Both the position numbers and the translations under genes were made by a program. Below, piece by piece: positions 1 through 64,000 of a stretch of DNA of 64,000 nucleotides. This DNA is from Heterotrichella gracilis (Eukaryota; Sar; Xanthophyceae; Tribonematales; Xanthonemataceae), in NCBI GenBank assembly GCA_032358255.1, contig JAULBX010009769.1, positions 45,288 to 109,287 on the forward strand. The letters run 5' to 3'. Numbering within the stretch: position 1 is the first letter of the stretch; every line of letters begins with the position of its first letter. A model generated the notes under the pieces. The model made no database searches, had not been told where the DNA came from, and saw only the letters and a program-made list of their open reading frames with translations.

Positions 1-120
1 GAGAAAAGGTAGCATGACATGGGAGGAAAGCAGCCCATAAAGCAAACACTTCCTGGTTTTGTGTGAAATGAAATAAAAGGATGGGAACGATTTTGTAAAA
101 TAAAATCTTCATTCCCGTAG

Positions 121-1114
121 GAGGAGCGCGCGGTGATGGACGATGATGCAGTTGAGCGTGAGCGGCTGTATGACAAGGCTGAGGCGCTGTCATCGGCACT
201 GGTCCGCATGGGAGCGCAGCTGCAGGCAAGTCAGTCAGCTAACGTGCAGATTGCATGCATTCGGGTAATGCAGCAAGATGAGCAACGTATCTCTCACAAG
301 CTCGTTTTGTTATTTTGTACAAGCGCCATTCTTATGTTCATCTGTTTCGGGGTACTGTCTGTCTCCTTTGTTACACGTTTCTGCATTCTTTCTGCTCTAT
401 CATGTATAGATTCTTCCTCCTTACACCCTCCTGCCGCAGGGCGTGGCCACGGTTGCATCTACGCACCTCCACCCGCATGGTCAAGATCCTCAAAACCTTG
501 AATCATATCGAGGAGAGGAAAAAGCCTATCCTAAAAATCAAACAGAAAGAAAACATGTCTGTTTTTCTGCGTGTGCGGCGTACCCTTTCCATGGATATAT
601 CAGGTTATGATTTACTTCTTCACGCACCCTGTCGCAGGGCGTGGTTGCGGACGTGAACGCGACTGCGTCCGCCTCTGCTGGCGACCCCTCCACCCCTATG
701 GCCAAGATCGTGCGCATCCTCAACAACCAGCTGCACGCACTGACTCAGATCGATGCGCGCACAGCGCAGCTAGAGGGGGCGCTGGGGGGCGTGGTGGCAG
801 GTGGGTGGCTGGGTGGGTGGGGCGGGGAGGAGGTGGGGCGTGGTGGCAGGCTTTGGGGTTGAATCCAAGCCTTAAACTTGAACCACGGCAGATGAGATGT
901 CCTTGGATGCGATTTCCCCTGTGATCGCCGTGTTTAGGGGTTTAGGGTTTGTACTCCCGCTGACATCCGAACCCAACCCTGCCCACAGGTCGGCATGGTG
1001 CCAACGGCGTGCACTGAGGCTCCCGAAGTGGCTCTGGGCTGCAGCTTTCTTTCACACCTATCCCCAGCGATAGATGATGAAAGGGAAGGCACAAGGTGGG
1101 CATGTTTGGCTTGA
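121..1114 (+). CDS. NUP62: Nucleoporin NUP62 (Nsp1/p62 family), C-terminal part
   Basis: Last four exons of a gene entering from the left: 121-225, 638-800, 892-929 and 989-1114 (stop TGA). Phases close through all junctions. The encoded coiled coil contains the stretch KIVRILNNQLHALTQIDAR preceded by an ERERLYDKAEAL helix. This is the pattern of the p62 C-terminal coiled coil of plants and animals (a 'Y..AE.....L..M' helix, then 'ILN.QL..L..ID'). In that family the coiled coil builds the Nup62-Nup58-Nup54 channel complex of the nuclear pore. The FG-repeat part would lie upstream, outside the window. The first intron has a GC donor (AG|GCAAGT at 226). The exon 3 donor (GTGTTT, 930) is weak and was chosen because the phase then fits the last exon. 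The last ~40 residues resemble nothing I recognise. Confidence 0.75.
429..501 (+). repeat. Decayed copy of the NUP62 exon inside the preceding intron
   Basis: In the intron 226-637, the stretch 429-501 begins with the same CCGCAGGGCGTGG acceptor context as the real exon at 638. It continues with a shortened copy of the same exon (CCTCCACCC, CATGGTCAAGATCCTCAA). It lies about 200 bp upstream of the real exon and is internally deleted, so it cannot replace it. Confidence 0.7.
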
Positions 1115-1653
1115 TTTCAAGCTCTGGCAAAGAGGCAGGACATGGGCTACAGGGCACAGCAACCAGCCCGAACACTGGGCAAAAGACCTTACTAGCCAAG
1201 TACCAAAGAAGGCAGTTGGAGTAGACCGCTGGGAATGCCTTGTTGTTTGTAGGCTTGTTGCAGTTACTGTAAAGGTGACATCCCGGGACCCGGTGACATG
1301 TGCACGGTCTGGGAAATTGCTCTAGCCTAGAAGCTTCAAGCTTGCTTGTCAAGGGGACCGACCCACCGCATGGCGGCTGCCCATTTTTTGCACGCTGGTG
1401 GCGCTTGGGTTTCTTTCCTTCCCTTGTCCTAAGGCTTTCAGTAAGTGGAACTCTCAGTACGAGTCAAATGTTGCTGCGGAGCAGCCAGGGCTGTCACAGT
1501 GTCCCGTGTGCAGAACCATGATGGGCGCAGATGGCAGAATTCTTTTATTAATCTGATGGACCATACCAGGTAATGCTGAGCTTCTCAGCTGACAGTGTCT
1601 CACTGAATGGGAATTTATTAGTTGGCCAAACCATGGTCCAGGTTTTTCTCGGT

Positions 1654-1733
1654 GATACGGCACCACTCGTATCCAACCAGCAGGGGTTGTAGTATCACCG
1701 CATGCTGTCCATGTCAAAGGTTACAGACCACAC
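1654..1733 (+). repeat. 80-bp direct repeat, copy 1
   Basis: Identical by eye over 80 bp to 2870-2949 and in the same orientation. The flanking bases differ, so the edges are sharp. It has no obvious TG...CA ends and no target-site duplication was seen. Confidence 0.85.
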
Positions 1734-2869
1734 GGGAGCACATAGTAGAGGACGTACTATGCACTGCAGAAAGGGACAAGCAAAGGCCTTCAAGTACCAG
1801 GCACTTTGCCAGCCAATCAACACTCCCTTACTCAGTTCACTATAATATTCAACCTTCACTATAATATTCAACCTCCAAGTTGGTAGACTACCCTAATCAA
1901 AACCCTAAATGATCAGTATTTCTATTAACAGTCCCGCAGCATACCTCCCCTCTCATGAGAGAAGCGAGCACCTGCGAGCGCTACATACATCACAGTCAAA
2001 ACCATGATTTAACTTGATCAGTTCATGTGCGGAAACAGAGTTTGATGTATTGAAAATAAAGCCAATAACACACGATGCTGCCGTACTCCAAAGCTGCATG
2101 ACAGAGCGCTAACTCCGCGTACACCATGACGCGCCTAGGACCACGCTAAGTCCACTCTAGGAATATTTACTATCATACAGCCAAAAAGCCTAAGCTTGCA
2201 TCATGTATCATAATCAACCTATGGTACACAGTGCAGCTGAATCAACGTACCATCATCAGCTACAAACTGTCTTGAATATAAGGATCTAACTATGTCACAA
2301 TCATGTCTTGCGCTATCAATGTTCCAATCAATCAACGCTATAGCAATCTGAATGTTGTGGTGTTCCATAGCCAGAATCCTCCGAGCTGCTAATCTGGAAA
2401 TCCAGCTCAGGCCCCACAACTTGGTGTATCCATATATCTCAACAACTGAATGCCAGTCAATATGGACGGTTGAATCCTAACAAGGAAACATTACTGACTA
2501 TGCTGTCAGCACGTACAACACTGTCCAACGTTTACACGCACGTCACTGCGTGAGGATGTTGTTTGCGTAACACCTCGGGCTCTTCAAGCGGTTAGCTGAG
2601 GCTCGAGTGCGCGCAGCATGCTGATCAATACTCACAACTCGGTGTACTCAGTGCTACGGCAAGGACCTCGGCCCAACTACCGATGCTCGCACTGTACACA
2701 CATAGAACTGCGGCTCACCGTACCCCTTGAACGGCGTCCATATGCAGTTGCACTCTCTCGACTTGACAGGTCTGCCGTGCTCTCGACGGGTGCAGCACAT
2801 CTTGGCAAGCTACCGCGTGTGTGTCATAACGACAACCACCGGTGTCGACACAAGCTCTGAAACCAGTTT

Positions 2870-2949
2870 GATACGGCACCACTCGTATCCAACCAGCAGG
2901 GGTTGTAGTATCACCGCATGCTGTCCATGTCAAAGGTTACAGACCACAC
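2870..2949 (+). repeat. 80-bp direct repeat, copy 2
   Basis: Second copy of the 1654-1733 repeat, about 1.2 kb downstream. The two could bound a small non-autonomous element with short terminal repeats, or be dispersed copies of a larger family. Confidence 0.85.
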
Positions 2950-2961
2950 AGGAGGCAGTGA

Positions 2962-3161
2962 TCCCTAGGATATGTGCACCCTAAAGTGCACATATGTGCA
3001 CCCTAAAGGTTGCACAGGGTCCACTACAGACCACACACGCGGTGGTTAGTGCATTTGACTAGTCTCAAATGCACTAACATTTGAGTGCATTTGAGACTAG
3101 TCAAATGCACTAACACACAAATGTTAGTGCATTTGACACAAATGCAAATGCACTAACACGT
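2962..3161. repeat. Cluster of short inverted and tandem repeats
   Basis: The 26-mer starting GTGCATTTGACTAG is followed by its exact reverse complement, then by further partial copies of TTAGTGCATTTG. Just upstream, an ATATGTGCACCCTAAAG motif is repeated around a GTGCAC palindrome. The segment can fold into a cruciform or hairpin. No coding role is visible. Confidence 0.75.
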
Positions 3162-4034
3162 GCTCCCGCAGCACTCGGCCTGGTAAGCATCAGACGTTTG
3201 CTGTTGTGATGTGATCCAAATCCATCATCAAGAAATCTCCCTTCAAGTTGGGATTGCATTCATGATTTGCCCGCAATCGGTTCTCAAGTGATGATGATGA
3301 TCGAAGGATGGTATTTAAACGTTGGCGAAGGCCGCAGCCACGGGGTCCAAATTTAAATTTTGATGCCACAGCTGTCCTAGTTGCCAGGCACTGCAAGTGA
3401 TCTGAGATTCCAAACTTTTGAATGAAGGTGAACAGATTAATTACGCCACTCGCAAATAGCCTATAGGCTGCCAAGGCCCATCATGCGGCGTACAAGACCA
3501 CCGTGGCGCTCAGTGAGCGCTAAAACTTTCACTAAGCAAGTCTTGGGCCAAACACTGCCGAGTAAATAGAGTCACACTGCGTCGTATATCTCCAACTGCG
3601 ACACAAACACCGTGGGCATGATGTAGGTTTTCATGGGAGGCTTGCGTGGGCAAGCCTTAGGCGTGCACACATTTTTCGGGAAAATGGGTGAATAAAAGCG
3701 CAGGCGCGCGTCTATTACCCTAAACCCTAATTCAGTCCAAAACCTGGCTCATGCAGCCACTGCGGCATTGCAAACTTGTTGCGAAATTCTGACACAACAT
3801 GTATCATGAAGAGGACCATATAAGCGACTGTCATTAGGCATGAAATAGATGGCTCAGGTCCAGAGGAAACCCTAAACCCTAAACACAAGCGCACCGCTCC
3901 CCCATGCCGCACAAGGCGGGGGGCTTCAAAACACTAAACAGGGGAGCGCAGAGCACAGCCCTGTGGGGATGAGGTGGGGTATCGCCCCCACACGATGTGC
4001 ACATCTTTGCTTGCTAGACTACATAAACCGTAAA

Positions 4035-4160
4035 ATGGGCCAGGTAAAAACCCTGAAACAAATTAAGGACCAGGCGAAACCCTGTAGCAGCAAAGAGGGC
4101 CAGGTCAAACCCTCTGACAGAAAAGCGGGCGGGGTGAAAACATGCGACAGGAAAGGTAGC
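4035..4160 (+). repeat. Minisatellite, about four ~30-bp units
   Basis: Four diverged units of the form GG-CAGGT-AAACCCTG-ACAG-AAAG follow each other. An 80-codon ORF over it only reads the repeat (GQVK.., DQAKP.., GQVKP.., GGVKT..) and is not taken as a gene. Confidence 0.65.
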
Positions 4161-4953
4161 TGGCCCCTTAGACTGGCTGGCAGGAAAAGGGAGGCACGGC
4201 TCTAACCCTAAACCCTAAAACCCTAAACTCTTGACCCTTTTTGCCACCCCAACACGAAAATGCCGCGGTGGATGAGCGGCACTTAATATGGGGAAGCACG
4301 AAATTGGCTTCAAAAAAGAAGTTATATTTTTTGGCTGGGCTTGCACGCAGCAATAAAAGGGAGGTTGGTGCACGGGCAATGCAAAGCCGATCCTGTTAAT
4401 TTCACACATATTTTGGTCGCTGATGGGGGGCCTGTAGTTCAGCTGAACTGTCAAGCTCGGCAGGGAGACTGGGTAAACGCCAATAACACACACACTGCAC
4501 CACTGTTGCGCATGCCCAGAGGCCACTAATACAGGGTGGGAGGGTACCACATCGCATTGTTCCATCTCCCCACTTCATATCCATCAACGTTGGACCCTAA
4601 AAAACCTAAACCCTACACATATCCAAACGCTGCTGTTGCTGTTCTCCAACCACGGCCCATGGCAGACCCTACACCAGGGTCCACAGGCTCCTGCAATACC
4701 CTGTGTTAGGGTTCCAGGGGCACGCTGCCATACCCTAGTCAGGGTTCACATGCTCATGTTGCCCTCTACGCCCACCATCCTCAGAACACGGCGGACCCCC
4801 AGAACCCTACGCTAGGGTTCAGGGTTTGAGAGCCTGGGGATGGGCTGACGGCGGGTTGGATGAACCAGAAGGAATAGCATAATCCATGATAGAATTTCCA
4901 TGATCCAGCAAGCCTTAAAGCCCTCCAGAGTGCCTCCCCCAGTGCCCTGATCA

Positions 4954-7900
4954 TCACGAGGCATCTGTGCTCAGGGGCTCATACTTGATGGGCGCCATGC
5001 CGGGCCCGAGCATGTAACTGCTGCCTGCACATTTGAGGGAAGGGGGCGGGGTCAGAAAAAGGGCCCCGTGCACATTTGAGGGGGGCAGGGCGCGGGGGCA
5101 GCAGCGCCGGGACCAAACTGCGTGGCGCCGCATGTGCAAGACTGACAGCCCACTGGCATGGGTTGCTGGAAAGGCATATGATTCACCAACTGACCACCTA
5201 CCCAGTCCCCATGATCCAATGTGGTTTACGATCATCTTGACATGCCACCAATCTCCCGTGCACACCGCCCCCACCCCCACCACCCACCTGGCGGTCCCCC
5301 TGGGCCTCCATAGCACCCATTCGACTCCCCTCCTCCCCCTTCCCCCCTGGCGCCCACCCCCAAATATGACCCCCCAAGGGGGCCGTCCCCGAGGAAAGAA
5401 TTGGGGAGGGACGCCATCTCATAGGTGCGAGGGTACCCCCCTCCATACATGTTGGGGTTGGGGCCCCCCATCGCCCCCCCTGGATGGGGGTGGGGAGGGT
5501 TGTTGTTCCCAATGGGGATGCCATCCAGGGATATGAGGGGGTTTGGGGGGGTGGGGCCGGACGGGTAGTGGTGCGGTGGGGGGCCCGAGGAGAGGGGGCG
5601 GTGGCCTGGAGGGGGGGTGACCAGGGGGGTTACAATTTGACACTGGCAGTGGGTAGGGGCTGCCTGAATTGACATTGGTTGCGACAGCATATCTGTGAGT
5701 GGTAACAGTGATAGCTATCAATTGTTGGGGCTAAACCCTAAACCCTAAACCCTAAATAGCTGCGTGTATGCACTGCGTTGTGCATGTACTCCATACCTAT
5801 GCAACACACATAGCTGGTGATTTGTCAGCATGTGTGTGTCGTTTGCCTATCACCTGCGCATGCTGCCTAGTCCACAACCCTAGCTCCAAGGTCACACTCC
5901 TCGGAAGGGTGTGGGGCGTGCATCTAAAACCCTAAATCCCCTGCCTAGGGCTGCGGCTGCTGCTGCGCGCAAGCTGACGCACTTGGCTCAAAACTCTAAA
6001 CCCCAAACCCTTATCTGCATGCACCTGCCCCCATCCCCTGCCTGAACGGCTGCGGCTGCTGTGCATTTGATGATGCTTGGCTCAAAACCCCAAACCCCAA
6101 ACCCTAATCGCCACGCACCTGCCCCCATCCCCTGCCTGAATGGCTGCTGCTGCTGCGTATCCCCCTCCGCCACCGCCACCACCGTGCATAGCATGATGGT
6201 GTCTGGTATGCATGGGTAGGAGGAGACTACCCACTGCGCCTGCTGGAGGGGCGTCAAGATCTGCACAAGGGGGGGTAAAGGGGAGTCAAGATCTGTGCGG
6301 GAGGGGGAGGTCAAGGGTAAGAAAGACAAGGCCAGCTTGTTTTGAGGGGGGCTCAAGCTGTGGTGTCATTGTGCAGTTAACGCAGCTCTGAGGAGGAAGG
6401 TACCAGCCCTGGGTTGCACTTCAGAGCTCTCAAAGTAGGGAATTTATTTACAAATTTACTCGTTGGCAGGGACAGCGGAAACCCGTGAGGACTCACATGT
6501 CTCGAGGCGGTGAGCATCAACTCCAGCACCAGCGCCTGCTCCTCCCGCAGATTGGCACGCAGCGAGTCGATCCCCGTGCACGCCTTCACATACTGTATGC
6601 TGATCTCCTGGGCTCCCGGGCCCTCGGGGATGGCGGTCTGGGTAGGCGGGAGGGATGGGTAAGGGGACGCCATTTCAAGCAGCAATCAGACATTTAGCCT
6701 GATGGGCCACCCAGCACCCAAGCTCCGACATGCATGGGCAGCCTCCACGCTGCCCAACACCACAAAACCCTAGCGCAACCCTAGCCCACCTGCCCCGGCC
6801 ACAACCCCCATCACGCTGCACTCAGCGGCCAAGAACCACCCACACCTCATTCCCCGCAAGCAAGGCCCATGCACACACTCCACCCCACCATGCACCACGA
6901 CTATTCCACACACGCCATCTCACACCCCACCCCTCACCCGCTGCGCACCCACACATCCAGACCCCCCAATGCACCGGCATGCACCTCCACACCCTGCAAA
7001 ACCCTAACTCAAACCCTAGCCACTCACCGAGATGAACGAGCAGCACTCCCTCCGCCGCTCCAGTATGCGCGACAGGCGGGACATGAACAGGCGCCGGAGC
7101 TGGAGCAGCTGGGCTCGCTGGGTGGAGCCAAGGTCAAGGGCAGCCTGCGTGAGGGAATTGTGGAGGGTTTAGGGTTTTGGCGGCAGCATATGGAGCCACT
7201 GTGCTGTGTCCCCCACGCCCCACGCCTGCACGCAACCCTCACCAGCCAGGCCCAGTTTACGGTTGCCAGGGGACCACAAGGGTGCAATCCTCTCCCACCC
7301 CAGATTCGCCTCCATGCCGTTAATGGTCCCCTCGTTCATTCTCCTGGCCGCCCTTGCGCAATCCTGCCACCACCCCATCACCACCACCATCATGCCACCC
7401 CCCCTCACCATCATTACCACCACCACCACCACCACGCCCTCTACCGCACATCCTACCCAATCCCCACTCACCAGCAGCCTCTCCCAGCCCTGGTTGGTCT
7501 CAATGCCGCTGATCGCCCCCTCGTCCTCCATCTTCTGGCAGCAGAAGCTGCGCACGCACAGCGGGTTGTACTGGCTGGTCACAATCATGAGCAGGCCCTG
7601 CAGTAGGGTGGGGGGTGTCAGGGGGGAGATAGTGTGTGTGTGTGGGTGGGGGGGGGGATAGCACACAGCGGGTTGTACTGGCTGGTCGCAACCATCAGAA
7701 GGCCCTGCAGTGGGGGAGAATGCGATCAGCGAGGATGGGACCAGGGGCAAGAGGCACGTGCACAGGTGGTTACACTGGCTGGTCCCTCTGCATAAGGTGG
7801 GACATGCTAGCTCCAGTGATCCAGCGTAGAGGTCCGGGTTCAGGTGTGTTTTGCCGTACCTGCGCAACCGGAGGTTTAGGGTTTAGGGTTTTCGTGCTCA

Positions 7901-9902
7901 CCAGTTCCTGAATGAGCTGCTCCACCCTTGGCAGCGCACGCGGGTTGCTTGATCGCTCCACCTCACCCAGGTGGATGGCCATCTTGTTGACGTACTCCTG
8001 CAGGTGAGGGTGGAGGGGAGGTTAGGGCTTGGATGTGAACGCAAGGGTTTAGGGTGTGGCAGGGTGTTGGTGTGAGCAACAAGGGGGTTCAGCGCCACGA
8101 AGCAGGAACCCGAACCCACTCCAACACTAACCCAATTGACGGTGCGCGGGTCTGCCGCTGCAGTACCAAATTGTGCTTCTGTAGAATTCGTGGATTTAGT
8201 GCTTTTAGGGTTTCTCCGCGCAGCGCGCGCACCTGCCACAGCTGCACCAGGTCGCTCCTGCTGAGCTGCTGTATGTCCTCCGTGGTCAGGGTGATGGGCC
8301 CTTGAGGAATTCAGGATTTCTGCCTACGCGCATGCACCTGCCACAGCTGTTGCCCCACTTCTCCTGTGCAGGGCTTTTAGTTTTAGGGTTCCAGGTTTCA
8401 GGGTCTGCGCACCTGCCACAGCTGCACCAGGTCGTTCCTGTTGAGCTGCTGTATGTCCTGCATGGTCAGGGTGATGGGCTCGCCCTCGCGCACAGTCAGC
8501 ACCACGGGGGACCGGCCCACCTCAGGCAGCTCGACCACCAGGGAGGAGAGGCTGCTGCCGGGGCCCTGAATAAAAAAATTAAAATAGAAATAAGTACCCA
8601 TCCTTGAACAGGCTGCAGATCCAGGGGGGTGATTTGAAAATTATGGAGGTGAACTCAGGGAGGAGGGGGCTGCTGCTGGTGCCCTGAACAACCCAGGAGA
8701 CGAGTGTGAATGCAGAGAGTTTAATTTCAAAGTTGGGTAGGAGTTGCTGCTGGACAGTCCAGGGGGTTCAGTTCAAATCAATGATCACACAGAATTGTGG
8801 CAGTTTTGAAGCAACTTCAACTCTGGAGCAATTCAAGGCGACTTTGCAATACAGGCAAGAAATGGCAGATAGTGCCAGGGTGAAACTGTGTCTTTGGCGC
8901 CGCTTGTGCAAGGCTGACTGCCACCTGGCTGTACTGCTCCAGCGCATGTATGTGGCTGACTAACCTGCCATACAATCAAATCCAGAGTAACCCAAGCCAG
9001 CTGGAGTTCAAATCAAAATATGCGGAGGGTGGCGTGAAAAGCCAGGTGTGTGCACATGTGAGGTGGGGGGCACGTGGCGTGTTGGTGGTGGCGGGGGGCA
9101 CACTTTTGGTATGAGTAGAGTGTTTGCTGGACTGCTAAGGGAAACTCTGGACACACACAGTGCAGAGCTGGCCAGCAAGAAACCTCCCCCTGGTCGAATG
9201 GCTGGCTTGTTTGAGTGGCATGGGGGCACACACCAAAGCTAGCCTTGCTGTACTGCTGAACTGCACGTGACTGTTGACTGGCCAGCATGCCGCACACCTG
9301 CTGACTGGCCAGTACCCGCCTGCAGTTAGCGGGCTGTTGCAGCTATCTACACACACAAGGGCGTAGAGGAAAAGCGTGGTACCTGGCCTCCTGGTTTCTC
9401 CTGGCCTGGTAGACTTCAGCTGCTCCTCCAGAAGCAATACTGCTTAACTGCACCCACTCAAGTAAAGAGGACATTGACACCACCCACTGCTGACTAGAGC
9501 TACCTACCTATGGTTGTATAGGGTGCACACACACAAGGGCTAAGAGCAGGGTGCAGTGGGTAATACCTGGCCTCCTCCTGCAGGGCCTGCTGCCCTGCTT
9601 AACTTGAACTGCTCCAACTGCTGGTCCTTCACCGCAAGGACCTTCTCCATGATCTTGTTCCGTCCATCCACCGCTGACTTCTCTGCAGTGATGGCTGTCA
9701 ACTGGCTGGTGAGCTCCACCACCCGGCTCTCAAGCTCTGTTAGGCGGCCCTTCTGGCGCTCCCGAAACCGCCGCTGGGCCCTCCTGTTCTTCTCCTGGAC
9801 GCTGATCTTTCCATCGAGCTTGGACCGGGTGGCGCTGGTTGGCTGCCTGTCCTTCCTGCCTCGCCCCTTTTCTTCAGAATCTGAATACTCGCTGCTGCTC
9901 AT
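4954..9902 (-). CDS. bZIP transcription factor, nine exons
   Basis: Exons 9567-9902 (ATG at 9902), 8413-8565, 7902-7997, 7472-7597, 7028-7144, 6497-6637, 6119-6260, 5288-5479 and 4954-5026 (TGA) keep phase throughout and give about 458 residues. The basic region has N39 in the frame N-x7-R (NRRAQRRFR), followed by a heptad zipper (L58, L65, I72 region). This is a DNA-binding dimeric nuclear factor. The NRxAQxxFR form is the one typical of fungal Yap/Pap1 factors; land-plant bZIPs usually have a different core. The middle exons encode a helical region with repeated L, R and E residues. It may correspond to the regulatory helical region that follows the zipper in some plant bZIPs, but this is not secure. 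The C-terminus is Pro/Gly rich. Exon echoes lie in most introns. Confidence 0.82.
5940..6080 (-). repeat. Two echoes of the bZIP exon 6119-6260 donor end
   Basis: Positions 6021-6080 and 5940-5992 repeat the donor-side end of the exon (CCCCTGCCTGAA-GGCTGC on the plus strand). The nearer copy also keeps a GT donor. The spacing is about 92 bp. Confidence 0.7.
7290..7362 (-). repeat. Echo of the bZIP exon 7472-7597 donor end
   Basis: The translated echo on the minus strand reads MNEGTINGMEANLGWER against MEDEGAISGIETNQGWER in the exon, about 178 bp away. It is still open in the same frame. Confidence 0.75.
7663..7790 (-). repeat. Two echoes of the bZIP exon 7472-7597 acceptor end
   Basis: Positions 7663-7712 and, more decayed, 7755-7790 repeat the acceptor-side part of the exon (GGTTGTACTGGCTGGTC and GGCCCTGCAG on the plus strand). 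The steps are about 109 and 93 bp. Confidence 0.7.
8227..8366 (-). repeat. Two echoes of the bZIP exon 8413-8565 donor end
   Basis: Positions 8227-8301 are a near copy of 8406-8480, including the GT donor. Positions 8325-8366 are a shorter decayed copy. Steps are about 80-100 bp. Confidence 0.8.
8628..8766 (-). repeat. Echoes of the bZIP exon 8413-8565 acceptor end
   Basis: The stretches 8628-8692 and 8733-8766 resemble the start of the exon (GGGAGGAG-GGCTGCTGC then the CCCTGAA acceptor on the plus strand). Confidence 0.6.
9383..9432 (-). repeat. Echo of the bZIP exon 1 donor end
   Basis: TACCTGGCCTCCT and the following GCTGCTCC resemble the end of exon 1 (9562-9620), about 180 bp away. A GT donor is retained on the minus strand. 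Confidence 0.55.
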
Positions 9903-11199
9903 CGAGTCCCACCAAGTCGACTGGCTCTCGTTGTGTGTCCTATTAGGACCAGGCTAGCATGAGAAAGCCTTTGTAAGGCAGGTGAAGGGCGGAACGCTGC
10001 TGCGGTTTAGGCTAGCGATGGGCTGCACGCATGGTACTAGGTTCGCCTCCTGCCAGTACTTGGTGGACCCTCCTGTACCCGGAGTTGAAAGCAATGCAGG
10101 TGCCAGGCAGGGCAGCAGTTCGGCCTCCCCACTCCGGCGAGCAGCCTCTACGCAGAACAAAGGCAAGTAAGGGACAAATGCAGCACCAGTGCAGGGCTAT
10201 ATGGGCAATTAGGTGACGTAGGGTGATGGGCAAGGCGGGTGTCAGCAACTGCATGTGGACCAGCACCCCAGAGCTTCATATCTGAGTGCACCACGCGGGT
10301 TGAAAATGACGCAAATTGGGGCCGCGACCAGCACAGAAAGGTCTTGCGTGGATATAAAGACAGGGAGCAAGCGTCTACGACTGGTATGACCCGGTATAAG
10401 CCCCGAACGGGCAGGTACAGGTTGCAAAAACTACAAGTAAGGCTGCAAGATGGGTGCCTTCTACCAGCAGCCTGGGTTCAGCCCCTCACCTCGCAGGGGA
10501 CGACCACCCCAAATGCGTTTCCAACTGGCTGGTGAATGTGGGTCTGGATACCCGGGGCTTCAGGGCGGTTACCAACAGGGTTATTGGGCTTTACTGCCGT
10601 TTGTCAACGCTTATGTGGGCTGTGAGGGGGTCGGGTACAACTTACATAACCCGACCGTGCTTGGCACGAGACACGGACCTTTTCCCCCTGTATATCTCGT
10701 CATCGAGATGGGTAATTTGCCACACCCCCTGACCTGGATCCTGCTGAGGATTATTTACGCCCTGGGTTCTGGAAATACATTCGGGTGTCGGTGTTAGGCA
10801 CCCTAGGTAAGAGGGCGTTATTGGGCAATGCAGGACCTCCAAGCAATGGTGGGGAGGGTGTCCAGACGGAATGTACGCGAATTGTACGACACCTTCCATT
10901 TGGTTACTGGATGATCAGCTTGAACCAGCCAATTAAAAGCCAATCTCCGTCCTTTGATCAGTTTAAAAAGCAATTGCAGGGACATTTACATCATAAATAT
11001 CAATTGTGATCATTTTCTGACGTCCTTATATGATACCTGTGACAGTCAAGGTTAAATGGGTGACCTGGAAATGCACAACATTTGAGAATCATCCTTGGAT
11101 CTCCCCGCTTCATTCCCTGCATTTTATCCCTACCCCAGGTTGCCCAAAAGGGGTCTCTAACCTTTACCTTTAAGAGTTGCATAATCTACAACTGGCAAA
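9903..11199. other. Upstream region of the bZIP gene and spacer
   Basis: The bZIP 5' flank lies here. A 115-codon plus-strand ORF at 10450-10797 is Gly/Gln/Pro rich at its start, but it has no recognisable family and no supporting neighbour. I do not call it a gene. Little else is visible. Confidence 0.5.
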
Positions 11200-11204
11200 A
11201 CCTT

Positions 11205-11345
11205 TCAGCAGGCAAAAACTGAGCGCGAAAGCCCACGCACATGTTGCTGTCCACATATGACGCATACAACAGTGAGGCAGCCGGTGATTTGACACCAGCC
11301 TGCTGGCCTAGTTGCTCGGGTGGGGGGCCAATTGCAAGCCTGAAA
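11205..11345 (+). repeat. Copy of the coiled-coil gene's promoter and first-exon start
   Basis: This stretch aligns with 13525-13665: both share ACTGAGCG, CATGTTGCTGTCC and GAGGC-GCCGGTG in order. It carries the region around the start codon of the gene at 13593. The copied start is changed (GTGAGG in place of ATGAGG context), so it is a non-coding relic. Confidence 0.7.
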
Positions 11346-11439
11346 TAAGGCAAGCAGCTCAACCCTCTCGCGCTGCTGCCACATGGAATGTGAATCCCCT
11401 GCTGCTCAACAAGGCTGACACGGAGGGCCTCTACCTCAC

Positions 11440-11940
11440 TCAGCCTGGGAGTCGCCCCAGCCGCTCAGATGGCTTCCTGTTCCCTGTCGAAGGTGGGCTG
11501 GGGCAGGTCCTGAGCAAGGTAGAAGCCATTCGTGTCAGCCTCGCAGAGCAGTAGGGGCTCAGTTCCATATTGCAGATGGAAACCGGCAACTGCAGCTTCG
11601 CAGCAAACACATTGAGGTACGCCAACTTCTCCGGCACAGACTGGCGACCCAACTCCTCCAGTGCTGGGAGGCCCTTGTCAGCAGCCTTTTCCCAAGTCGC
11701 CAGCGAAGCTTCAAGCAGAGGCCGTCCCAGCACTGGAGCAGCTAATTCCCAGACTGTGCCAGAGAACCTGCCGCACCTCGAGGTGGCGCCCCCCCCCCCC
11801 CCCTTAAGCGTCCACCTGCACAAACAACCACGCTGTTCACAATTATGCTTTGCCATACTATGGACAGCACCACTGCCAGTACACTGTGCACGGCAGATCC
11901 CGCATTAAGACCCAAAGGGCTTGCTCTGGGCAACAAGTGA
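11440..11940 (-). pseudogene. Decayed duplicate of the last exon of the 12.2-13.3 kb gene
   Basis: On the minus strand the stretch LPALEELGRQSVPEKLAYL matches AAALEELVRQSVPENLGHL of the real last exon. The intron upstream of that exon is copied too (TTTGCCATACT-TGGACAGCA; AGACCCA-AGGG-TTGCTCTGGG). The copy is interrupted by a C-run near 11790 and by rearranged pieces, and has no gene around it. Together with 11205-11345 it is a scrambled duplicate of the divergent locus at 12.2-13.7 kb. Confidence 0.75.
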
Positions 11941-12219
11941 TGCCAGCGCTGTGCACGTGATTTGAAAATGTGCGGCTTAAATCTGAACATGCAGATGTTC
12001 AGGTGGAAACAAATAGGGTTGGGGAAGGGGTGGTGGGTCAAAGCAGGGTGGTGAGTCAAAGCTAACCTGGTCCCGAGTCACTGCTGGACCGGCATACCCT
12101 GGTAGCGTGCCAGCTCTGGAGAGCCAGCGCAGCAGGCCGCTGGTGTCCTGATGTTCCTGGAGCAGGACATGCCTGAATGCTGTTGGTGCCACCTAACACC
12201 ATCAAGACCTATTTACTGC

Positions 12220-13262
12220 TCAACGAGGCTGACCCGAAGGGCCGCAACCTCGCCCCCGATACAGCCCTTCCTCGGGGTACTCGCTGACTGGGAACAGGAG
12301 CCCGTCTGCAAACTCCAGCTCAACAGCGGACACCTTCAGGTGCCCCAGGTTCTCAGGCACAGACTGGCGAACCAGCTCCTCAAGTGCTGCAGCGCCCTTG
12401 TCCACAGCCTCCTTCAATTTGCCAACAAACTTGGCAGAACGAAGCTGTAGGGTTCCCCCCACGAAGAACTCCACCTGCACAACATCCACACCGCTCCCAC
12501 CCATGCTTTTGCCATACTTTGGACAGCAAAACTGCCAGTACAGTGTGTGCGCAGCAACAAAGCTATCCAACGATGGCCGCACCAAAAAGCCAACGGACAA
12601 GACCCACAGGGTTTGCTCTGGGTAACAATATTAGCCAGCGTGGTGGAAGGCTTGACATTTCGAACAGAAAGAAGGCAAAGCTATACACAGGACTCACCCT
12701 AAGGATCTGGTTGCCAGCTTCGATCTCCCTGGCCACCTTCCTCAAGTGTATGTCGCGGAAGGTTAGGACAGCGTCAACCGCCAAGGAAAGCACAGTCGCT
12801 GACGTAAGCGAGAGTGCAAACTGCACATGCAAAGAGTAGCATTTAACAGGTGGAAAGTATGATGTATGGTGGTTTGGGTAGGCTGGAGGCAGGGCAGAGC
12901 GTACCTGCTCCCAGACAGGCAAGGTACCCAGGCCCGGGAACAGCGTCAAGGGCACGATGGCCCCAAAGAAACCAGCCACATAGGGCGCCACCTCGTTGGA
13001 CTCAGTTGCAGACGGTGGAGTGTCGTAGGAACTGCCCCTGGTAGCCTGCAGTCCACACACAAAACTAACAGATACCAACCCAACAACCAGGTTTAGGTTA
13101 GCAGGACCGGCAAGGCAGAGAAGCACGACTTACCTTTGCTGTCGTAAACTTGCGTTTGAGGCTGCGCTTGTAGTTTGAGCTTGGGATTAGGCCCCTGCAA
13201 AGGCGCTTGTAGGTTGGGCTTGGGCCCACACCAGGGCGCAACCTCGAGGCGGTACACTGCAT
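12220..13262 (-). CDS. Predicted organelle-targeted two-span membrane protein, paralogue A
   Basis: Exons 13134-13262 (ATG at 13262), 12905-13045, 12698-12820 and 12220-12474 (TGA) have phase 0 junctions throughout and encode 215 residues. Residues 1-43 are rich in Ser/Arg/Lys with few acids, like a chloroplast or mitochondrial transit peptide. Exon 2 holds a hydrophobic span (VAGFFGAIVPLTLFPGLG) and exon 3 a second one (LSLTSATVLSLAVDAVLTF) followed by a basic/acidic helix. Exon 4 is a soluble domain with a helix (KFVGKLKEAVDKGAAALEEL). I do not recognise the family. A paralogue at 40.5-41.9 kb has 43, 53 and 41 codons in its first three exons against 43, 47 and 41 here. The start lies 330 bp from the divergent gene at 13593. 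Confidence 0.75.
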
Positions 13263-13592
13263 CCTGAGACAGTGCAAGGGTCAGGTGACAACGATGCTCA
13301 GGCGACTTGTACACCGAGATGTGGGTGGGGCTGTGCACAAGTCTACAACACGCAAGTGGACTACAGACAGGCCTGTTGTAGTCACTTCATATGCATGCAT
13401 GCATGCATGCATGCTTGGAAATTGAAAATCATTTATAAAAACAATTGGGATACATTTAAAATCCGGTCCAATTTATCAAAGCCTCTAGGTTTAAAAGTTG
13501 CAGTAGTGTATAAGCAGCTGAAGAACTTCAGCAGGCGTCAACTGAGCGTGCAAGCCCGTTGCGCATGTTGCTGTCCCAATAGAACGTATACA
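13263..13592. promoter_or_regulatory. Probable bidirectional promoter region
   Basis: This 330-bp gap separates the start codons of two divergent genes. It holds a run of five GCAT units near 13393-13412 and an A/T-rich stretch at 13420-13500. A copy of its right half sits at 11205-11345. No specific site can be named from sequence alone. Confidence 0.5.
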
Positions 13593-16500
13593 ATGCTGAG
13601 GCGGCCGGTGGTTCAAAACCAGCCTGGTGGCCTGGTGGCTCGAGTGGGGCCCCAGTTGCAGCCTGTGCACTCCGCCCGTTTCATCCCAAGGAGGTTTCTG
13701 GGAAGGGCACAGCAGTGGCGGACGTATGCCGACAACCCCAACGGCTCTGCGCTAACTGAGGTACCGAAAGATGGCAGGACCGAGCTGGAAAGGAAGGAGG
13801 AAACCATCGTCGTTGTGCCTGCAACTGCACGGGCACAGCCAGTGGCACAGGTATTTTAACGTGATCTCTTGCCCAGGCTTCGTACAGTAATGCAATTGCT
13901 GCTGATCTGGGTCACCAGGGGCTAAGTTCCATGTCTGCTTTTGCCTGCGGGCTTCTGGGATAGGGTTATTGGGCGCTATGTGTGAAACTATATGCATGCA
14001 TGGTACCACCGGTGCTTTCCCTGCCAACGGCGTTGCTGTGTATGGGTGCAGCCACAGGTTGTGAAGACACCGCAGCAGAGCAGCAATGGTGGCCAGTCCG
14101 TGCCTCCCGAGGTTCAAAAAGCCAGGGCAACCCAAGATAAGGTGCAGGCGATGCGCTCCTTGCTCGAAAGTAAGTCGACGCCCCTCGGTGCAGTTTGGGC
14201 CACCATGCACAGGTTGTGACGCGTTGACTAGGCTCAGGCAGCAAGGCCTTTTGGGCAAGCATCGGTTTCGAGTAATAGATCGTTTGTTGTGGCTGAAACG
14301 AGACTTGTAGACTACACATCTTGGCAAACGACCCACTTCATACCAGCTGTCCTGCAAAACGCAAATGGGGTGGTCCACCGGTTAGTCTAGTGCAGTGAAT
14401 GAAGGGCTGAAAGTTGGATGGACGCCGTCGCTGCGTGCACCAGTTCCGTAGAACGGTTCGCATGGTGCAAAGCTGACGTCGCTGTTTGAATTCAACACTT
14501 CCTACCACCGACCCTACCACACATGCCGTGCCTGTCGATACCTTGGCAATCGCCACTGCGCGCATCCCACCCTTACCCGGCCCGGCCAGCGACTCTCTGC
14601 GCTCCTTCTGAAACGGAGTGTGCTGAAAGTTGAGCTCTGGCTCTCATTTCCGATTGGCATGATCCCATGTTTTGACCACCATGCGTACAGCGCCATGGGA
14701 ATATATTCACAGTTGGTAGATGCCCACTTTTTCCCTGCAAAACAGCAGCAGCATATAGCAGTTACGGGCATTCCTCTAGTGTGCGCCCACACCTACCCCT
14801 CACCCCATCTCCACACCCACACCCCAACCCTTCTTCTCTTTTACCCTCCCCACTCACCTCCTGGACCCCGTCACCCACAGCCACCAGTGCTGAGTGCAGT
14901 TTAACCCATCAGGCTGGCCTAAGGCTGACCTGTGTGGCCTCAAGGCCAACAGATCATGTAGCCACCAGTGCCCACCCCGTTGTCATACCCATACCCACCC
15001 CACCCCCGTATACCCCTCACACCTCCCCCCAACCCCCCACACACATGCGTTGCTCACAAGCACCCCGCGCCCCACTTTGCAGCCACAGTTGCTGAGCGGG
15101 ACCGGTTCAAGGCGGAGCTGCGGGCTCTCAAGGCCACGAGAGCGTATGTAACCACCAGTTCCACCCCGTTTTTCATACCCATGCCCACCCCAACCCCCTT
15201 GCACCCCTCACATACCTCCCCTCCCCCTTTTTACCCTCCCCGCTCACCTCCCGGTCCCTTTCTCCCGCAGCCACCAGTGCGGAGCGGGACCGCTTCAAGG
15301 CGGAGCTGCGGGCTCTGAAGGCCAAGGACAGTGTGCGGCGCATGCGCGAGGTGGAGCGGGAGCTTGCGCTGTCGCGGCAGGAGACGGCAGAGGCAAACGC
15401 ACGGGTGAGGGGGGTGTTGGTGGGGGTTGGGGGGGTAACGACGAACGCGCCGGTAGAGGGCGGTGTGTGTGGTGGTGGGTGGTGAAGGAGGGGTGCAAGG
15501 TCAAGGGCAAAAACACTGTGGGGGCTTGCGCGAGGTGGAGCGGGAGCTTGCGCTGTCACGGCCGGTGACAGCAGAGGCAAACGCGCGGGTGAGGGGGTTA
15601 GGGTGGGGGTTTGGCAAGGGTTACATGCGCCGTTACAGGTGGTGTGTATGGATTTTGGTGGTTTTGGGTGGTGGGGGAGGGGTGCACGGGCAACGGCTGG
15701 GTAGTACTGTCGGGGGGGTGGATTGAAGCGGGAGGTTGTGGAGGCCACGGCATGGGTGAGGGGCGGGTGAGGGGTAGGGGGTGAGGCAGTGCTCAATGCA
15801 AGAGTGGGGGTGGGTGGGGAGGGGTGCGAGCAGGGGAAGGAAGTGCCCTTCTGAATCGCCTACACTTTGCTGCCCATGGTGACCAACAAATAATGCGCAT
15901 TGGCGAGCGAGCGCCTCCCTAGAGACCGCTGTGCTGGATGCCAAACAGCGGCTGGGAGAGCTTGAAGCCACCTGTACCCTCCTGAACCCTAACCCTAACC
16001 CCAAACCCTAGCTACATAAGGGAAGGCCACCATCCGCTCTGTGCCCTTACTGCTGTCACCAACACCCACTCCCTCCCCGTTTTTTCAGGCCAGGCGGGCG
16101 AACGAGTCCCTTGAGACTGCTGTGCTGGGTGCCATGCAGCGGCTGGAGGAGCGGGTGAGGGGGTCCCTGGAGGAGGAGGGGAAGCTGGACAAGAAGCTGC
16201 TGGAGGTGGGTTTACAGGATTTATGAGACATAGGGTTTATGGTTTTTTACATGCATTGCAGCAGAGGCAAGTTTAGCAGTCAGTCTTGCACATGCAGCCC
16301 TTACTGGAGTTCCTGTTTTTAAAAAACTGTTCAACTTTTCAGGAGCAGCTGCGTTACGCCATCAGCATCGCCCAGCAGTCAGAGGCTGAGCTCACGAAAG
16401 TAGTACAATGTGACAAGATATGGTCTTGCAACAAGAAATCAGTATAACATGACAACTAAACAAAGAACGATGCTGACCCTCTCAACTCGTGCAAATCTCT

Positions 16501-19500
16501 GCAATTAACACACCATTCATGATTTTCAGGAGCAGCTGCGGTACGCCATCAGCGTCGCCCAGCAGTCAGAGGCTGAGGCGGTGGCTGCGGTGGCTGCGGC
16601 GGAGCAGCGCGCGGTGGGGGCTGCGGAGGAGGCCATGGCGGCTGTGGAGCTCAACACTGTTGCAACGGTGGAGCTGGCCAAGGTAAAATGACAAGAAACT
16701 GGATGATGAAACAGGAGAATGCATGGTAGTAAAATATTATACTACCTGGACATGGGTCAACAGAAGCACCCTAGGGTTTAGGGTGGCGGAGCCAGGTGGG
16801 TGGTGGGGGCTGCGGAGGAGGCCATGGCGGCTGTGGAGCTCGACACTGTTGCAACGGTGGAGCTGGCCAAGGTGTGGGAGGTGGTGGTGGGTGGCGGGGT
16901 GTGGGGGGGGTGGGGAGCATCGGGATGGTGGTGCTGGGAGTGATGGGCTCTGAGGATGGTGCAGTGCGTTTTTCCTTAAATCGTCCTGCCGAACCCGTTC
17001 CCTGCCACCAAAGCCCGGCGCCAGCCTGGCCGAAACAGCAGCAGCAGTGTCCGCCTGTGCATAACCCTGCACACACCCTTGCAGTACCAGGCCAGGCCCA
17101 GGCGGCAGCAGCGCTGTCCAGGAAGCTGCATCAGTACTTCACCCTACCCACCACATATCCAAAACCCTAACCCAAACCCTACCCGTTCCCCGCAGGTTAG
17201 CGCCAGCCAGGCCCAGGAGGCCGCGGCGCACTCCGCCACAGCCGCCAGCGCAGCCCTTGAGGAGCACAGGCAGGCGGTGCAGCTGGCGGCACAGGTGGGG
17301 GGGAGTAGGAGGCTGTTACTTCCTGCACAGCTGAAACAGTGCACAGCTGAAGTGCACACTGCACGCTGTGGGTTCTGCCGCCGCAGTTGCCAACAAACCT
17401 AGGCATGGGGTAGGAGGTGGCTGGGAGGGGCGGTAGGGGGCGATAGTGTGTGGATGGGGTTGCAGGTAGGCATGCGGGGGGCGACATTCTTTGAGCTGCA
17501 CCCCTCCCCAACCACTATTCCTCCACCCCATATTTAAAGGTCCTGTCCTCCGGCACTAACCCCCACACCCCACCACCTCGACTCGACTCATAAACACAAA
17601 CCCCACCACCCCACTCACACACACACCCCACCACCCCCCAGGTCCAATCGGCAGCCGACCTCGCCAACCGCAGGGCCCTGGCCAGCCACCGTCAGGCCAC
17701 AGCCCTCGCCACTGAGGTTGAGGGGCTGAGGGAGGGGCTGCGGGCGGAGCAGGCGCGCGCGGTGGAGGCGGTGGCGCGGGCGGTGGCTGCGGAGGGGGAG
17801 GCCAGCGAAAAGATCGGCAGGTGAGGCCCTAAACCCTAATACCCTAATACCCTAATACCCTAATACCCTAAACCCTAAGATTCGAAGCCCTAAAACCCTA
17901 TACAGCTTGGTGGTACCACGTGGGGGCGGTGGCTGCAGAGGGGAGGCCAGGCCAGCAAAAAGGTCGGCAGGTGGGTGGTGGTGTGGTGGTGGGTGGTGGG
18001 TTGCAGCGGGGGGTTTGCATAGGGCTGTTTGTACCATGTGCACACCCCTCACTCTTAACGTACACCCTTGTGTAGGGCTTTTGTATTGTTTGTTTACTGC
18101 TCACATTGACACCTAACCTTGCGTAGCCTTGTGAAACACCCTAACCCCGACCCGTGTGTGGTTTTGTGGAACCCTACACGCTAACCCCAGCCTTTGTGTA
18201 GGCGTTTGAACCACTATACCCTAAACCCCAAACCCAAACCTTTGTGCAGACTCGAGAAGGAGAGCAAATCCAAGCTGGTTGAGCTGGAGAAGGCCTACGA
18301 GGTGCTGAGGGCTGCAGAGCGGCAACGCGCGGAGACGGCAGAGGCGCTGGGGGCCAAGCACCTCAAGTGGGTTTGCGGGGGGGGGGATGGGTGTGGGGGT
18401 GGGGGTGGGGCGATGGTGCATGCTGGGCGGCAGGCACATACGCACATATGGGCGGTGGCTGCACACATGCATGGCTCATTGATGGTCCAAAAAGCTGGTT
18501 GAGGTAGAGCTAGTGTGGGTGTGAGGTCCTGCGTGCTGCTGGCAGGCAACTGCGCCCGGGCAGTGGAGGCGCTGGTAGCGAGATGCACCTGGATGAGTGG
18601 GGGGCAGGGGGGGGTGCATAATGCCCGCAATGCTGTTTCGAAACCTTGTTGCAGTAGATGAGAGGACGAGGACAGCAGTGCCGTGCGGAGGGCATTGATG
18701 TAGCAGGCTGCAAAGCATGGTGTACCCAAACCACGCGATGACAACCATTTCACAAAATCCCACAAAAACCCGAAAACCCAAACCCTTCCCCCAGGCGCAA
18801 CCGGGAGCTGGCCTAGCAAAACCTAGCAAAACCCTAATAAATCCTGTACAAACTCCCCCAAAACCCCAACAAGACCCTAAACCAAGCCCTGCTCACCCCC
18901 CAGGCGCAACCGTGAGCTGGCTGAGGAGGTTTCCCGCCTGTCCGCCATCGCCACCACCGCCACTGAGGCCGCCACCCAGGCTCGTGCTGAGCTGGCGGCC
19001 CTCCAGGCGGATGTTGCCCAGCAGCTGCAGGAGCTGGCCGAGGGCAGCAGGGCACAGCTGGAGGCGGAGCTCAAGGTGGGTGGGGGTGGGGGTGGAGGGG
19101 GAAATGAAGAGCCTTTGGTAATGCTGTGAAGCTCTTTTTGGGGGGAGGGGGGACGTGCATTAGAATGGGGGTGGATGGGAGGTATGTCAGGGTAAGGTAA
19201 GGATGGGCAGATGTTGCCCAGCAGCTGCAGGAGCTGGCTGAGGGTAGCAGGGCGGAACTCAAGGTAGGTGGGGAGTGGAGGTGGTGGAGTGGGGTTGGTC
19301 ATGGTGGGGGTGTCCACGCGTTGGTGTGGCGGTGCAGTGGAGGCAGTGGCAGCGGTGGTAACGGTGATGGTTGCGCTTGAACAGGGGAGGTACGCATGCA
19401 GCCATCACGCTTCACTCCCTGCATCCTTCTTCCTTGCACACCTGTGCACCCACCCACCCACCCCACCACTAACCACTCCCCTCCAACCCCCGCAGGTATT

Positions 19501-20759
19501 GGAGGCTGACCGGCGGCGATTGGCTGTGGACGCGCGCGCAGCTGCCCTTGAGGAGGCCAATGTGGTGCTGGGCCAAGTGGGGGAGAACATGGGCAAGGTG
19601 GGTAGGGGAGGGAGGAAGGGGCGCACATGGCAAAGAAGGGAGTCATCCTGTGTGTGCACAGGTGTGTGCGCATTGCAAAAGTGGGTGTGGAGGTGATAGA
19701 GGGTTTGGAGGTGATAGAGGGTTGGGGCTGTGGGGTGGTGGATATGAGTGCTCCGCACAAGGCTGAGTGCTGGGGCAAGGGGCAGAGCTTGGGGGGTGAG
19801 TGAAGGGGGGCGGTGTGCGCTTGTGCGTGGCGGAGGGACCGCAACAAAACCCTAAAATCCTCCTGTCCCCAGGTCCATGGCGGCATCCAATAATGCATCA
19901 ACAAACCCTAAACCCTTTGACAAAACCATCAACAATACCCTCTTGCCGCCTAGGTCCAAGGCGGCATCCAGTCGCACATCAAATCCTAACAAGACCCTTA
20001 AACCCTTTAAGATAAATTACCCTAACAAAACCCTCACTACCCTAGGTCCAAGGCGGCATCCAGTCCCACATCAAGTCCCTGCACCGCGCCCTTGCGGCCA
20101 CCAGCTCTGAAACCGAGTACTGGAAGCAGCAGACGCACTTTTTGAGGAGCCAGCTGGCGGTGGCGCTGCGGGTCGGGGCGGCAGGGGGGGCGGCGGGGGA
20201 CGAGGCGCCCCCACAGGGGAGGATAGGGAAGCTGCTCAAGGTGGGTTGGCGGGACAGGGGTGCTCAAATGGTTCATGAATATCATACTAATGTTTGTATT
20301 ATTATTATTGATTTTGCTATTTTTTGCGCCCCTGCTTTGAAGGTGGGGGGCTGGAACGGGAACCTGCATGTGATTGGCATGATGGGAGGCTGTCGCAGCA
20401 ACCCTTGCTCCACATGCACCACCACACGTGTCCCCACAATACAATCTTGCCGTTCACTTGCTACCTCACCAACCACAGGGGCCGCGCCTGAGAAGTTTGT
20501 ACCTTTGGCACCCCCGCATACATACTAAGTGTTCCACCCCACCCCACCCCACCAACTCCTTAGTAAACTGCTGGCCCACCCCCGCACCCCTTACCCCCCT
20601 CTCCCCAACCAACCGCAGGGCTCCCGCCTGTGGGAGTTTGTTGCGCTGGGGCCACGTGGCAGGGATGGGGTGACAGGTGGCGAGACCTCGCAGCCCATCA
20701 ACAGCAACTGGGTGGTCCCTGCGGAGGAGCGGGGACCGGACAGGGATGGCAAGCTGTGA
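13593..20759 (+). CDS. Organelle-targeted coiled-coil protein, twelve exons
   Basis: Exons: 13593-13850, 14058-14169, 15271-15404, 16089-16205, 16530-16682, 17196-17294, 17642-17820, 18250-18366, 18904-19075, 19496-19597, 20046-20240 and 20619-20759 (TGA). All phases close and sum to 593 codons. The first ~50 residues (MLRRPVV... RRFLGRAQQWRTYA) are Arg-rich and acid-poor, like a mitochondrial or plastid presequence. Most of the rest is Ala/Glu/Arg-rich long helix (ERDRFKAELRAL, EVERELALSRQETAEAN, AAEEAMAAVEL, LVELEKAYEVLRAAERQ, VAQQLQELAEGSRAQLEAEL), typical of a coiled-coil scaffold. The last exon is more globular (GSRLWEFVALGPRGRDG). No named family is recognised. At least twelve exon echoes lie in its introns and 3' flank. 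Joining of exon 14169 to 15271 rests on phase only. Confidence 0.75.
14881..15150 (+). repeat. Two upstream echoes of coiled-coil exon 3
   Basis: Positions 15083-15143 repeat the first ~60 bases of exon 15271-15404 with an acceptor and a possible GTATGT donor. Positions 14881-14975 are an older, damaged copy. Starts at 14881, 15083 and 15271 are 202 and 188 bp apart. The better copy is 61 nt, so including it as an exon would shift the frame. Confidence 0.8.
15528..15765 (+). repeat. Downstream echoes of coiled-coil exon 3
   Basis: Positions 15528-15600 repeat the 3' half of exon 15271-15404 with its GTGAGG donor, about 184 bp on. Positions 15725-15765 are a further decayed copy. Confidence 0.8.
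15900..15985 (+). repeat. Upstream echo of coiled-coil exon 4
   Basis: GGCGAGCGAG..CTCCCT-GAGAC-GCTGTGCTGG resembles the start of exon 16089-16205, about 190 bp upstream. It ends in a run of CCCTAA words. Confidence 0.75.
16337..16400 (+). repeat. Upstream echo of coiled-coil exon 5
   Basis: This copies the acceptor (TTTTCAG) and first ~50 bases of exon 16530-16682 with very few changes, 187 bp upstream. Confidence 0.85.
16790..16880 (+). repeat. Downstream echo of coiled-coil exon 5
   Basis: The last ~70 bases of exon 16530-16682 recur almost unchanged with a GT donor, about 189 bp downstream. Confidence 0.88.
17917..17980 (+). repeat. Downstream echo of coiled-coil exon 7
   Basis: GCGGTGGCTGC-GAGG, GAGGCCAG and GGTCGGCAG plus a GT donor repeat the end of exon 17642-17820, about 146 bp on. 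Confidence 0.75.
18795..18822 (+). repeat. Upstream echo of coiled-coil exon 9
   Basis: CCCCCAGGCGCAACCG-GAGCTGGC is repeated from the acceptor of exon 18904-19075, about 109 bp upstream. An in-frame TAG follows in the copy. Confidence 0.75.
19205..19268 (+). repeat. Downstream echo of coiled-coil exon 9
   Basis: This repeats GATGTTGCCCAGCAGCTGCA and the rest of the exon end, with a GTAGGT donor, about 200 bp after the original. Confidence 0.85.
19871..19985 (+). repeat. Two upstream echoes of coiled-coil exon 11
   Basis: AGGTCCA-GGCGGCATCCA occurs at 19871, 19952 and (real exon) 20044. Steps are 81 and 92 bp, with CCCTAAA-type words between. Confidence 0.85.
20470..20516 (+). repeat. Upstream echo of the last coiled-coil exon
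   Basis: The acceptor and first bases of exon 20619-20759 recur in damaged form about 140 bp upstream (AACCACAGGG-CCGCGCCTG..GAAGTTTGT). Confidence 0.65.
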
Positions 20760-20799
20760 CGTAGACCCTCAAGGGTAATGTGTAGGGTTTAGGGTCGGG

Positions 20800-20985
20800 C
20801 CTTTGACAGGGTGCTGCATGTGGACGAGCGGGGACTGGACAGGGATGGCAAGCTGCGACATAAACCCTAAAGGGTAATATGGGTTGAGGGTTGAGGGTTC
20901 GCCTTCTGATTAAGTGGTGCCTGTGGAGGTGGGGGAGGGCAGGCCGGGATGCCAAGCTATGACGTAGACCCTCAAGGGTAATTGA
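20800..20985 (+). repeat. Two echoes of the gene end and stop region
   Basis: The last ~45 bases of the final exon and the start of the 3' flank recur near 20810-20875 and 20914-20985, with steps of about 99 and 104 bp. Each copy includes GGGATGGCAAGCT or GGGATGCCAAGCT and the following CCCT-AAGGGTAAT. Confidence 0.8.
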
Positions 20986-22861
20986 TGAGGTACACTCTAG
21001 CTGGTAGATTTTAATGCGTGGTGGAAAACCCTTATCTGGGGTGGCAAGGGCAGTGGTGGGGTGTTGGGGGCAGTTTGCATTACCCTTAGGGTAACCCTAG
21101 GAACATGGCAGATCAGATTTGATTACGTAGTGGTGGCAGATATTGTTCTTTGGTAGGCGACACTGCGTGTGTGCCCGGTGTGGCTCTTTGGCATTGGTTT
21201 TCTTTTGTGTCTGAGAGGGTTGGGCATGATGTTGAGAACTGCAGCACTTGTGCATCGCTGTTGTTCAGCAACCCCCCACTCCTGGCTCCTCTTCTCCTGT
21301 GGCAAGGAGGGGTGGTGATGGATTGAACGGGGAGCCAGGAGGTGGGGGGATGAACTCCCTCTCGCTTTGCATGTTCATCGTGGGATAATACTTTTAGTAA
21401 GGACGCCTTGGGTAGCAAGGGGTTGTATATATATGTTTGGGAGGGACCAGGGGCGATTGGTGTTGGGTTTGCAGAAGGTACACAGCCTCAGGCTGCCAGA
21501 ATTATGATCGAGTTTTTAGGGGGGAAAGGGGGCGCACGGAGGCGGAGTTAGAGGTTAACAAGGTAGGGTTTCAAGTAGGTTTTGCACAAGAAATTGTGCC
21601 ATGACGGTGATGCTGCATCCACAGTGCGCAATCACAATAGAAAGAAAAGAAAAGAAAACAGACGCCAAAGGCGTAAATAAGGCGGCACAATATGTCTATC
21701 AATAGGTAGCCTGTAGCGATTCCTTCTGGCTTGTACAATACTTGGCCGTATTCTTGTGCGGGGGGTTGAATTACCGACGGTGACGTTCAGTGACACACAT
21801 CTGCACCTTTACTGATCCAAATTCAGATGCCGTGTGTTCACATTACTCCTTGGCCACCGGCATGCATGCAGCAGCTCACCGGGTGTAATACTACCATGCT
21901 GAATCGTTAGATGCTGATTCAGGCACAGTGACTATTATAGCCTATACGGTATAATACGCCCCGGCCTTAGGATAGTAGGGTACTATCGCCGGTAGTACCA
22001 GGGCGCCGGCTAGGGTAAATGCCATCTGGTGGTCCACCGCATTGGAATATTCACATGATATCGATAGAAAGAAAGAAACAAAACGCCCACAGGAAACAGC
22101 CAAGCACAACACACACACAACAGGGCGTGTTCCACCTCGCCAGAAACCCCAAAAGCGTGGATCACAAGGCATAGCCTGAAGCATAGCCTCGGCAGAAGAA
22201 AACAGTCAGTCTGAATCGATATCTATATTAAATTTCAAATATCATCAGTCGACTGAGTCTCGTGAATACTATTAGGTTGGTCATTTCTTACACTGCCAGT
22301 GAAGATGGCTCGGAGCATCACAAGATGAATGTAGTCAATGGATTCTACTGCACTGCAGACTCAGTCAAGTTGTCGATGATCGTACGTGGTGGCAACAATC
22401 ACTGAACTTGGCAAGGCGTGAAGTCCAACTGCAGTGCACCATTGAGCGCCTACCCATGGCTGGGCACCCTACAAGCTGTCAACAGCATCCACTGAATGTC
22501 ACGTGACCTAATCATGATGTTGTGTACAGTCCCTGCAAAGGTCTAGACCCTTGCTGTTATTCAAACTTGAAGCAGTTTTATGCTGAAGTAAACAAAACGT
22601 GGCAATTAATTCCTACCTAACTTATGAAGCTCGAAACAAGTACGTTAGCAAATTTCGAAAAGGAAAATCTGGTGCGTGATTCATGTAATTCAGGCTGTGG
22701 AGTAGTACCAATAGTTTTCAAGGCGCGCGCCGCTCAGTATCCCTCATACAAACCCTACCCACGTGTCACCCTGCAAACGCCGCGCCAGCAAAAGGAAAAA
22801 CAGTACCTGTCGCCCTCCCAAAACCATTTGGCAACGCCATCCCACAGACAGCCGTTTGTAT
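20986..22861. other. Spacer between convergent genes
   Basis: This is the converging 3' flanks of the coiled-coil gene (+) and the root-cap-like gene (-). There is an 80-codon minus ORF at 21942-22184 with hydrophobic stretches, but no family and no splice context, so it is not called. The region is less G/C-rich than the genes, and no repeats longer than ~20 bp were noticed. Confidence 0.5.
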
Positions 22862-22905
22862 AGAGCGCACAGCGCGCCACTGCATGTGGCGGCCGCTACA
22901 ACCCT
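22862..22905 (-). repeat. Echo of the end of the root-cap-like gene
   Basis: AGCGCGCCACTGCATG and the following GGC-GCCGC repeat the region just inside the stop codon (22958-22990), about 97 bp further 3' of the gene. Confidence 0.75.
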
Positions 22906-22939
22906 CAACCCCTGCTTGCAAACTATAAACCCTAGAACC

Positions 22940-25765
22940 CTAAGCCAGCTTCCTCTCCACAAAGCGCGCCACTGCATGCGGCCGCCGCTGTGCCACCTCA
23001 CCCACTGCAGAGAACATCAAGTCCTCTGACAACACCCTCTTGTTGGAGCGCTTGGAGCTCTTGGGCTTGGGTGCAGCCTCCTCCTCCTCCTGCTCTGTGG
23101 CGGAACCCTCGGCAGGGTTTGCGGCCTCGGCGTTGGAACCCTCGGTGGGGGTCTCGGTGGTGGCGGCGGCGGCGGCGGTGGTGGTGGCGGGTGCGTACAT
23201 GTTGAAGGGGAATGCTGCGCCCCACAGGCCGTCTGCCACCTCGTAGTCCTCGGTGCTGCCCTCCCACTGGGGGGTGTCGCCGGCAACCTGGAGGAGGAAA
23301 AGGGGGGAGGTGAGTTCATGATGTAGTAGCCATGTGAGGGGAAGCGCTTGTCAAAAGCGCTGCAAGATACGGTACCAAGTGGAGTACAATCCTGAACTCA
23401 GAAAACCCTATACCTGCAAACAGTGCATGAGCCAGCATCTCGCATCACAAACAGCAACAAAGTCATGGATGAGAAATCAATGAACTAACATGCTAAAAAC
23501 AACCCTTAAAAAAGTTGAACATAGAAGACACTGAAAAGAAATCAATAAAATAGTAGGCGTTTAGGGTTTAGGGTATGTCAGAAGGGCACCCACCTGCAGG
23601 GGTGCGGCCTTGCCCTCGCGCCACGTCTGCCCCATCACGCCATGCATGTTTGTCACGCTGTCATCCATGATCCCCACGTTGATGTCCAGGTAGGCCTGGC
23701 CGGCTGTCGAGAAGATGCGCAGGTTGAGGGCGGGGGTGTCGATGACCAGCATCTGTCCGCCGCGTGTCTTGGATGCCGCGGTGAGGGTGAGCACGATGTC
23801 GTGGTGGTCGCGCAGGGCCAGGGGGCGGTCCATGGCCAGGTAGGGGGTCACGTTCTCGTCCTGGATGTAGACTGGGGAGGGGAGGGGAGGGGAGGGTGTT
23901 AGTGGGGAGGTTAGTGGGGAGGGCGACTGGGAGGTTGTGGATGATTATCATGCGCGGTGGTTGTAGCCAGACAGGACGGCACCATGCGCGTGTAATAGAA
24001 CCCTAGCAAGGGTAAATAGCCTCCACAAACCCCAAAACCAAAGCGCAACACAAACAAAGCCCTAACAAAACCCTGCCAAAGCCCCAGCCCAGGCCCTCAC
24101 CTGCGATTGACCCATTGCCGCGCGCCTCCACCGCGATCCTGTTGCCGCCGTGCTGCACCCCGACGAGGGTCATGTAGTTGTTCACCAGGGCCTCATTGCC
24201 AAAGTTGGTGAACAGGGCGTTCACCTGGGGGGCAGAGAAATTGGATCAGAAGGGGCCTTTTGAAATAATCCACATTTTCCTTTATTTATCAGCCATGGAT
24301 CACATACTCATAGAAGAATTAAGTAGAAAATTGAGTAGATTTTGTTTTGGACATTTATTCATGAATTTGAAACAACTAGTATATAATGCGGGACTCATTA
24401 GAATAAAGAATGTGGAACATTTCAAAACGTGATATATTTCCACTGACCTGGTAGCGGGGCTCAGTGAGGATGTTGAAGAAGCGGGATGCCTTGCCCTCAA
24501 ACTCGTACCAGGCGCCATCAAAGCCGGCGATGTGGGGGTCGCCGGAGGCCAGGGCGCGGCGGGACATGTCCTCGCAGGGGGAGCACTTGACGGCGAACTT
24601 CCAGCGGCACTGGGGAGGGAAAGGGGGGAAGTTAGCGTCGGTGTGGGATTGGGGACTAGGGTTTAGGGTTTTTGATCTGGCAGAGCTGCTGGAACGCATG
24701 TGACCATTTGACTGCAGTGGTGGCAGTGGGATTGGCCAAGCATTGGAATTTTTGAGCCAGGTGGGAAGCAAACGATGGCGGCAGGAGGGATGGGTGGTGG
24801 CTAGGGTTTTGCGTACCGTGGTTGGGCAGAATCCGTCCATCTTTGCGTCGCAGGCAGTGGGCACCTTGATGAAGCTGTCAAGCAGGTTGTGGTTGCTGGG
24901 ATCTGTGGCACAAGGGGATGGGGTCTTTCAAAAAAGGAAGAGGGTTGCCAAAGTGTGTGAGCGTGACTGCTGGAATGCTGTGCGGCAAGCAAACTTGGGT
25001 AGCAACTAAGACACAGATGGTCGCATGCTAACTCCAAGCTGGCTCAGGGTTTCGGACCACTAGGGTCCCTGCCACACACACACAACGTTCACATGCTCGT
25101 CCAAGTTGGCCTTAGGGTTTTAAGCTGCCAGGGATTAGGGTTCAGGATTTTCTGCCAGGCACGTACCGTTCACATACACGTCCACGTTGGCGCCGTAGGT
25201 GCCATCCTCCATGCGCGTGCACTGCGCGGTATACACAGCGGGCAGCACTCCAGACTCGGCATCGCGCTGCGTGTCGCAGGTCAGGTCACCCGATGCGCTG
25301 ATGTAGGCGGTGGAGAGCCAGGTGACGGGGACAGCCTTGTAGGCCTGGAGGGTCTGGAAGGAGACTGAGAGGGGGTTGCCGTCGGCGGAGCAGTGGGTGT
25401 TGAGGACCGCCACGCCGTCGCGGTCGCGGGGCTGGAGGCACAGGCCGGCGGTGTTGCAGGCGGCGCCTGTGGGGAGTGGGGGTGAGTGGTGGGGGTGGGT
25501 GGGGATGGGGGGTGGGAGAGGAGGTGGATAGTGGTATTGGTGGATGGGGATGGTGGCGATGTGGGTGGTTTCCGGGTCATGAGGTGGGGTGGGGTGGTGG
25601 GGTGGGTGGGCAGGCAGTGGCAAGAGTTGGTGGGGTGGGGGAGGGAGGGGTACAGGCAGTGGCAAGGGTTACTGGGTAGGGTCCAGAGTCTATGATGTGC
25701 TGCTTACCGTGGGCGGTGTGTACTCCCAGTGCTGCTATGAGCAGGAGGGTGGCGAAGGCACGCAT
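22940..25765 (-). CDS. Secreted protein with root-cap/vWD-like domain, seven exons
   Basis: Exons 25708-25765 (ATG at 25765), 25167-25466, 24817-24902, 24448-24609, 24101-24224, 23594-23871 and 22940-23287 (TAA/TAG-type stop at 22940) are in phase and encode 451 residues. Residues 1-20 form a signal peptide (MRAFATLLLIAALGVHTAHG). A Cys-rich N-terminal part follows. Then comes SGDPHIAGFDGAWYEFEGKA, which matches the 'GDPH..G.DG..Y.F.GK' start of vWD-like and plant root-cap domains. Further on, MHGVMGQTWRE matches the 'GVLGQTY' end of the root-cap family. The C-terminus is a low-complexity Ala/Thr/Glu tail ending in a Lys/Arg-rich segment. It is probably extracellular or cell-wall associated; its function is unknown. 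Confidence 0.75.
25086..25112 (-). repeat. Echo of root-cap-like exon 2 donor end
   Basis: CGTTCACATGCTCGTCCAAG resembles the exon end at 25167 (CGTTCACATACACGTCCACG), 81 bp away. A TTAGGGTTTT word follows. Confidence 0.65.
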
Positions 25766-27693
25766 GGTGGACGGGTGGGGGCTGCAAGGGGCGGTCAGTA
25801 TGGTGGGTCTGTCTGTCGAGACTGGTGACCACAGGGCTCGGGAGGTCTCAGAACCTGGAGACGGAGGAGGAAGAGGGGTTAGTGGAGTGGGAGTAGGCAT
25901 AGTAGGGACAGGGGTGGAAGGCGTGGTGGGTTTGCGGGTGGGTGCGGACAAGGGAGGCGAAACGGAGCAGGAGCACGAGATTGCCAAGCGGCTAGCCAGG
26001 GCTGTTAGAAAAGTAAGGAGACGTACGCGTGCAGCAGAGGGGTGCCGTTACAGGAATAACTCAAGGGCACTGGTGTTCGGTCAGTGAGGCGTGGTGTGTT
26101 TGCCGTATCAGTGCCTGCCAGTGGGCTGCCCCGCGGGAAGGTTGAAAGGCAAGATCGACGGATCAACAGCGTGCATGGTTGGGAAAAGCAAACCAAACAT
26201 AAGCAGTGGGCAGTTTCGTGATCCGGGTGGGTAAGGGATAGGTAATCTGGGGTGTGGATGGCAGCAAGTGGCGGTGGCGTGGTGCGAGTCCGAATCGAGC
26301 GAATGCATGCACGCCCACAAGTACCAAGATAGCAAGCACTGCAGCGTCGAGAAGCACTTGTGCAGGCCCTAATAACACTATCCCCACGTTAACAGTGGCG
26401 GCATAGACCCGGAAACACGTCCATGCAAGCAGGGAGCGGGCGAGCCAGGCAGGGTTGCCTCACCTTGCGATTTCGAATGCGAGGAGACGGGAACGCCTTG
26501 GTAGAGACTGCTTGTAAGCTTGGAGAGCCAAAGGAGGGGTCAGTTGCAAGCAACAGCTACCCAGGTATCGGGTGCAGATGTAGTGGGTTGTAGGGGTTTC
26601 GCGGGTGGGCAGTTAGGCGTGGTGGGCAAAGCACATGCCGTGGTGAGAAAGCAGAGGGGGGTGGTGTCAACGATGTCGAAAGCTTGGATAGGGAGCGAGG
26701 GGAGCGACGAAGGCTATTGGGAGCCTGGCGAGTAGTTGTTAATCTGTAGAGTGACTTGGGCCTGGGCATATGTATGCGTGTGTTTGCGTGCAGAGCCCGA
26801 GCTGTCGCGGGTGAGTTGGGCGCTGGTTGGGCTTGCAGCGCCCGGGTTAACCTCCCCGCTTGAGAATTTAATCCAGTTTTGCCCCTTGATGGGCCAACTT
26901 CCTCCTCGTCACGCAGGTATTATACCCACGGTCGCGGGTGGAAGCCCAAACCGCAAAAACGCTCGCTTTGGTCTCAGCAATCTTTCAAGGGACTTGTCAG
27001 AAGGCCGCATGGTGCAACCCTGCCGAGGTACTGCTGCATCCCAGACGCCTATTGGGTATTGGCAAGCCTGCGAGTGCATGCACCGCGTATGGTATATGCA
27101 TACTCGCGTGTTAGCTGAGCTAAGAGTGTATGCATGCATATGGGTGCAGCAACTCTGCATACATATGACCACTCTCTGTGGTTTTTGAACTTGTGTAGCT
27201 GCAGCCCGACGGCTACACCGTGTTACAGCAGCCTTGGCAAAGTATTTAACAACTTCAGGAGAGCCAGATAGGGAGCATCCAACTGGTACGTTTGGCTGAT
27301 CAGCCCACTGTAAATTTGCATCACTGCCTTGCATTGGGTTTGGAACCAGGTCTGTATAGCTAGAAGATAACATCTCTGTCACACGATGAGGGATCATGCC
27401 CTTTAAGGACCTTGTCGAACAAATACTCGATATTTGTGATCAATAACCTAGCCAGTTCCACCCCTGCCTGCCTGAACACTTAGTTCACTGTGTGATGGGA
27501 TGTGGGTTCTGTATTATGATTTCTTGCCAGAAATGCAGATATTGATACAGTGCACCACACCACGCGTTGGCTGTTTCTGCCCCCTGTCTTGTGCCCCCCC
27601 CCCCCTACGTGTAGCAGATTGGAGTTGAGTTGTCTTGTGGCTTTCGAAGGCAAGAGTGAACTTGGTTTTAACAGTGAAATATGACTTACGGGT
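25766..27693. other. Spacer without a supported gene
   Basis: This is the divergent 5' flanks of the root-cap-like gene (-) and the F-box cluster (+). A plus ORF of 150 codons (26736-27188) has no recognisable motif and ordinary composition for the spacer. Short TATGCATGCATA-type palindromes occur near 27075-27170. A run of C's lies at 27595-27605. Confidence 0.5.
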
Positions 27694-30115
27694 GTGCTTA
27701 TAGTCAATATCTACTGGTGTACTTACACAGTACCTGTAAACCACCACTTCCTACTCAGGTGGGTGTGCTTGTGCTGGACACTTGTAGCGGCAAACCTTGA
27801 GTGGACTGGCACTCTCTGCAGGTGGGGTGGGGTCGAGCAGCACAAGCTTCAGCTTCATCTGTGGACAGCTACTTTAATCAGAGGCTGGGATAGTGCCCTC
27901 ATAGTGCCTGATGAGGTCCTGCAGGCAGTGCTGTGCCAGCTGCCCGTTGAGCAAAGAATGACATCGCAGGTGGTGTGCAAGCGGTGGAAGACAGCACTGC
28001 AAGGTCCCAGCGCAGTATGGGCCGACATCGACTTTGACATAGCCTTTGATGAGATGAGCCCATTTGTTGAAGCACCACGACAAAGAGAGAAAGACCTGGT
28101 CAAGTTTTTGTCCTGTGTGACTTGCCTGGAGACAGCTCCAGGTGCAGCGTTTGCACTGAAAGTATTGCAGCCTCGCATCGCCGCCACACTCGTGCTTATG
28201 CCTGGGCGGCGAAGCCACGTATCGCTTGCTGCCGGAAGCCACAGCTGCCCTGCACACCTTGACGGGGGTTATTCTGGAGGCACATAAAGGGAGCACACTC
28301 CAAAATTTCCCCAATGCTGTATGTGCTCTGACAAGCCTGCAACACCTGGAGTTGTTGTTGGTTGATCGCCTGCCGTTGACAGAGGGCCAGGACGTCACTG
28401 CCTGTCTCGAGTTTAGAGCCTTGCAGGGAATTGGCGGCTTAACCAACCTACGAGTGCTGCAGTTATCGCTGCTAGGCGGCTTGGATGAAGAATTGCCCAG
28501 GTATGTGGGGTATATGAATGTATTCCAGCAGCACAGCCAAATCACCAGTCGCCTTGCGCCACCCAGCTCGGTTCTGAAGATGCTTGTACTGTTTCTTTGC
28601 CTTATCTGCATCTGCAGTCACTTTTGTACATGCGGCGCCAAGCAGTTTGGTCCTGGATTGATTTTCTGGCATGTGTGGCATGGTTTGACCAGCAGCAGGA
28701 TGACTTACGACTGCATGTGCGGGCCTAGGTTTACCTACCCGCTTTCCAGGTATGGACCGGCAATTTCAGCGCTGGGTAGGCTCACCGCCCTTGTGGAACT
28801 GGAGCTTGGCACCCGCAGCAGTGAAAAGCATGAAGAGGTGATGACAGCAATCGCCAGCATGGACAGCCTTGCACGCGTGACCTTGGGACCATTGGGGGAT
28901 GTCAGCGTCTTGGCCAGCCTGACGCCACTCCCCAGCCTCACCTATCTCCACTTTTCTGCCAACCTGCCGAGGGTGGGCTGGGCGGGGGTGGATGGATGCG
29001 CTTGCCACGCTGCCGCAGCTGCGTCACCTTGACATGTCGTTCCGCGACATTCTTGGTCTCGACACCCATGTCCAACTCAGCTTCTCAGCCCTGACGGCCT
29101 TGACGGGCCTCCAGGTCATGTTCACTGGAGGAGGCGGCTCAGGTAGGTGGCCAATGCAGACATGCGGCAGTGGCTTCTAAGCGTGAATGCACAGTAGTTG
29201 GAAAGGGAGTTGGTTACATGCATTCAATACAACTTGATTAGCAATCATTTGTGCACGTGCGGCACCAAGTAATTTCATCCTGGCAATGTTTCAACCATTT
29301 TGTTGATCTTGCGCGATCCGGGATCCAGCGGGAAAGCACAACACTTACTTCCTTCCTTATACCCTTTAGGGTCCATTACTGCCAGCAGCCTACCCACATC
29401 CCTCATGGACCTGTGCCTGTGGAACGCCGTGTATGGGGAAGTGGTTGCTGTGCCCCAAGACGTGGTCTTCCAGCTGCATGAAGCCCTGGCGCCCCTCTCC
29501 CAGCTGACACGCCTCCACCTGAAGCCCTTCTGGCCAGGCAAGGGCTTGCACCGGGCACTGGCAGGCATGCAGCAGCTGCAGGACTTGAAGCTGGCCAGCG
29601 ATTCCCTCGCAGGGGATGTGCCTGAGACCTGCAGCATCGCCCTTCCTGACCTGCCAGCCCTTCACACCCTCTATGTGGACGTGCGGACTCAGGAGCGTGA
29701 TCCAGCCCTGTATGGCGAAGAGGTTGACGATGGCTCCAAGCTATTGAATTTCAAGATCAGCATGCACCTCCCAGCAGAACTTCCCAGGCTGAAGTGTACC
29801 GTCAAAATGTTCCCAGTCCATGTCAATTTCACTATGACGATGCATGGCAAGCGCGACATTTGGTACAAGGTCAAGGTTACACCTGGCCGAGGCATTCCCA
29901 GCCCAAGAACACAGGTTCCGGTGGCTTCCAAGCTGCTTACCTGGGGCTTGGATTGCAATGCTCCAGTTGAGCTGGTTGGCAGCGATCTGGTCAACGCATT
30001 GGGCACTGGGTCCTGTACGTCTGCGGCGCGCTCTCTTGTGGGTGATGCTGCAGCTGTGCTGGCGGAGGAGGCAGCGGTGGCATCCTTCTTTGCTCACAGC
30101 TTGGTCACGGAATAG
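27694..30115 (+). pseudogene. F-box/leucine-rich protein gene C, two frameshifts
   Basis: Segments 27694(?)-28500, 28750-29142 and 29370-30115 (TAG) align along their length with the next gene. The F-box is clear (LPVEQRMTSQVVCKRWKTAL), the pattern 'L.....L..V..VCK.W...' used to bind SKP1 in SCF ubiquitin ligases. LRR-like units follow (LTSLQHLELLLV, LTNLRVLQLSLLG, LSQLTRLHLKPF). Two single-base insertions break the frame, near 28200 and in the G-run near 28985. The homologous start ATG is missing, so the 5' end is uncertain. It is either a recent pseudogene or an intact gene with two sequence errors; the remaining frame is otherwise well kept. Confidence 0.7.
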
Positions 30116-30928
30116 TGGACTCTGGACTTGTTAGTATGGATATGTGATGAACCTGTGGTCTACTGTGTGACCTTCGCATTGCCTGTCTACATGTGGCATC
30201 GGCTGGCAGCACTAGCCAACCTCACTGGGTTTTAGTAGGAATGCTGAGCATTTGCAGACTGAACGTTGACGGTATGCATACTTACAGAGGCCATTCCACT
30301 CTTGCCGTTGGATCAGGCTTCGGTTGTAAGATTCTCATCTTTTCGAGGAGGCATTAAGCTGCGTTTCAATGAAGTTCTGTGTCAGTTTGAAAACTAATTC
30401 GAGGCAATGCTTGCAAAATCCATGGAGTTCAGTGTTTTGCGGACCCAAACAAATATGCAATTTATGTTGTGTAAAAAAGAAGCAAAGAAAGGGGTTTGTT
30501 GTAATTGGGCACAAACCCTGTATGTTTCCCTGCAACGCCACACGTCTTGTCGACTGCTGTCGCTGTGTCTTGTATTTCTGGGTGCACTTGCAGTGGGGTT
30601 GGGGAAGGTTGCTGATCGTTCAACGAGTGACTCGATTTGTGGTTTACATGTGTATGCATGCATGCATAACTCGAAGTTGGTTTGCAAACCAACGCCAGCC
30701 CTGAGTCTGCAAATGAAAACCAGCCCTAAACACATGGGTTCCTGTCTATTCTTGGGATATGGCACTGGCACTGGTACTGGCATGCACACCCACACGCATG
30801 CATTAGCCTTGCTGTGTCACTGTTAGCCTCAAACCCTCTGCAGGGGCCAGCTGCAACAAGCTGTCAACTGCAGCTGTGGATAACCACTGCGTCAGAGCCT
30901 TAGATCCTGCAACCATCTGGCTTCCACC
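30116..30928. other. Spacer between F-box genes C and D
   Basis: No gene is seen. It contains GCATGCAT runs near 30655 and 30790 and a CTCTGCAG acceptor-like site at 30838-30844. The latter corresponds to one upstream of gene C (27817-27821), suggesting a shared, upstream non-coding exon/intron. Confidence 0.5.
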
Positions 30929-33191
30929 ATGCTTCCTGGGTGCTCACACCATGTCACCATCCACCAGCTGTACCAGCTGCCTGATGAGATCCTGCAGGCA
31001 GTGCTGGGCCAGTTGCCCGTTGAGCAAAGAGTAACCGCGCAGCTGGTGTGCAAGCGGTGGAGAACAGCACTGCAAGGCCCCAGCGCTGCAGGGGCTAATG
31101 TGAGCTTTTTGCCTATCGGTAACTACAACTCAGGTGGAAGAGATGCAGCTTTGGTCCAGTTCTTGTCGTCTGGGAGTTGCGTGGAGGTAGGAACGGACGC
31201 GGCCACACCACGAACAGCCTTGCTCCACGGATCGCCTCCACAACAAACCTGCACCTGGGTGGTGGGAGCACCGATGCCTTGCTTACGGCAGTCACACCAG
31301 CGATCATCCACACCTTGACGGGGTTCTCTGAACACAGATGGGGAGAGAGCATGCAACGAGGCGACGATCAACGCCATATTTGCCCTGACAAACTTGCAGT
31401 GCCTGGGCATGATGGTGTCAGACCTCCAGCCCTGGCTCAAGGGCGAAGACGGGACCGCCAGCCTCAAATTCAGAGCCTTGCGGGGTGTGGGCAGTTTGAC
31501 AATCCTCCGAGTCGTGCACCTGTCGATGATATGTAGGATGAATGCAGCAATGTCCGGGTATGTTGTTGCATTGCAATGCTGCAGCCTTGCTTGCCAAGCT
31601 CACTGCTAAGCGATCCTTGCACTGCCAGTGCCATTGCGCGATCTGAGGTCCTGTTGTCATGGCAGCCCATAGTGCCCTTGTAAGCGCACAAAACCCTGGC
31701 ATGTTCTCGTGCACACTACCAACATCCAACCCTGTCACCCAGGTACCGACCAGCAATGTCAGCTCATCTACCCTCTGTTTTAGGGTTTAGGTTTTAGCCT
31801 TTCCCTAAACCCTAAAACCCTAAACCCTCTTTGCCCAGATACCAACCGGCAATCTCAGCGCTGAGTAGCCTCACTGGCCTTGTGGAACTGGATCTCGACA
31901 CCTACAGCTGCAGGCAGCGAGAGGGGCTGGAAGCAACCTCCAGCATGACCAGCCTTGCACATCTGACCCTGGGACCCCTGGATGATCTCAGCGACCTGGC
32001 CTCCCTGCCCCCACTCCCCAGCCTCAGTTATCTGTACTTTTCTACCTGCACCTTCCCAGACCCGCCTGCGCTGGGTTGGATGGAAGCGCTTGTCGGGCTG
32101 CCGCAGCTCAGCCACCTTCACATGTTGTTTGCGGATGTGGATGATCTTGACGCCCACCTACAGCTCAGCTTCTCAGCCCTGGCGGCGTTGACGAGCCTGC
32201 ACGTCCAGTTCACCGATTGTTTCAGCCAGGGGTCGCTTTCAGCCAGCAGCCTGCCCGCATCCCTCAGGGATCTGCGCCTCGAGAACGATGGTATTGCTTC
32301 AATGGGTGCTGTGGCTCAAAGCGCCGTCATCCAGTTCCACCAAGCCCTAGCACACCTCTCCCAGCTGACATGCCTTCACCTGAACCCCTGCTGGCCAAGC
32401 AAGGGCTTGGACCAGGCATTGGCAGGCATGCAGCAGCTGCAGGATTTGAAGCTGGGCAACAGCGCGCTTGCAGGTATGGTTCGCGTTCATTGGCTTTGCT
32501 TGCGATGGTGGGCGTGTCAAGGATCCTGCAGGCAATTGAAGTATGATGACAGCTGTTGGTCTGCACTGGTGAAACTGGTGCTGATTGGCACCACATGGAA
32601 GCCTGCCTGCTCACCTGACTGGAACAATCTTGCTAGATTGCATGTACCAATTATTTCCATGTATGTCCAGGGCCGGTGGGCAAGATCTGCAGCATCGCCC
32701 TTCCCAAGCTGCCATGCCTTCACACCCTGTGGGTGGATGTGGGGACCGAAGTGCCAGATCCATTCCTGATGTTCGATGACCATGGCGACTCGGACTTTGA
32801 TAGCTCGAAGCTGGTGAAACTCACGGTGGCCCTGCACCTCCCTTCAGACATTTCCAAGCTCAAATGCAGCGTCATCATGTACCCAAAGCCTGTCAAAATT
32901 ACCGTGAAGGTGATCGGCGAGCATCGCATCTGGTACAAGGTCAAGATTCCACCTTGCCCGGGTGTGTACAGTCCACCAGCGGTGGGGGCCAAGGATGCGC
33001 CTAAGCAGATGACCTGGGGCGGGGATTGCAGTTTTGCGATTGACCTTCTGGCCAATGGTTTGGCGAGCCCAGCAGGCGGCATGTCCTGTACATCTGTGGG
33101 GCGCGGTGTCGTGGACAATGCTGCAGCTGTGCAGGCGGAGGGGCAGGCGGTGGCAAGGTTTTTTGCAAACAACTTATGCACAGCGTTATAG
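30929..33191 (+). pseudogene. F-box/leucine-rich protein gene D, two frameshifts
   Basis: Segments 30929-31557, 31839-32473 and 32671-33191 (TAG) follow the same plan as gene C. The F-box reads LPDEILQAVLGQLPVEQRV... VCKRWRTAL. LRR units include LTGLVELDLDTY, LPQLSHLHMLFADV and LAALTSLHVQF. The first segment changes frame twice, about 31160-31210 and about 31340-31380, with a stop in the original frame at 31318. The second change restores the original frame, so segments 2 and 3 are open and in phase. The C-terminal domain (HRIWYKVKI...; AVARFFANNL) is shared with gene C. This is probably an inactivated member of the cluster. Confidence 0.7.
31738..31775 (+). repeat. Echo of gene D segment 2 acceptor
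   Basis: CACCCAGGTACCGACCAGCA resembles the real acceptor at 31831-31850 (TTGCCCAGATACCAACCGGC), 98 bp downstream. TTTAGGG and CCCTAAA words in both orientations lie between. Confidence 0.75.
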
Positions 33192-33944
33192 ACATTTTCA
33201 AGCGAAAAATGTGTTGACCTATGCCTACATGCTTGAGTATGTGGACCTTCACGTCAAAGGTGGCACGACTTGTCCTTCGAGTGTCTGAACTCGTAGGATG
33301 TTTTGTTGGTTTATTTACTGGTTGTATTTTGAATTGCTTTGCTGGTGACATGGGTTTGCCTATGCAATGCACTATTGTGCACTTCGCGGCACTGGCCCCA
33401 CTCGGGCCCATGCCATGGCTGATTGACAACTGCACTAAAATGTATTTTATTTTGTAAAAAATATATAGGCCTGTACAGTGTAACCCAGACCTAGTGTATG
33501 TCTGATGTCCCAGCACTGGTGTTTCTCTGGTGCCGGGTGCTGTGAATGAAGAGACAGTCAGCATAGTGCACTGTTGAGCATTGCTTCTGGTCTTTTGACA
33601 GGACGCATGCAATGTGTGGACCATACAATATCAAACTCTGGCAGTTCAAAACCAGCCCAAAACACGATCAGTTTTTGTTAAAGGGGTCACTTCCTTTTGG
33701 GCAAGTTTTACCAGTTGGGTGAGGTGGGTTGCACTAAGGCATTTGGACACCCATATGCATGCATGCATGCATCAACCCATTGGGAAATCGGCAGCATTCA
33801 TAACGGTGTTACCGAGAATATGAAGAAGCTCAGCACAGCTTGTCTTTGTAGCTTCAATATCTTGGTGTTTGAATCGCACATTGACCCTCTCACTGCCCTG
33901 CAGGTGTCCACCACTCACTGAACATTGACCTGTCATCAGGAGCC
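33192..33944. other. Spacer upstream of F-box gene E
   Basis: The stretch 33695-33940 is repeated before gene F (36890-37115), including a GCATGCATGCATGCAT run and the CTCACTGCCCTGCAGGTGTC segment just ahead of the start. It is therefore part of the tandem duplication unit and probably holds the promoter and 5' UTR. Confidence 0.55.
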
Positions 33945-35914
33945 ATGGACCAGTCACAAGTAGCAACTGCCAGCTACCCAGCAGTGGGAGCCCATCGGTG
34001 TGAGAGGTGCCCCATACACTCCCTGCCAGACCACCTGCTGCAGCGCATCTTTGGAACTCTGTCAGACACACAGCCCAACCAGCTTGTAACCAGCTTTGTG
34101 GGTGTGAGCCAACCCAAAGCAAGGGAAGTTGGCAAGCAGAAAGTGCACCTGCAGCTGGTATGCAAGCGCTGGCGCCAGGCCCTGGCAGGCCCAAGTGCGG
34201 CATGGGAAGACATCTACTGCCCTCCCCTCACCAAGCAGGTGCTTGACTGGCTGTGCCCCAGGCTGGGAGCCACCAGGTCCATCACTGGTCTCAATGGAGA
34301 ACCCGAGCTCATGTTGCCTTTGCTCAACAGCCTCAACCCATCGTGTTTCACATCCCTTTATGACACCTGGTACGACTACGGTGGAGACAGTGCTGGGCAG
34401 CTTCTCGAGGCCACCTTCCGCCTGACCTCCCTGACAGCCTTAAAACTGTGCATGTGCTGCACCCCGGAGCAGGTGGCGCCCAGCATGCCTGCCTTGTCAG
34501 CCCTGGTAAACCTGGAGCAGCTGTTTATTGATGCCTGGAACCCTGCCGCTGAAAGCTATAACTGGTGGCCAGCGCTCCCATGCCTTTCCAACCTAGAGGT
34601 GGCAATGGTGATAGCAAACGGGGTAGACTTTGTGCCCATGCTGGCCCACCAGCCTGCTCTCACCAGCCTGGAAGTGGGGCAAATTGAGGAGCAGCTTATA
34701 GTTGGGCCAACCCTCCGCTCCTCCTTGCGCCAGCTCACCCGGCTCCAGAGTTTGACTGTGAGCGGCTACCGCCTCAACCTACCGCCCCGCTGCTTCCCCA
34801 CGTCGCTACAAAACCTCAAGGTCCATCAGGATGATGGAGGGAACCCTATGGCTGGCAATGCCATGGCGCTATTTCCAGATCTGGTCCATCTGACGTCACT
34901 GAACGTGTGTTGGCAAGGTATGGTAGGGGAGATTGTTGGTCAGGAGGGGAATGCTTTCTGTTTGCTAAGTCCTCTTTCCTCAACGCGCCTATTCAAGGGC
35001 ACTTGGTTTTGTGTGGTTGGTATTTACTCACATAAAAATTCATACATTCCTTTAAAGGGTGTAATATATCGGTTGTTTGTCATGCATTCTTTTTGAGGGT
35101 GTAATATTTTGGTTGTTTGTTCATTTATGTATTTTATTTTAGGTATGTATGACAGTTTACTTAGTCCTTGTGTGTCCACATGCCCCAGGTATCCAGGGCT
35201 TCAGCCAGGCCATGGCCGTCCTCACCAACCTCCAATCCATTGAGATCAACTTCTTGAACGAGGAGACGCTGGTGCTTCCCGTCATGCCCAGCCTCACAAT
35301 GCTGGTGCTGTGGCATGGGGGGGGCCTGCGGATGCACCTGCCATTCAACCCCAGCCTGCGCATCGTGCCTGTCAATGGGTGGGAGGATGTGGTGGGTGAT
35401 AAGGGAGTTGTCATCAAGGGGCGACACGGGGAGTACATGATGGCAATGGAGACGTATGGCGACGTTGTAGTGCAGGTATGCGCTCCCGTTCTAGTGCTGT
35501 ATTTCCCGTATTTACTGCACCACATATAAGCCCTCCGCAACCCCCACCTGCCCCTCCGACCACCACTGCGTGTCATGCCCCAAATGCACATTACAAAGAA
35601 TACACGTGGGGGATGATTCTGAACCTGCATGTGATGCTCTACTCCTGCATGTAAGCGGGCTTGCTCTGCACCTCTCCCGGGGCCTGGAAAGTGCCCTTTC
35701 CCAGAGTAGCCTATGGCAATTTACATTGCTGCAATGAACATCGATCTATACCTCTGTATCCTGTCCAAAACATAATCATATTTCTGTTGTGGTGCAGGCA
35801 TTTCAGCGCCAGTCCCGGGACGAGCTTTCAGATGCTGACCGGGTGCGTGAGGCAAGGGAGGAGCAGGAGTGGTGCTGGGCGTGGCTGCGTGCTGCGGCAG
35901 AGAGTAGCCACTAG
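33945..35914 (+). CDS. F-box/leucine-rich protein E
   Basis: Exons 33945-34917, 35189-35475 and 35798-35914 (TAG) are in phase and encode 458 residues. The N-terminal F-box is CPIHSLPDHLLQRIFGTL... LQLVCKRWRQAL, split by a ~25-residue insert. LRR-type units follow (LTSLTALKLCMC, LVNLEQLFIDAW, LTRLQSLTVSGY, LTNLQSIEINFL, MPSLTMLVLWHG). A short acidic/aromatic tail (REAREEQEWCWAWLRAAAE) forms the last exon. By family this is the substrate-selecting subunit of an SCF ubiquitin ligase; the target is unknown. This is the only gene of the cluster that reads intact throughout. The intron 34918-35188 is absent from gene F. Confidence 0.82.
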
Positions 35915-37116
35915 GCTAGGCAGTTGCGCATGCCATGCCCTGCCTTAGTAAGCATCAGCGCACAAGGCTTAGCGCTACCAATTGAGCCTGAAGGCGTACC
36001 ATCTGTAGGCATCATGTGTATAGGCCTAATGCTGATGCGGAACGGTCATGCCATGCTGAGCGAGCGTGGGTCCAGGGCGGTACCTCGGTAACACTACCAC
36101 TCGATGGCGTAGCATCAAGCTCCAGAGACATATGTGTTGATGCGTGTAAATTGTTAGTACATTAGCCACTGGCTGCGTGGGCAGCAGAGAGTAGCTACTA
36201 AGCCAGGCTGCTGTGCATGCTAAGGCACCACCCACAAGGCCAGGTTAGCGCTACCACACAGTGTGGGTTTGGCATTTATGCGCTGTTGCTACATGTCTCG
36301 CTTGGGTCAGGCAGCTTTGGGCCATATGCGTGGCATGTGTTTACAGGTGATTTGGTTGCCGTGTGCAGTATCTGACACTTGATATCCATATGTCATACAC
36401 TACTAAATGTCGAAAGGACACTCGCTTCATGCCAGGATGGCATGATATCAGCTATGGTTTCAGAGTACTGAATTTCGAAATATCTGAAGCGGGGGGCATG
36501 CGCATGTTGCAAGCTTAGAACAGTCACTGTAATTTGTGCATCATGGGCAAGTTGCAAACTTTGGGAAGTTGTCAGTTTTTTTCGGACCTCAAAAAATTGC
36601 TTTGCATTATTCTGTAGAATAAGAAGCAATACTAGAGATTTCTCTACTAGATAGGCCTAGTGGTGCACAAACCCTGTCAGTTTGTTTTTCTGCAGGGCAC
36701 GAGTCTAGGCAAGCTTGTTCAGTGTCTGAAAGTGCCGCTACATTTGAAAGTGTCACTACTTGCAAAGGTTTTTGGGTGGTGATCATGATGTACACTCTTG
36801 TGGTGTTGCATGCATGTATCAATCGAAGTCTGCAATCAGAAGTTCCTCTAGTGTTCAAATTTAAAGCAGACATTAACACAGGTGCCCCTGTCTCTTCTTG
36901 GGAAGTAAGTGAGGTGGGTTGACACTGGCATGCAGACCCACATGCATGCATGCATCACCCCACTAAACTCGGCAGTGTTCACGACGGTGTTTGCGACGGT
37001 GCGAAGGAGCTAATCTGTATCTATCTCACAATATTGGTGTTTGAAGGGCACACTGACCCTCTCACTACCCTGCAGGTGTCACCCACTAACTGAACATGGA
37101 CCTGTCATCAGGAGCC
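35915..37116. other. Spacer between F-box genes E and F
   Basis: The 3' flank of E (35915-36130) resembles those of F (38788-39000) and of the fragment G (43275-43450). The right end matches the E upstream region. No gene is seen. Confidence 0.55.
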
Positions 37117-38787
37117 ATGGACAACTACCCAGCAGTGGGAGCCCATCGGTTTGAGAGGTGCCCAATACACTCCCTCCCAGACCACCTGCTGCAGTGCATC
37201 TTTGGGGCAGAGCGGGGGGAAGCGACCGAATGGTATATAAAGCATGTGGTCAAGGACAAAGTGAGGCTGCAGCTGGTGTGCAAGCGCTGGCGCCAGGCCC
37301 TGGCAGGCCCAAGTGAGGCGTGGGCAGACATCAACTGCCCCACCCTCACCAAGCCGGTCCTCAACTGGCTGTGCCCCAGGCTGGGAGCCACCAGGTCCAT
37401 CACTGGTCTGACCGGCAAGCAGAAAAACCTGCTCCTGCTGCTCAACAGCCTCCACCCAGCGTGTGTCACCTCCCTTTGCAGCCATGGCCTCGACAGCTGG
37501 TGTGAGTACCATGGGAGGCGGGCTGGTGAGCTGCTGGAGGCCACCTTTCGCCTCACTTCCCTGACAGCCTTGGAGCTGCGCATGTGCTGCACTTCGAAGC
37601 GGTATGTAGTCAACCCTGACCCTGAACCCTATAACTCAAACCCTAAGCCCTAAACACTATATCATGAACCTTAAACCCTGAACCTACATTGAGCCCCTGC
37701 ATGTGCTGCTCTTTGAAGCAGGTGGCGCCTGTCATGCCTGCTATATCGGCGCTTGTCAACCTGCAGCAGCTGTCTATGAACGCCTTGAGCCCTGGCGATG
37801 GCAGAAGGAACTGGTGGCCACAGCTTCCCCGCCTTCCCAAGCTAACAACAGCAGTGGTGATCGCCAATGGGAGGGACTTTGTGCCCATGCTGGCCCACCA
37901 GCCTGCACTCACCAGCCTGGAAGTAAAGCACATAGAGGAGCAGCTTGTAGATGGCCCCACCCTCCGCACCTCCTTGCGCCAGCTCACCCAGCTTCAGAGC
38001 TTCTGTGTGACTGGCCACGAGCTGAACCTACCGCCCCGCTGCTTCCCCACATCGCTGCAAAGGCTCAGGATCTTCCACGACGGCGATGGTGGCGCCGATA
38101 ACCTGGTGGATGCCAAAGCGCTCCTTCCAGAGCTCGTCCATTTGACATCCTTTGACCTGTGTTGGGAAGGCATGTATGGCTTGACCTCGGCCCTAGCCAC
38201 CCTCACCAACCTCCAGTACTTGCAAGTCGACATGCTGTCAGACGTTCTTGAGCTCCCCGTCATGCCCAGCCTCACGATGCTGGAGGTTTGGTATGTGCAA
38301 GGCTTGCAGCTGACTGCGCCAGTCAACCCCAGCCTGCGCATCATACCGGGGGGCGGGAGCGACAGCTGGTATGAGATGACAGATCACGAGGGGATTCGGG
38401 TTCAGGGGCGACATGGGGAGTACAACATGACGGTGGAGGAAGATGGCCACATTGAGTTGCAGGTACGGAGTCAACTCTAAGCCTAAAACAGCCTGTGCTG
38501 CCCCTGCATGTGAGGCGGATTTTGCTCTGCATATTGGAGACTCCCGGGGACCCTGCCCTGTCCCAAAACAGCCCATGCAACTTGCATTGCTGCGCAGGCT
38601 ACCATTAAAAAACGCTGCGATATCTTTAGTACAGTAGCAGTTGTGCAGCACTTGAATTTGTGCTGGTGTTGTGCAGGCTACGCAGCGCCAGTCCTTGGAT
38701 GAGCTACCTGGCGAGGTGCAGGAGGCGAGGGAGGAGCAGGAGCAGTGCTGGGCGTGGATGCGTGCTCTTGCGAAAACCTGCTTTTAG
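37117..38787 (+). CDS. F-box/leucine-rich protein F
   Basis: Paralogue of E, with segments 37117-37607, 37719-38462 and 38677-38787 (TAG). The F-box reads CPIHSLPDHLLQCIF... LQLVCKRWRQAL. LRR units include LTSLTALELRMC, LVNLQQLSMNAL and LTNLQYLQVDML. The start ATG at 37117 is the one conserved with E; another in-frame ATG lies at 37096. A short intron-like insert (about 37608-37718) interrupts the frame where E is continuous. It is flanked by a duplicated exon edge. Joining its apparent GTATGT donor to the AG acceptor leaves the frame one base short, so F is either damaged here or spliced in a way I cannot resolve. Confidence 0.7.
37583..37725 (+). repeat. Intron-like insert flanked by a duplicated exon edge
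   Basis: Upstream edge: GCATGTGCTGCACTTCGAAG then CGGTATGT. Downstream edge: GCATGTGCTGCTCTTTGAAG then CAGGTGGCG. The insert between them is made of AACCCT-type telomere-like words. Gene E has one uninterrupted copy of this edge. Confidence 0.8.
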
Positions 38788-39248
38788 CATCGCAAATGTT
38801 GAAGGGCTGCGCTTTGGGGGTCCAGGATCCATGTGACCAATCAAGTCTGTATGCGATACCATCCAATGCAGTGTAGGCACCAAGACATGCGTAGGCGCTG
38901 ATTTGGATCAGCCATGCCATGCTGAGCAAGCATGGCTCCAGTGTGCACACTATCTGAGACTGCCACTGGATGGCGTAGCAATGATGGACATATCAGTTAT
39001 GATTACCACCAGTCCATCTAAACTAGGTTCACAGGGCGGTTGCTGGTTTATCTCAGAAAGCGACATGCGAGAAAAGTCATTCTGTAATTTTGTTTGCTTT
39101 CAAGAGTTTGTTGGCCGCGGCTAAATGAGACTCTAAACCCTAGCGTCCGCGCCAAAATGCTCCCCCACGTGGTTCTGCTCATGAATAAGAAACAATGACG
39201 CGGTACTAGTTATTACTCTTTCACTTCAGTAACGCTGCGATGTGCTGT
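38788..39248. other. Spacer after F-box gene F
   Basis: This is the 3' flank shared with other cluster members up to about 39000, then unique sequence with one CTCTAAACCCTAG word. No gene is seen. Confidence 0.5.
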
Positions 39249-39611
39249 CTAGGCGCTCGCCTTCCCCCCGCCATCTGTGCATATTGCGCCAGGGGTTGCG
39301 CCCTCCGCGCACACTTTGCACACCTTGTCCGCCACGCCTGTTTTCCTGCACTTGGTGCACTGCCACTTCTGCTCGCCCACAGCAGGGAAGGTGCGGCAGC
39401 GGGCGGGTGAGGCATTTAGCAAGCCATGGTGGGGTGAGAGGTGAGGGGTCATGTCAAGTTGATGCAGTAAAGGCGGTGATGGGAAACACCAAATTATAGG
39501 TGGCGAGAGTACTTGCCCTGTGGCGGTGATTTGTTGGTGTTGGTTTGGACAGGGACAAAACCCCAGCAGGGTTTTGCACCGGGTGATGCATGCATATAAG
39601 GTTATGCGCAT
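39249..39611 (-). CDS. Possible small zinc-ribbon protein or terminal exon
   Basis: A 120-codon minus ORF ends in WQCTKCRKTGVADKVCKVC, two CxxC pairs that could bind one zinc ion. The part upstream of GEQKW looks intron-like, and a possible acceptor (GCGAGCAG) precedes the codons KWQC. It may be only the last exon of a longer gene, or a relic. The family is not recognised. Confidence 0.3.
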   Translation of the reverse strand: MRITLYACITRCKTLLGFCPCPNQHQQITATGQVLSPPIIWCFPSPPLLHQLDMTPHLSPHHGLLNASPARCRTFPAVGEQKWQCTKCRKTGVADKVCKVCAEGATPGAICTDGGGKASA

Positions 39612-40466
39612 AACAATCCTTTACTAGTATCTGCTAGTATTGCGATTTATGTAATACACCGCTGCCAATAGGGGTGGTGACCCAAGCGAGTGCGGAGTTG
39701 CAGCCATCTGGAATAGTAGAATAAAATAATAGGCAGGTAATATTGCCACAAAACCAATTGCTTTCACACATTAATCATATGTCGCTGTGCTGGAAACCGT
39801 AAGGCAAACTGTGCACGGCTGCATCTGTAAACAAGCCAAGCGCTGCTCGTGATCCAAGCTCGTGCACAGCTGGTGGGTTGAGGTGGGTTGAGGTGGGTCA
39901 GTCGCACGCATATGCAAATGCATGCATGCATCTGCTTACCTAGGCCGGGCAGGCATTTACGTATTATCTTCGTTCAAGATATCCTGGTGGCCATGATTAC
40001 AAACCCTATATCTGTTTAAAGGCGAGGTTCATGCACTCCGAACGCTCGACAACACTACAGGTTGGTGACACACGCACAGCAGCGTCACTCCTCCTCGCAG
40101 CCTATTTGCCTTGTGTCCTGTTCAAACGGCTGGTCCTACAGGGCTGCTTTCGTGGGTACCTGCTTCTGTGCTGTGTGCCTACTGTGTTTTCTTGGACCGC
40201 AGGCTGCTTACACTCACGCGCATGACACTGCGGTGCCTAGTCTCTATGTGGCCTGCTGCTGCTGCCGCTGCTGGGAGCTTGTCCTTGCCCCTGCTCCTGT
40301 GTCGTGTGCCTGCTCCCTTGTACCCTCCATCCCCTCCTTTTCCAGTGTGCTGACCCCGTTTTTCCCAACGTGCAGGTTGCCCATCATCATCCTTTGGCTC
40401 CCCACTGCACAGCTAGCTCAGTATGGCAAGTGCCAGCTGGCAGCACATGCATCCCACCGTGCTGGA
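39612..40466. other. Spacer upstream of paralogue B
   Basis: A GCATGCATGCAT run lies near 39920, with GAGGTGGGTTGAGGTGGG in tandem, like the upstream regions of F-box genes E and F. A 213-codon plus ORF from 40062 runs into the first exon of the next gene. Its upstream part is Cys/Leu rich without known motifs and is taken as 5' flank. Confidence 0.45.
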
Positions 40467-41931
40467 ATGCAGACCAAGGCGTGTGCTGCCTCAGCACGAA
40501 CCCCCCCGCGCATGGGCCAACGCCCTAGTCCTGGCAACAAGCCCGGGCCGAGGGCCGAGCAGCCAAAGCCACCGCCAGCCACCCTGGGCGCACAGGCAAG
40601 TGGTGTTCAGCTAACAGCAGTAAAGTCACCCAAGAACGCTGCCATGCTATTCAGAGATAACCCCATGGCCACAGCTGCTGCACAGATACCTCCCGAGTCG
40701 TGAATCGTGTCTGAAACCAGTGTAACATTCAGCAAAGGGCGTGTTGGATTGGGAATTATCGTAACATATGTACCGATATGTTACACCCACCAGGGTAAGA
40801 ACTGTGGGCCTTCATTGGTCCTGCCAAAGTGATTCAGGGTTAAGGGTTTAGGGTGTATTGTTGTTGGTTGACTGTTTGCTGTATGCTGTGCGCAGGTGAC
40901 CGCCCTCGTGGGGAAGCTACGCCCCGGTGCCTACGACCCTTCTGCGATTGCAACGCGTTTTGGGCAGGCGGCGCCAATCCTTGTTGGGTTGCTTGCATAC
41001 ACCCTTCCTGAACCACTGATCCCTGGCATGGCTAGCTGGCCCGCATGGCAGCAGGTAATCTCTGCTCCGCCAGCAATCACCCGACCCACCCCGCAGTGTG
41101 GGCTCCCCGCCTAAGACAACCTCTTGTTTGTGCAGATTGCGATTTCTGTTGGGTCTTCAATTGCCGTGGCTGACCTGGTTTTCTCCACATATGTCTACCT
41201 CGTGGCCAGGGCAAGGGTTGCGGAGGCAGAGTTGGAGCTAGGCAACCGGAGGATTCCTGTAAGTCCTGTGTATCCATTATTTTGCTCCTGTGTCTCCACA
41301 GGGTGGGGTTGGTGGAGGGTTTCTGTAAATCCTGAGGATTCTGTGTTTTACTCCTGTGGAGTTTCCTCCTGTGGAATCTCTGTTTTTTTGTCTTTTTGTC
41401 CTGGATGCAGGCCTGCTGTCTATCCTTGACATAGACCATTGCCACTTTCATGCACCTGGATGGCACCTTCTGTGTCCTGTCTGACATTTATTATTACCAT
41501 TTATTTTATGTTGTCAAAGTCTAGCAACGCCATGGCTGCGGGCGTGCTTGTGCTGATCTCAAAATTTGACAATTACATAACATACATGCGCAGCATTGAA
41601 TTTGAACAATACATCCCTTTTGCAGGTGGACATCAGGCTTGTAGGCAACCGGGTGCAGCGCTTTGCCACAACTGCCGGCGAGCTGGAGGCGGCCGCGGGA
41701 GGCGACATCACCGCGTTGGCCAAGTATGTGGAGGAGCGCGCTCGCCTGGCGTGCGCGGGCGACGTGCTTGCGGGGCGCCGGGTGGCATCCATCCGCCTGG
41801 TGTACCCGTTTGGGGACGAGCTGGACATCCACAAGTGGCCGCCGGTGGCTGACATGGCGGCCAACCTTGCGCTGATCACTGCTGTGCGCCTCAACATGGC
41901 AGAGGTGGAGGGGGAAGCTTCCACCCCTTGA
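40467..41931 (+). CDS. Predicted organelle-targeted two-span membrane protein, paralogue B
   Basis: Exons 40467-40595, 40896-41054, 41136-41258 and 41626-41931 (TGA) encode 238 residues with phase 0 at every junction. The first intron has a GC donor (CAG|GCAAGT). Residues 1-43 resemble a transit peptide rich in Pro, Ala and Arg. Spans lie at APILVGLLAYTLPEPLIPG and at IAISVGSSIAVADLVFSTYVY, followed by an Ala/Glu/Arg helix. The last exon is a soluble domain (VDIRLVGNRVQRFATTAGELE...). Exons 1 and 3 have exactly the lengths of those in paralogue A at 12.2-13.3 kb (43 and 41 codons), which supports both models. The two copies lie on opposite strands ~27 kb apart. Function is unknown. Confidence 0.75.
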
Positions 41932-42001
41932 AGGCATGCCGCGGGTTTCCTGACTTCGATTACTTTCAGGCCCAGTATGCATGGTACATTTTAGGGCTTT
42001 A

Positions 42002-42142
42002 TGGCTATTTTGATGTGCCAGGTTAAGCCTGTTGTAGTCACCATGAGTACTTCGGCCTCGCCCAGGGTTGTGGGGTCATGGGGGAGGCCCCAGTATTCAT
42101 GTTGACTACCACAGGCTTAACCTGGGCACATCAAAAATGCCA
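42002..42142. repeat. Imperfect inverted repeat, arms of about 60 bp
   Basis: The left arm 42002-42064 (TTTTGATGTGCCAGGTTAAG...) is the near reverse complement of 42078-42142, with a short loop. It lies 70 bp after the stop of paralogue B, so it may be in its 3' UTR. Confidence 0.8.
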
Positions 42143-42284
42143 CAACCCTGGCTGTGCTTGGACAGACACGCTGCTTGATGCAGTGCACTGCATGCTCAGT
42201 GCATGCAAAGCTCTGAGCACTTGCAGCGGCCCCAGCAGCTGCATGCATGTGCAGTCAGAATGTGTGTTCCAGCGTGCCCGTCTC

Positions 42285-42403
42285 TATCCTGCTGCCAAGT
42301 GGTGAGCTGTTGGCAGCCGGCTGCACAGTTGAAATCGTTCGCGTCATGAACCATTTGACTGTGCAGGCGAGTCGCCACCAGCTCCCCACTTGGCAGCAGG
42401 ATA
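42285..42403. repeat. Imperfect inverted repeat, arms of about 52 bp
   Basis: TATCCTGCTGCCAAGTGG at 42285 returns in reverse complement at 42386-42403. Inner segments (GCTGCACAGTTGAAAT / ATTTGACTGTGCAG) also pair. The loop is ~15 nt. It could be a fold-back element or a small-RNA precursor hairpin. Confidence 0.8.
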
Positions 42404-42694
42404 AAAAAGGGTTTAAGGGTTAAGGGTTTAAGCTTAGGAGCTGTCCAATGCGATGCGGCACATACACCCAGTAAGCGCCCAGTGGAGGGCCGTTGGACCC
42501 GTGTGCATATTTTGGGGGTTGGTTTACAGTAGGGTTTCTGTAGGGGTTTCAGTAGCATTTTCCGTGTTCTGTGCATAATTTGGGGGATGCTTTATTGTAG
42601 GGTTTTCAAGCATGTGATACTCACATGTGCAAGCTACCCATAATTTATGTGCAAGCTAGTCCTATCAGCTGTGGCATGCCGCGGCCAATTCCAA

Positions 42695-43275
42695 TTTACT
42701 TGGAGTCGACATGCTGCCAGTCGTGCTTGAGCTTCCCGTCATGCCCAGCCTCACGATGCTGGAGGTTTGGTATGTGCATGGCTTGCAGCTGACTGCGCCA
42801 ATCAACCCCAGCTGGCGCATCATGCCATGTGGCGGGTGGTCGGAGGCGACGGGTCGCGAGGGGATCCGGGTCCAGGGGCGACATGGGGAGTACGATATGA
42901 CCGTGGAGGGGACCGTTAAGCTGCAGGTACGAAGTTAACCCTAAAACTATAATAACATATAATTTATATGTTATTAACCCTAAACCCTAAATCAGCCTGA
43001 TCTGGCCCTGCGCGTGGGTGCAGATGTTGCTTTGCACATCTGAGGCTCCCGGGGGCCTGAAACAGCCCTGTCCCAGAATGGTCACCCATGATGCATTGCT
43101 GCACAGGATACCATCCCAGAGCTCTGCAGGAATGCTGTTTTGTTTTGGTGCAGGCATCGCAGCGCCGGTCCCTGGATGAGCTTTCATATGCTGGCTGGGT
43201 GCAGGAGGCGAGGAGGAGCAGGAGCAGTCTTGGGCGTGGATGCACGCTCTTGCAAGTTGCTGCTTTTAAAAAGCA
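42695..43275 (+). pseudogene. 3' fragment of an F-box/leucine-rich gene (copy G)
   Basis: 42695-42926 matches the end of gene F segment 2 (VLELPVMPSLTMLEVWYV...; EGIRVQGRHGEY). 43154-43275 matches its last exon, with the same intron between. One base is lost in the last exon (GAGGCGAGGAGGAG), changing the frame. The F-box and most LRRs are absent. It is a truncated, dead copy that also carries the family's 3' flank. Confidence 0.85.
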
Positions 43276-44041
43276 GCTTTAACACCACGCACAAGCGTTA
43301 CCGATTGGGCCTGTAGGCGATCATCCGATGCAGTGTAGGCATCGTGTGCACATGTGTAGGTCCTGTCATCAGTGATTTGGAACTGCAATGCTGGAGCGAG
43401 CATGGTTCAGTGCGGTGGCTGAACCCCCACTTGCGTAGCATCATCGTAAATTGTAAATTCATTGTCTTGAGAGACATATCAGTTGTAATTACCACGTGCC
43501 ATGGGCGGAATAATTGAAATGCGTAGATCTACCAGACTGGTCCACCAGTCACCATGGTCTCTCCACCCCCACCCATCGATGATCATAGCGGGGATAGCCC
43601 TACCCTAGCTATACCCTGCTGCAATCCTCCAAACCTCCCTACACCAGTCGGCGAGTGCTTTTTCCACTTCTTATTATACCCAAGCAGGTATACTCTCCCA
43701 AACTGTAGCCAACGAAAAAAATCCGATTCAAAATATTCATATGCAGCTTTGCTTGTAAATATTTGAACAACAAAGTATTGTAACGAATGTACTGACTGCT
43801 GCAGTCAGTAAAATTCTCTGGACTGCATAAGATGTTATAAACAGTATTGCACCTGGCAAGACATCTCCCGCATTCACTGACCCTGATTAGGGTGCACAGT
43901 CACCTCCTCAGCACACTCTGAGGAGCTCCTACTCCACATGCCGTACCCCCACTACCCCCTCTTAAAGACTACTGCTCCGCCCCTCGCAACTACAGGTAGA
44001 CTACTGCTCCGCCCCTCGCAATTATATAATGGTGCACACCT
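43276..44041. other. Spacer
   Basis: The left part is the family 3' flank of fragment G. A directly repeated ~30-bp segment (GACTACTGCTCCGCCCCTCG, twice) lies at 43966-44022, next to the end of the following minus gene. No gene is seen. Confidence 0.5.
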
Positions 44042-46891
44042 CTACTGCACCGTCCCCGACGCCTCCCCATCGGCCACAACCCCCCTTGCAGCCGCCCCAC
44101 CCACAGGCACCACCCCCCCGCTGACCTCCCCCGTGAAAGGGTCTCGGTAGGGTTTTAGCGAGATGTTCCGGTAGTAGCCGGTGCGGGTGCGGGCGGCCTC
44201 CCGGTGCCAGTTGCGCACCATGTCGCGCAGAACGGGGTCCGGCACGGTTTCTGGGTCCCTGTGGGGATGGAGGAGACGTAAACTTCAGAGTCTGGTTCCT
44301 GAAGTACCTACTCTGGTCTAAGGCCCCTGGAGGCCGCATACCTTTCCCACATGCCGCAGCACGCAGATCAGTTTCTGGTACAGATTTAATGACACAGACA
44401 CAACTCATTTCCTCCTCCCAGGGCAGAAGGTATATCAAGTGGGCAAAAGTTACACGACATACAAACAAAGTGTGATACGATGCGCCTGCTGCCATACCCT
44501 ACTGGGCCCATATCAGGCCATCCCTTTCTTACCACATCATGCACATGCCCCCCACCCCCCATGTCCCACCATACCCTGTTTACTGCCTGCTTTGCCCAAG
44601 CGCTTGTATAGCGCATGCCCCCCTCCAAAACATGCAATCACCCCGCTCGCTGTGGAAGCCCTTACTCCCTATTTCCAAACCCTAAACACACCCCTGGCCG
44701 CACCTGTATCGCGCATACTCCCTCCGAAATGCGCGGAACACCTCGCTCTCGTGGCACCGACCGCTGCGCTGCAGGCGGGAGTCGGCAAAGGAAGCTGCAG
44801 GGGCGGGGAGTGGGGATCAGTAAAAGCTTTTAGCAAACAGCCTTAGTGACAAGGGAGAGGAGGCCATGTCGGTAAGGTTGTACGGCTAGGGTTTTCGTCA
44901 CTTGCGTCCTGCCATTACCCCTCCGAATGCATTCCGTTGAGCCTTTCAAGGAATTCGAGCAGTAACCGCATGGGCTCGCAGCAACCCAAGCACCTCTCTC
45001 CGTGCTATACTCTCCAGCCATGTCCTAGGGTCTCCGGCAGTGGTCTATGTTCTGGCGAAAAGGTTCCCAGAATTTCTGCAGTAGAATTCCAATTGCTCAC
45101 CCACCATGCCACAAGAGCTTCAGATTTCCGGTGCTAACCCTTTCAAGAGGGTTTATAATTCGGTCTTCAAAAGTTTCAGGGCTAGGGTTTTGCTCACCAA
45201 AATCCTGCCACTGCCCCTCCAGTAGCTGCGCTTCCTTGCTACTCAGCCTCCGGGGCCTGCCCACCTCGTATATGCCAGCAGCAAACAGAGCGCCAATGCC
45301 AGTGCTAACCGACCATGTTGCATCTCCCAGCGATGAGCTGAGAATCAGGGCGGTGGTTACCCCCCCTGCGAGGAAAACCACGTAGGTGGCGAGGCGGGGG
45401 GCCATGGGGGGGGAGTAGTCGACGGCGTCCACACTGGGGAGGGGAGGGCAGAGTGGTGAGGGGTCGTGAGGCGGTTGTGCATGTGTTCCAGGGGTGAGAA
45501 AAGGTGGATTTAGGCGGTGCACTGCTAGCGGACCATGTGGTGCTGTTGCCATGCCGTGCGGTGCGAGGCGGCCAAAGGAGCACTGCACCACCACACCGAT
45601 TACGTGCACAAACCTATCCCCGCAATGCATTATTAATGTTAATAATGCTTGTAATTCTTATTACATTAATGTAATGCCATGAATATGCCATAATAATATG
45701 CCATAAAGGTGCACGTTTGAATGCCACTCACTCGAGCCCTGCCAGCACGCCTATCTGCCTCAGCACCCAATCCGAGGGCCTGTCAGTGTCAATCTTGCCC
45801 AGGAACAGCAGCAGCAGCTGCAGGGGGCTGCAGAAGTAGAGCGCTACCGACCACATGGCCGCCCCAAACGCGTCCCCAGCCGTGAACGCCCCAAAGGCGG
45901 TGTACCAGCCGTCCCCATAGAACAGCTGGGCCAGCGGTTCCCTCCCAAAGGTGAATGCTGAGGTGACTATGCTGGTGAGGGTGGCTGCGATGGTGATGAT
46001 GATCAGCCTGTCCTGGCCTGCTTGCTTGGAGGCCGCTCGCCGCTCGGCGGCCTGGCGCTGCACTGGGGTGCGGTCATCGTCGTTGCTGTATTTGCACACT
46101 GGGGTGGCGGGGGCAGGAGGGGGTCAAGGAAAGGGCAAGAGAACGGGGATGCCACAACTATTTAGGGTGTAAGAGGGCTGTTATAAACCCATGTAGGGTA
46201 TCTAAAGGTAAGTTGAGTACACCATATTGCTTGAAGAGACTTGCTACCCTGCCATGAGATGTCCCAGTGCACTACAGGGCGATGGCGTGGAAGGACAGCC
46301 ACAATGCAGCAGGGTACTTCAGTAAATGAAATGTGTGTGGCTAGGTGGCCACAATAATAGTCCCACCCAGGAAAACCCAGGAGTCTATGGGTGTTCTATG
46401 TGCACCTGGGTGGCCACAGGTGCACCACGGTGGGCTAGTGGTTAGCCCCAGGTAGCTCCAGGGAACGTGGGTGGGTAGAATCGCACGTGCAGTTCGACAG
46501 TTTGGAAAGGTGTGTCAGGAAATTTGGTTGGAGGCGACACAAGGCGGCAGACGTCACGAGTGGACCAGAATTAACGCCAATGCGGCCAGATGCCGTGGAA
46601 GCAATTCACCTCTATACCAGCATTCACCGCAGATCGTACGACAGCGAAACGCTCTACAGTACTCGACTCACCTGTTTGGAGAGAGGGGTTTCGTTTCCCT
46701 CGGACGCTGAGCCCCCGCTGACTGTGCCATGGCTGGTGTGAACGGTGACCACCACTTGTTTTGGTGACGACCAAACGCACCGGCTGGCTGGAAAAGGGTG
46801 CACATCCAAGTCGTCTTTTTACACAGGAAGGGTTGCTCAGGAGTGGCAGGTAGCTTGTGCTCGCCATGGCATAGAGGGCTGCTGGCTGCAA
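44042..46891 (-). CDS. Organelle-targeted multi-span membrane protein, five exons
   Basis: Exons 46672-46891 (ATG at 46891), 45732-46098, 45198-45433, 44704-44794 and 44042-44258 (TAG) are in phase and encode about 343 residues. The first ~70 residues are Ser/Arg-rich, like a chloroplast transit peptide. Hydrophobic spans include LIIITIAATLTSIVTSAFTF, AAMWSVALYFCSPLQLLLLF and ATYVVFLAGGVTTALILS. The soluble C-terminal part contains RLQRSGRCHESEVFRAFR and MVRNWHREA. It has the look of a conserved thylakoid protein. A relation to CCB1, the cytochrome b6f haem c assembly factor, crossed my mind but I could not confirm it. It is divergent from the gene at 47719. Confidence 0.72.
44585..44935 (-). 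repeat. Echoes around exon 44704-44794
   Basis: CTTGTATAGCGCATGC-CCCTCC (44592) echoes the exon's donor end (44704), about 110 bp away. TAGGGTTTTCGTCACTTGCGTC with TGCCATTACCCCTCC (44888) echoes the end of exon 45198-45433, about 300 bp away. Confidence 0.65.
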
Positions 46892-47718
46892 GCAGTGTGT
46901 GTGGCCAGAATGGCTTAGCCACTCTCAGGCTTTCCTTGCAGCGATAGCTAACCTGCGGGTTTTAAGCAGTAGAAGGTCATGTGTTCCGGACAGCATTTGT
47001 CGTGCAAAATATGACGCAGCAGATTGGTACAAAGCCTAAAAGGTAACTTGAAGTTTATGCATGCATGCTCGGCTGCTCCCGTTGCATTACTTTGCCACTC
47101 CCTAAGCGGGGCATGGTACTGGATAACTGAAGGCGTATTCCCAGATAAGCCTTGGCAGGGAGGCAAGAGACATACAGTTCGTAGGTGGTTGCACACAGCT
47201 GACGCAATTGGAAACCGGTACTACGTGCTAAGTAGTCTGGCTGACGTTATTTTTAAGAGCTTGTACGAACGGTGTGTTGTAGCACCCATTCAACACTGTG
47301 TACTTTTGAAAAACTGGCACAGCTGTGGCGAGGTTTCCCGGTTGCAAACCAGACAAATAGAATCTCCTCTGGAACTTGCAGGATTCGAGCTGCGTTTCGT
47401 CTGCAAAGCTCCGCCCAGATCAGCACTGGCTGGGAAGCCTGTTTTGGGTATTCTGGAAACACCCGTGGCTGAGAACCCTGTTTGTTTGGGTTTGCTCTGA
47501 ACGTTTGCACTCTGGCAATCACACAGCTGTCGGCTCTGGGTGCTAGCTAGCAGCCGAAGATTGCACAACCTGTTGAGCGATCTCCATCCATTTTCAAAAT
47601 CGGCAGGTACCAGGTGGGCCACCAGGCGCAAGCACAGCTCCTAAATATAAGCAGCACGTCTCAAGTGCCAACCTATCTTGGTATTTGAAAGCAGCAGCAG
47701 CAGTAGCAGCAGTAAGTC
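46892..47718. promoter_or_regulatory. Spacer between divergent genes, probable promoters
   Basis: This is 827 bp between the start codons of two divergent transit-peptide genes. It holds several short ORFs without motifs. No specific elements can be named. Confidence 0.4.
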
Positions 47719-50113
47719 ATGGTTCTCATCTGCTCAACCAGCGCTCGGGTGCCCACTGGCATCTCACTCCAGCGGCCCACCAGGCTGGCTACATATACAG
47801 TGAAGGCCACTGCAGGTATGGTTGTGAACGGTAAAGGTGATACCCACACACTAAGCATAAAACACCATCCCCAGCAGTCCTCCCACCACTCAGACTTGTC
47901 AACCCCTCCCCCACCCACACACATACGGTTCCCACCCCTCCCCCATGAAGGGACTGTGGAAGCAACCCACCTGGAAACAGGCATGGAGCTGTTCATGAGT
48001 CCAGACCACCCCACCCCACCCCATCCCCCTCCCACTCTCGTGTGTGCGTTGTCACTCCTGCAGACAAGCAGCCCCCGCGGCCAATCGTGACACCCAAGCC
48101 TATCACCCGCAAGGTTTCGCCTGCGCCCGAGCCCCTGGCGGTGCAGCACTCCACGGCCTACATGCTGCGCAACAGGAGGTCAATGGTGCGCCCTCGTAGG
48201 TGCATCACGCCTTGCGTGCATGGTTGCATTGCGATGCATGGTACTGGGCATCGGCCGTGAACATTATTCAAGAGTGAATTAGTAAATACTATCCAACTAG
48301 GCTAGGACTAGGAGGGGACAAGTGTGGGGTCAGCGCATGGCTGTGCATCACTCCACGGACTGCATGTTGTGCAGCAGGAGGTCAATGGTGCGCCTGCATT
48401 GACGCAGTGCGCCCATCCTTGCATAATGCAATGTGCCCCATGCTGTCGTTGCATCATGCGTTGGGACATTTGGATGCATCCCATAATTGATGAACCCATT
48501 ATCAACGTATCATTATTAGTATACGAGGTGGGTGTACTCCACGGCCTACATGATCCGCCGGTCAATGGTGTTGTTTCACACGACGTGCTATGCCTGTAGT
48601 TTTGAAATGCTGCATCGCATGCACCAATGCATCATGCAACCATTGACCCTGAGCTGATGCGTAGCGGTTGCATGGCGGGATTGCGATGCATGACTCACCG
48701 CTTTATGATTGAACATGTGATCAAGTTTGTAGCTACACCCTTGGTGATGGTCTAGATACTGATGCAGCGCCTCCCTGTGCTTTATACATGCATCACACCT
48801 TTCCATTGGTTAGTGCTGAGCACATCCATGTGCCATGCCACAACCACCAAGCATCCACTGCTTCTTGTCATCCACCCACCACCACCCACCTCACCCTTCA
48901 GCAATTGGCCAAAGCTCATGAGGACCATGCGGTGTATGATCATATGATTCATATCATCATACTAATTATTAATTTGATGTATGATCATATGAAGCTAATT
49001 CATATCATCGTAACACCACCCACCACCCATGCCACAGGACGAACAAGACGAACCGGGCACCTCCCAGGGCGGCGCTAGCAGGGGCCCGGAGCCCGAATTC
49101 GATGGCAATGCTGTCCAGTGGGCGCTGCGCAAGGCAGATGAGAGCCTGAACCGCATGGAGCAGCAACCCCCCGCCCCCGCCCGCATGCTGTGGGACGTGA
49201 GCCAGGGCCCTGTGGGCAAGGCTACAGGGAAGGGGGTGAGCGTGATGGCCAAGGTGAGGGAAGGAGGTGGGGAGGGAGGGGGCAGCCTGTGGTTGGTGGA
49301 GTGGGTGGTGGTGATGTGGTGCCTGAGGTTTGTACAAGAAGGTGGGAGTATGTAAAGAAGGTGGGAGTCATGCGATGGTGGATGTTTGGGCCGATGATGG
49401 CTGTGGTAGCAGTCAGAACGCCACAGGAGCAGGCGCGAGTGTGATGGCGAGGCCGGCGATGGGATGTCTGGGATGGGCATGCCGGCGTAGGGGAGGAGAA
49501 GGGATAGTGGTGCCTCGGTGGTGGTGATGGGTGCAGGGAAGGTTGGACCATGTGGCTCTAGCATGGATGGCGCAAATGCTGTTGTTGCGGCATGGCCCCC
49601 AGGTTGCACCACATGCGGACCCTGGTTGCAACCATGACCCACGCACCAAGCTTGGTCAAGCATTCACTGGTCAAGGTTCAGCACTCACCAGGCTTAATTC
49701 TATGTGTAAATCAGCACCGCATGCCCCGCATGCTGCGCCGCTCACCCGCCATGGTGCCCCCCCGCGCACAGGTGACCATGGCGGTTGGAAAGGAGGCGAT
49801 TCGGTCCGCGCTGCCCGCCGGCAAATGGGTGTTCCAGCAGGGCCTCAAGGCAGCTGTCACTGTGGTCACCAGGAGCCTGGAGGACGAACAAAAGGCCAAA
49901 AGGAGGAGCGCCAAGCAAAAAGCTGTGTCGGCCGGCGGGGAGCAAAAAGCTGTGGGCAGTGGTGACGTGGGTGGGAATGGGAATGGGAGCGGTGGGGAGG
50001 AGGGGTTGAAGGGGATGCAGGGGGGTGGTGGGGAGGTGGGAGGGCCAACGGCGGAGCAGGGGGGTGGTGGGGAGGTGGGGGGCGACAAGGTGGAGAAGGG
50101 GGGTGGTGTGTGA
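47719..50113 (+). CDS. Predicted organelle protein with low-complexity C-terminus
   Basis: Exons 47719-47815, 48064-48185, 49038-49253 and 49772-50113 (TGA) are in phase (258 residues). A possible 10-codon microexon at 48902-48931 (QLAKAHEDHA) would also keep the frame. Residues 1-33 (MVLICSTSARVPTGISLQR) look like a chloroplast transit peptide. The middle is Pro/Lys rich, then acidic, with a helical part (WALRKADESLNRME). The last exon starts with a helical segment (AIRSALPAGKWVFQQGLKAA) and ends in Gly/Glu-rich repeats (GGGGEVGG). The family is not recognised. Echoes of exon 2 follow it at 48335 and 48535. Confidence 0.68.
48335..48575 (+). repeat. Two downstream echoes of exon 48064-48185
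   Basis: CACTCCACGG-CT-CATG-TG and CAGGAGGTCAATGGTGCG recur at 48345-48402. A shorter copy with CGGTCAATGGTG recurs at 48535-48575. Steps are about 200 and 186 bp; both keep the GT donor. Confidence 0.85.
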
Positions 50114-52373
50114 GCGAGCATTGGGGCCAGGTCCTGGTGTACGCAGTGGTTAATGTAGGTACAATGTGAGGCGGACAGAATCATAGGTATTAAGGCAGGC
50201 ATAGGTATGATATGATGCAGATATAGGTATTGAGGCAGGCATAGGTATGATATGACGCAGACAGGACCCTGCGACGATTTCATGTGGGTGGGGGTTGGCA
50301 GGGCTCTGTTCTTGCAAGTGCTACAATATGTCGGTGCTTGATAGTGGTGGGGCTGGAGCACGGCTTGGGGGTGGGGCAGGGATTAGTTTTGGAAGTTGCC
50401 CTCTGAGAAGAATGTATGATGTAGGGTTTGCATTTATTTTGCACATTTTGTAGGTACATGTAGGTCAGTGGTGTCTTGCGAGCAAACCAGCTTGCCTGTG
50501 TGCACACGTTGTATTATGTTTTGCATTGCTGCACTTTATATGGCACGTGCGTGTGGTGTTGTCTTTATTCGGGCTTATTAGTATCATCAAGATGGTATAG
50601 TACATGGCCAGCGCAGTGTTTACGAGGCCAATGCGGGTACTCAATTTTGAGGACACAGAGTGTAAAAAGGACTGGTTACAGGATAACATATTATGACATA
50701 GCAAGCTCGTTCTTTGCTCCCCGCGATTCTTGCACTGGCAGACATTAACTGGGGCTATGCTTAGGTGCTATGCCCTTGTCACTCACGCCGTGTTCCACTG
50801 GTTGCTGCCCGACCTGTCTGTGTTTTTCAACATTGCTGCTTGTGGTGTGTGGTGGCGTTTTGTTTCTTGGGCATTGTCTGCAAATGTCCACCCAGGGCCC
50901 ATACGCATTTGCAATGTCCACGGCTGGCGCTATGAAGAGGGCGTCAGAATGGGCTTGTGAGGCAACAAGCAGAAACTGTCTGACAAAGGCTTAGCAAAAG
51001 ATGGCGCGAACCGCCGCTTGCACCGCCGCCACCGCTGCCACCGCCGCAGCAAGGGAGGCACAGACTGGAGGTCTCTAGCGGGCGAGTCGCAACGTGTGAC
51101 CAACACCCATTTGCTTCCGGCGACTGTCTGCGCCCTACAAAGGGATCGTGCAAGCTATTTTCTGCTTCAATCTAACGCCGTCGCTCCTACTGTCGAGCCC
51201 CTGCCACCGTTCGCTGCCCCGCTGCTGGCCATCTCGCCACTGCCACCGAATCCCACCATCGAGACTCCTGAAAGGGAAGCACTGCGTCGCCACTCGAGCC
51301 CAAAGTCCAACCTCCGGTTTGCTGTTATTGAAATACATAGACTGCTGCTTCCAAAGCAACGACATAAAGGTACGGAAACCCCTGCCCACCCAACCCCAGG
51401 TGTGCATGCACCTCTCCGAAACGCGCCTTCGCAGCAAGCCCTGCACACCAGCAACACTTGGAGCTGGTTGCCGCCGTGTTTGTAACACACATTTATAGCT
51501 TCAAAAGTATCTTAGGCCTTGCCAAAGTGCGGCGCTGTACGCCGTTCCGTTGCCAACGCCAGATCATTCTCCCAACTGTGCTGATGATTGTGCAAGCACG
51601 CACCCACACCAGCTTGGGCAACACCAGTAATACCACCCACTTGCCACGCCACGCTCGCTAGCAAACCCACCACCTCTAAGACCCACAGCGAGGTCCTCAC
51701 CCGCACTTTGCAAAGCCGCACCCCTGAAACGCTGCCTGAAGCATTGCCCAGTACTGGTTTCTTGTCCAAGGTGCGCACCTTGAACAAGAAACCAGTACTG
51801 GGCAATGCTTTAGCATGCTCCACACACGTCTGACAGAATGCTGCAAAGTTCACCGGCCATTCCACTTGGAAACTTGTAAATATATCGCTGTGCAACCGTA
51901 GGTGTTTTTCTTGTGCCAGAGACCTGTTCCCTCTCCTGCCCATCACAACCTCCTGCAACCCACATCAGGAAACCTCCCCAGCAGCCGGCGTGCGGTGCCT
52001 TCATCCCTGCCCAGCGCGCTCTCGAAGCGCACACAGGTTAGGGTATACCACGCACACGGTGCATCTTCCACGCTGTATCACCATATTTGAGTCCCTTTTG
52101 AACAGCCTTGCTGCCATATAACTTCATCGCCACAACGCCTTGAAACCTTTTCTGCGCAACACGCCCACCTCATATATGCTAGGTGACACACTGTGTGGGC
52201 CCTGCACACAGTCTTGGTGCATGCATATGGCCTTTTCTTTTGCTACCTTGCCCCAACGTAGGCGCACCCGCAAACGGCACAAACAACCTGCTATCATCTG
52301 CACCGCTGCAAGAAACTGACTTGTGTTGCATGCTACCAGTTTGCAGGCCCGTGTCCCATCCCGCGCACCAAAC
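50114..52373. other. Spacer and possible 5' exons of the next gene
   Basis: Early part: short AGGCATAGGTATGATATGA repeats near 50190-50260. An ATG at 51001 opens a short Ala/Thr-rich frame (MARTAACTAATAATAAAR) like a transit-peptide start. Phase-compatible exon candidates are 52347-52373, joined to the next gene's ATG region, and a stretch ending at 52036 (SSRRAVPSSLPSALSKRTQ). They may be its true 5' exons. A 72-bp palindrome lies at 51740-51811. Confidence 0.45.
51740..51811. repeat. 72-bp near-perfect palindrome
   Basis: AAGCATTGCCCAGTACTGG at the left end is mirrored exactly at the right end. The centre AAGGTGCGCACCTT is itself palindromic. Only one base pair is mismatched over two 36-nt arms, and there is almost no loop. 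Confidence 0.92.
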
Positions 52374-53750
52374 ATGTTCAACAAGGAAGGAAGCCTTGCA
52401 ATTGCTCAGGCTGAACAGCTGGTGGACAGGAAAACCAAGCGCATCTTGAAGATGTCTACTTACAGGTATCGTGCTTTGAGTATTTTGAGCGCACTGCTTC
52501 CTGGCTATTCTGGCGCATCTTGTGCTATACAACTGTTCTCCCGCCCTTGCTTAAGCACGGGTGCTTCAGTTCCCTTGGTGCTTTGGGGGGCTCACAGCTT
52601 GCTTGAACGATGGCCAGTCACTGGCCCATGCCCTCCTCCTTTTCAGGGTTACGAGTCGAAACCCTAAGCCCTTCTCTGTGGTCCCTTTACAGGCAGATAC
52701 CAGGTGGCGCCAGCGCCAGCTCAACTCCAGACAAGGGTTCACCATTGCCACCCAACTGGCACAAGCTGCCTGAGAACTGGCGCGCGTCCCTTCCCACCCC
52801 TCCCAAGGCGCCTGCCAGCGTTGTCACTGATGGACAGACCATGCTGCCCGAGACTCACAAAGCCCCCAGGTGCGTGGGAGCACAGGCTGTGTGGCCAGTC
52901 ACAGCGTCGACAGGCGTCTACCAACTGTGCTGCATGTATCTTTGCCTTTGTTTTCATATGTCTCGGGCAATGCACCATGATGACTGGTCCATTTACAATC
53001 CGTGCGCTCACACACCGCTGTCTTGTCCTGTGCAGCATCAGCATTCGCGTGCTGGCAAGTGGCGCACAAGTAGCAGCAGATGTTCCAGCACCTCCAACCA
53101 GCAGCATCAGGCAGCAGCCGCAAGCTGCAACCCCGGCCGTCCCAAGCCAGCAGTCCCCTCCAGATGCATCCCCAACCAGCGCTGCCCAGGGCCCCAGCAG
53201 CCGGCGGGGCTTGAGTGCGCTGATCCCCAAGCGCGCCCAGCAACCAGCCAAGGACACACAGCCAGCTGCGGCGCCCCCCAAGAGCACCCTCATGCAACGG
53301 CTGCGGTCCCTGCTGCCATGTGTCGGCCCAAAGCCCGGGGCCACACACAGCGACGATGAGGAGGTGGTGGTGCACTGCACCAGAAGCAGCAACCACGAGG
53401 ACGCACCAGCAGCGCCCCCTGTGCGGGAGGCGCTTGTAGCGCATGAGGGCGCAGGCGACCTCGCCACCCCACCCACCCCACCACACACATCACCACCATT
53501 GCCACCAGCTGAGGCGGCAGATGAGTCGGGTCCAGGCACATGGTGTGAAGACCAGGCGGCAGGCTCCCCATGGACTTCCCCCCTGGCTGGTGAGCATGTT
53601 ATCTCCTACCTGATCATGTGCCATTTGGAGGGGTCTGCCAGCTAGGCAGTAGCCAGCGGCGATCTCCAATGGACCCCGGAGATGGAGGCCATGCTGCAGC
53701 GGAGCCGGTCCTGCCTCGTGTTCCTGCCCCAGAAGTATCGCCTGCACTAG
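52374..53750 (+). CDS. Pro/Ser/Gln-rich protein, unrecognised
   Basis: Exons 52374-52465, 52693-52869, 53036-53589 and 53650-53750 (TAG) are in phase and encode 307 residues from this ATG. Extra 5' exons are likely (reading continues upstream to an acceptor at 52346). The N-terminus has a helix (SLAIAQAEQLVDRKTKRILK). The centre is low complexity (APPTSS, QQPQAATPAVPSQQ). A Lys/Arg-rich patch (TLMQRLRSLLPC) is followed by an acidic one (SDDEEVVVH). The last exon is compact (EMEAMLQRSRSCLVFLPQ). No family is recognised; it could be disordered and regulatory. Confidence 0.62.
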
Positions 53751-55926
53751 GCGGATGGCCATGCGGTGCTGTTGTGGAGGCACGTGGGAAGGGGGCAGGG
53801 TAGGCTGGGGCCGCCTTGGTAATTTACCTTGCTGTCAGGCGCCTAACATGCCATGTTGTGTAGCATTGCTGCAGAACTTCTGAGCAGCGATGTTGGGTGC
53901 ACCAGATGTGGTGGTCCATCCATAAGCATGGTCAGTGGATATTGATGGGTAATTTTTGACACCAACTACACCATCATGGTGTTTTGCGTGCAAGTAAACG
54001 TTTTGGCAATATGCTATCCTATACCGCAGCCGCTGGAGTCCATTGCAGCTAGAGTCACTCATTTGCAGCTGGAGTCACATTTGAAATACTAGTTCAATAC
54101 TTACTAAATGAACAAATTACAGTACATCAGTACATGCTAGGAACACTTTGTTTGCTCAGAGAACACTATTTGTCCTGAGACATAATGCCCTCCACATTTT
54201 GTAGCAATTTATTATCCTACACCATAGCCGCTGGAGTCCATTGTAGTAGCAATTGCACCAAGTTGAGAGTTGTTTCGACACGTGTGAGATTAAATGCCAA
54301 ATTGTGTTTTTGGCAACCCTGGTGAGTGGCAATTTGGTTTGAACTTTAGTGGGAAACCAAGTTGGGGCTGCAGCAAATCGGATGCTGGGGATGTTTGGGC
54401 CTCTTTGGGCAGCTTAGCTGGTTTTTAATAGTAACCCGCGATTGAACCACAACCATTGACCGATAGCCGATTTAACCGTTTGATTTATCACCGTTGCTTG
54501 GTGGTTGACTTGAAGTTGACTAGCTCCAGTTGCACTTTTTTCTGCCAGTGCCTGGCCCAGGTTTTTCAGTGATGAACCTGGTTGGCAGTCCGCGTGAGCG
54601 CATAATGCATGAATCCTACTTGCAGGCGATAACACCCCACATGCATCATGACGTACTCCAAGGTACATGCGTATCAATGATGCAGGAACGTTTTTTGCCC
54701 GGTCCTTCCAAATTTACGTTTCAGTCCAATGTCACAAAGAGTCTTTGAACAAAGACATTTGGCCCAGTAAAAGTAATTTAGCCTTTCACAATGTACACGC
54801 TGAGCGCTTTCTTTGTGCTGCCAGCATTAATGTTGCTCAGCCTGGTTTATTCAGCTGGGGCGGTCTAGTAAATGCTTCATTTTTAAAAAGGCTTTTACTT
54901 AGCATACTATGTCTGAGACCTTAGGTGTAGGTAGCTGTAGCCATCCAGCCAAAATGATTAGAACCCGGAGGCTCCGAGGAGTCCAATGTCGCGCCGCGAT
55001 GATGGTAACTATATGACATTGTGACCCCGTCTCTTACTAGAGACTGTGCACCAGCCACCGATTCTGATGTCATCATTCATTGATTCAATGGCATTGAATG
55101 CAATTTGACTTTCGAAAAATAGTTTTCAGTGACTATCATTTTATGAATCACAGTGTGCTGTAATTGTTCACGCGCATAATGCGCTTTGTACTGCCAATGG
55201 CGTACGCATCATGGCATACACATTATGTAATAATTAATGTTGTCGACAATTTACACCGCCAATGCCAAGTATTAACATTCAATGTGTACTATACAACACC
55301 TGGTCCGACCATATAATATTCACTGAGTGACTGTGACTAGCCCAATGGGACGGCTTGCTGACGTGCACATGCGTCTCAGCCCTGAAGAAAGTGTCGCACA
55401 GTGCACATGTTCCGAAGAAAGAGTCTACACATTGTCAAAGCCTTGGAGGCTACTCAACCACATAATGAAGTCTTAACATGTCAAAACCTGCTCTTGCAGA
55501 TCCTGCAGCAGATATGCGGAACATGGCCCCACCCCACACTCTGGGCAAACCATACGCAATCTATGCTATTACCACCTTGCATTATGGTCGCCAAATTGTG
55601 CGTCACATGCGTCAATTGGCTGTGGATAATGTCACATACTAGGGATGTATAAATGCTGCCACAAGGCGATACATGTACGATGTCACATTTCTATAACTGC
55701 ACCCGACCCGCTGCCCTGCAGCCAAAGCCGCATCGCATATGCCAAGCCGATTTGGCATTCAGCACCAGGACTCAACTCCTGACGAAGCCCCCTCCAAATG
55801 CTCGCATTTTGCTGCCCCCACCGCTCCCCCATGCCCATGCCATAGGCCGACGACGGGCGAGAACATTGGTGCGCTGTCGACACCGCCCATATTGAACATT
55901 TGTCGCGCCTACGGCCCTCCCATGCC
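53751..55926. other. Spacer between convergent genes
   Basis: No gene is seen. A ~35-bp element (TATCCTA-ACC--AGCCGCTGGAGTCCATTG) occurs at 54013 and 54211. The region is more A/T-rich than the flanking genes. Confidence 0.55.
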
Positions 55927-58900
55927 CTAGCTGGGCGGGTGCCGGTGCGAGCCCAGGCTTGCGCTGCTCCCCCCCTGCGCCGTGGAGTCCTCAAAACCCT
56001 CCATGGGCGGCGCCCGCAGGGTTTCGGCTATGCCCCTCTGCACGTCCTCATAACTGACCAGGGGCGGCGTCCGCAAGGCTTCAGCTACGTTCCTCTGCAC
56101 TTCCTCAAACTCATCTGGGGAGAGGGGAAGGCCGACGTGAGATCCCTGGGATGATCCCAGGGTGGCTGTGGGCCGGGACTCATTTTTTCTTGTTCGCATC
56201 CCTGGCGCCTACGTCCCTCCCATACCCTGGTAGGCCTGGGAGTTGAACTGGCGCATGGTTTCGGCGATCCCCATCTGGAGCTGCAGCGGGTCGAAGCCCC
56301 CAGGATCCATGGTCAGGCTCATGTTGCGAAAGGAGGGGAGCTCCGACGTGAGGGTGGTAGGCAGGTCCAAGGAATCCGCGCCGGGGCCGCCGCCATGCGG
56401 GTCGGGGCCCAACTGCGCGCGCCCCATCCCGGCTTGCCCGGAGGGGTGGGGTTGTTGCAAGGGGGCGGAGGGTCCGGCGTTGTCTGCATTCAGCAGCTGC
56501 TGGAGGTAGGAGTTGACTGCCTCCTCGGGGGGCGTGGCGTTGGGGGGTGGGGGGGAGTAGGTGGTGGGGTAGGCGGGGGGTGGTGGGTGGAATTGCGGGT
56601 CAGGGCCACCTGGAGGAGGGGAGAGGGGGGAGACATGAGGTGTCGGTGGAGCACAGGGCCTAGCTGCATATACCCTAGGGTTTTGAGGCAGGCAAGCTTT
56701 CAACATCATTTGTGCCAGGTTTCCAGGCCCCCAATATTTGCATCTGGGGATGGGGATGGTCCCCACAGGTTGCACCCATGCACAACCGCCTAGAGGTGCT
56801 GTGCAGTAACTTGCATCAACTGTCATTCCTCCACATGACGTTATTTTGATACTGACCCCATACTCAGCATGGCCACGCCAGCTTGCTGCCAACACCCTCC
56901 ACTGCCCCTCCCCCAAAACCCTGCACACCTCCAAAACCCTAATCCTAAACCCTACACGCAACCCCTTGCGCACCTCCAATCCCTCCCATCGCCGCCTCCC
57001 TCACTTCCAGCGACAGGCTATTGCTGAACTCCAATCCCTAACCCTTCAGCCCTACACCAAAACCCTTGTGCACCTCCAAACCCTCCCATCGCCGCCTCCC
57101 TCATCTCCAGCGACAGGCTATTACTGATCCCCCTTAGAAACCCTGCAAACCTCCAAACCCTAACCCTAGACCCTACACCCCAAACCCTTGCGCACCTCCA
57201 AACCCTCCAATCGCCGCCTCCCGCATCTCCAGCGACAGACTATTGCTGATCCCCTTGGTCAGGAACTCCATGCTCAAATCCGAGCCCAACATTTCCACAC
57301 TCCGCACATTTGTGACGTATAGGCCCCCCCCACTGCCCTCCTCGTCGTAGGAGGCTTCTGCGGAGGCTGGGCGGCGGGGGGCGGGCGAGGAGTGGGGGCC
57401 GGCGGTGGGGGTTGAGGCGCGCGGGTGGGCGCTGTCGAAGCTCCGTTGGTCTGCGGGGGGTGGGGGGTGGGGGTTTGTTTGGTGGAGGGGTTGGAGGTGG
57501 GTGGGGGAGGGGGATTGTTTGGAGGAGGGGTTGGAGGGGGGTGGATGCGGCTGACCTAATAAAGGGTAATGAGATAACACTAGTCCTAGATTTATCCTAT
57601 TGCCCTTGACCTAATGTGGCACAACCTTACACACAGAATCTAACACCTCATGTTTACATAATAAAAATATGAACTACCTGTACAACTTCAGTGGTGAGTT
57701 CAGGCTGTAAAGGCCAAGCTGGGCAGCGCAGATGTGCAAAGGCAACCACACACCAGGCACAACTGCCGCAGCTTGCCATGGCTGTTCTGGGATTTCTATG
57801 CTTTCTGTGATTTTTATGCTTTCTAGAATTGCTATGACTTCTGTGAGTTTCTCTACTCACCCTCTGCGGTGTGGTGTGCGGGTGTTGCGCGGGATCCACA
57901 GGCAGCCTCCGCCTGCTGGGGTCGGATGCAGCAATATACCCTAGGGTTTTGAGGGTTTGAGGGTTTTGAGGGTTTCCAACCTCACTGTTTTGTTGGGATG
58001 CCCTGTGTACTTCATCCTGTTCTTCTAAGGGTATGCTAGGGTTTTGGTCCTGTTTCCCACTCACCACCCGCAGTGTGGCCGTGAGGGTGCTGCGCACGAT
58101 ACCGAGGCAGTTATCGCCTGTTGGACCGCCACGTAGGGTATCTATGCACCATTTCTAGGGTTTTGATCCTTGCTTTTACGGCTATGGGTTCTGTGCAGTT
58201 GTCCTCCTGCTCTTGCAATGGCATTTCAAGGTTTGAATACTGGTTTTCGACTCACCGTCTGCGATGTTGTCAGAGGGTGTTGCGCGCGATCCTGAGGCAG
58301 CCATTGCCTGCTGTCCCGCCGCCTTCAGATCAGCAGACTGCACTTGGATGGTGTCCCATCCCGGGTGGCCGGCCTGGGGATGCAGCACAAGCAGCGTCGG
58401 AATTTGGGAATAGCTTGCCGGGCACACACAAGGGGAAGGGGTGCATGGCAACAGTGGGGTATGGCAAGGGCAATACAATAATAATAGGACCTATTATAAT
58501 CTTATTACCCTTGGATACGGGGCCTGCTGATCCCTTGCCCACAAATGTGCCTCTCAAGGTTTTGCATGCAAAGACTAGGAAAAAACGCATGGGTTATGAA
58601 TGCCCCCCCAGTGCTCCCCATTGAAGCCCCCCTCCCCAACTCTGCATCCCCACCATCCCCAACCTCCCCACCAGCCTCAGCAGTGCTGAGTCAGCACAAA
58701 ACTCCATGTTGCTGTGGTTCTGCAACAAACCCTCCCCAAATGTTGTGCTATGCCAAATCCTTGGGTCGGGCGCCGTGTGTGGGGGGGATTCAAATTCGTA
58801 CCATGCGCAGTGCAGTACCAGGCAAACCCTACAACCCCCCCCCGCCCTCCCTCCCCAGCACAACCACCCACCTGCCACCAGCATCCCACCCCTTGCCAGT

Positions 58901-61900
58901 GCAGGTGCTGCATGAACTCGCATGCCTGCGGGGTCAGCAGGGCACGGGGCGTGGCCCTCCACTCGGCGGGGTAGTTGGGGTTTTCACTGGCAACCTTGAG
59001 CAGCAGGCCTGCAAGGTGGGGTTTGTAGGGTTTCAATGTAGGGTTTTCACTAAAGGTAATAAGGATAACTGGGGTTTTCACTGGCAACCTTGAGCATCAG
59101 GCCTGCAAGGTGGAGTTTATAGGGTTTTGATGTAGAGTTTGTAGGGTTTACAATACAGGGTATGTGGGGTAGTTGGGGTTGTCACTGGCAACCTTGAACA
59201 GCAGGCCTGCAAGGTGGGGTTTGTAGGGTTTTCACGGGTTGTGCTACACCACCACCACCAGCCACCACCACCAACCACCACCACCGCCACCACCACCACC
59301 ACCACCACCACCACCCACCTGCCGGCCGGTCCAGCACCACCTCCCCCCAGTCTGCATAGAACAGCAGGCCAAACTCGGCCTCGGGGTTGAAGGGCGGCAT
59401 CCAAACCCTAAGGAGGGTGTCCCGCTCCACCGCCTTGCGCGCGTGCTCCGCTGTCTCCTCCCAGCAGTCTGGCGTCAGCTTGAGCACCTTTTGGATCTTG
59501 CGTTTGAGGGAGGAGTCGTGCTCTACCCAGTCTAGGAGCTCCTTGAACTGGCCAACTGTGATGGAGAGGGGGAAAGGGCTTGGGTTGTTTCGTTCGCATG
59601 GTGTTTGGCATGGGTTAGGAGGGATTTTGATAGGGATTTGGTATAAGCCGCTCGGGGGAGGCAGTGCGCTCTACACAGTCCCAAAACCCTTACTGCCACC
59701 TAAAACCCTACAGGACGATCCCCACCCGTGGTCATACAGTTTGTGGATACCTTCAGGCACGCCCCCTGGACAGCCTGGCACACGTCCGGGCATCCGATAT
59801 TTCCACAAATGCCCTGCACTAGGGTAATACCCATGCACTAGGGTAACGCACCCCCCACCTTGTGTTCCCACAGTTCCCATGGACCCAAATCACCTCCCCT
59901 ACCCCCTACCCCCCACACCACCCACCCAAGGGTGGGTGGCTCCAGCTCCACCTGGGTCTCCAGGGCAGCCTGGCGCAGGTCATGAACCCAAACTTTCCCC
60001 GTAATACTCCTAAAAAAACCCTAAACCCTAAACATCTTTGCAAAGCCTGTCCTTAGGGCAATGCACCCCCTCATCACTTGTAACGCAGTTCGCGGGAACC
60101 TAAATGCCTCCCATCAATCCCCCACACCACCCACCCACCTGTGGTCACGCTGTTGGTGGGCGGCTCCAGCTCCACCTGCGCCTCCAGGGCAGCCTGCCCC
60201 AGGTCATATGAACCCAGAAGTTCCCCAGGATGTCCCTAAAAAGACCTATCTTTAGGGTTATGCACCCCCCCCAATTGTGGTCCCGCAGTTTCCGGGACCC
60301 AAAACGCCCCCATTCCCTCCCCCACCTGTGGTCACGCTGTTGGTGGGTGGGTCCAGCTCCACCTGGGCCTCTAGGGCAGCCTGCCCAGGTCACATGAACC
60401 CAACAATTCCCCAGAATGTCCCTAAAAAGACCTATCCTTAGGGTAATGCACCCCCACATTTGTGGTCCCGCAATTCCTGGGGACCCAAATCACCCCCCTA
60501 ACCCCTACCACCTACCCCCCACGCCACCCACCCACCTGTGGCCACGATGTTGGTGGGTGGGTTCAGCTCCACCTACGCCTCCAGGGCAGCCTGGCCCAGG
60601 TCACATGAACCCAAAGATTCCCCAGAATGTCCCTAACATGACCTATCCCTAGTGTAATGCACCCCACATATTGTGGTCCCGCAGTTCGTGAGACCCTAAA
60701 ACGCCCCCCCCCACCCCCACCCACCCACCTGTGGTCACGCTGTTGCTTGGTGGATCCAGCTCCACCTGCGTCTCAAGCGCAGCCTGGCCCTGGTCACAAT
60801 CCAACACCCTACCCTAGGCCAATGCCCCATTACCGTTGACACCCCTTTTAAGTCCTATTGCGTTGCCAGAAAATGCCTGAGGCCACCTACCGTACCCCCA
60901 CCTGTGGTCACGCTGTTGGTGGGTGGGTCCAGCTCCACCTGCGCCTCCAGGGCAGCTTGGCGCAGGTCCGTCAGCTTCTCCACGCTCTCCTTGCCCATGT
61001 TCTTCAGCTTGCGCACGCTGTCACCCACAGCCGGAACCTCCTTCTTGGCGGCGGTCTTGCTGCGCCGGGTGGCCACCTGCGGGAATGGGTTGTGCGCTTT
61101 TAGGGCTGGTGGTTTAGGTTGCAGGGTTGGTGTTTAGGGTTTTCAAGGGTTTTGTTTCCAGGTTGTCCACGCTTTCCTTGCCCATATTCTTCAGCTTGCG
61201 CACGCTCTCAACCACAGCCGGAACCTCCTCCTTGGCAGCGGCCTTGCTGGGCCGGGTGGCCACCTGGGGTTTCGTGGTTAGGGTTTCAAAATACCATAAA
61301 CCCTAAACAGCTCTTTAGCTTGCGCACGATGTCGCCAACACCTGGCACCTCCATTCAGGTAACCATTACTGCGCCTCACTAGAAAAGACTTTTAACAGCG
61401 CCAGCTGTATGTCGGTCGGGCTGCGTTTAGGGTTTTGCGAAAGTTTCCATAATATTTGCTAGGGTCTTCATTAGGGTTGCACGCCACTACAAAGGGATCC
61501 AACAGCGCTGGCTGGATGTCGGTCAGAATTCCACTAGGGTTTTGCTAGGGTTTGTATTAGGGTTTTGCGCGCCTCACCACAAAGGGGTCCGACAGCGCTG
61601 GCTGGATGTTGGTTGGGGTGCCATCCGCGTGCACCGCCCGCACATACAGGCAGTACATGAGCTTGCTCCCCTGGAGCCCGCTGCTGCTGCTGCTGATCTG
61701 GAGGTCAGGCAGGTGCGCAACGTCGCCCTGCAAAAACGAAACCCTAGGTAAGGGTTTCATTATACCGGGAGTGTGCGCACGTCGGCTAACAAGGGAGCAG
61801 CCAAGGTAAGGGTCTTGTGGTTTGTACAGGCAGCACATGAGCTTGCTACCCTGCTGCTGGTCTGGAGGTCAGGCAGGTGCGCAACATCGCCCTGCAAGAA

Positions 61901-63644
61901 AGAACCCTAGGTAAGGGTTTTGCGGCTTGCAGGTCGGACAGATGTGGCATGTCCCAACGCTGAGCCTGAGCAAGGGTTTCGTGCTATGTGGTTCAGGCAG
62001 TACATGAGCTTGCTGCCCTACAGCCCTACACATGGCCACATCCCTCAACACAGATGGCTACAGCCGTGGGGTGTTGCAAAGCTAGTGAATTTAGGGTTTA
62101 CCCCTTGGGGTTTTCCCTCACCTCCATGCGGATGGCCACGCTCCCCGAGGGCTTGACCGCTGCATCAATTTCGTCGGTGCGCTTCGGCATGAGCAGCGGA
62201 GCACCCTGCACAAGGGTTTTCAAAGCGCTCAGACGATACCCTAGGCACGTCTCCTTTGCACCCTTAGGGTTGCAGCGGCGCAGCAAGGTACCTAGGGTAA
62301 GGCCAGAACAGCCTGCATGCCTGATGCACGGAGGATTGGTAGGAGCCACAGACTCCCATTGCATGTTACACAACCCTAACCTTCGCATGTGGTGCGCAGC
62401 TGTGTTTGTGCGCCCGTAGGGTGTTTTAAGCCTCATACATGCTCCCACCTTTGAAATTCAGCACTGCCAAATGCTACGCGTGCAGTGTGTCGTTGAATGT
62501 AAGCTTTAGGGTACTCTAGGGCTTTTGCAGCCCCACCCCCTCGTTTTGAACGCCACAACATGATCCACGTGCTAGAAAAGTTTGCCAGTGGTAGTTTTTT
62601 TGAGTTTTTTGATACTCACATCCTTGGCCTTGAGCACGGCAAACTGGTCCACGTTAGCGGGGGTGTTAGGGTTTTGAGATTTAGGGTTAGGTTTTCCGCA
62701 CGCTCACATCCTTGGTCTTGAGCACGGCAAACTGGTCCACGTTTGCCGGGGTGATGCTCCCTGCCTCTACGTCAGTGTAGTTCACAACAAACACCTGCAG
62801 CGGCACGGGAGCGATTAGGGTCTGCAGTGGGGTCTCCATTAGGGTCTCCATTAGGGTCTAGAGTGTAGTTCACAACAAACACCTGCAGGAGGGGACGGGG
62901 CATGCATGTGAATGGAGAAGACCACACGGGTTTAGGTTTATGCGCCTGCAACAAACCATGGTCTCACAACACTACTCCTTATGGCTAATCTTTCCCACCC
63001 ACCCACTCACCCGCATTACATTACATTACATTACATGCACGCCCTCGGAGGGATACATCCACCCACCCATCCACCCACCCACCCACCTCCATGTCCAAAT
63101 CCGCCACCCGCTCAAACATGACCGCTGCCTGGCCGCATGAACCAGCTCCACCCGGATGGGCGCACCCATCACAAGGCTTACACAAAGGTTTATAATGCCA
63201 TTTCACTAGGACTTCACAAGGATTCCCAGCAGGGTTTTCACAAGAGCTTCCCCCACCCACCCACCTCCAGGTCGAAATCCGCCACCTGTTCAAACATGGG
63301 CCACTGGCTGGCCGCATCCACCAGCTCCACCCGAATAGGAGCACCGCACGACAAGGCTTACACCAGGGTTTTTACCGGCACTTCATTAGGTCTTCAAAAG
63401 GTTTTCCAGCAGGGCTGTTAATGGACTACATCCCCACCACCCACCCACCTCCAGGTCGAAATCCGCCACCCGCTCAAACATGGGCCGCTGGCTGGCCGCA
63501 TCCACCAGCTCCACCCGAATGGGAGCACCGCACCGCGCCTTGATTGCGTCGCCCACGTAGTACCGCTCCCCAAAGGTGCGCCGGCACTGCCGCTCGGGCG
63601 CGTTTCGGCACAGGCAGCAGTCCTGGGACTGGCAGGACACCCCA
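55927..63644 (-). CDS. Large multi-exon protein, weakly CBP60-like; 5' end open
   Basis: Exons 63449-63644, 62708-62794, 62122-62205, 61578-61727, 60902-61076, 59319-59555, 58872-59008, 58256-58337, 57196-57555, 56226-56609 and 55927-56114 (TAG) are in phase (~692 residues). At least one exon is missing upstream, since the first one here starts in phase 2. The N-terminal part has a Cys cluster (CQSQDCCLCRNAPERQC) and a beta-rich stretch (GAPIRVELVDA). A helical block follows (VGQFKELLDWVEHDSSLKRK ... CWEETAEHARKAV). The order 'VELVDA ... helical block ... W..... EHA' recalls plant CBP60 calmodulin-binding transcription regulators, but similarity is weak. The C-terminal third is Pro-rich and ends in repeated units (VQRNVAEALRTPP / VQRGIAETLRAPP). 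Introns are full of exon echoes. Confidence 0.7.
56965..57132 (-). repeat. Two echoes of exon 57196-57555 donor end
   Basis: CACCTCCAA-CCCTCC-ATCG with CGCCTCCC and CCAGCGACAG recurs at 56971 and 57071, against the exon edge at 57193. Steps are 100 and 122 bp, and both copies keep the GT donor on the minus strand. Confidence 0.88.
57850..58125 (-). repeat. Two echoes of exon 58256-58337 donor end
   Basis: ACTCACC followed by GCGGTGTGG and GGGTGTTGCGCG (57855), and a second copy at 58059, match the exon edge at 58250. Steps are about 204 and 191 bp. Confidence 0.82.
59020..59230 (-). repeat. Two echoes of exon 58872-59008 acceptor end
   Basis: CACTGGCAACCTTGA-CA-CA with GGCCTGCAAGGTGG recurs at 59079 and 59183; the real edge is at 58985. 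Steps are 94 and 104 bp. Both keep the AG acceptor, and TAGGGTTT words lie between. Confidence 0.9.
59250..59318. repeat. (CCA)n microsatellite
   Basis: About 20 CCA/CCG triplets lie directly intronic of the donor of exon 59319-59555. Confidence 0.9.
59920..60901 (-). repeat. Tandem array of five exon-end/donor/intron units
   Basis: The donor end of exon 60902-61076 (CACCTGTGGTCACGCTGTTG on the plus strand, then CAGCTCCACCTGCGCCTCCA) recurs at 60136, 60323, 60533 and 60726, and in partial form at about 59927. Start-to-start steps are about 209, 187, 210, 193 and 173 bp. Each unit also carries GT donor, intron sequence (CACATGAACCCA..TTCCCCAG.ATGTCCCTAA) and a GGGTAATGCACCCC segment. Confidence 0.92.
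61150..61360 (-). repeat. Echoes of exon 60902-61076 acceptor end
   Basis: A ~110-bp near copy of the exon's acceptor half (TTCAGCTTGCGCACGCTCTC ... GGTGGCCACCTGG) lies at 61160-61275, 186 bp away. A shorter copy lies at 61310-61352. Confidence 0.88.
61365..61525 (-). repeat. Two echoes of exon 61578-61727 donor end
   Basis: ACAAAGGGATCCAACAGCGC and the following GCTGGATGTCGGT (61482), and an older copy at 61373, match the exon edge at 61571-61620. Steps are about 89 and 109 bp. Confidence 0.82.
61825..62026 (-). repeat. Echoes of exon 61578-61727 acceptor end
   Basis: CATGAGCTTGCTACCCTGC with GGAGGTCAGGCAGGTGCGCA recurs at 61838-61900 with its acceptor. AGGCAGTACATGAGCTTGCT recurs at 61996. 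Confidence 0.85.
62610..62665 (-). repeat. Echo of exon 62708-62794 donor end
   Basis: CTCACATCCTTGG-CTTGAGC with GGCAAACTGGTCCACGTT recurs 88 bp from the real edge, and the GT donor is kept. Confidence 0.9.
62858..62892 (-). repeat. Echo of exon 62708-62794 acceptor end
   Basis: TGTAGTTCACAACAAACACC and the TGCAG acceptor recur about 90 bp upstream in the gene's sense. Confidence 0.9.
63084..63370 (-). repeat. Two echoes of exon 63449-63644 donor end
   Basis: CACCTCCA-GTC-AAATCCGCC ... CCACCAGCTCCACCCG recurs at 63084 and 63262; the exon edge is at 63446. Steps are 178 and 184 bp. The nearer copy has only a handful of changes over ~85 bp. Confidence 0.92.
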
Positions 63645-63751
63645 CTGGAAAGGGGGAAGAGGGCTGAATTTAAAGGATTCGCAACGGGTTCTGTAGGGTT
63701 TATATGAAATTGCAGTTTTCCGCAGGGTTTTCGTAGGGCTTTTCTATTTTT

Positions 63752-63810
63752 CTTGGCGGGTTTTCGGCACAGGCAGCAGTCCTGGGACTAGCAGGACACG
63801 CCGCTGCACG
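63752..63810 (-). repeat. Echo of exon 63449-63644 acceptor end
   Basis: CGGCACAGGCAGCAGTCCTG with GGACACGCCGCTG repeats the acceptor edge of the exon (63604-63650), about 145 bp away. Confidence 0.88.
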
Positions 63811-64000
63811 GATGGACATGGTTTCAGGGCAGAGCCTTTCAAAGGGTTTTGGCAGGGTTTGCAGACTTACATCTAGGGTTCTTGTAGGGTTTACGGGGCA
63901 GCACGTATCGGACGGGTAGGGACCCCTCCAATGGTCGACCCAGCCGTTGGCTCAGCACCTGAGTTTGAGTTGAGTCTTGAGTTCAACTAAGCAAGGGGTC
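63811..64000. other. Window end, possible upstream exon
   Basis: On the minus strand, an AACTCAG acceptor-like site is followed by an open stretch (VLSQRLGRPLEGSLPVRYVL) near 63900-63960. This may be part of the missing upstream exon of the CBP60-like gene, but its donor phase could not be matched. Confidence 0.3.

Follow-up and report, generated by a model that had tools for sequence, protein, structure and literature searches.

Intron gain by tandem duplication is the subject of the Rogers model, in which AGGT is used and a new intron arises where none existed. Among the closest described systems is a published single-gene case: one recent tandem duplication over an intron–exon boundary, documented with RNA and relatives, turned an exonic piece intronic, and the splicing signals were inherited. 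Published internal duplications of gene segments likewise reshaped exon–intron structure. In rice, one study (PMC7971508) reports that most insertions other than transposable elements are tandem duplications with an upper length limit; they are enriched at 50–200 bp, and their share of insertions drops from 70% to 5% once a length of 200 bp is reached. It also covers partially tandem duplications and insertions templated nearby. Patch-repair duplications of rice were treated by Vaughn and Bennetzen (2014), as cited in PMC7407515. Introners, treated in PMC9860276, copy themselves into many genes and would likewise add intron sequence genome-wide.

The window analysed here, a 64,000-nucleotide stretch of the Heterotrichella gracilis assembly, carries exon-edge echoes, that is, copies of exon edges within the adjacent intron. 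Whereas the single-gene case is one recent event, analysis of 304 kb from the same assembly, presumed to be nuclear, shows a direct copy in the adjoining 800 bp for 39 of the 232 predicted exon edges; there are up to six copies, they are old and decayed, and introns appear to have been lengthened and not newly created. Unlike introners, each echo is private to its own exon. As in rice patch repair, unit length is mostly below about 200 bp (107 of 116 events are shorter than 260 bp, with modes at 105 and 190 bp), the longer mode lying at the limit of what is seen in rice; the rice events, however, are recent differences between varieties, whereas those described here are fossil, fall into two length modes and enclose telomere-like fillers. 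Short tandem duplications are a known kind of event; their abundance and anatomy here are unusual. Single cases aside, no report of this anatomy was found among the matches listed, which mostly leave subscription papers uncovered. The echoes amount to a dense fossil record of duplications across junctions, and allow tests of how frequently introns are lengthened, decoy splice sites created or new introns founded by duplication.

Exons were predicted from sequence alone, and ancestral states are inferred. Self-trained gene finding run to convergence drifted to 1267 exons with a median of 34 bp, and a conservative run of four rounds was used instead (166 exons, 13% of 304 kb). This run missed exons and called some echoes exons, four of them in the window, which is a warning for gene predictors. 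One stretch consisting entirely of N and two bacterial stretches were excluded before counting, as were 8 of 240 edges with less than 400 bp of flank, and scans were run with low-complexity sequence masked. Four of the 39 edge echoes lack more than two edge bases and were left out of the splice-site and intron-homology counts; one further echo, which could not be re-aligned, was left out of the splice-dinucleotide count. Five rows built on a predicted exon that is really an echo were omitted from the substitution and visibility counts and retained in the edge, identity-step, splice-dinucleotide and 35-edge intron-homology counts. The visibility count also omits two edges whose offset exceeds 260 bp, which leaves a stricter set of 28 edges. 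One locus chosen for motif hits (L032) was kept in the set of 129 events, the identity histogram and the half-way-copy test, but not in the rates, exon-edge placement (116 events), unit-length sums, bimodality or Silverman tests.

The initial annotation had named eight examples of echoes, and its observation is confirmed: all 12 coordinate pairs drawn from these outscored 500 of 500 dinucleotide shuffles. The strongest pair was 63262 versus 63446 (127/143 identical) and the weakest 429 versus 638, the latter a weak acceptor-side echo on the plus strand at approximately 429–475 (offset 209; 36/47 identical with two gaps; 0/500 shuffles). The suggested alignment of exon ends to their flanks was run with the flanks of other exons as control, where 2320 trials reached a score of 16 at a rate of 0.001 and a score of 20 at 0.000. 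When 324 kb, including 20 kb of bacterial sequence, were scanned without gaps for direct repeats within 1.5 kb, 259 matches emerged, as against none in the control, which was one dinucleotide-shuffled copy per stretch. Of the direct self-matches of the window, 39 of 56 lie within 1 kb; reduction to nearest-neighbour pairs leaves 36 events in the window with offsets of 40–600 bp. The statement that almost every gene is affected proved too strong: of the testable exon edges, 22 of 80 carry an echo within the window and 17 of 152 outside it, and the 28–43 kb stretch with F-box/LRR genes has few.

On the plus strand, the coiled-coil-like exon at 16530–16682 has echoes on both sides. Its acceptor echo (16336–16390; offset 187) consists of TTTTCAG and 48 exon bases at 96% identity, with an intron alignment score equal to, and not above, the best control. 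Its donor echo (16785–16873; offset 189) has a 67 bp core at 99%, and intron homology beside it was not found by alignment against cross-locus controls. Upstream lie an acceptor-side copy of 15267–15324 (15079–15136; offset 188), a donor-side echo of predicted exon 15342–15404 with a homologous intron half (15521–15589; offset 184) and an echo of the head of exon 16089–16205 (15902–15961; offset 191). Exon 18904–19075 has an acceptor echo of CCCCCAG plus 18 exon bases (18788–18812; offset 109) and an echo of its tail (19206–19253; offset 200), and exon 20046–20240 is preceded by two acceptor echoes at 19854 and 19949 (19854–19986). Further along, 48130–48192 is copied at 48332–48394 (plus strand inferred; offset 202), with a second, shorter copy near 48537.

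On the minus strand, donor-side echoes of predicted exons 7472–7588 and 8413–8601 lie at 7289–7335 (offset 189) and 8227–8299 (offset 180, 95%), and 7557–7608 is copied at 7664–7715 (offset 107) with ACTGCAG near the minus-strand 5′ end of the block. Tandem copies at 57022–57254 (offset 122) overlap predicted exon 57196–57450, and 58968–59231 holds an exon edge near 58985 with two copies (offsets 94 and 198). The exon of a CBP60-like gene at 60902–61076 is accompanied by an array of five donor-side echoes (59931–60796; successive offsets 173, 193, 211, 186 and 224) and a 111 bp acceptor echo (61159–61269; offset 187, 90%); compared with solved structures, the CBP60-like protein gave a chance match only (E 0.38). 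Exon 61578–61727 has a donor echo at 61485–61523 (offset 90) and an acceptor echo at 61824–61921 (offset 164–180) with a further partial copy at 61991–62026. The donor echo of exon 62708–62794 (62615–62665; 94%) and its acceptor echo (62862–62888), an identical CTGCAG plus 21 exon bases, both have an offset of 88. Finally, exon 63449–63663 has two donor echoes (63075–63349; offsets 184 and 363), and 63603–63647, near its 5′ end, is echoed at 63762–63806 (offset 159), CAG starting both blocks.

Across the 304 kb, 107 tandem duplications shorter than 260 bp were found, and legible events amount to about 35 per 100 kb. The copies are direct, local and mostly 60–240 bp apart, as in tandem genomic duplication. 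Unit lengths have two modes, near 105 and 190 bp, with few above 240 bp and an apparent size ceiling (0 events at 240–263 bp; 9 of 129 at 264–600 bp). Two modes were favoured by a BIC gain of 25 (99 events); the gain was 23 for the window taken alone (33 events) and only 10 for the remaining loci (66 events). Under a uniform 60–240 bp null, 200 draws gave a mean gain of 5.6 and a maximum of 35. The gain exceeded zero in 192 of 200 locus bootstraps, and Silverman's test rejected a single mode (0/500). A sharp peak at 184–195 bp beyond the two broad modes was not significant (p 0.09). Derivation of the 190 bp class from two 95 bp rounds was not supported: a half-way copy (score ≥16) is present in 2 of 42 events, versus 8 of 84 outside flanks. 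The two length modes, with the identity step at the junction described below, offer concrete clues to the repair process. The proposal that introns are lengthened is borne out, the units of events below 260 bp making up 4.9% of the sequence over the 304 kb, and 7.9% within the window.

Each echo is probably the exonic half of a short tandem duplication, about 60–240 bp long, that fell across an exon–intron junction. The extra copy is direct, local and private to its own exon. The spliceosome would keep using whichever donor or acceptor leaves the message unchanged, and the unused copy would become intronic, decay and lengthen the intron. Selection would purge duplications within exons if they break the frame, and duplications within introns would soon become illegible, since both copies drift and the sequence gains many indels; a duplication process blind to gene structure could therefore appear to copy exon edges. 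Doubling inside exons is, however, only weakly depleted (1 event versus 4.0 expected, sd 2.0). A likely source would be end joining of breaks from two nearby opposite-strand nicks, whose long overhangs are filled in, the patch repair that has been put forward for rice; extra filler might at times be added. Little or no microhomology would be expected at the breakpoints of patch-repair duplications. The duplication breakpoints here are heavily decayed.

The intron half is detectably duplicated, above every cross-locus control, at 23 of 35 edges (17 of 28 in the stricter set), although the homology often spans only part of the filler between the copies. In gapped alignments, 72 of 104 pairs (69%) reached p ≤0.1 on one side, where about 19% would be expected, within-array pairs not being independent. 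Tandem duplication, as the initial annotation had it, is supported by the direction, nearness and spacing of the copies and by the co-duplicated introns, as in the arrays at 59.9–61.0 and 63.0–63.5 kb; that junctions are its target is not established. Neither the 12 of 35 edges lacking detectable intron homology nor echo blocks that outlast their fillers would be expected from simple tandem duplication followed by even neutral decay. These 12 edges, the two length modes and the enrichment of CCCTAA between copies are left unexplained.

As to decay, copies differ by about 9% (101 transitions, 74 transversions). Loss of identity with distance had been described as general; it is seen in the 63.0–63.5 kb array (95%, then 90%) and the 20.0 kb pair (95%, then 75%), but fails in the six-copy array at 59.9–61.0 kb, where echoes 1–5, taken in order, match the exon block at 86, 90, 93, 91 and 87%, and near 58985, where the farther copy at 59183 is closer (64/66) than the nearer one at 59079 (69/78). 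Nor is ongoing duplication borne out, 5 of 100 blocks of at least 40 bp having at least 97% identity, though the assembler may have collapsed the youngest. An intact AG or GT is kept in 29 of 34 echoes, so that echoes mostly carry their splice site and potential decoys exist, although five lack the dinucleotide at the aligned place. Echoes look mostly neutral and largely free of coding constraint, since 28.4 intact dinucleotides would be expected. Non-synonymous changes make up 84 of 175 (0.48), where by our own arithmetic a neutral echo of a constrained exon predicts about 0.55. This share is well below the 0.70 of pure neutrality (p 7e-10), and some constraint or conversion on the echoes is therefore possible. 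Upkeep of a functional splice site or reading frame is not indicated by these counts, which allow slight constraint.

Gene conversion is a possible, though rather unlikely, alternative to duplication with neutral decay: old tandem duplications would have had their exonic halves refreshed from the real exon or its cDNA, with blocks held at about 92% while intron halves drift, and tracts would end at the splice junction, where homology ends. Identity does step down at the junction (32 edges), from 0.87 in the first 20 exon bases to 0.73 in the first 10 intron bases and 0.47 in the 10 after these, and further on successively to 0.38, 0.35 and about 0.25–0.28. The 12 edges without intron homology have the same exon-block identity as the other 23 (0.928 versus 0.922), and exon–echo identities are bunched at 0.84–1.00. 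In the 59.9–61.0 kb array, the non-coding blocks of echoes 3 and 4 are 0.94 alike, versus 0.70 for filler of the same units, and the non-synonymous share lies below that of a free echo. However, local intron identity in the 23 homologous edges (0.75–0.98, with gaps) approximates the neutral expectation, so refreshing is unneeded there; block identity is inflated by local alignment, and no conversion tract has been demonstrated. We also consider an extended form speculative and unlikely: introns would have been built largely by a pulse of nick-pair duplications, the length of which chromatin would dictate (190 bp, roughly a nucleosome repeat, or half that), and each exon would since have served as template for refreshing its own intronic echoes by gene conversion. 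Exons would then keep legible edge copies inside otherwise fast-turning introns.

That a process targets exon–intron junctions, as first annotated, for example through breaks at transcription-linked structures at splice sites, appears improbable. Besides the identity step, 36 of 116 events fall at a predicted exon edge, where random shifts give about 8.5 (the same two classes) to 12.9 (every class with an edge), and 30 of 39 edge echoes take in the last exon base. However, only 4 of 28 edges have an intron half that reaches the scan threshold, as against 25 of 28 for the exon half, the latter count being partly circular and the six-fold gap an upper bound because edges were selected for a visible exon half; with intron halves so rarely visible, the excess could arise without targeting, which is not needed under the duplication reading. 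Any tandem duplication that leaves an intronic exon copy must span the junction anyway, and 69 of 116 events lie clear of any predicted exon, though exons are under-predicted.

Insertion of a filler, either telomere-like CCCTAAA or an element resembling introners, that left target-site duplications of unusual length (about 20–120 bp) is highly improbable. It would suit sharp cases such as 16336, 16785 and 62862; CCCTAA/TTAGGG occurs at 5.76 per kb in fillers versus 2.20 in other exon flanks, and the 17-base CCCTAAACCCTAAACCC occurs 2437 times versus once for the reversed control. Fillers are nevertheless homologous to the neighbouring intron stretch at 23 of 35 edges, those of different loci, compared for the 35 edges, scored no higher than controls, and random target sites should not end within a few bases of a splice junction. 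No sequence family across genes, as expected of introners or transposons, was found in the 2320 cross-locus trials (0.000), and the segment 63440–63640 of one array has four matches in the 68.5 Mb assembly, all within about 720 bp in one gene, in keeping with the claim that echoes are private.

An assembly artefact, with haplotypes or read chimeras stitched side by side, is scarcely credible: although the sample is impure (a contig with Bacteroidota-like genes is in the same assembly), the divergence, substitution spectrum and 84 of 175 protein-altering changes are neither haplotype-like nor read-error-like, 20 kb of the bacterial contig, a weak control, has 0 events within 1 kb, the nuclear rate predicting 7.6, and events are present in 20 of 23 presumed nuclear stretches.

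The echoes, decayed direct copies of exon edges in adjoining introns, are real. All 12 example pairs put forward in the initial annotation scored above each of 500 shuffles, and when 324 kb were scanned for direct repeats <1.5 kb, 259 matches turned up, with 0 in shuffled copies. The comparison it had proposed, of exon edges with their flanks, was run on 166 predicted exons and returned a copy (score of at least 20, within 800 bp of the edge) at 39 of 232 testable edges; the rate was 0.000 for edges set against the flanks of other exons (2320 trials), and likewise for reverse complements and shuffled flanks (232 trials each). Echo-bearing edges amounted to 22/80 in the window versus 17/152 in the other stretches, and loci differed in their density of events (nearest-neighbour pairs of direct copies), with values of 0–11 per 10 kb.

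The assembly comprises 68.5 Mb in 903 contigs, with the window on contig C99. The window is eukaryotic, since its predicted exons, which are our own predictions, have CAG/GTGNG donors and CAG/G acceptors that follow a pyrimidine-rich tract. The minus-strand gene at 58.9–63.7 kb (58968–63663) matches the plant calmodulin-binding domain PF07887 at 25.5 bits, exactly at the cut-off, and is classed as a plant-type calmodulin-binding, CBP60-like gene; echoes occur on four of its six predicted exons, not counting exons that are themselves echoes. A second gene encodes an F-box protein with LRR-like matches. The two genes point to an organism of the plant lineage, probably a green alga. The other 22 stretches are presumed nuclear on composition. 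Contig C1 (894 kb; 36–38% GC in stretches L005 and L006) appears to carry Bacteroidota-like genes, a reading of the L005 ORFs by eye with no database match behind it, and given this contig the culture or sample is impure. The direct-repeat scan covered 20 kb of C1 and detected no local ones there.

The last exon base is present in 30 of 39 echoes. Across 32 edges, identity averages 0.87 for the 20 exon bases nearest the junction and drops further in, where the aligned blocks end; on the intron side it falls in successive 10-base steps from the junction through 0.73, 0.47, 0.38 and 0.35 to 0.25–0.28. Exact matches past the junction have a median length of 6 (acceptor) or 4.5 (donor), versus 3 between unrelated introns. 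Exon-side and echo-side introns are homologous, scoring above every comparison with introns of other loci, at 23 of 35 edges, or at 17/28 after dropping five rows in which an echo had been predicted as the exon and two with offsets (distances between copies) >260 bp; some positives are close calls, such as a score of 14.0 where the best control reached 13.5. At 59.9–61.0 kb and 63.0–63.5 kb the arrays consist of plain tandem units, each an exon tail plus an intron head, with the intron part drifted in the exon's own unit and in the outermost copy. The 12/35 edges without intron homology nevertheless have exon blocks as alike as the homologous edges (0.928 vs 0.922), and between echoes of the six-copy array at 59.9–61.0 kb blocks are 0.81–0.94 identical and the fillers between copies 0.55–0.82. 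Both oddities would follow from gene conversion with the exon as donor; alternatively, the introns may change fast, or the duplications may be non-tandem and bear filler.

The echoes are probably not functional. Of 34 echoes, 29 retain the splice dinucleotide, versus 28.4 predicted from how closely the adjoining exon bases match. Exon and echo differ at 175 of 2046 aligned bases, and 84 of these differences alter an amino acid, a share of 0.48 versus 0.70 under pure neutrality. Slight constraint, or conversion, is possible, since by our own arithmetic a neutral echo paired with a constrained exon should give ~0.55.

Targeting of junctions has an excess of edge events in its favour: in 36 of 116 events one copy meets an exon edge and the second lies outside exons or spans a whole predicted exon, and random shifting gives ~8.5 for those two classes and ~12.9 for all edge-containing classes. 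Targeting itself does not follow, because the intron half of a duplication is much harder to see: when 28 duplications known to span an edge were set against the scan threshold, 25 exon halves passed and 4 intron halves did. The 25/28 is partly circular, as these duplications were found via their exon half, so that the six-fold visibility gap is an upper bound. Even so, the tally of intron-only duplications must be too low, and that shortfall may explain the three- to four-fold excess. Exons were also under-predicted, so targeting may still contribute.

Of 129 nearest-neighbour events in a scan covering offsets of 40–600 bp, none has an offset between 240 and 263 bp, and seven have offsets of at least 300 bp. 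Lengths show two modes, at 105 and 190 bp (93 and 187 in the window; 111 and 194, less strongly, in other loci). A single mode was rejected; the BIC gain for two modes was 25, which a uniform null topped at least once (maximum 35 in 200). The 190 bp mode does not seem to arise from two successive rounds of the ~105 bp one. A tie between these lengths and nucleosomes is something we only infer. Exon–echo identities cluster at 0.84–1.00 in the sampled loci and very young pairs are rare (5/100 blocks at least 97% identical), which could reflect a past duplication pulse, refreshing, or assembly collapse of identical copies. Junction-crossing tandem duplication has been described in one potato gene (PMC4974935), and a rice comparison gives short tandem duplications below ~200 bp as the commonest insertion source and attributes them to the repair of nicks lying close together (PMC7971508). 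The echoes look like the same mutation class as these rice duplications, unusually abundant and old here. Legible events number ~35 per 100 kb, roughly some tens of thousands when extrapolated to the assembly, ignoring bacterial contigs and uneven density.

CCCTAA/TTAGGG density is 5.76 per kb in fillers versus 2.20 in the remaining exon flanks, with sense-to-antisense counts of CCCTAA of 18 to 5 in fillers touching a predicted exon and 118 to 59 in those remaining flanks. Across 23 loci, the density of this motif outside events rises with that of the events (Spearman 0.60, p 0.003), and both may follow intron-rich genes. The 17-base pattern CCCTAAACCCTAAACCC has 1206 + 1231 = 2437 exact occurrences genome-wide, counting overlapping ones in longer runs, versus 1 for the reversed control. 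Telomere-type CCCTAAA runs (for example, window 17827–17878) are dispersed in their thousands, and near exons CCCTAA lies ~2:1 on the coding strand; scattered CCCTAAA may be a source of branch-point-like CTAA.

Other repeats are present in the window. Direct repeats over the F-box/LRR genes (27905–43412) are mostly ~3 and 4.5 kb apart and 67–88% identical, a larger-scale but ordinary case of local gene duplication. A lone 86-base direct repeat (1653–1738 and 2869–2954; 99% identical, spacing 1216 bp) is unlike the short-unit class. Long imperfect palindromes of 70–148 bases, 78–95% identical to their own reverse complements, lie at 51736–51813, 3045–3157, 41999–42145 and 42277–42411 and are possibly small inverted-repeat elements.
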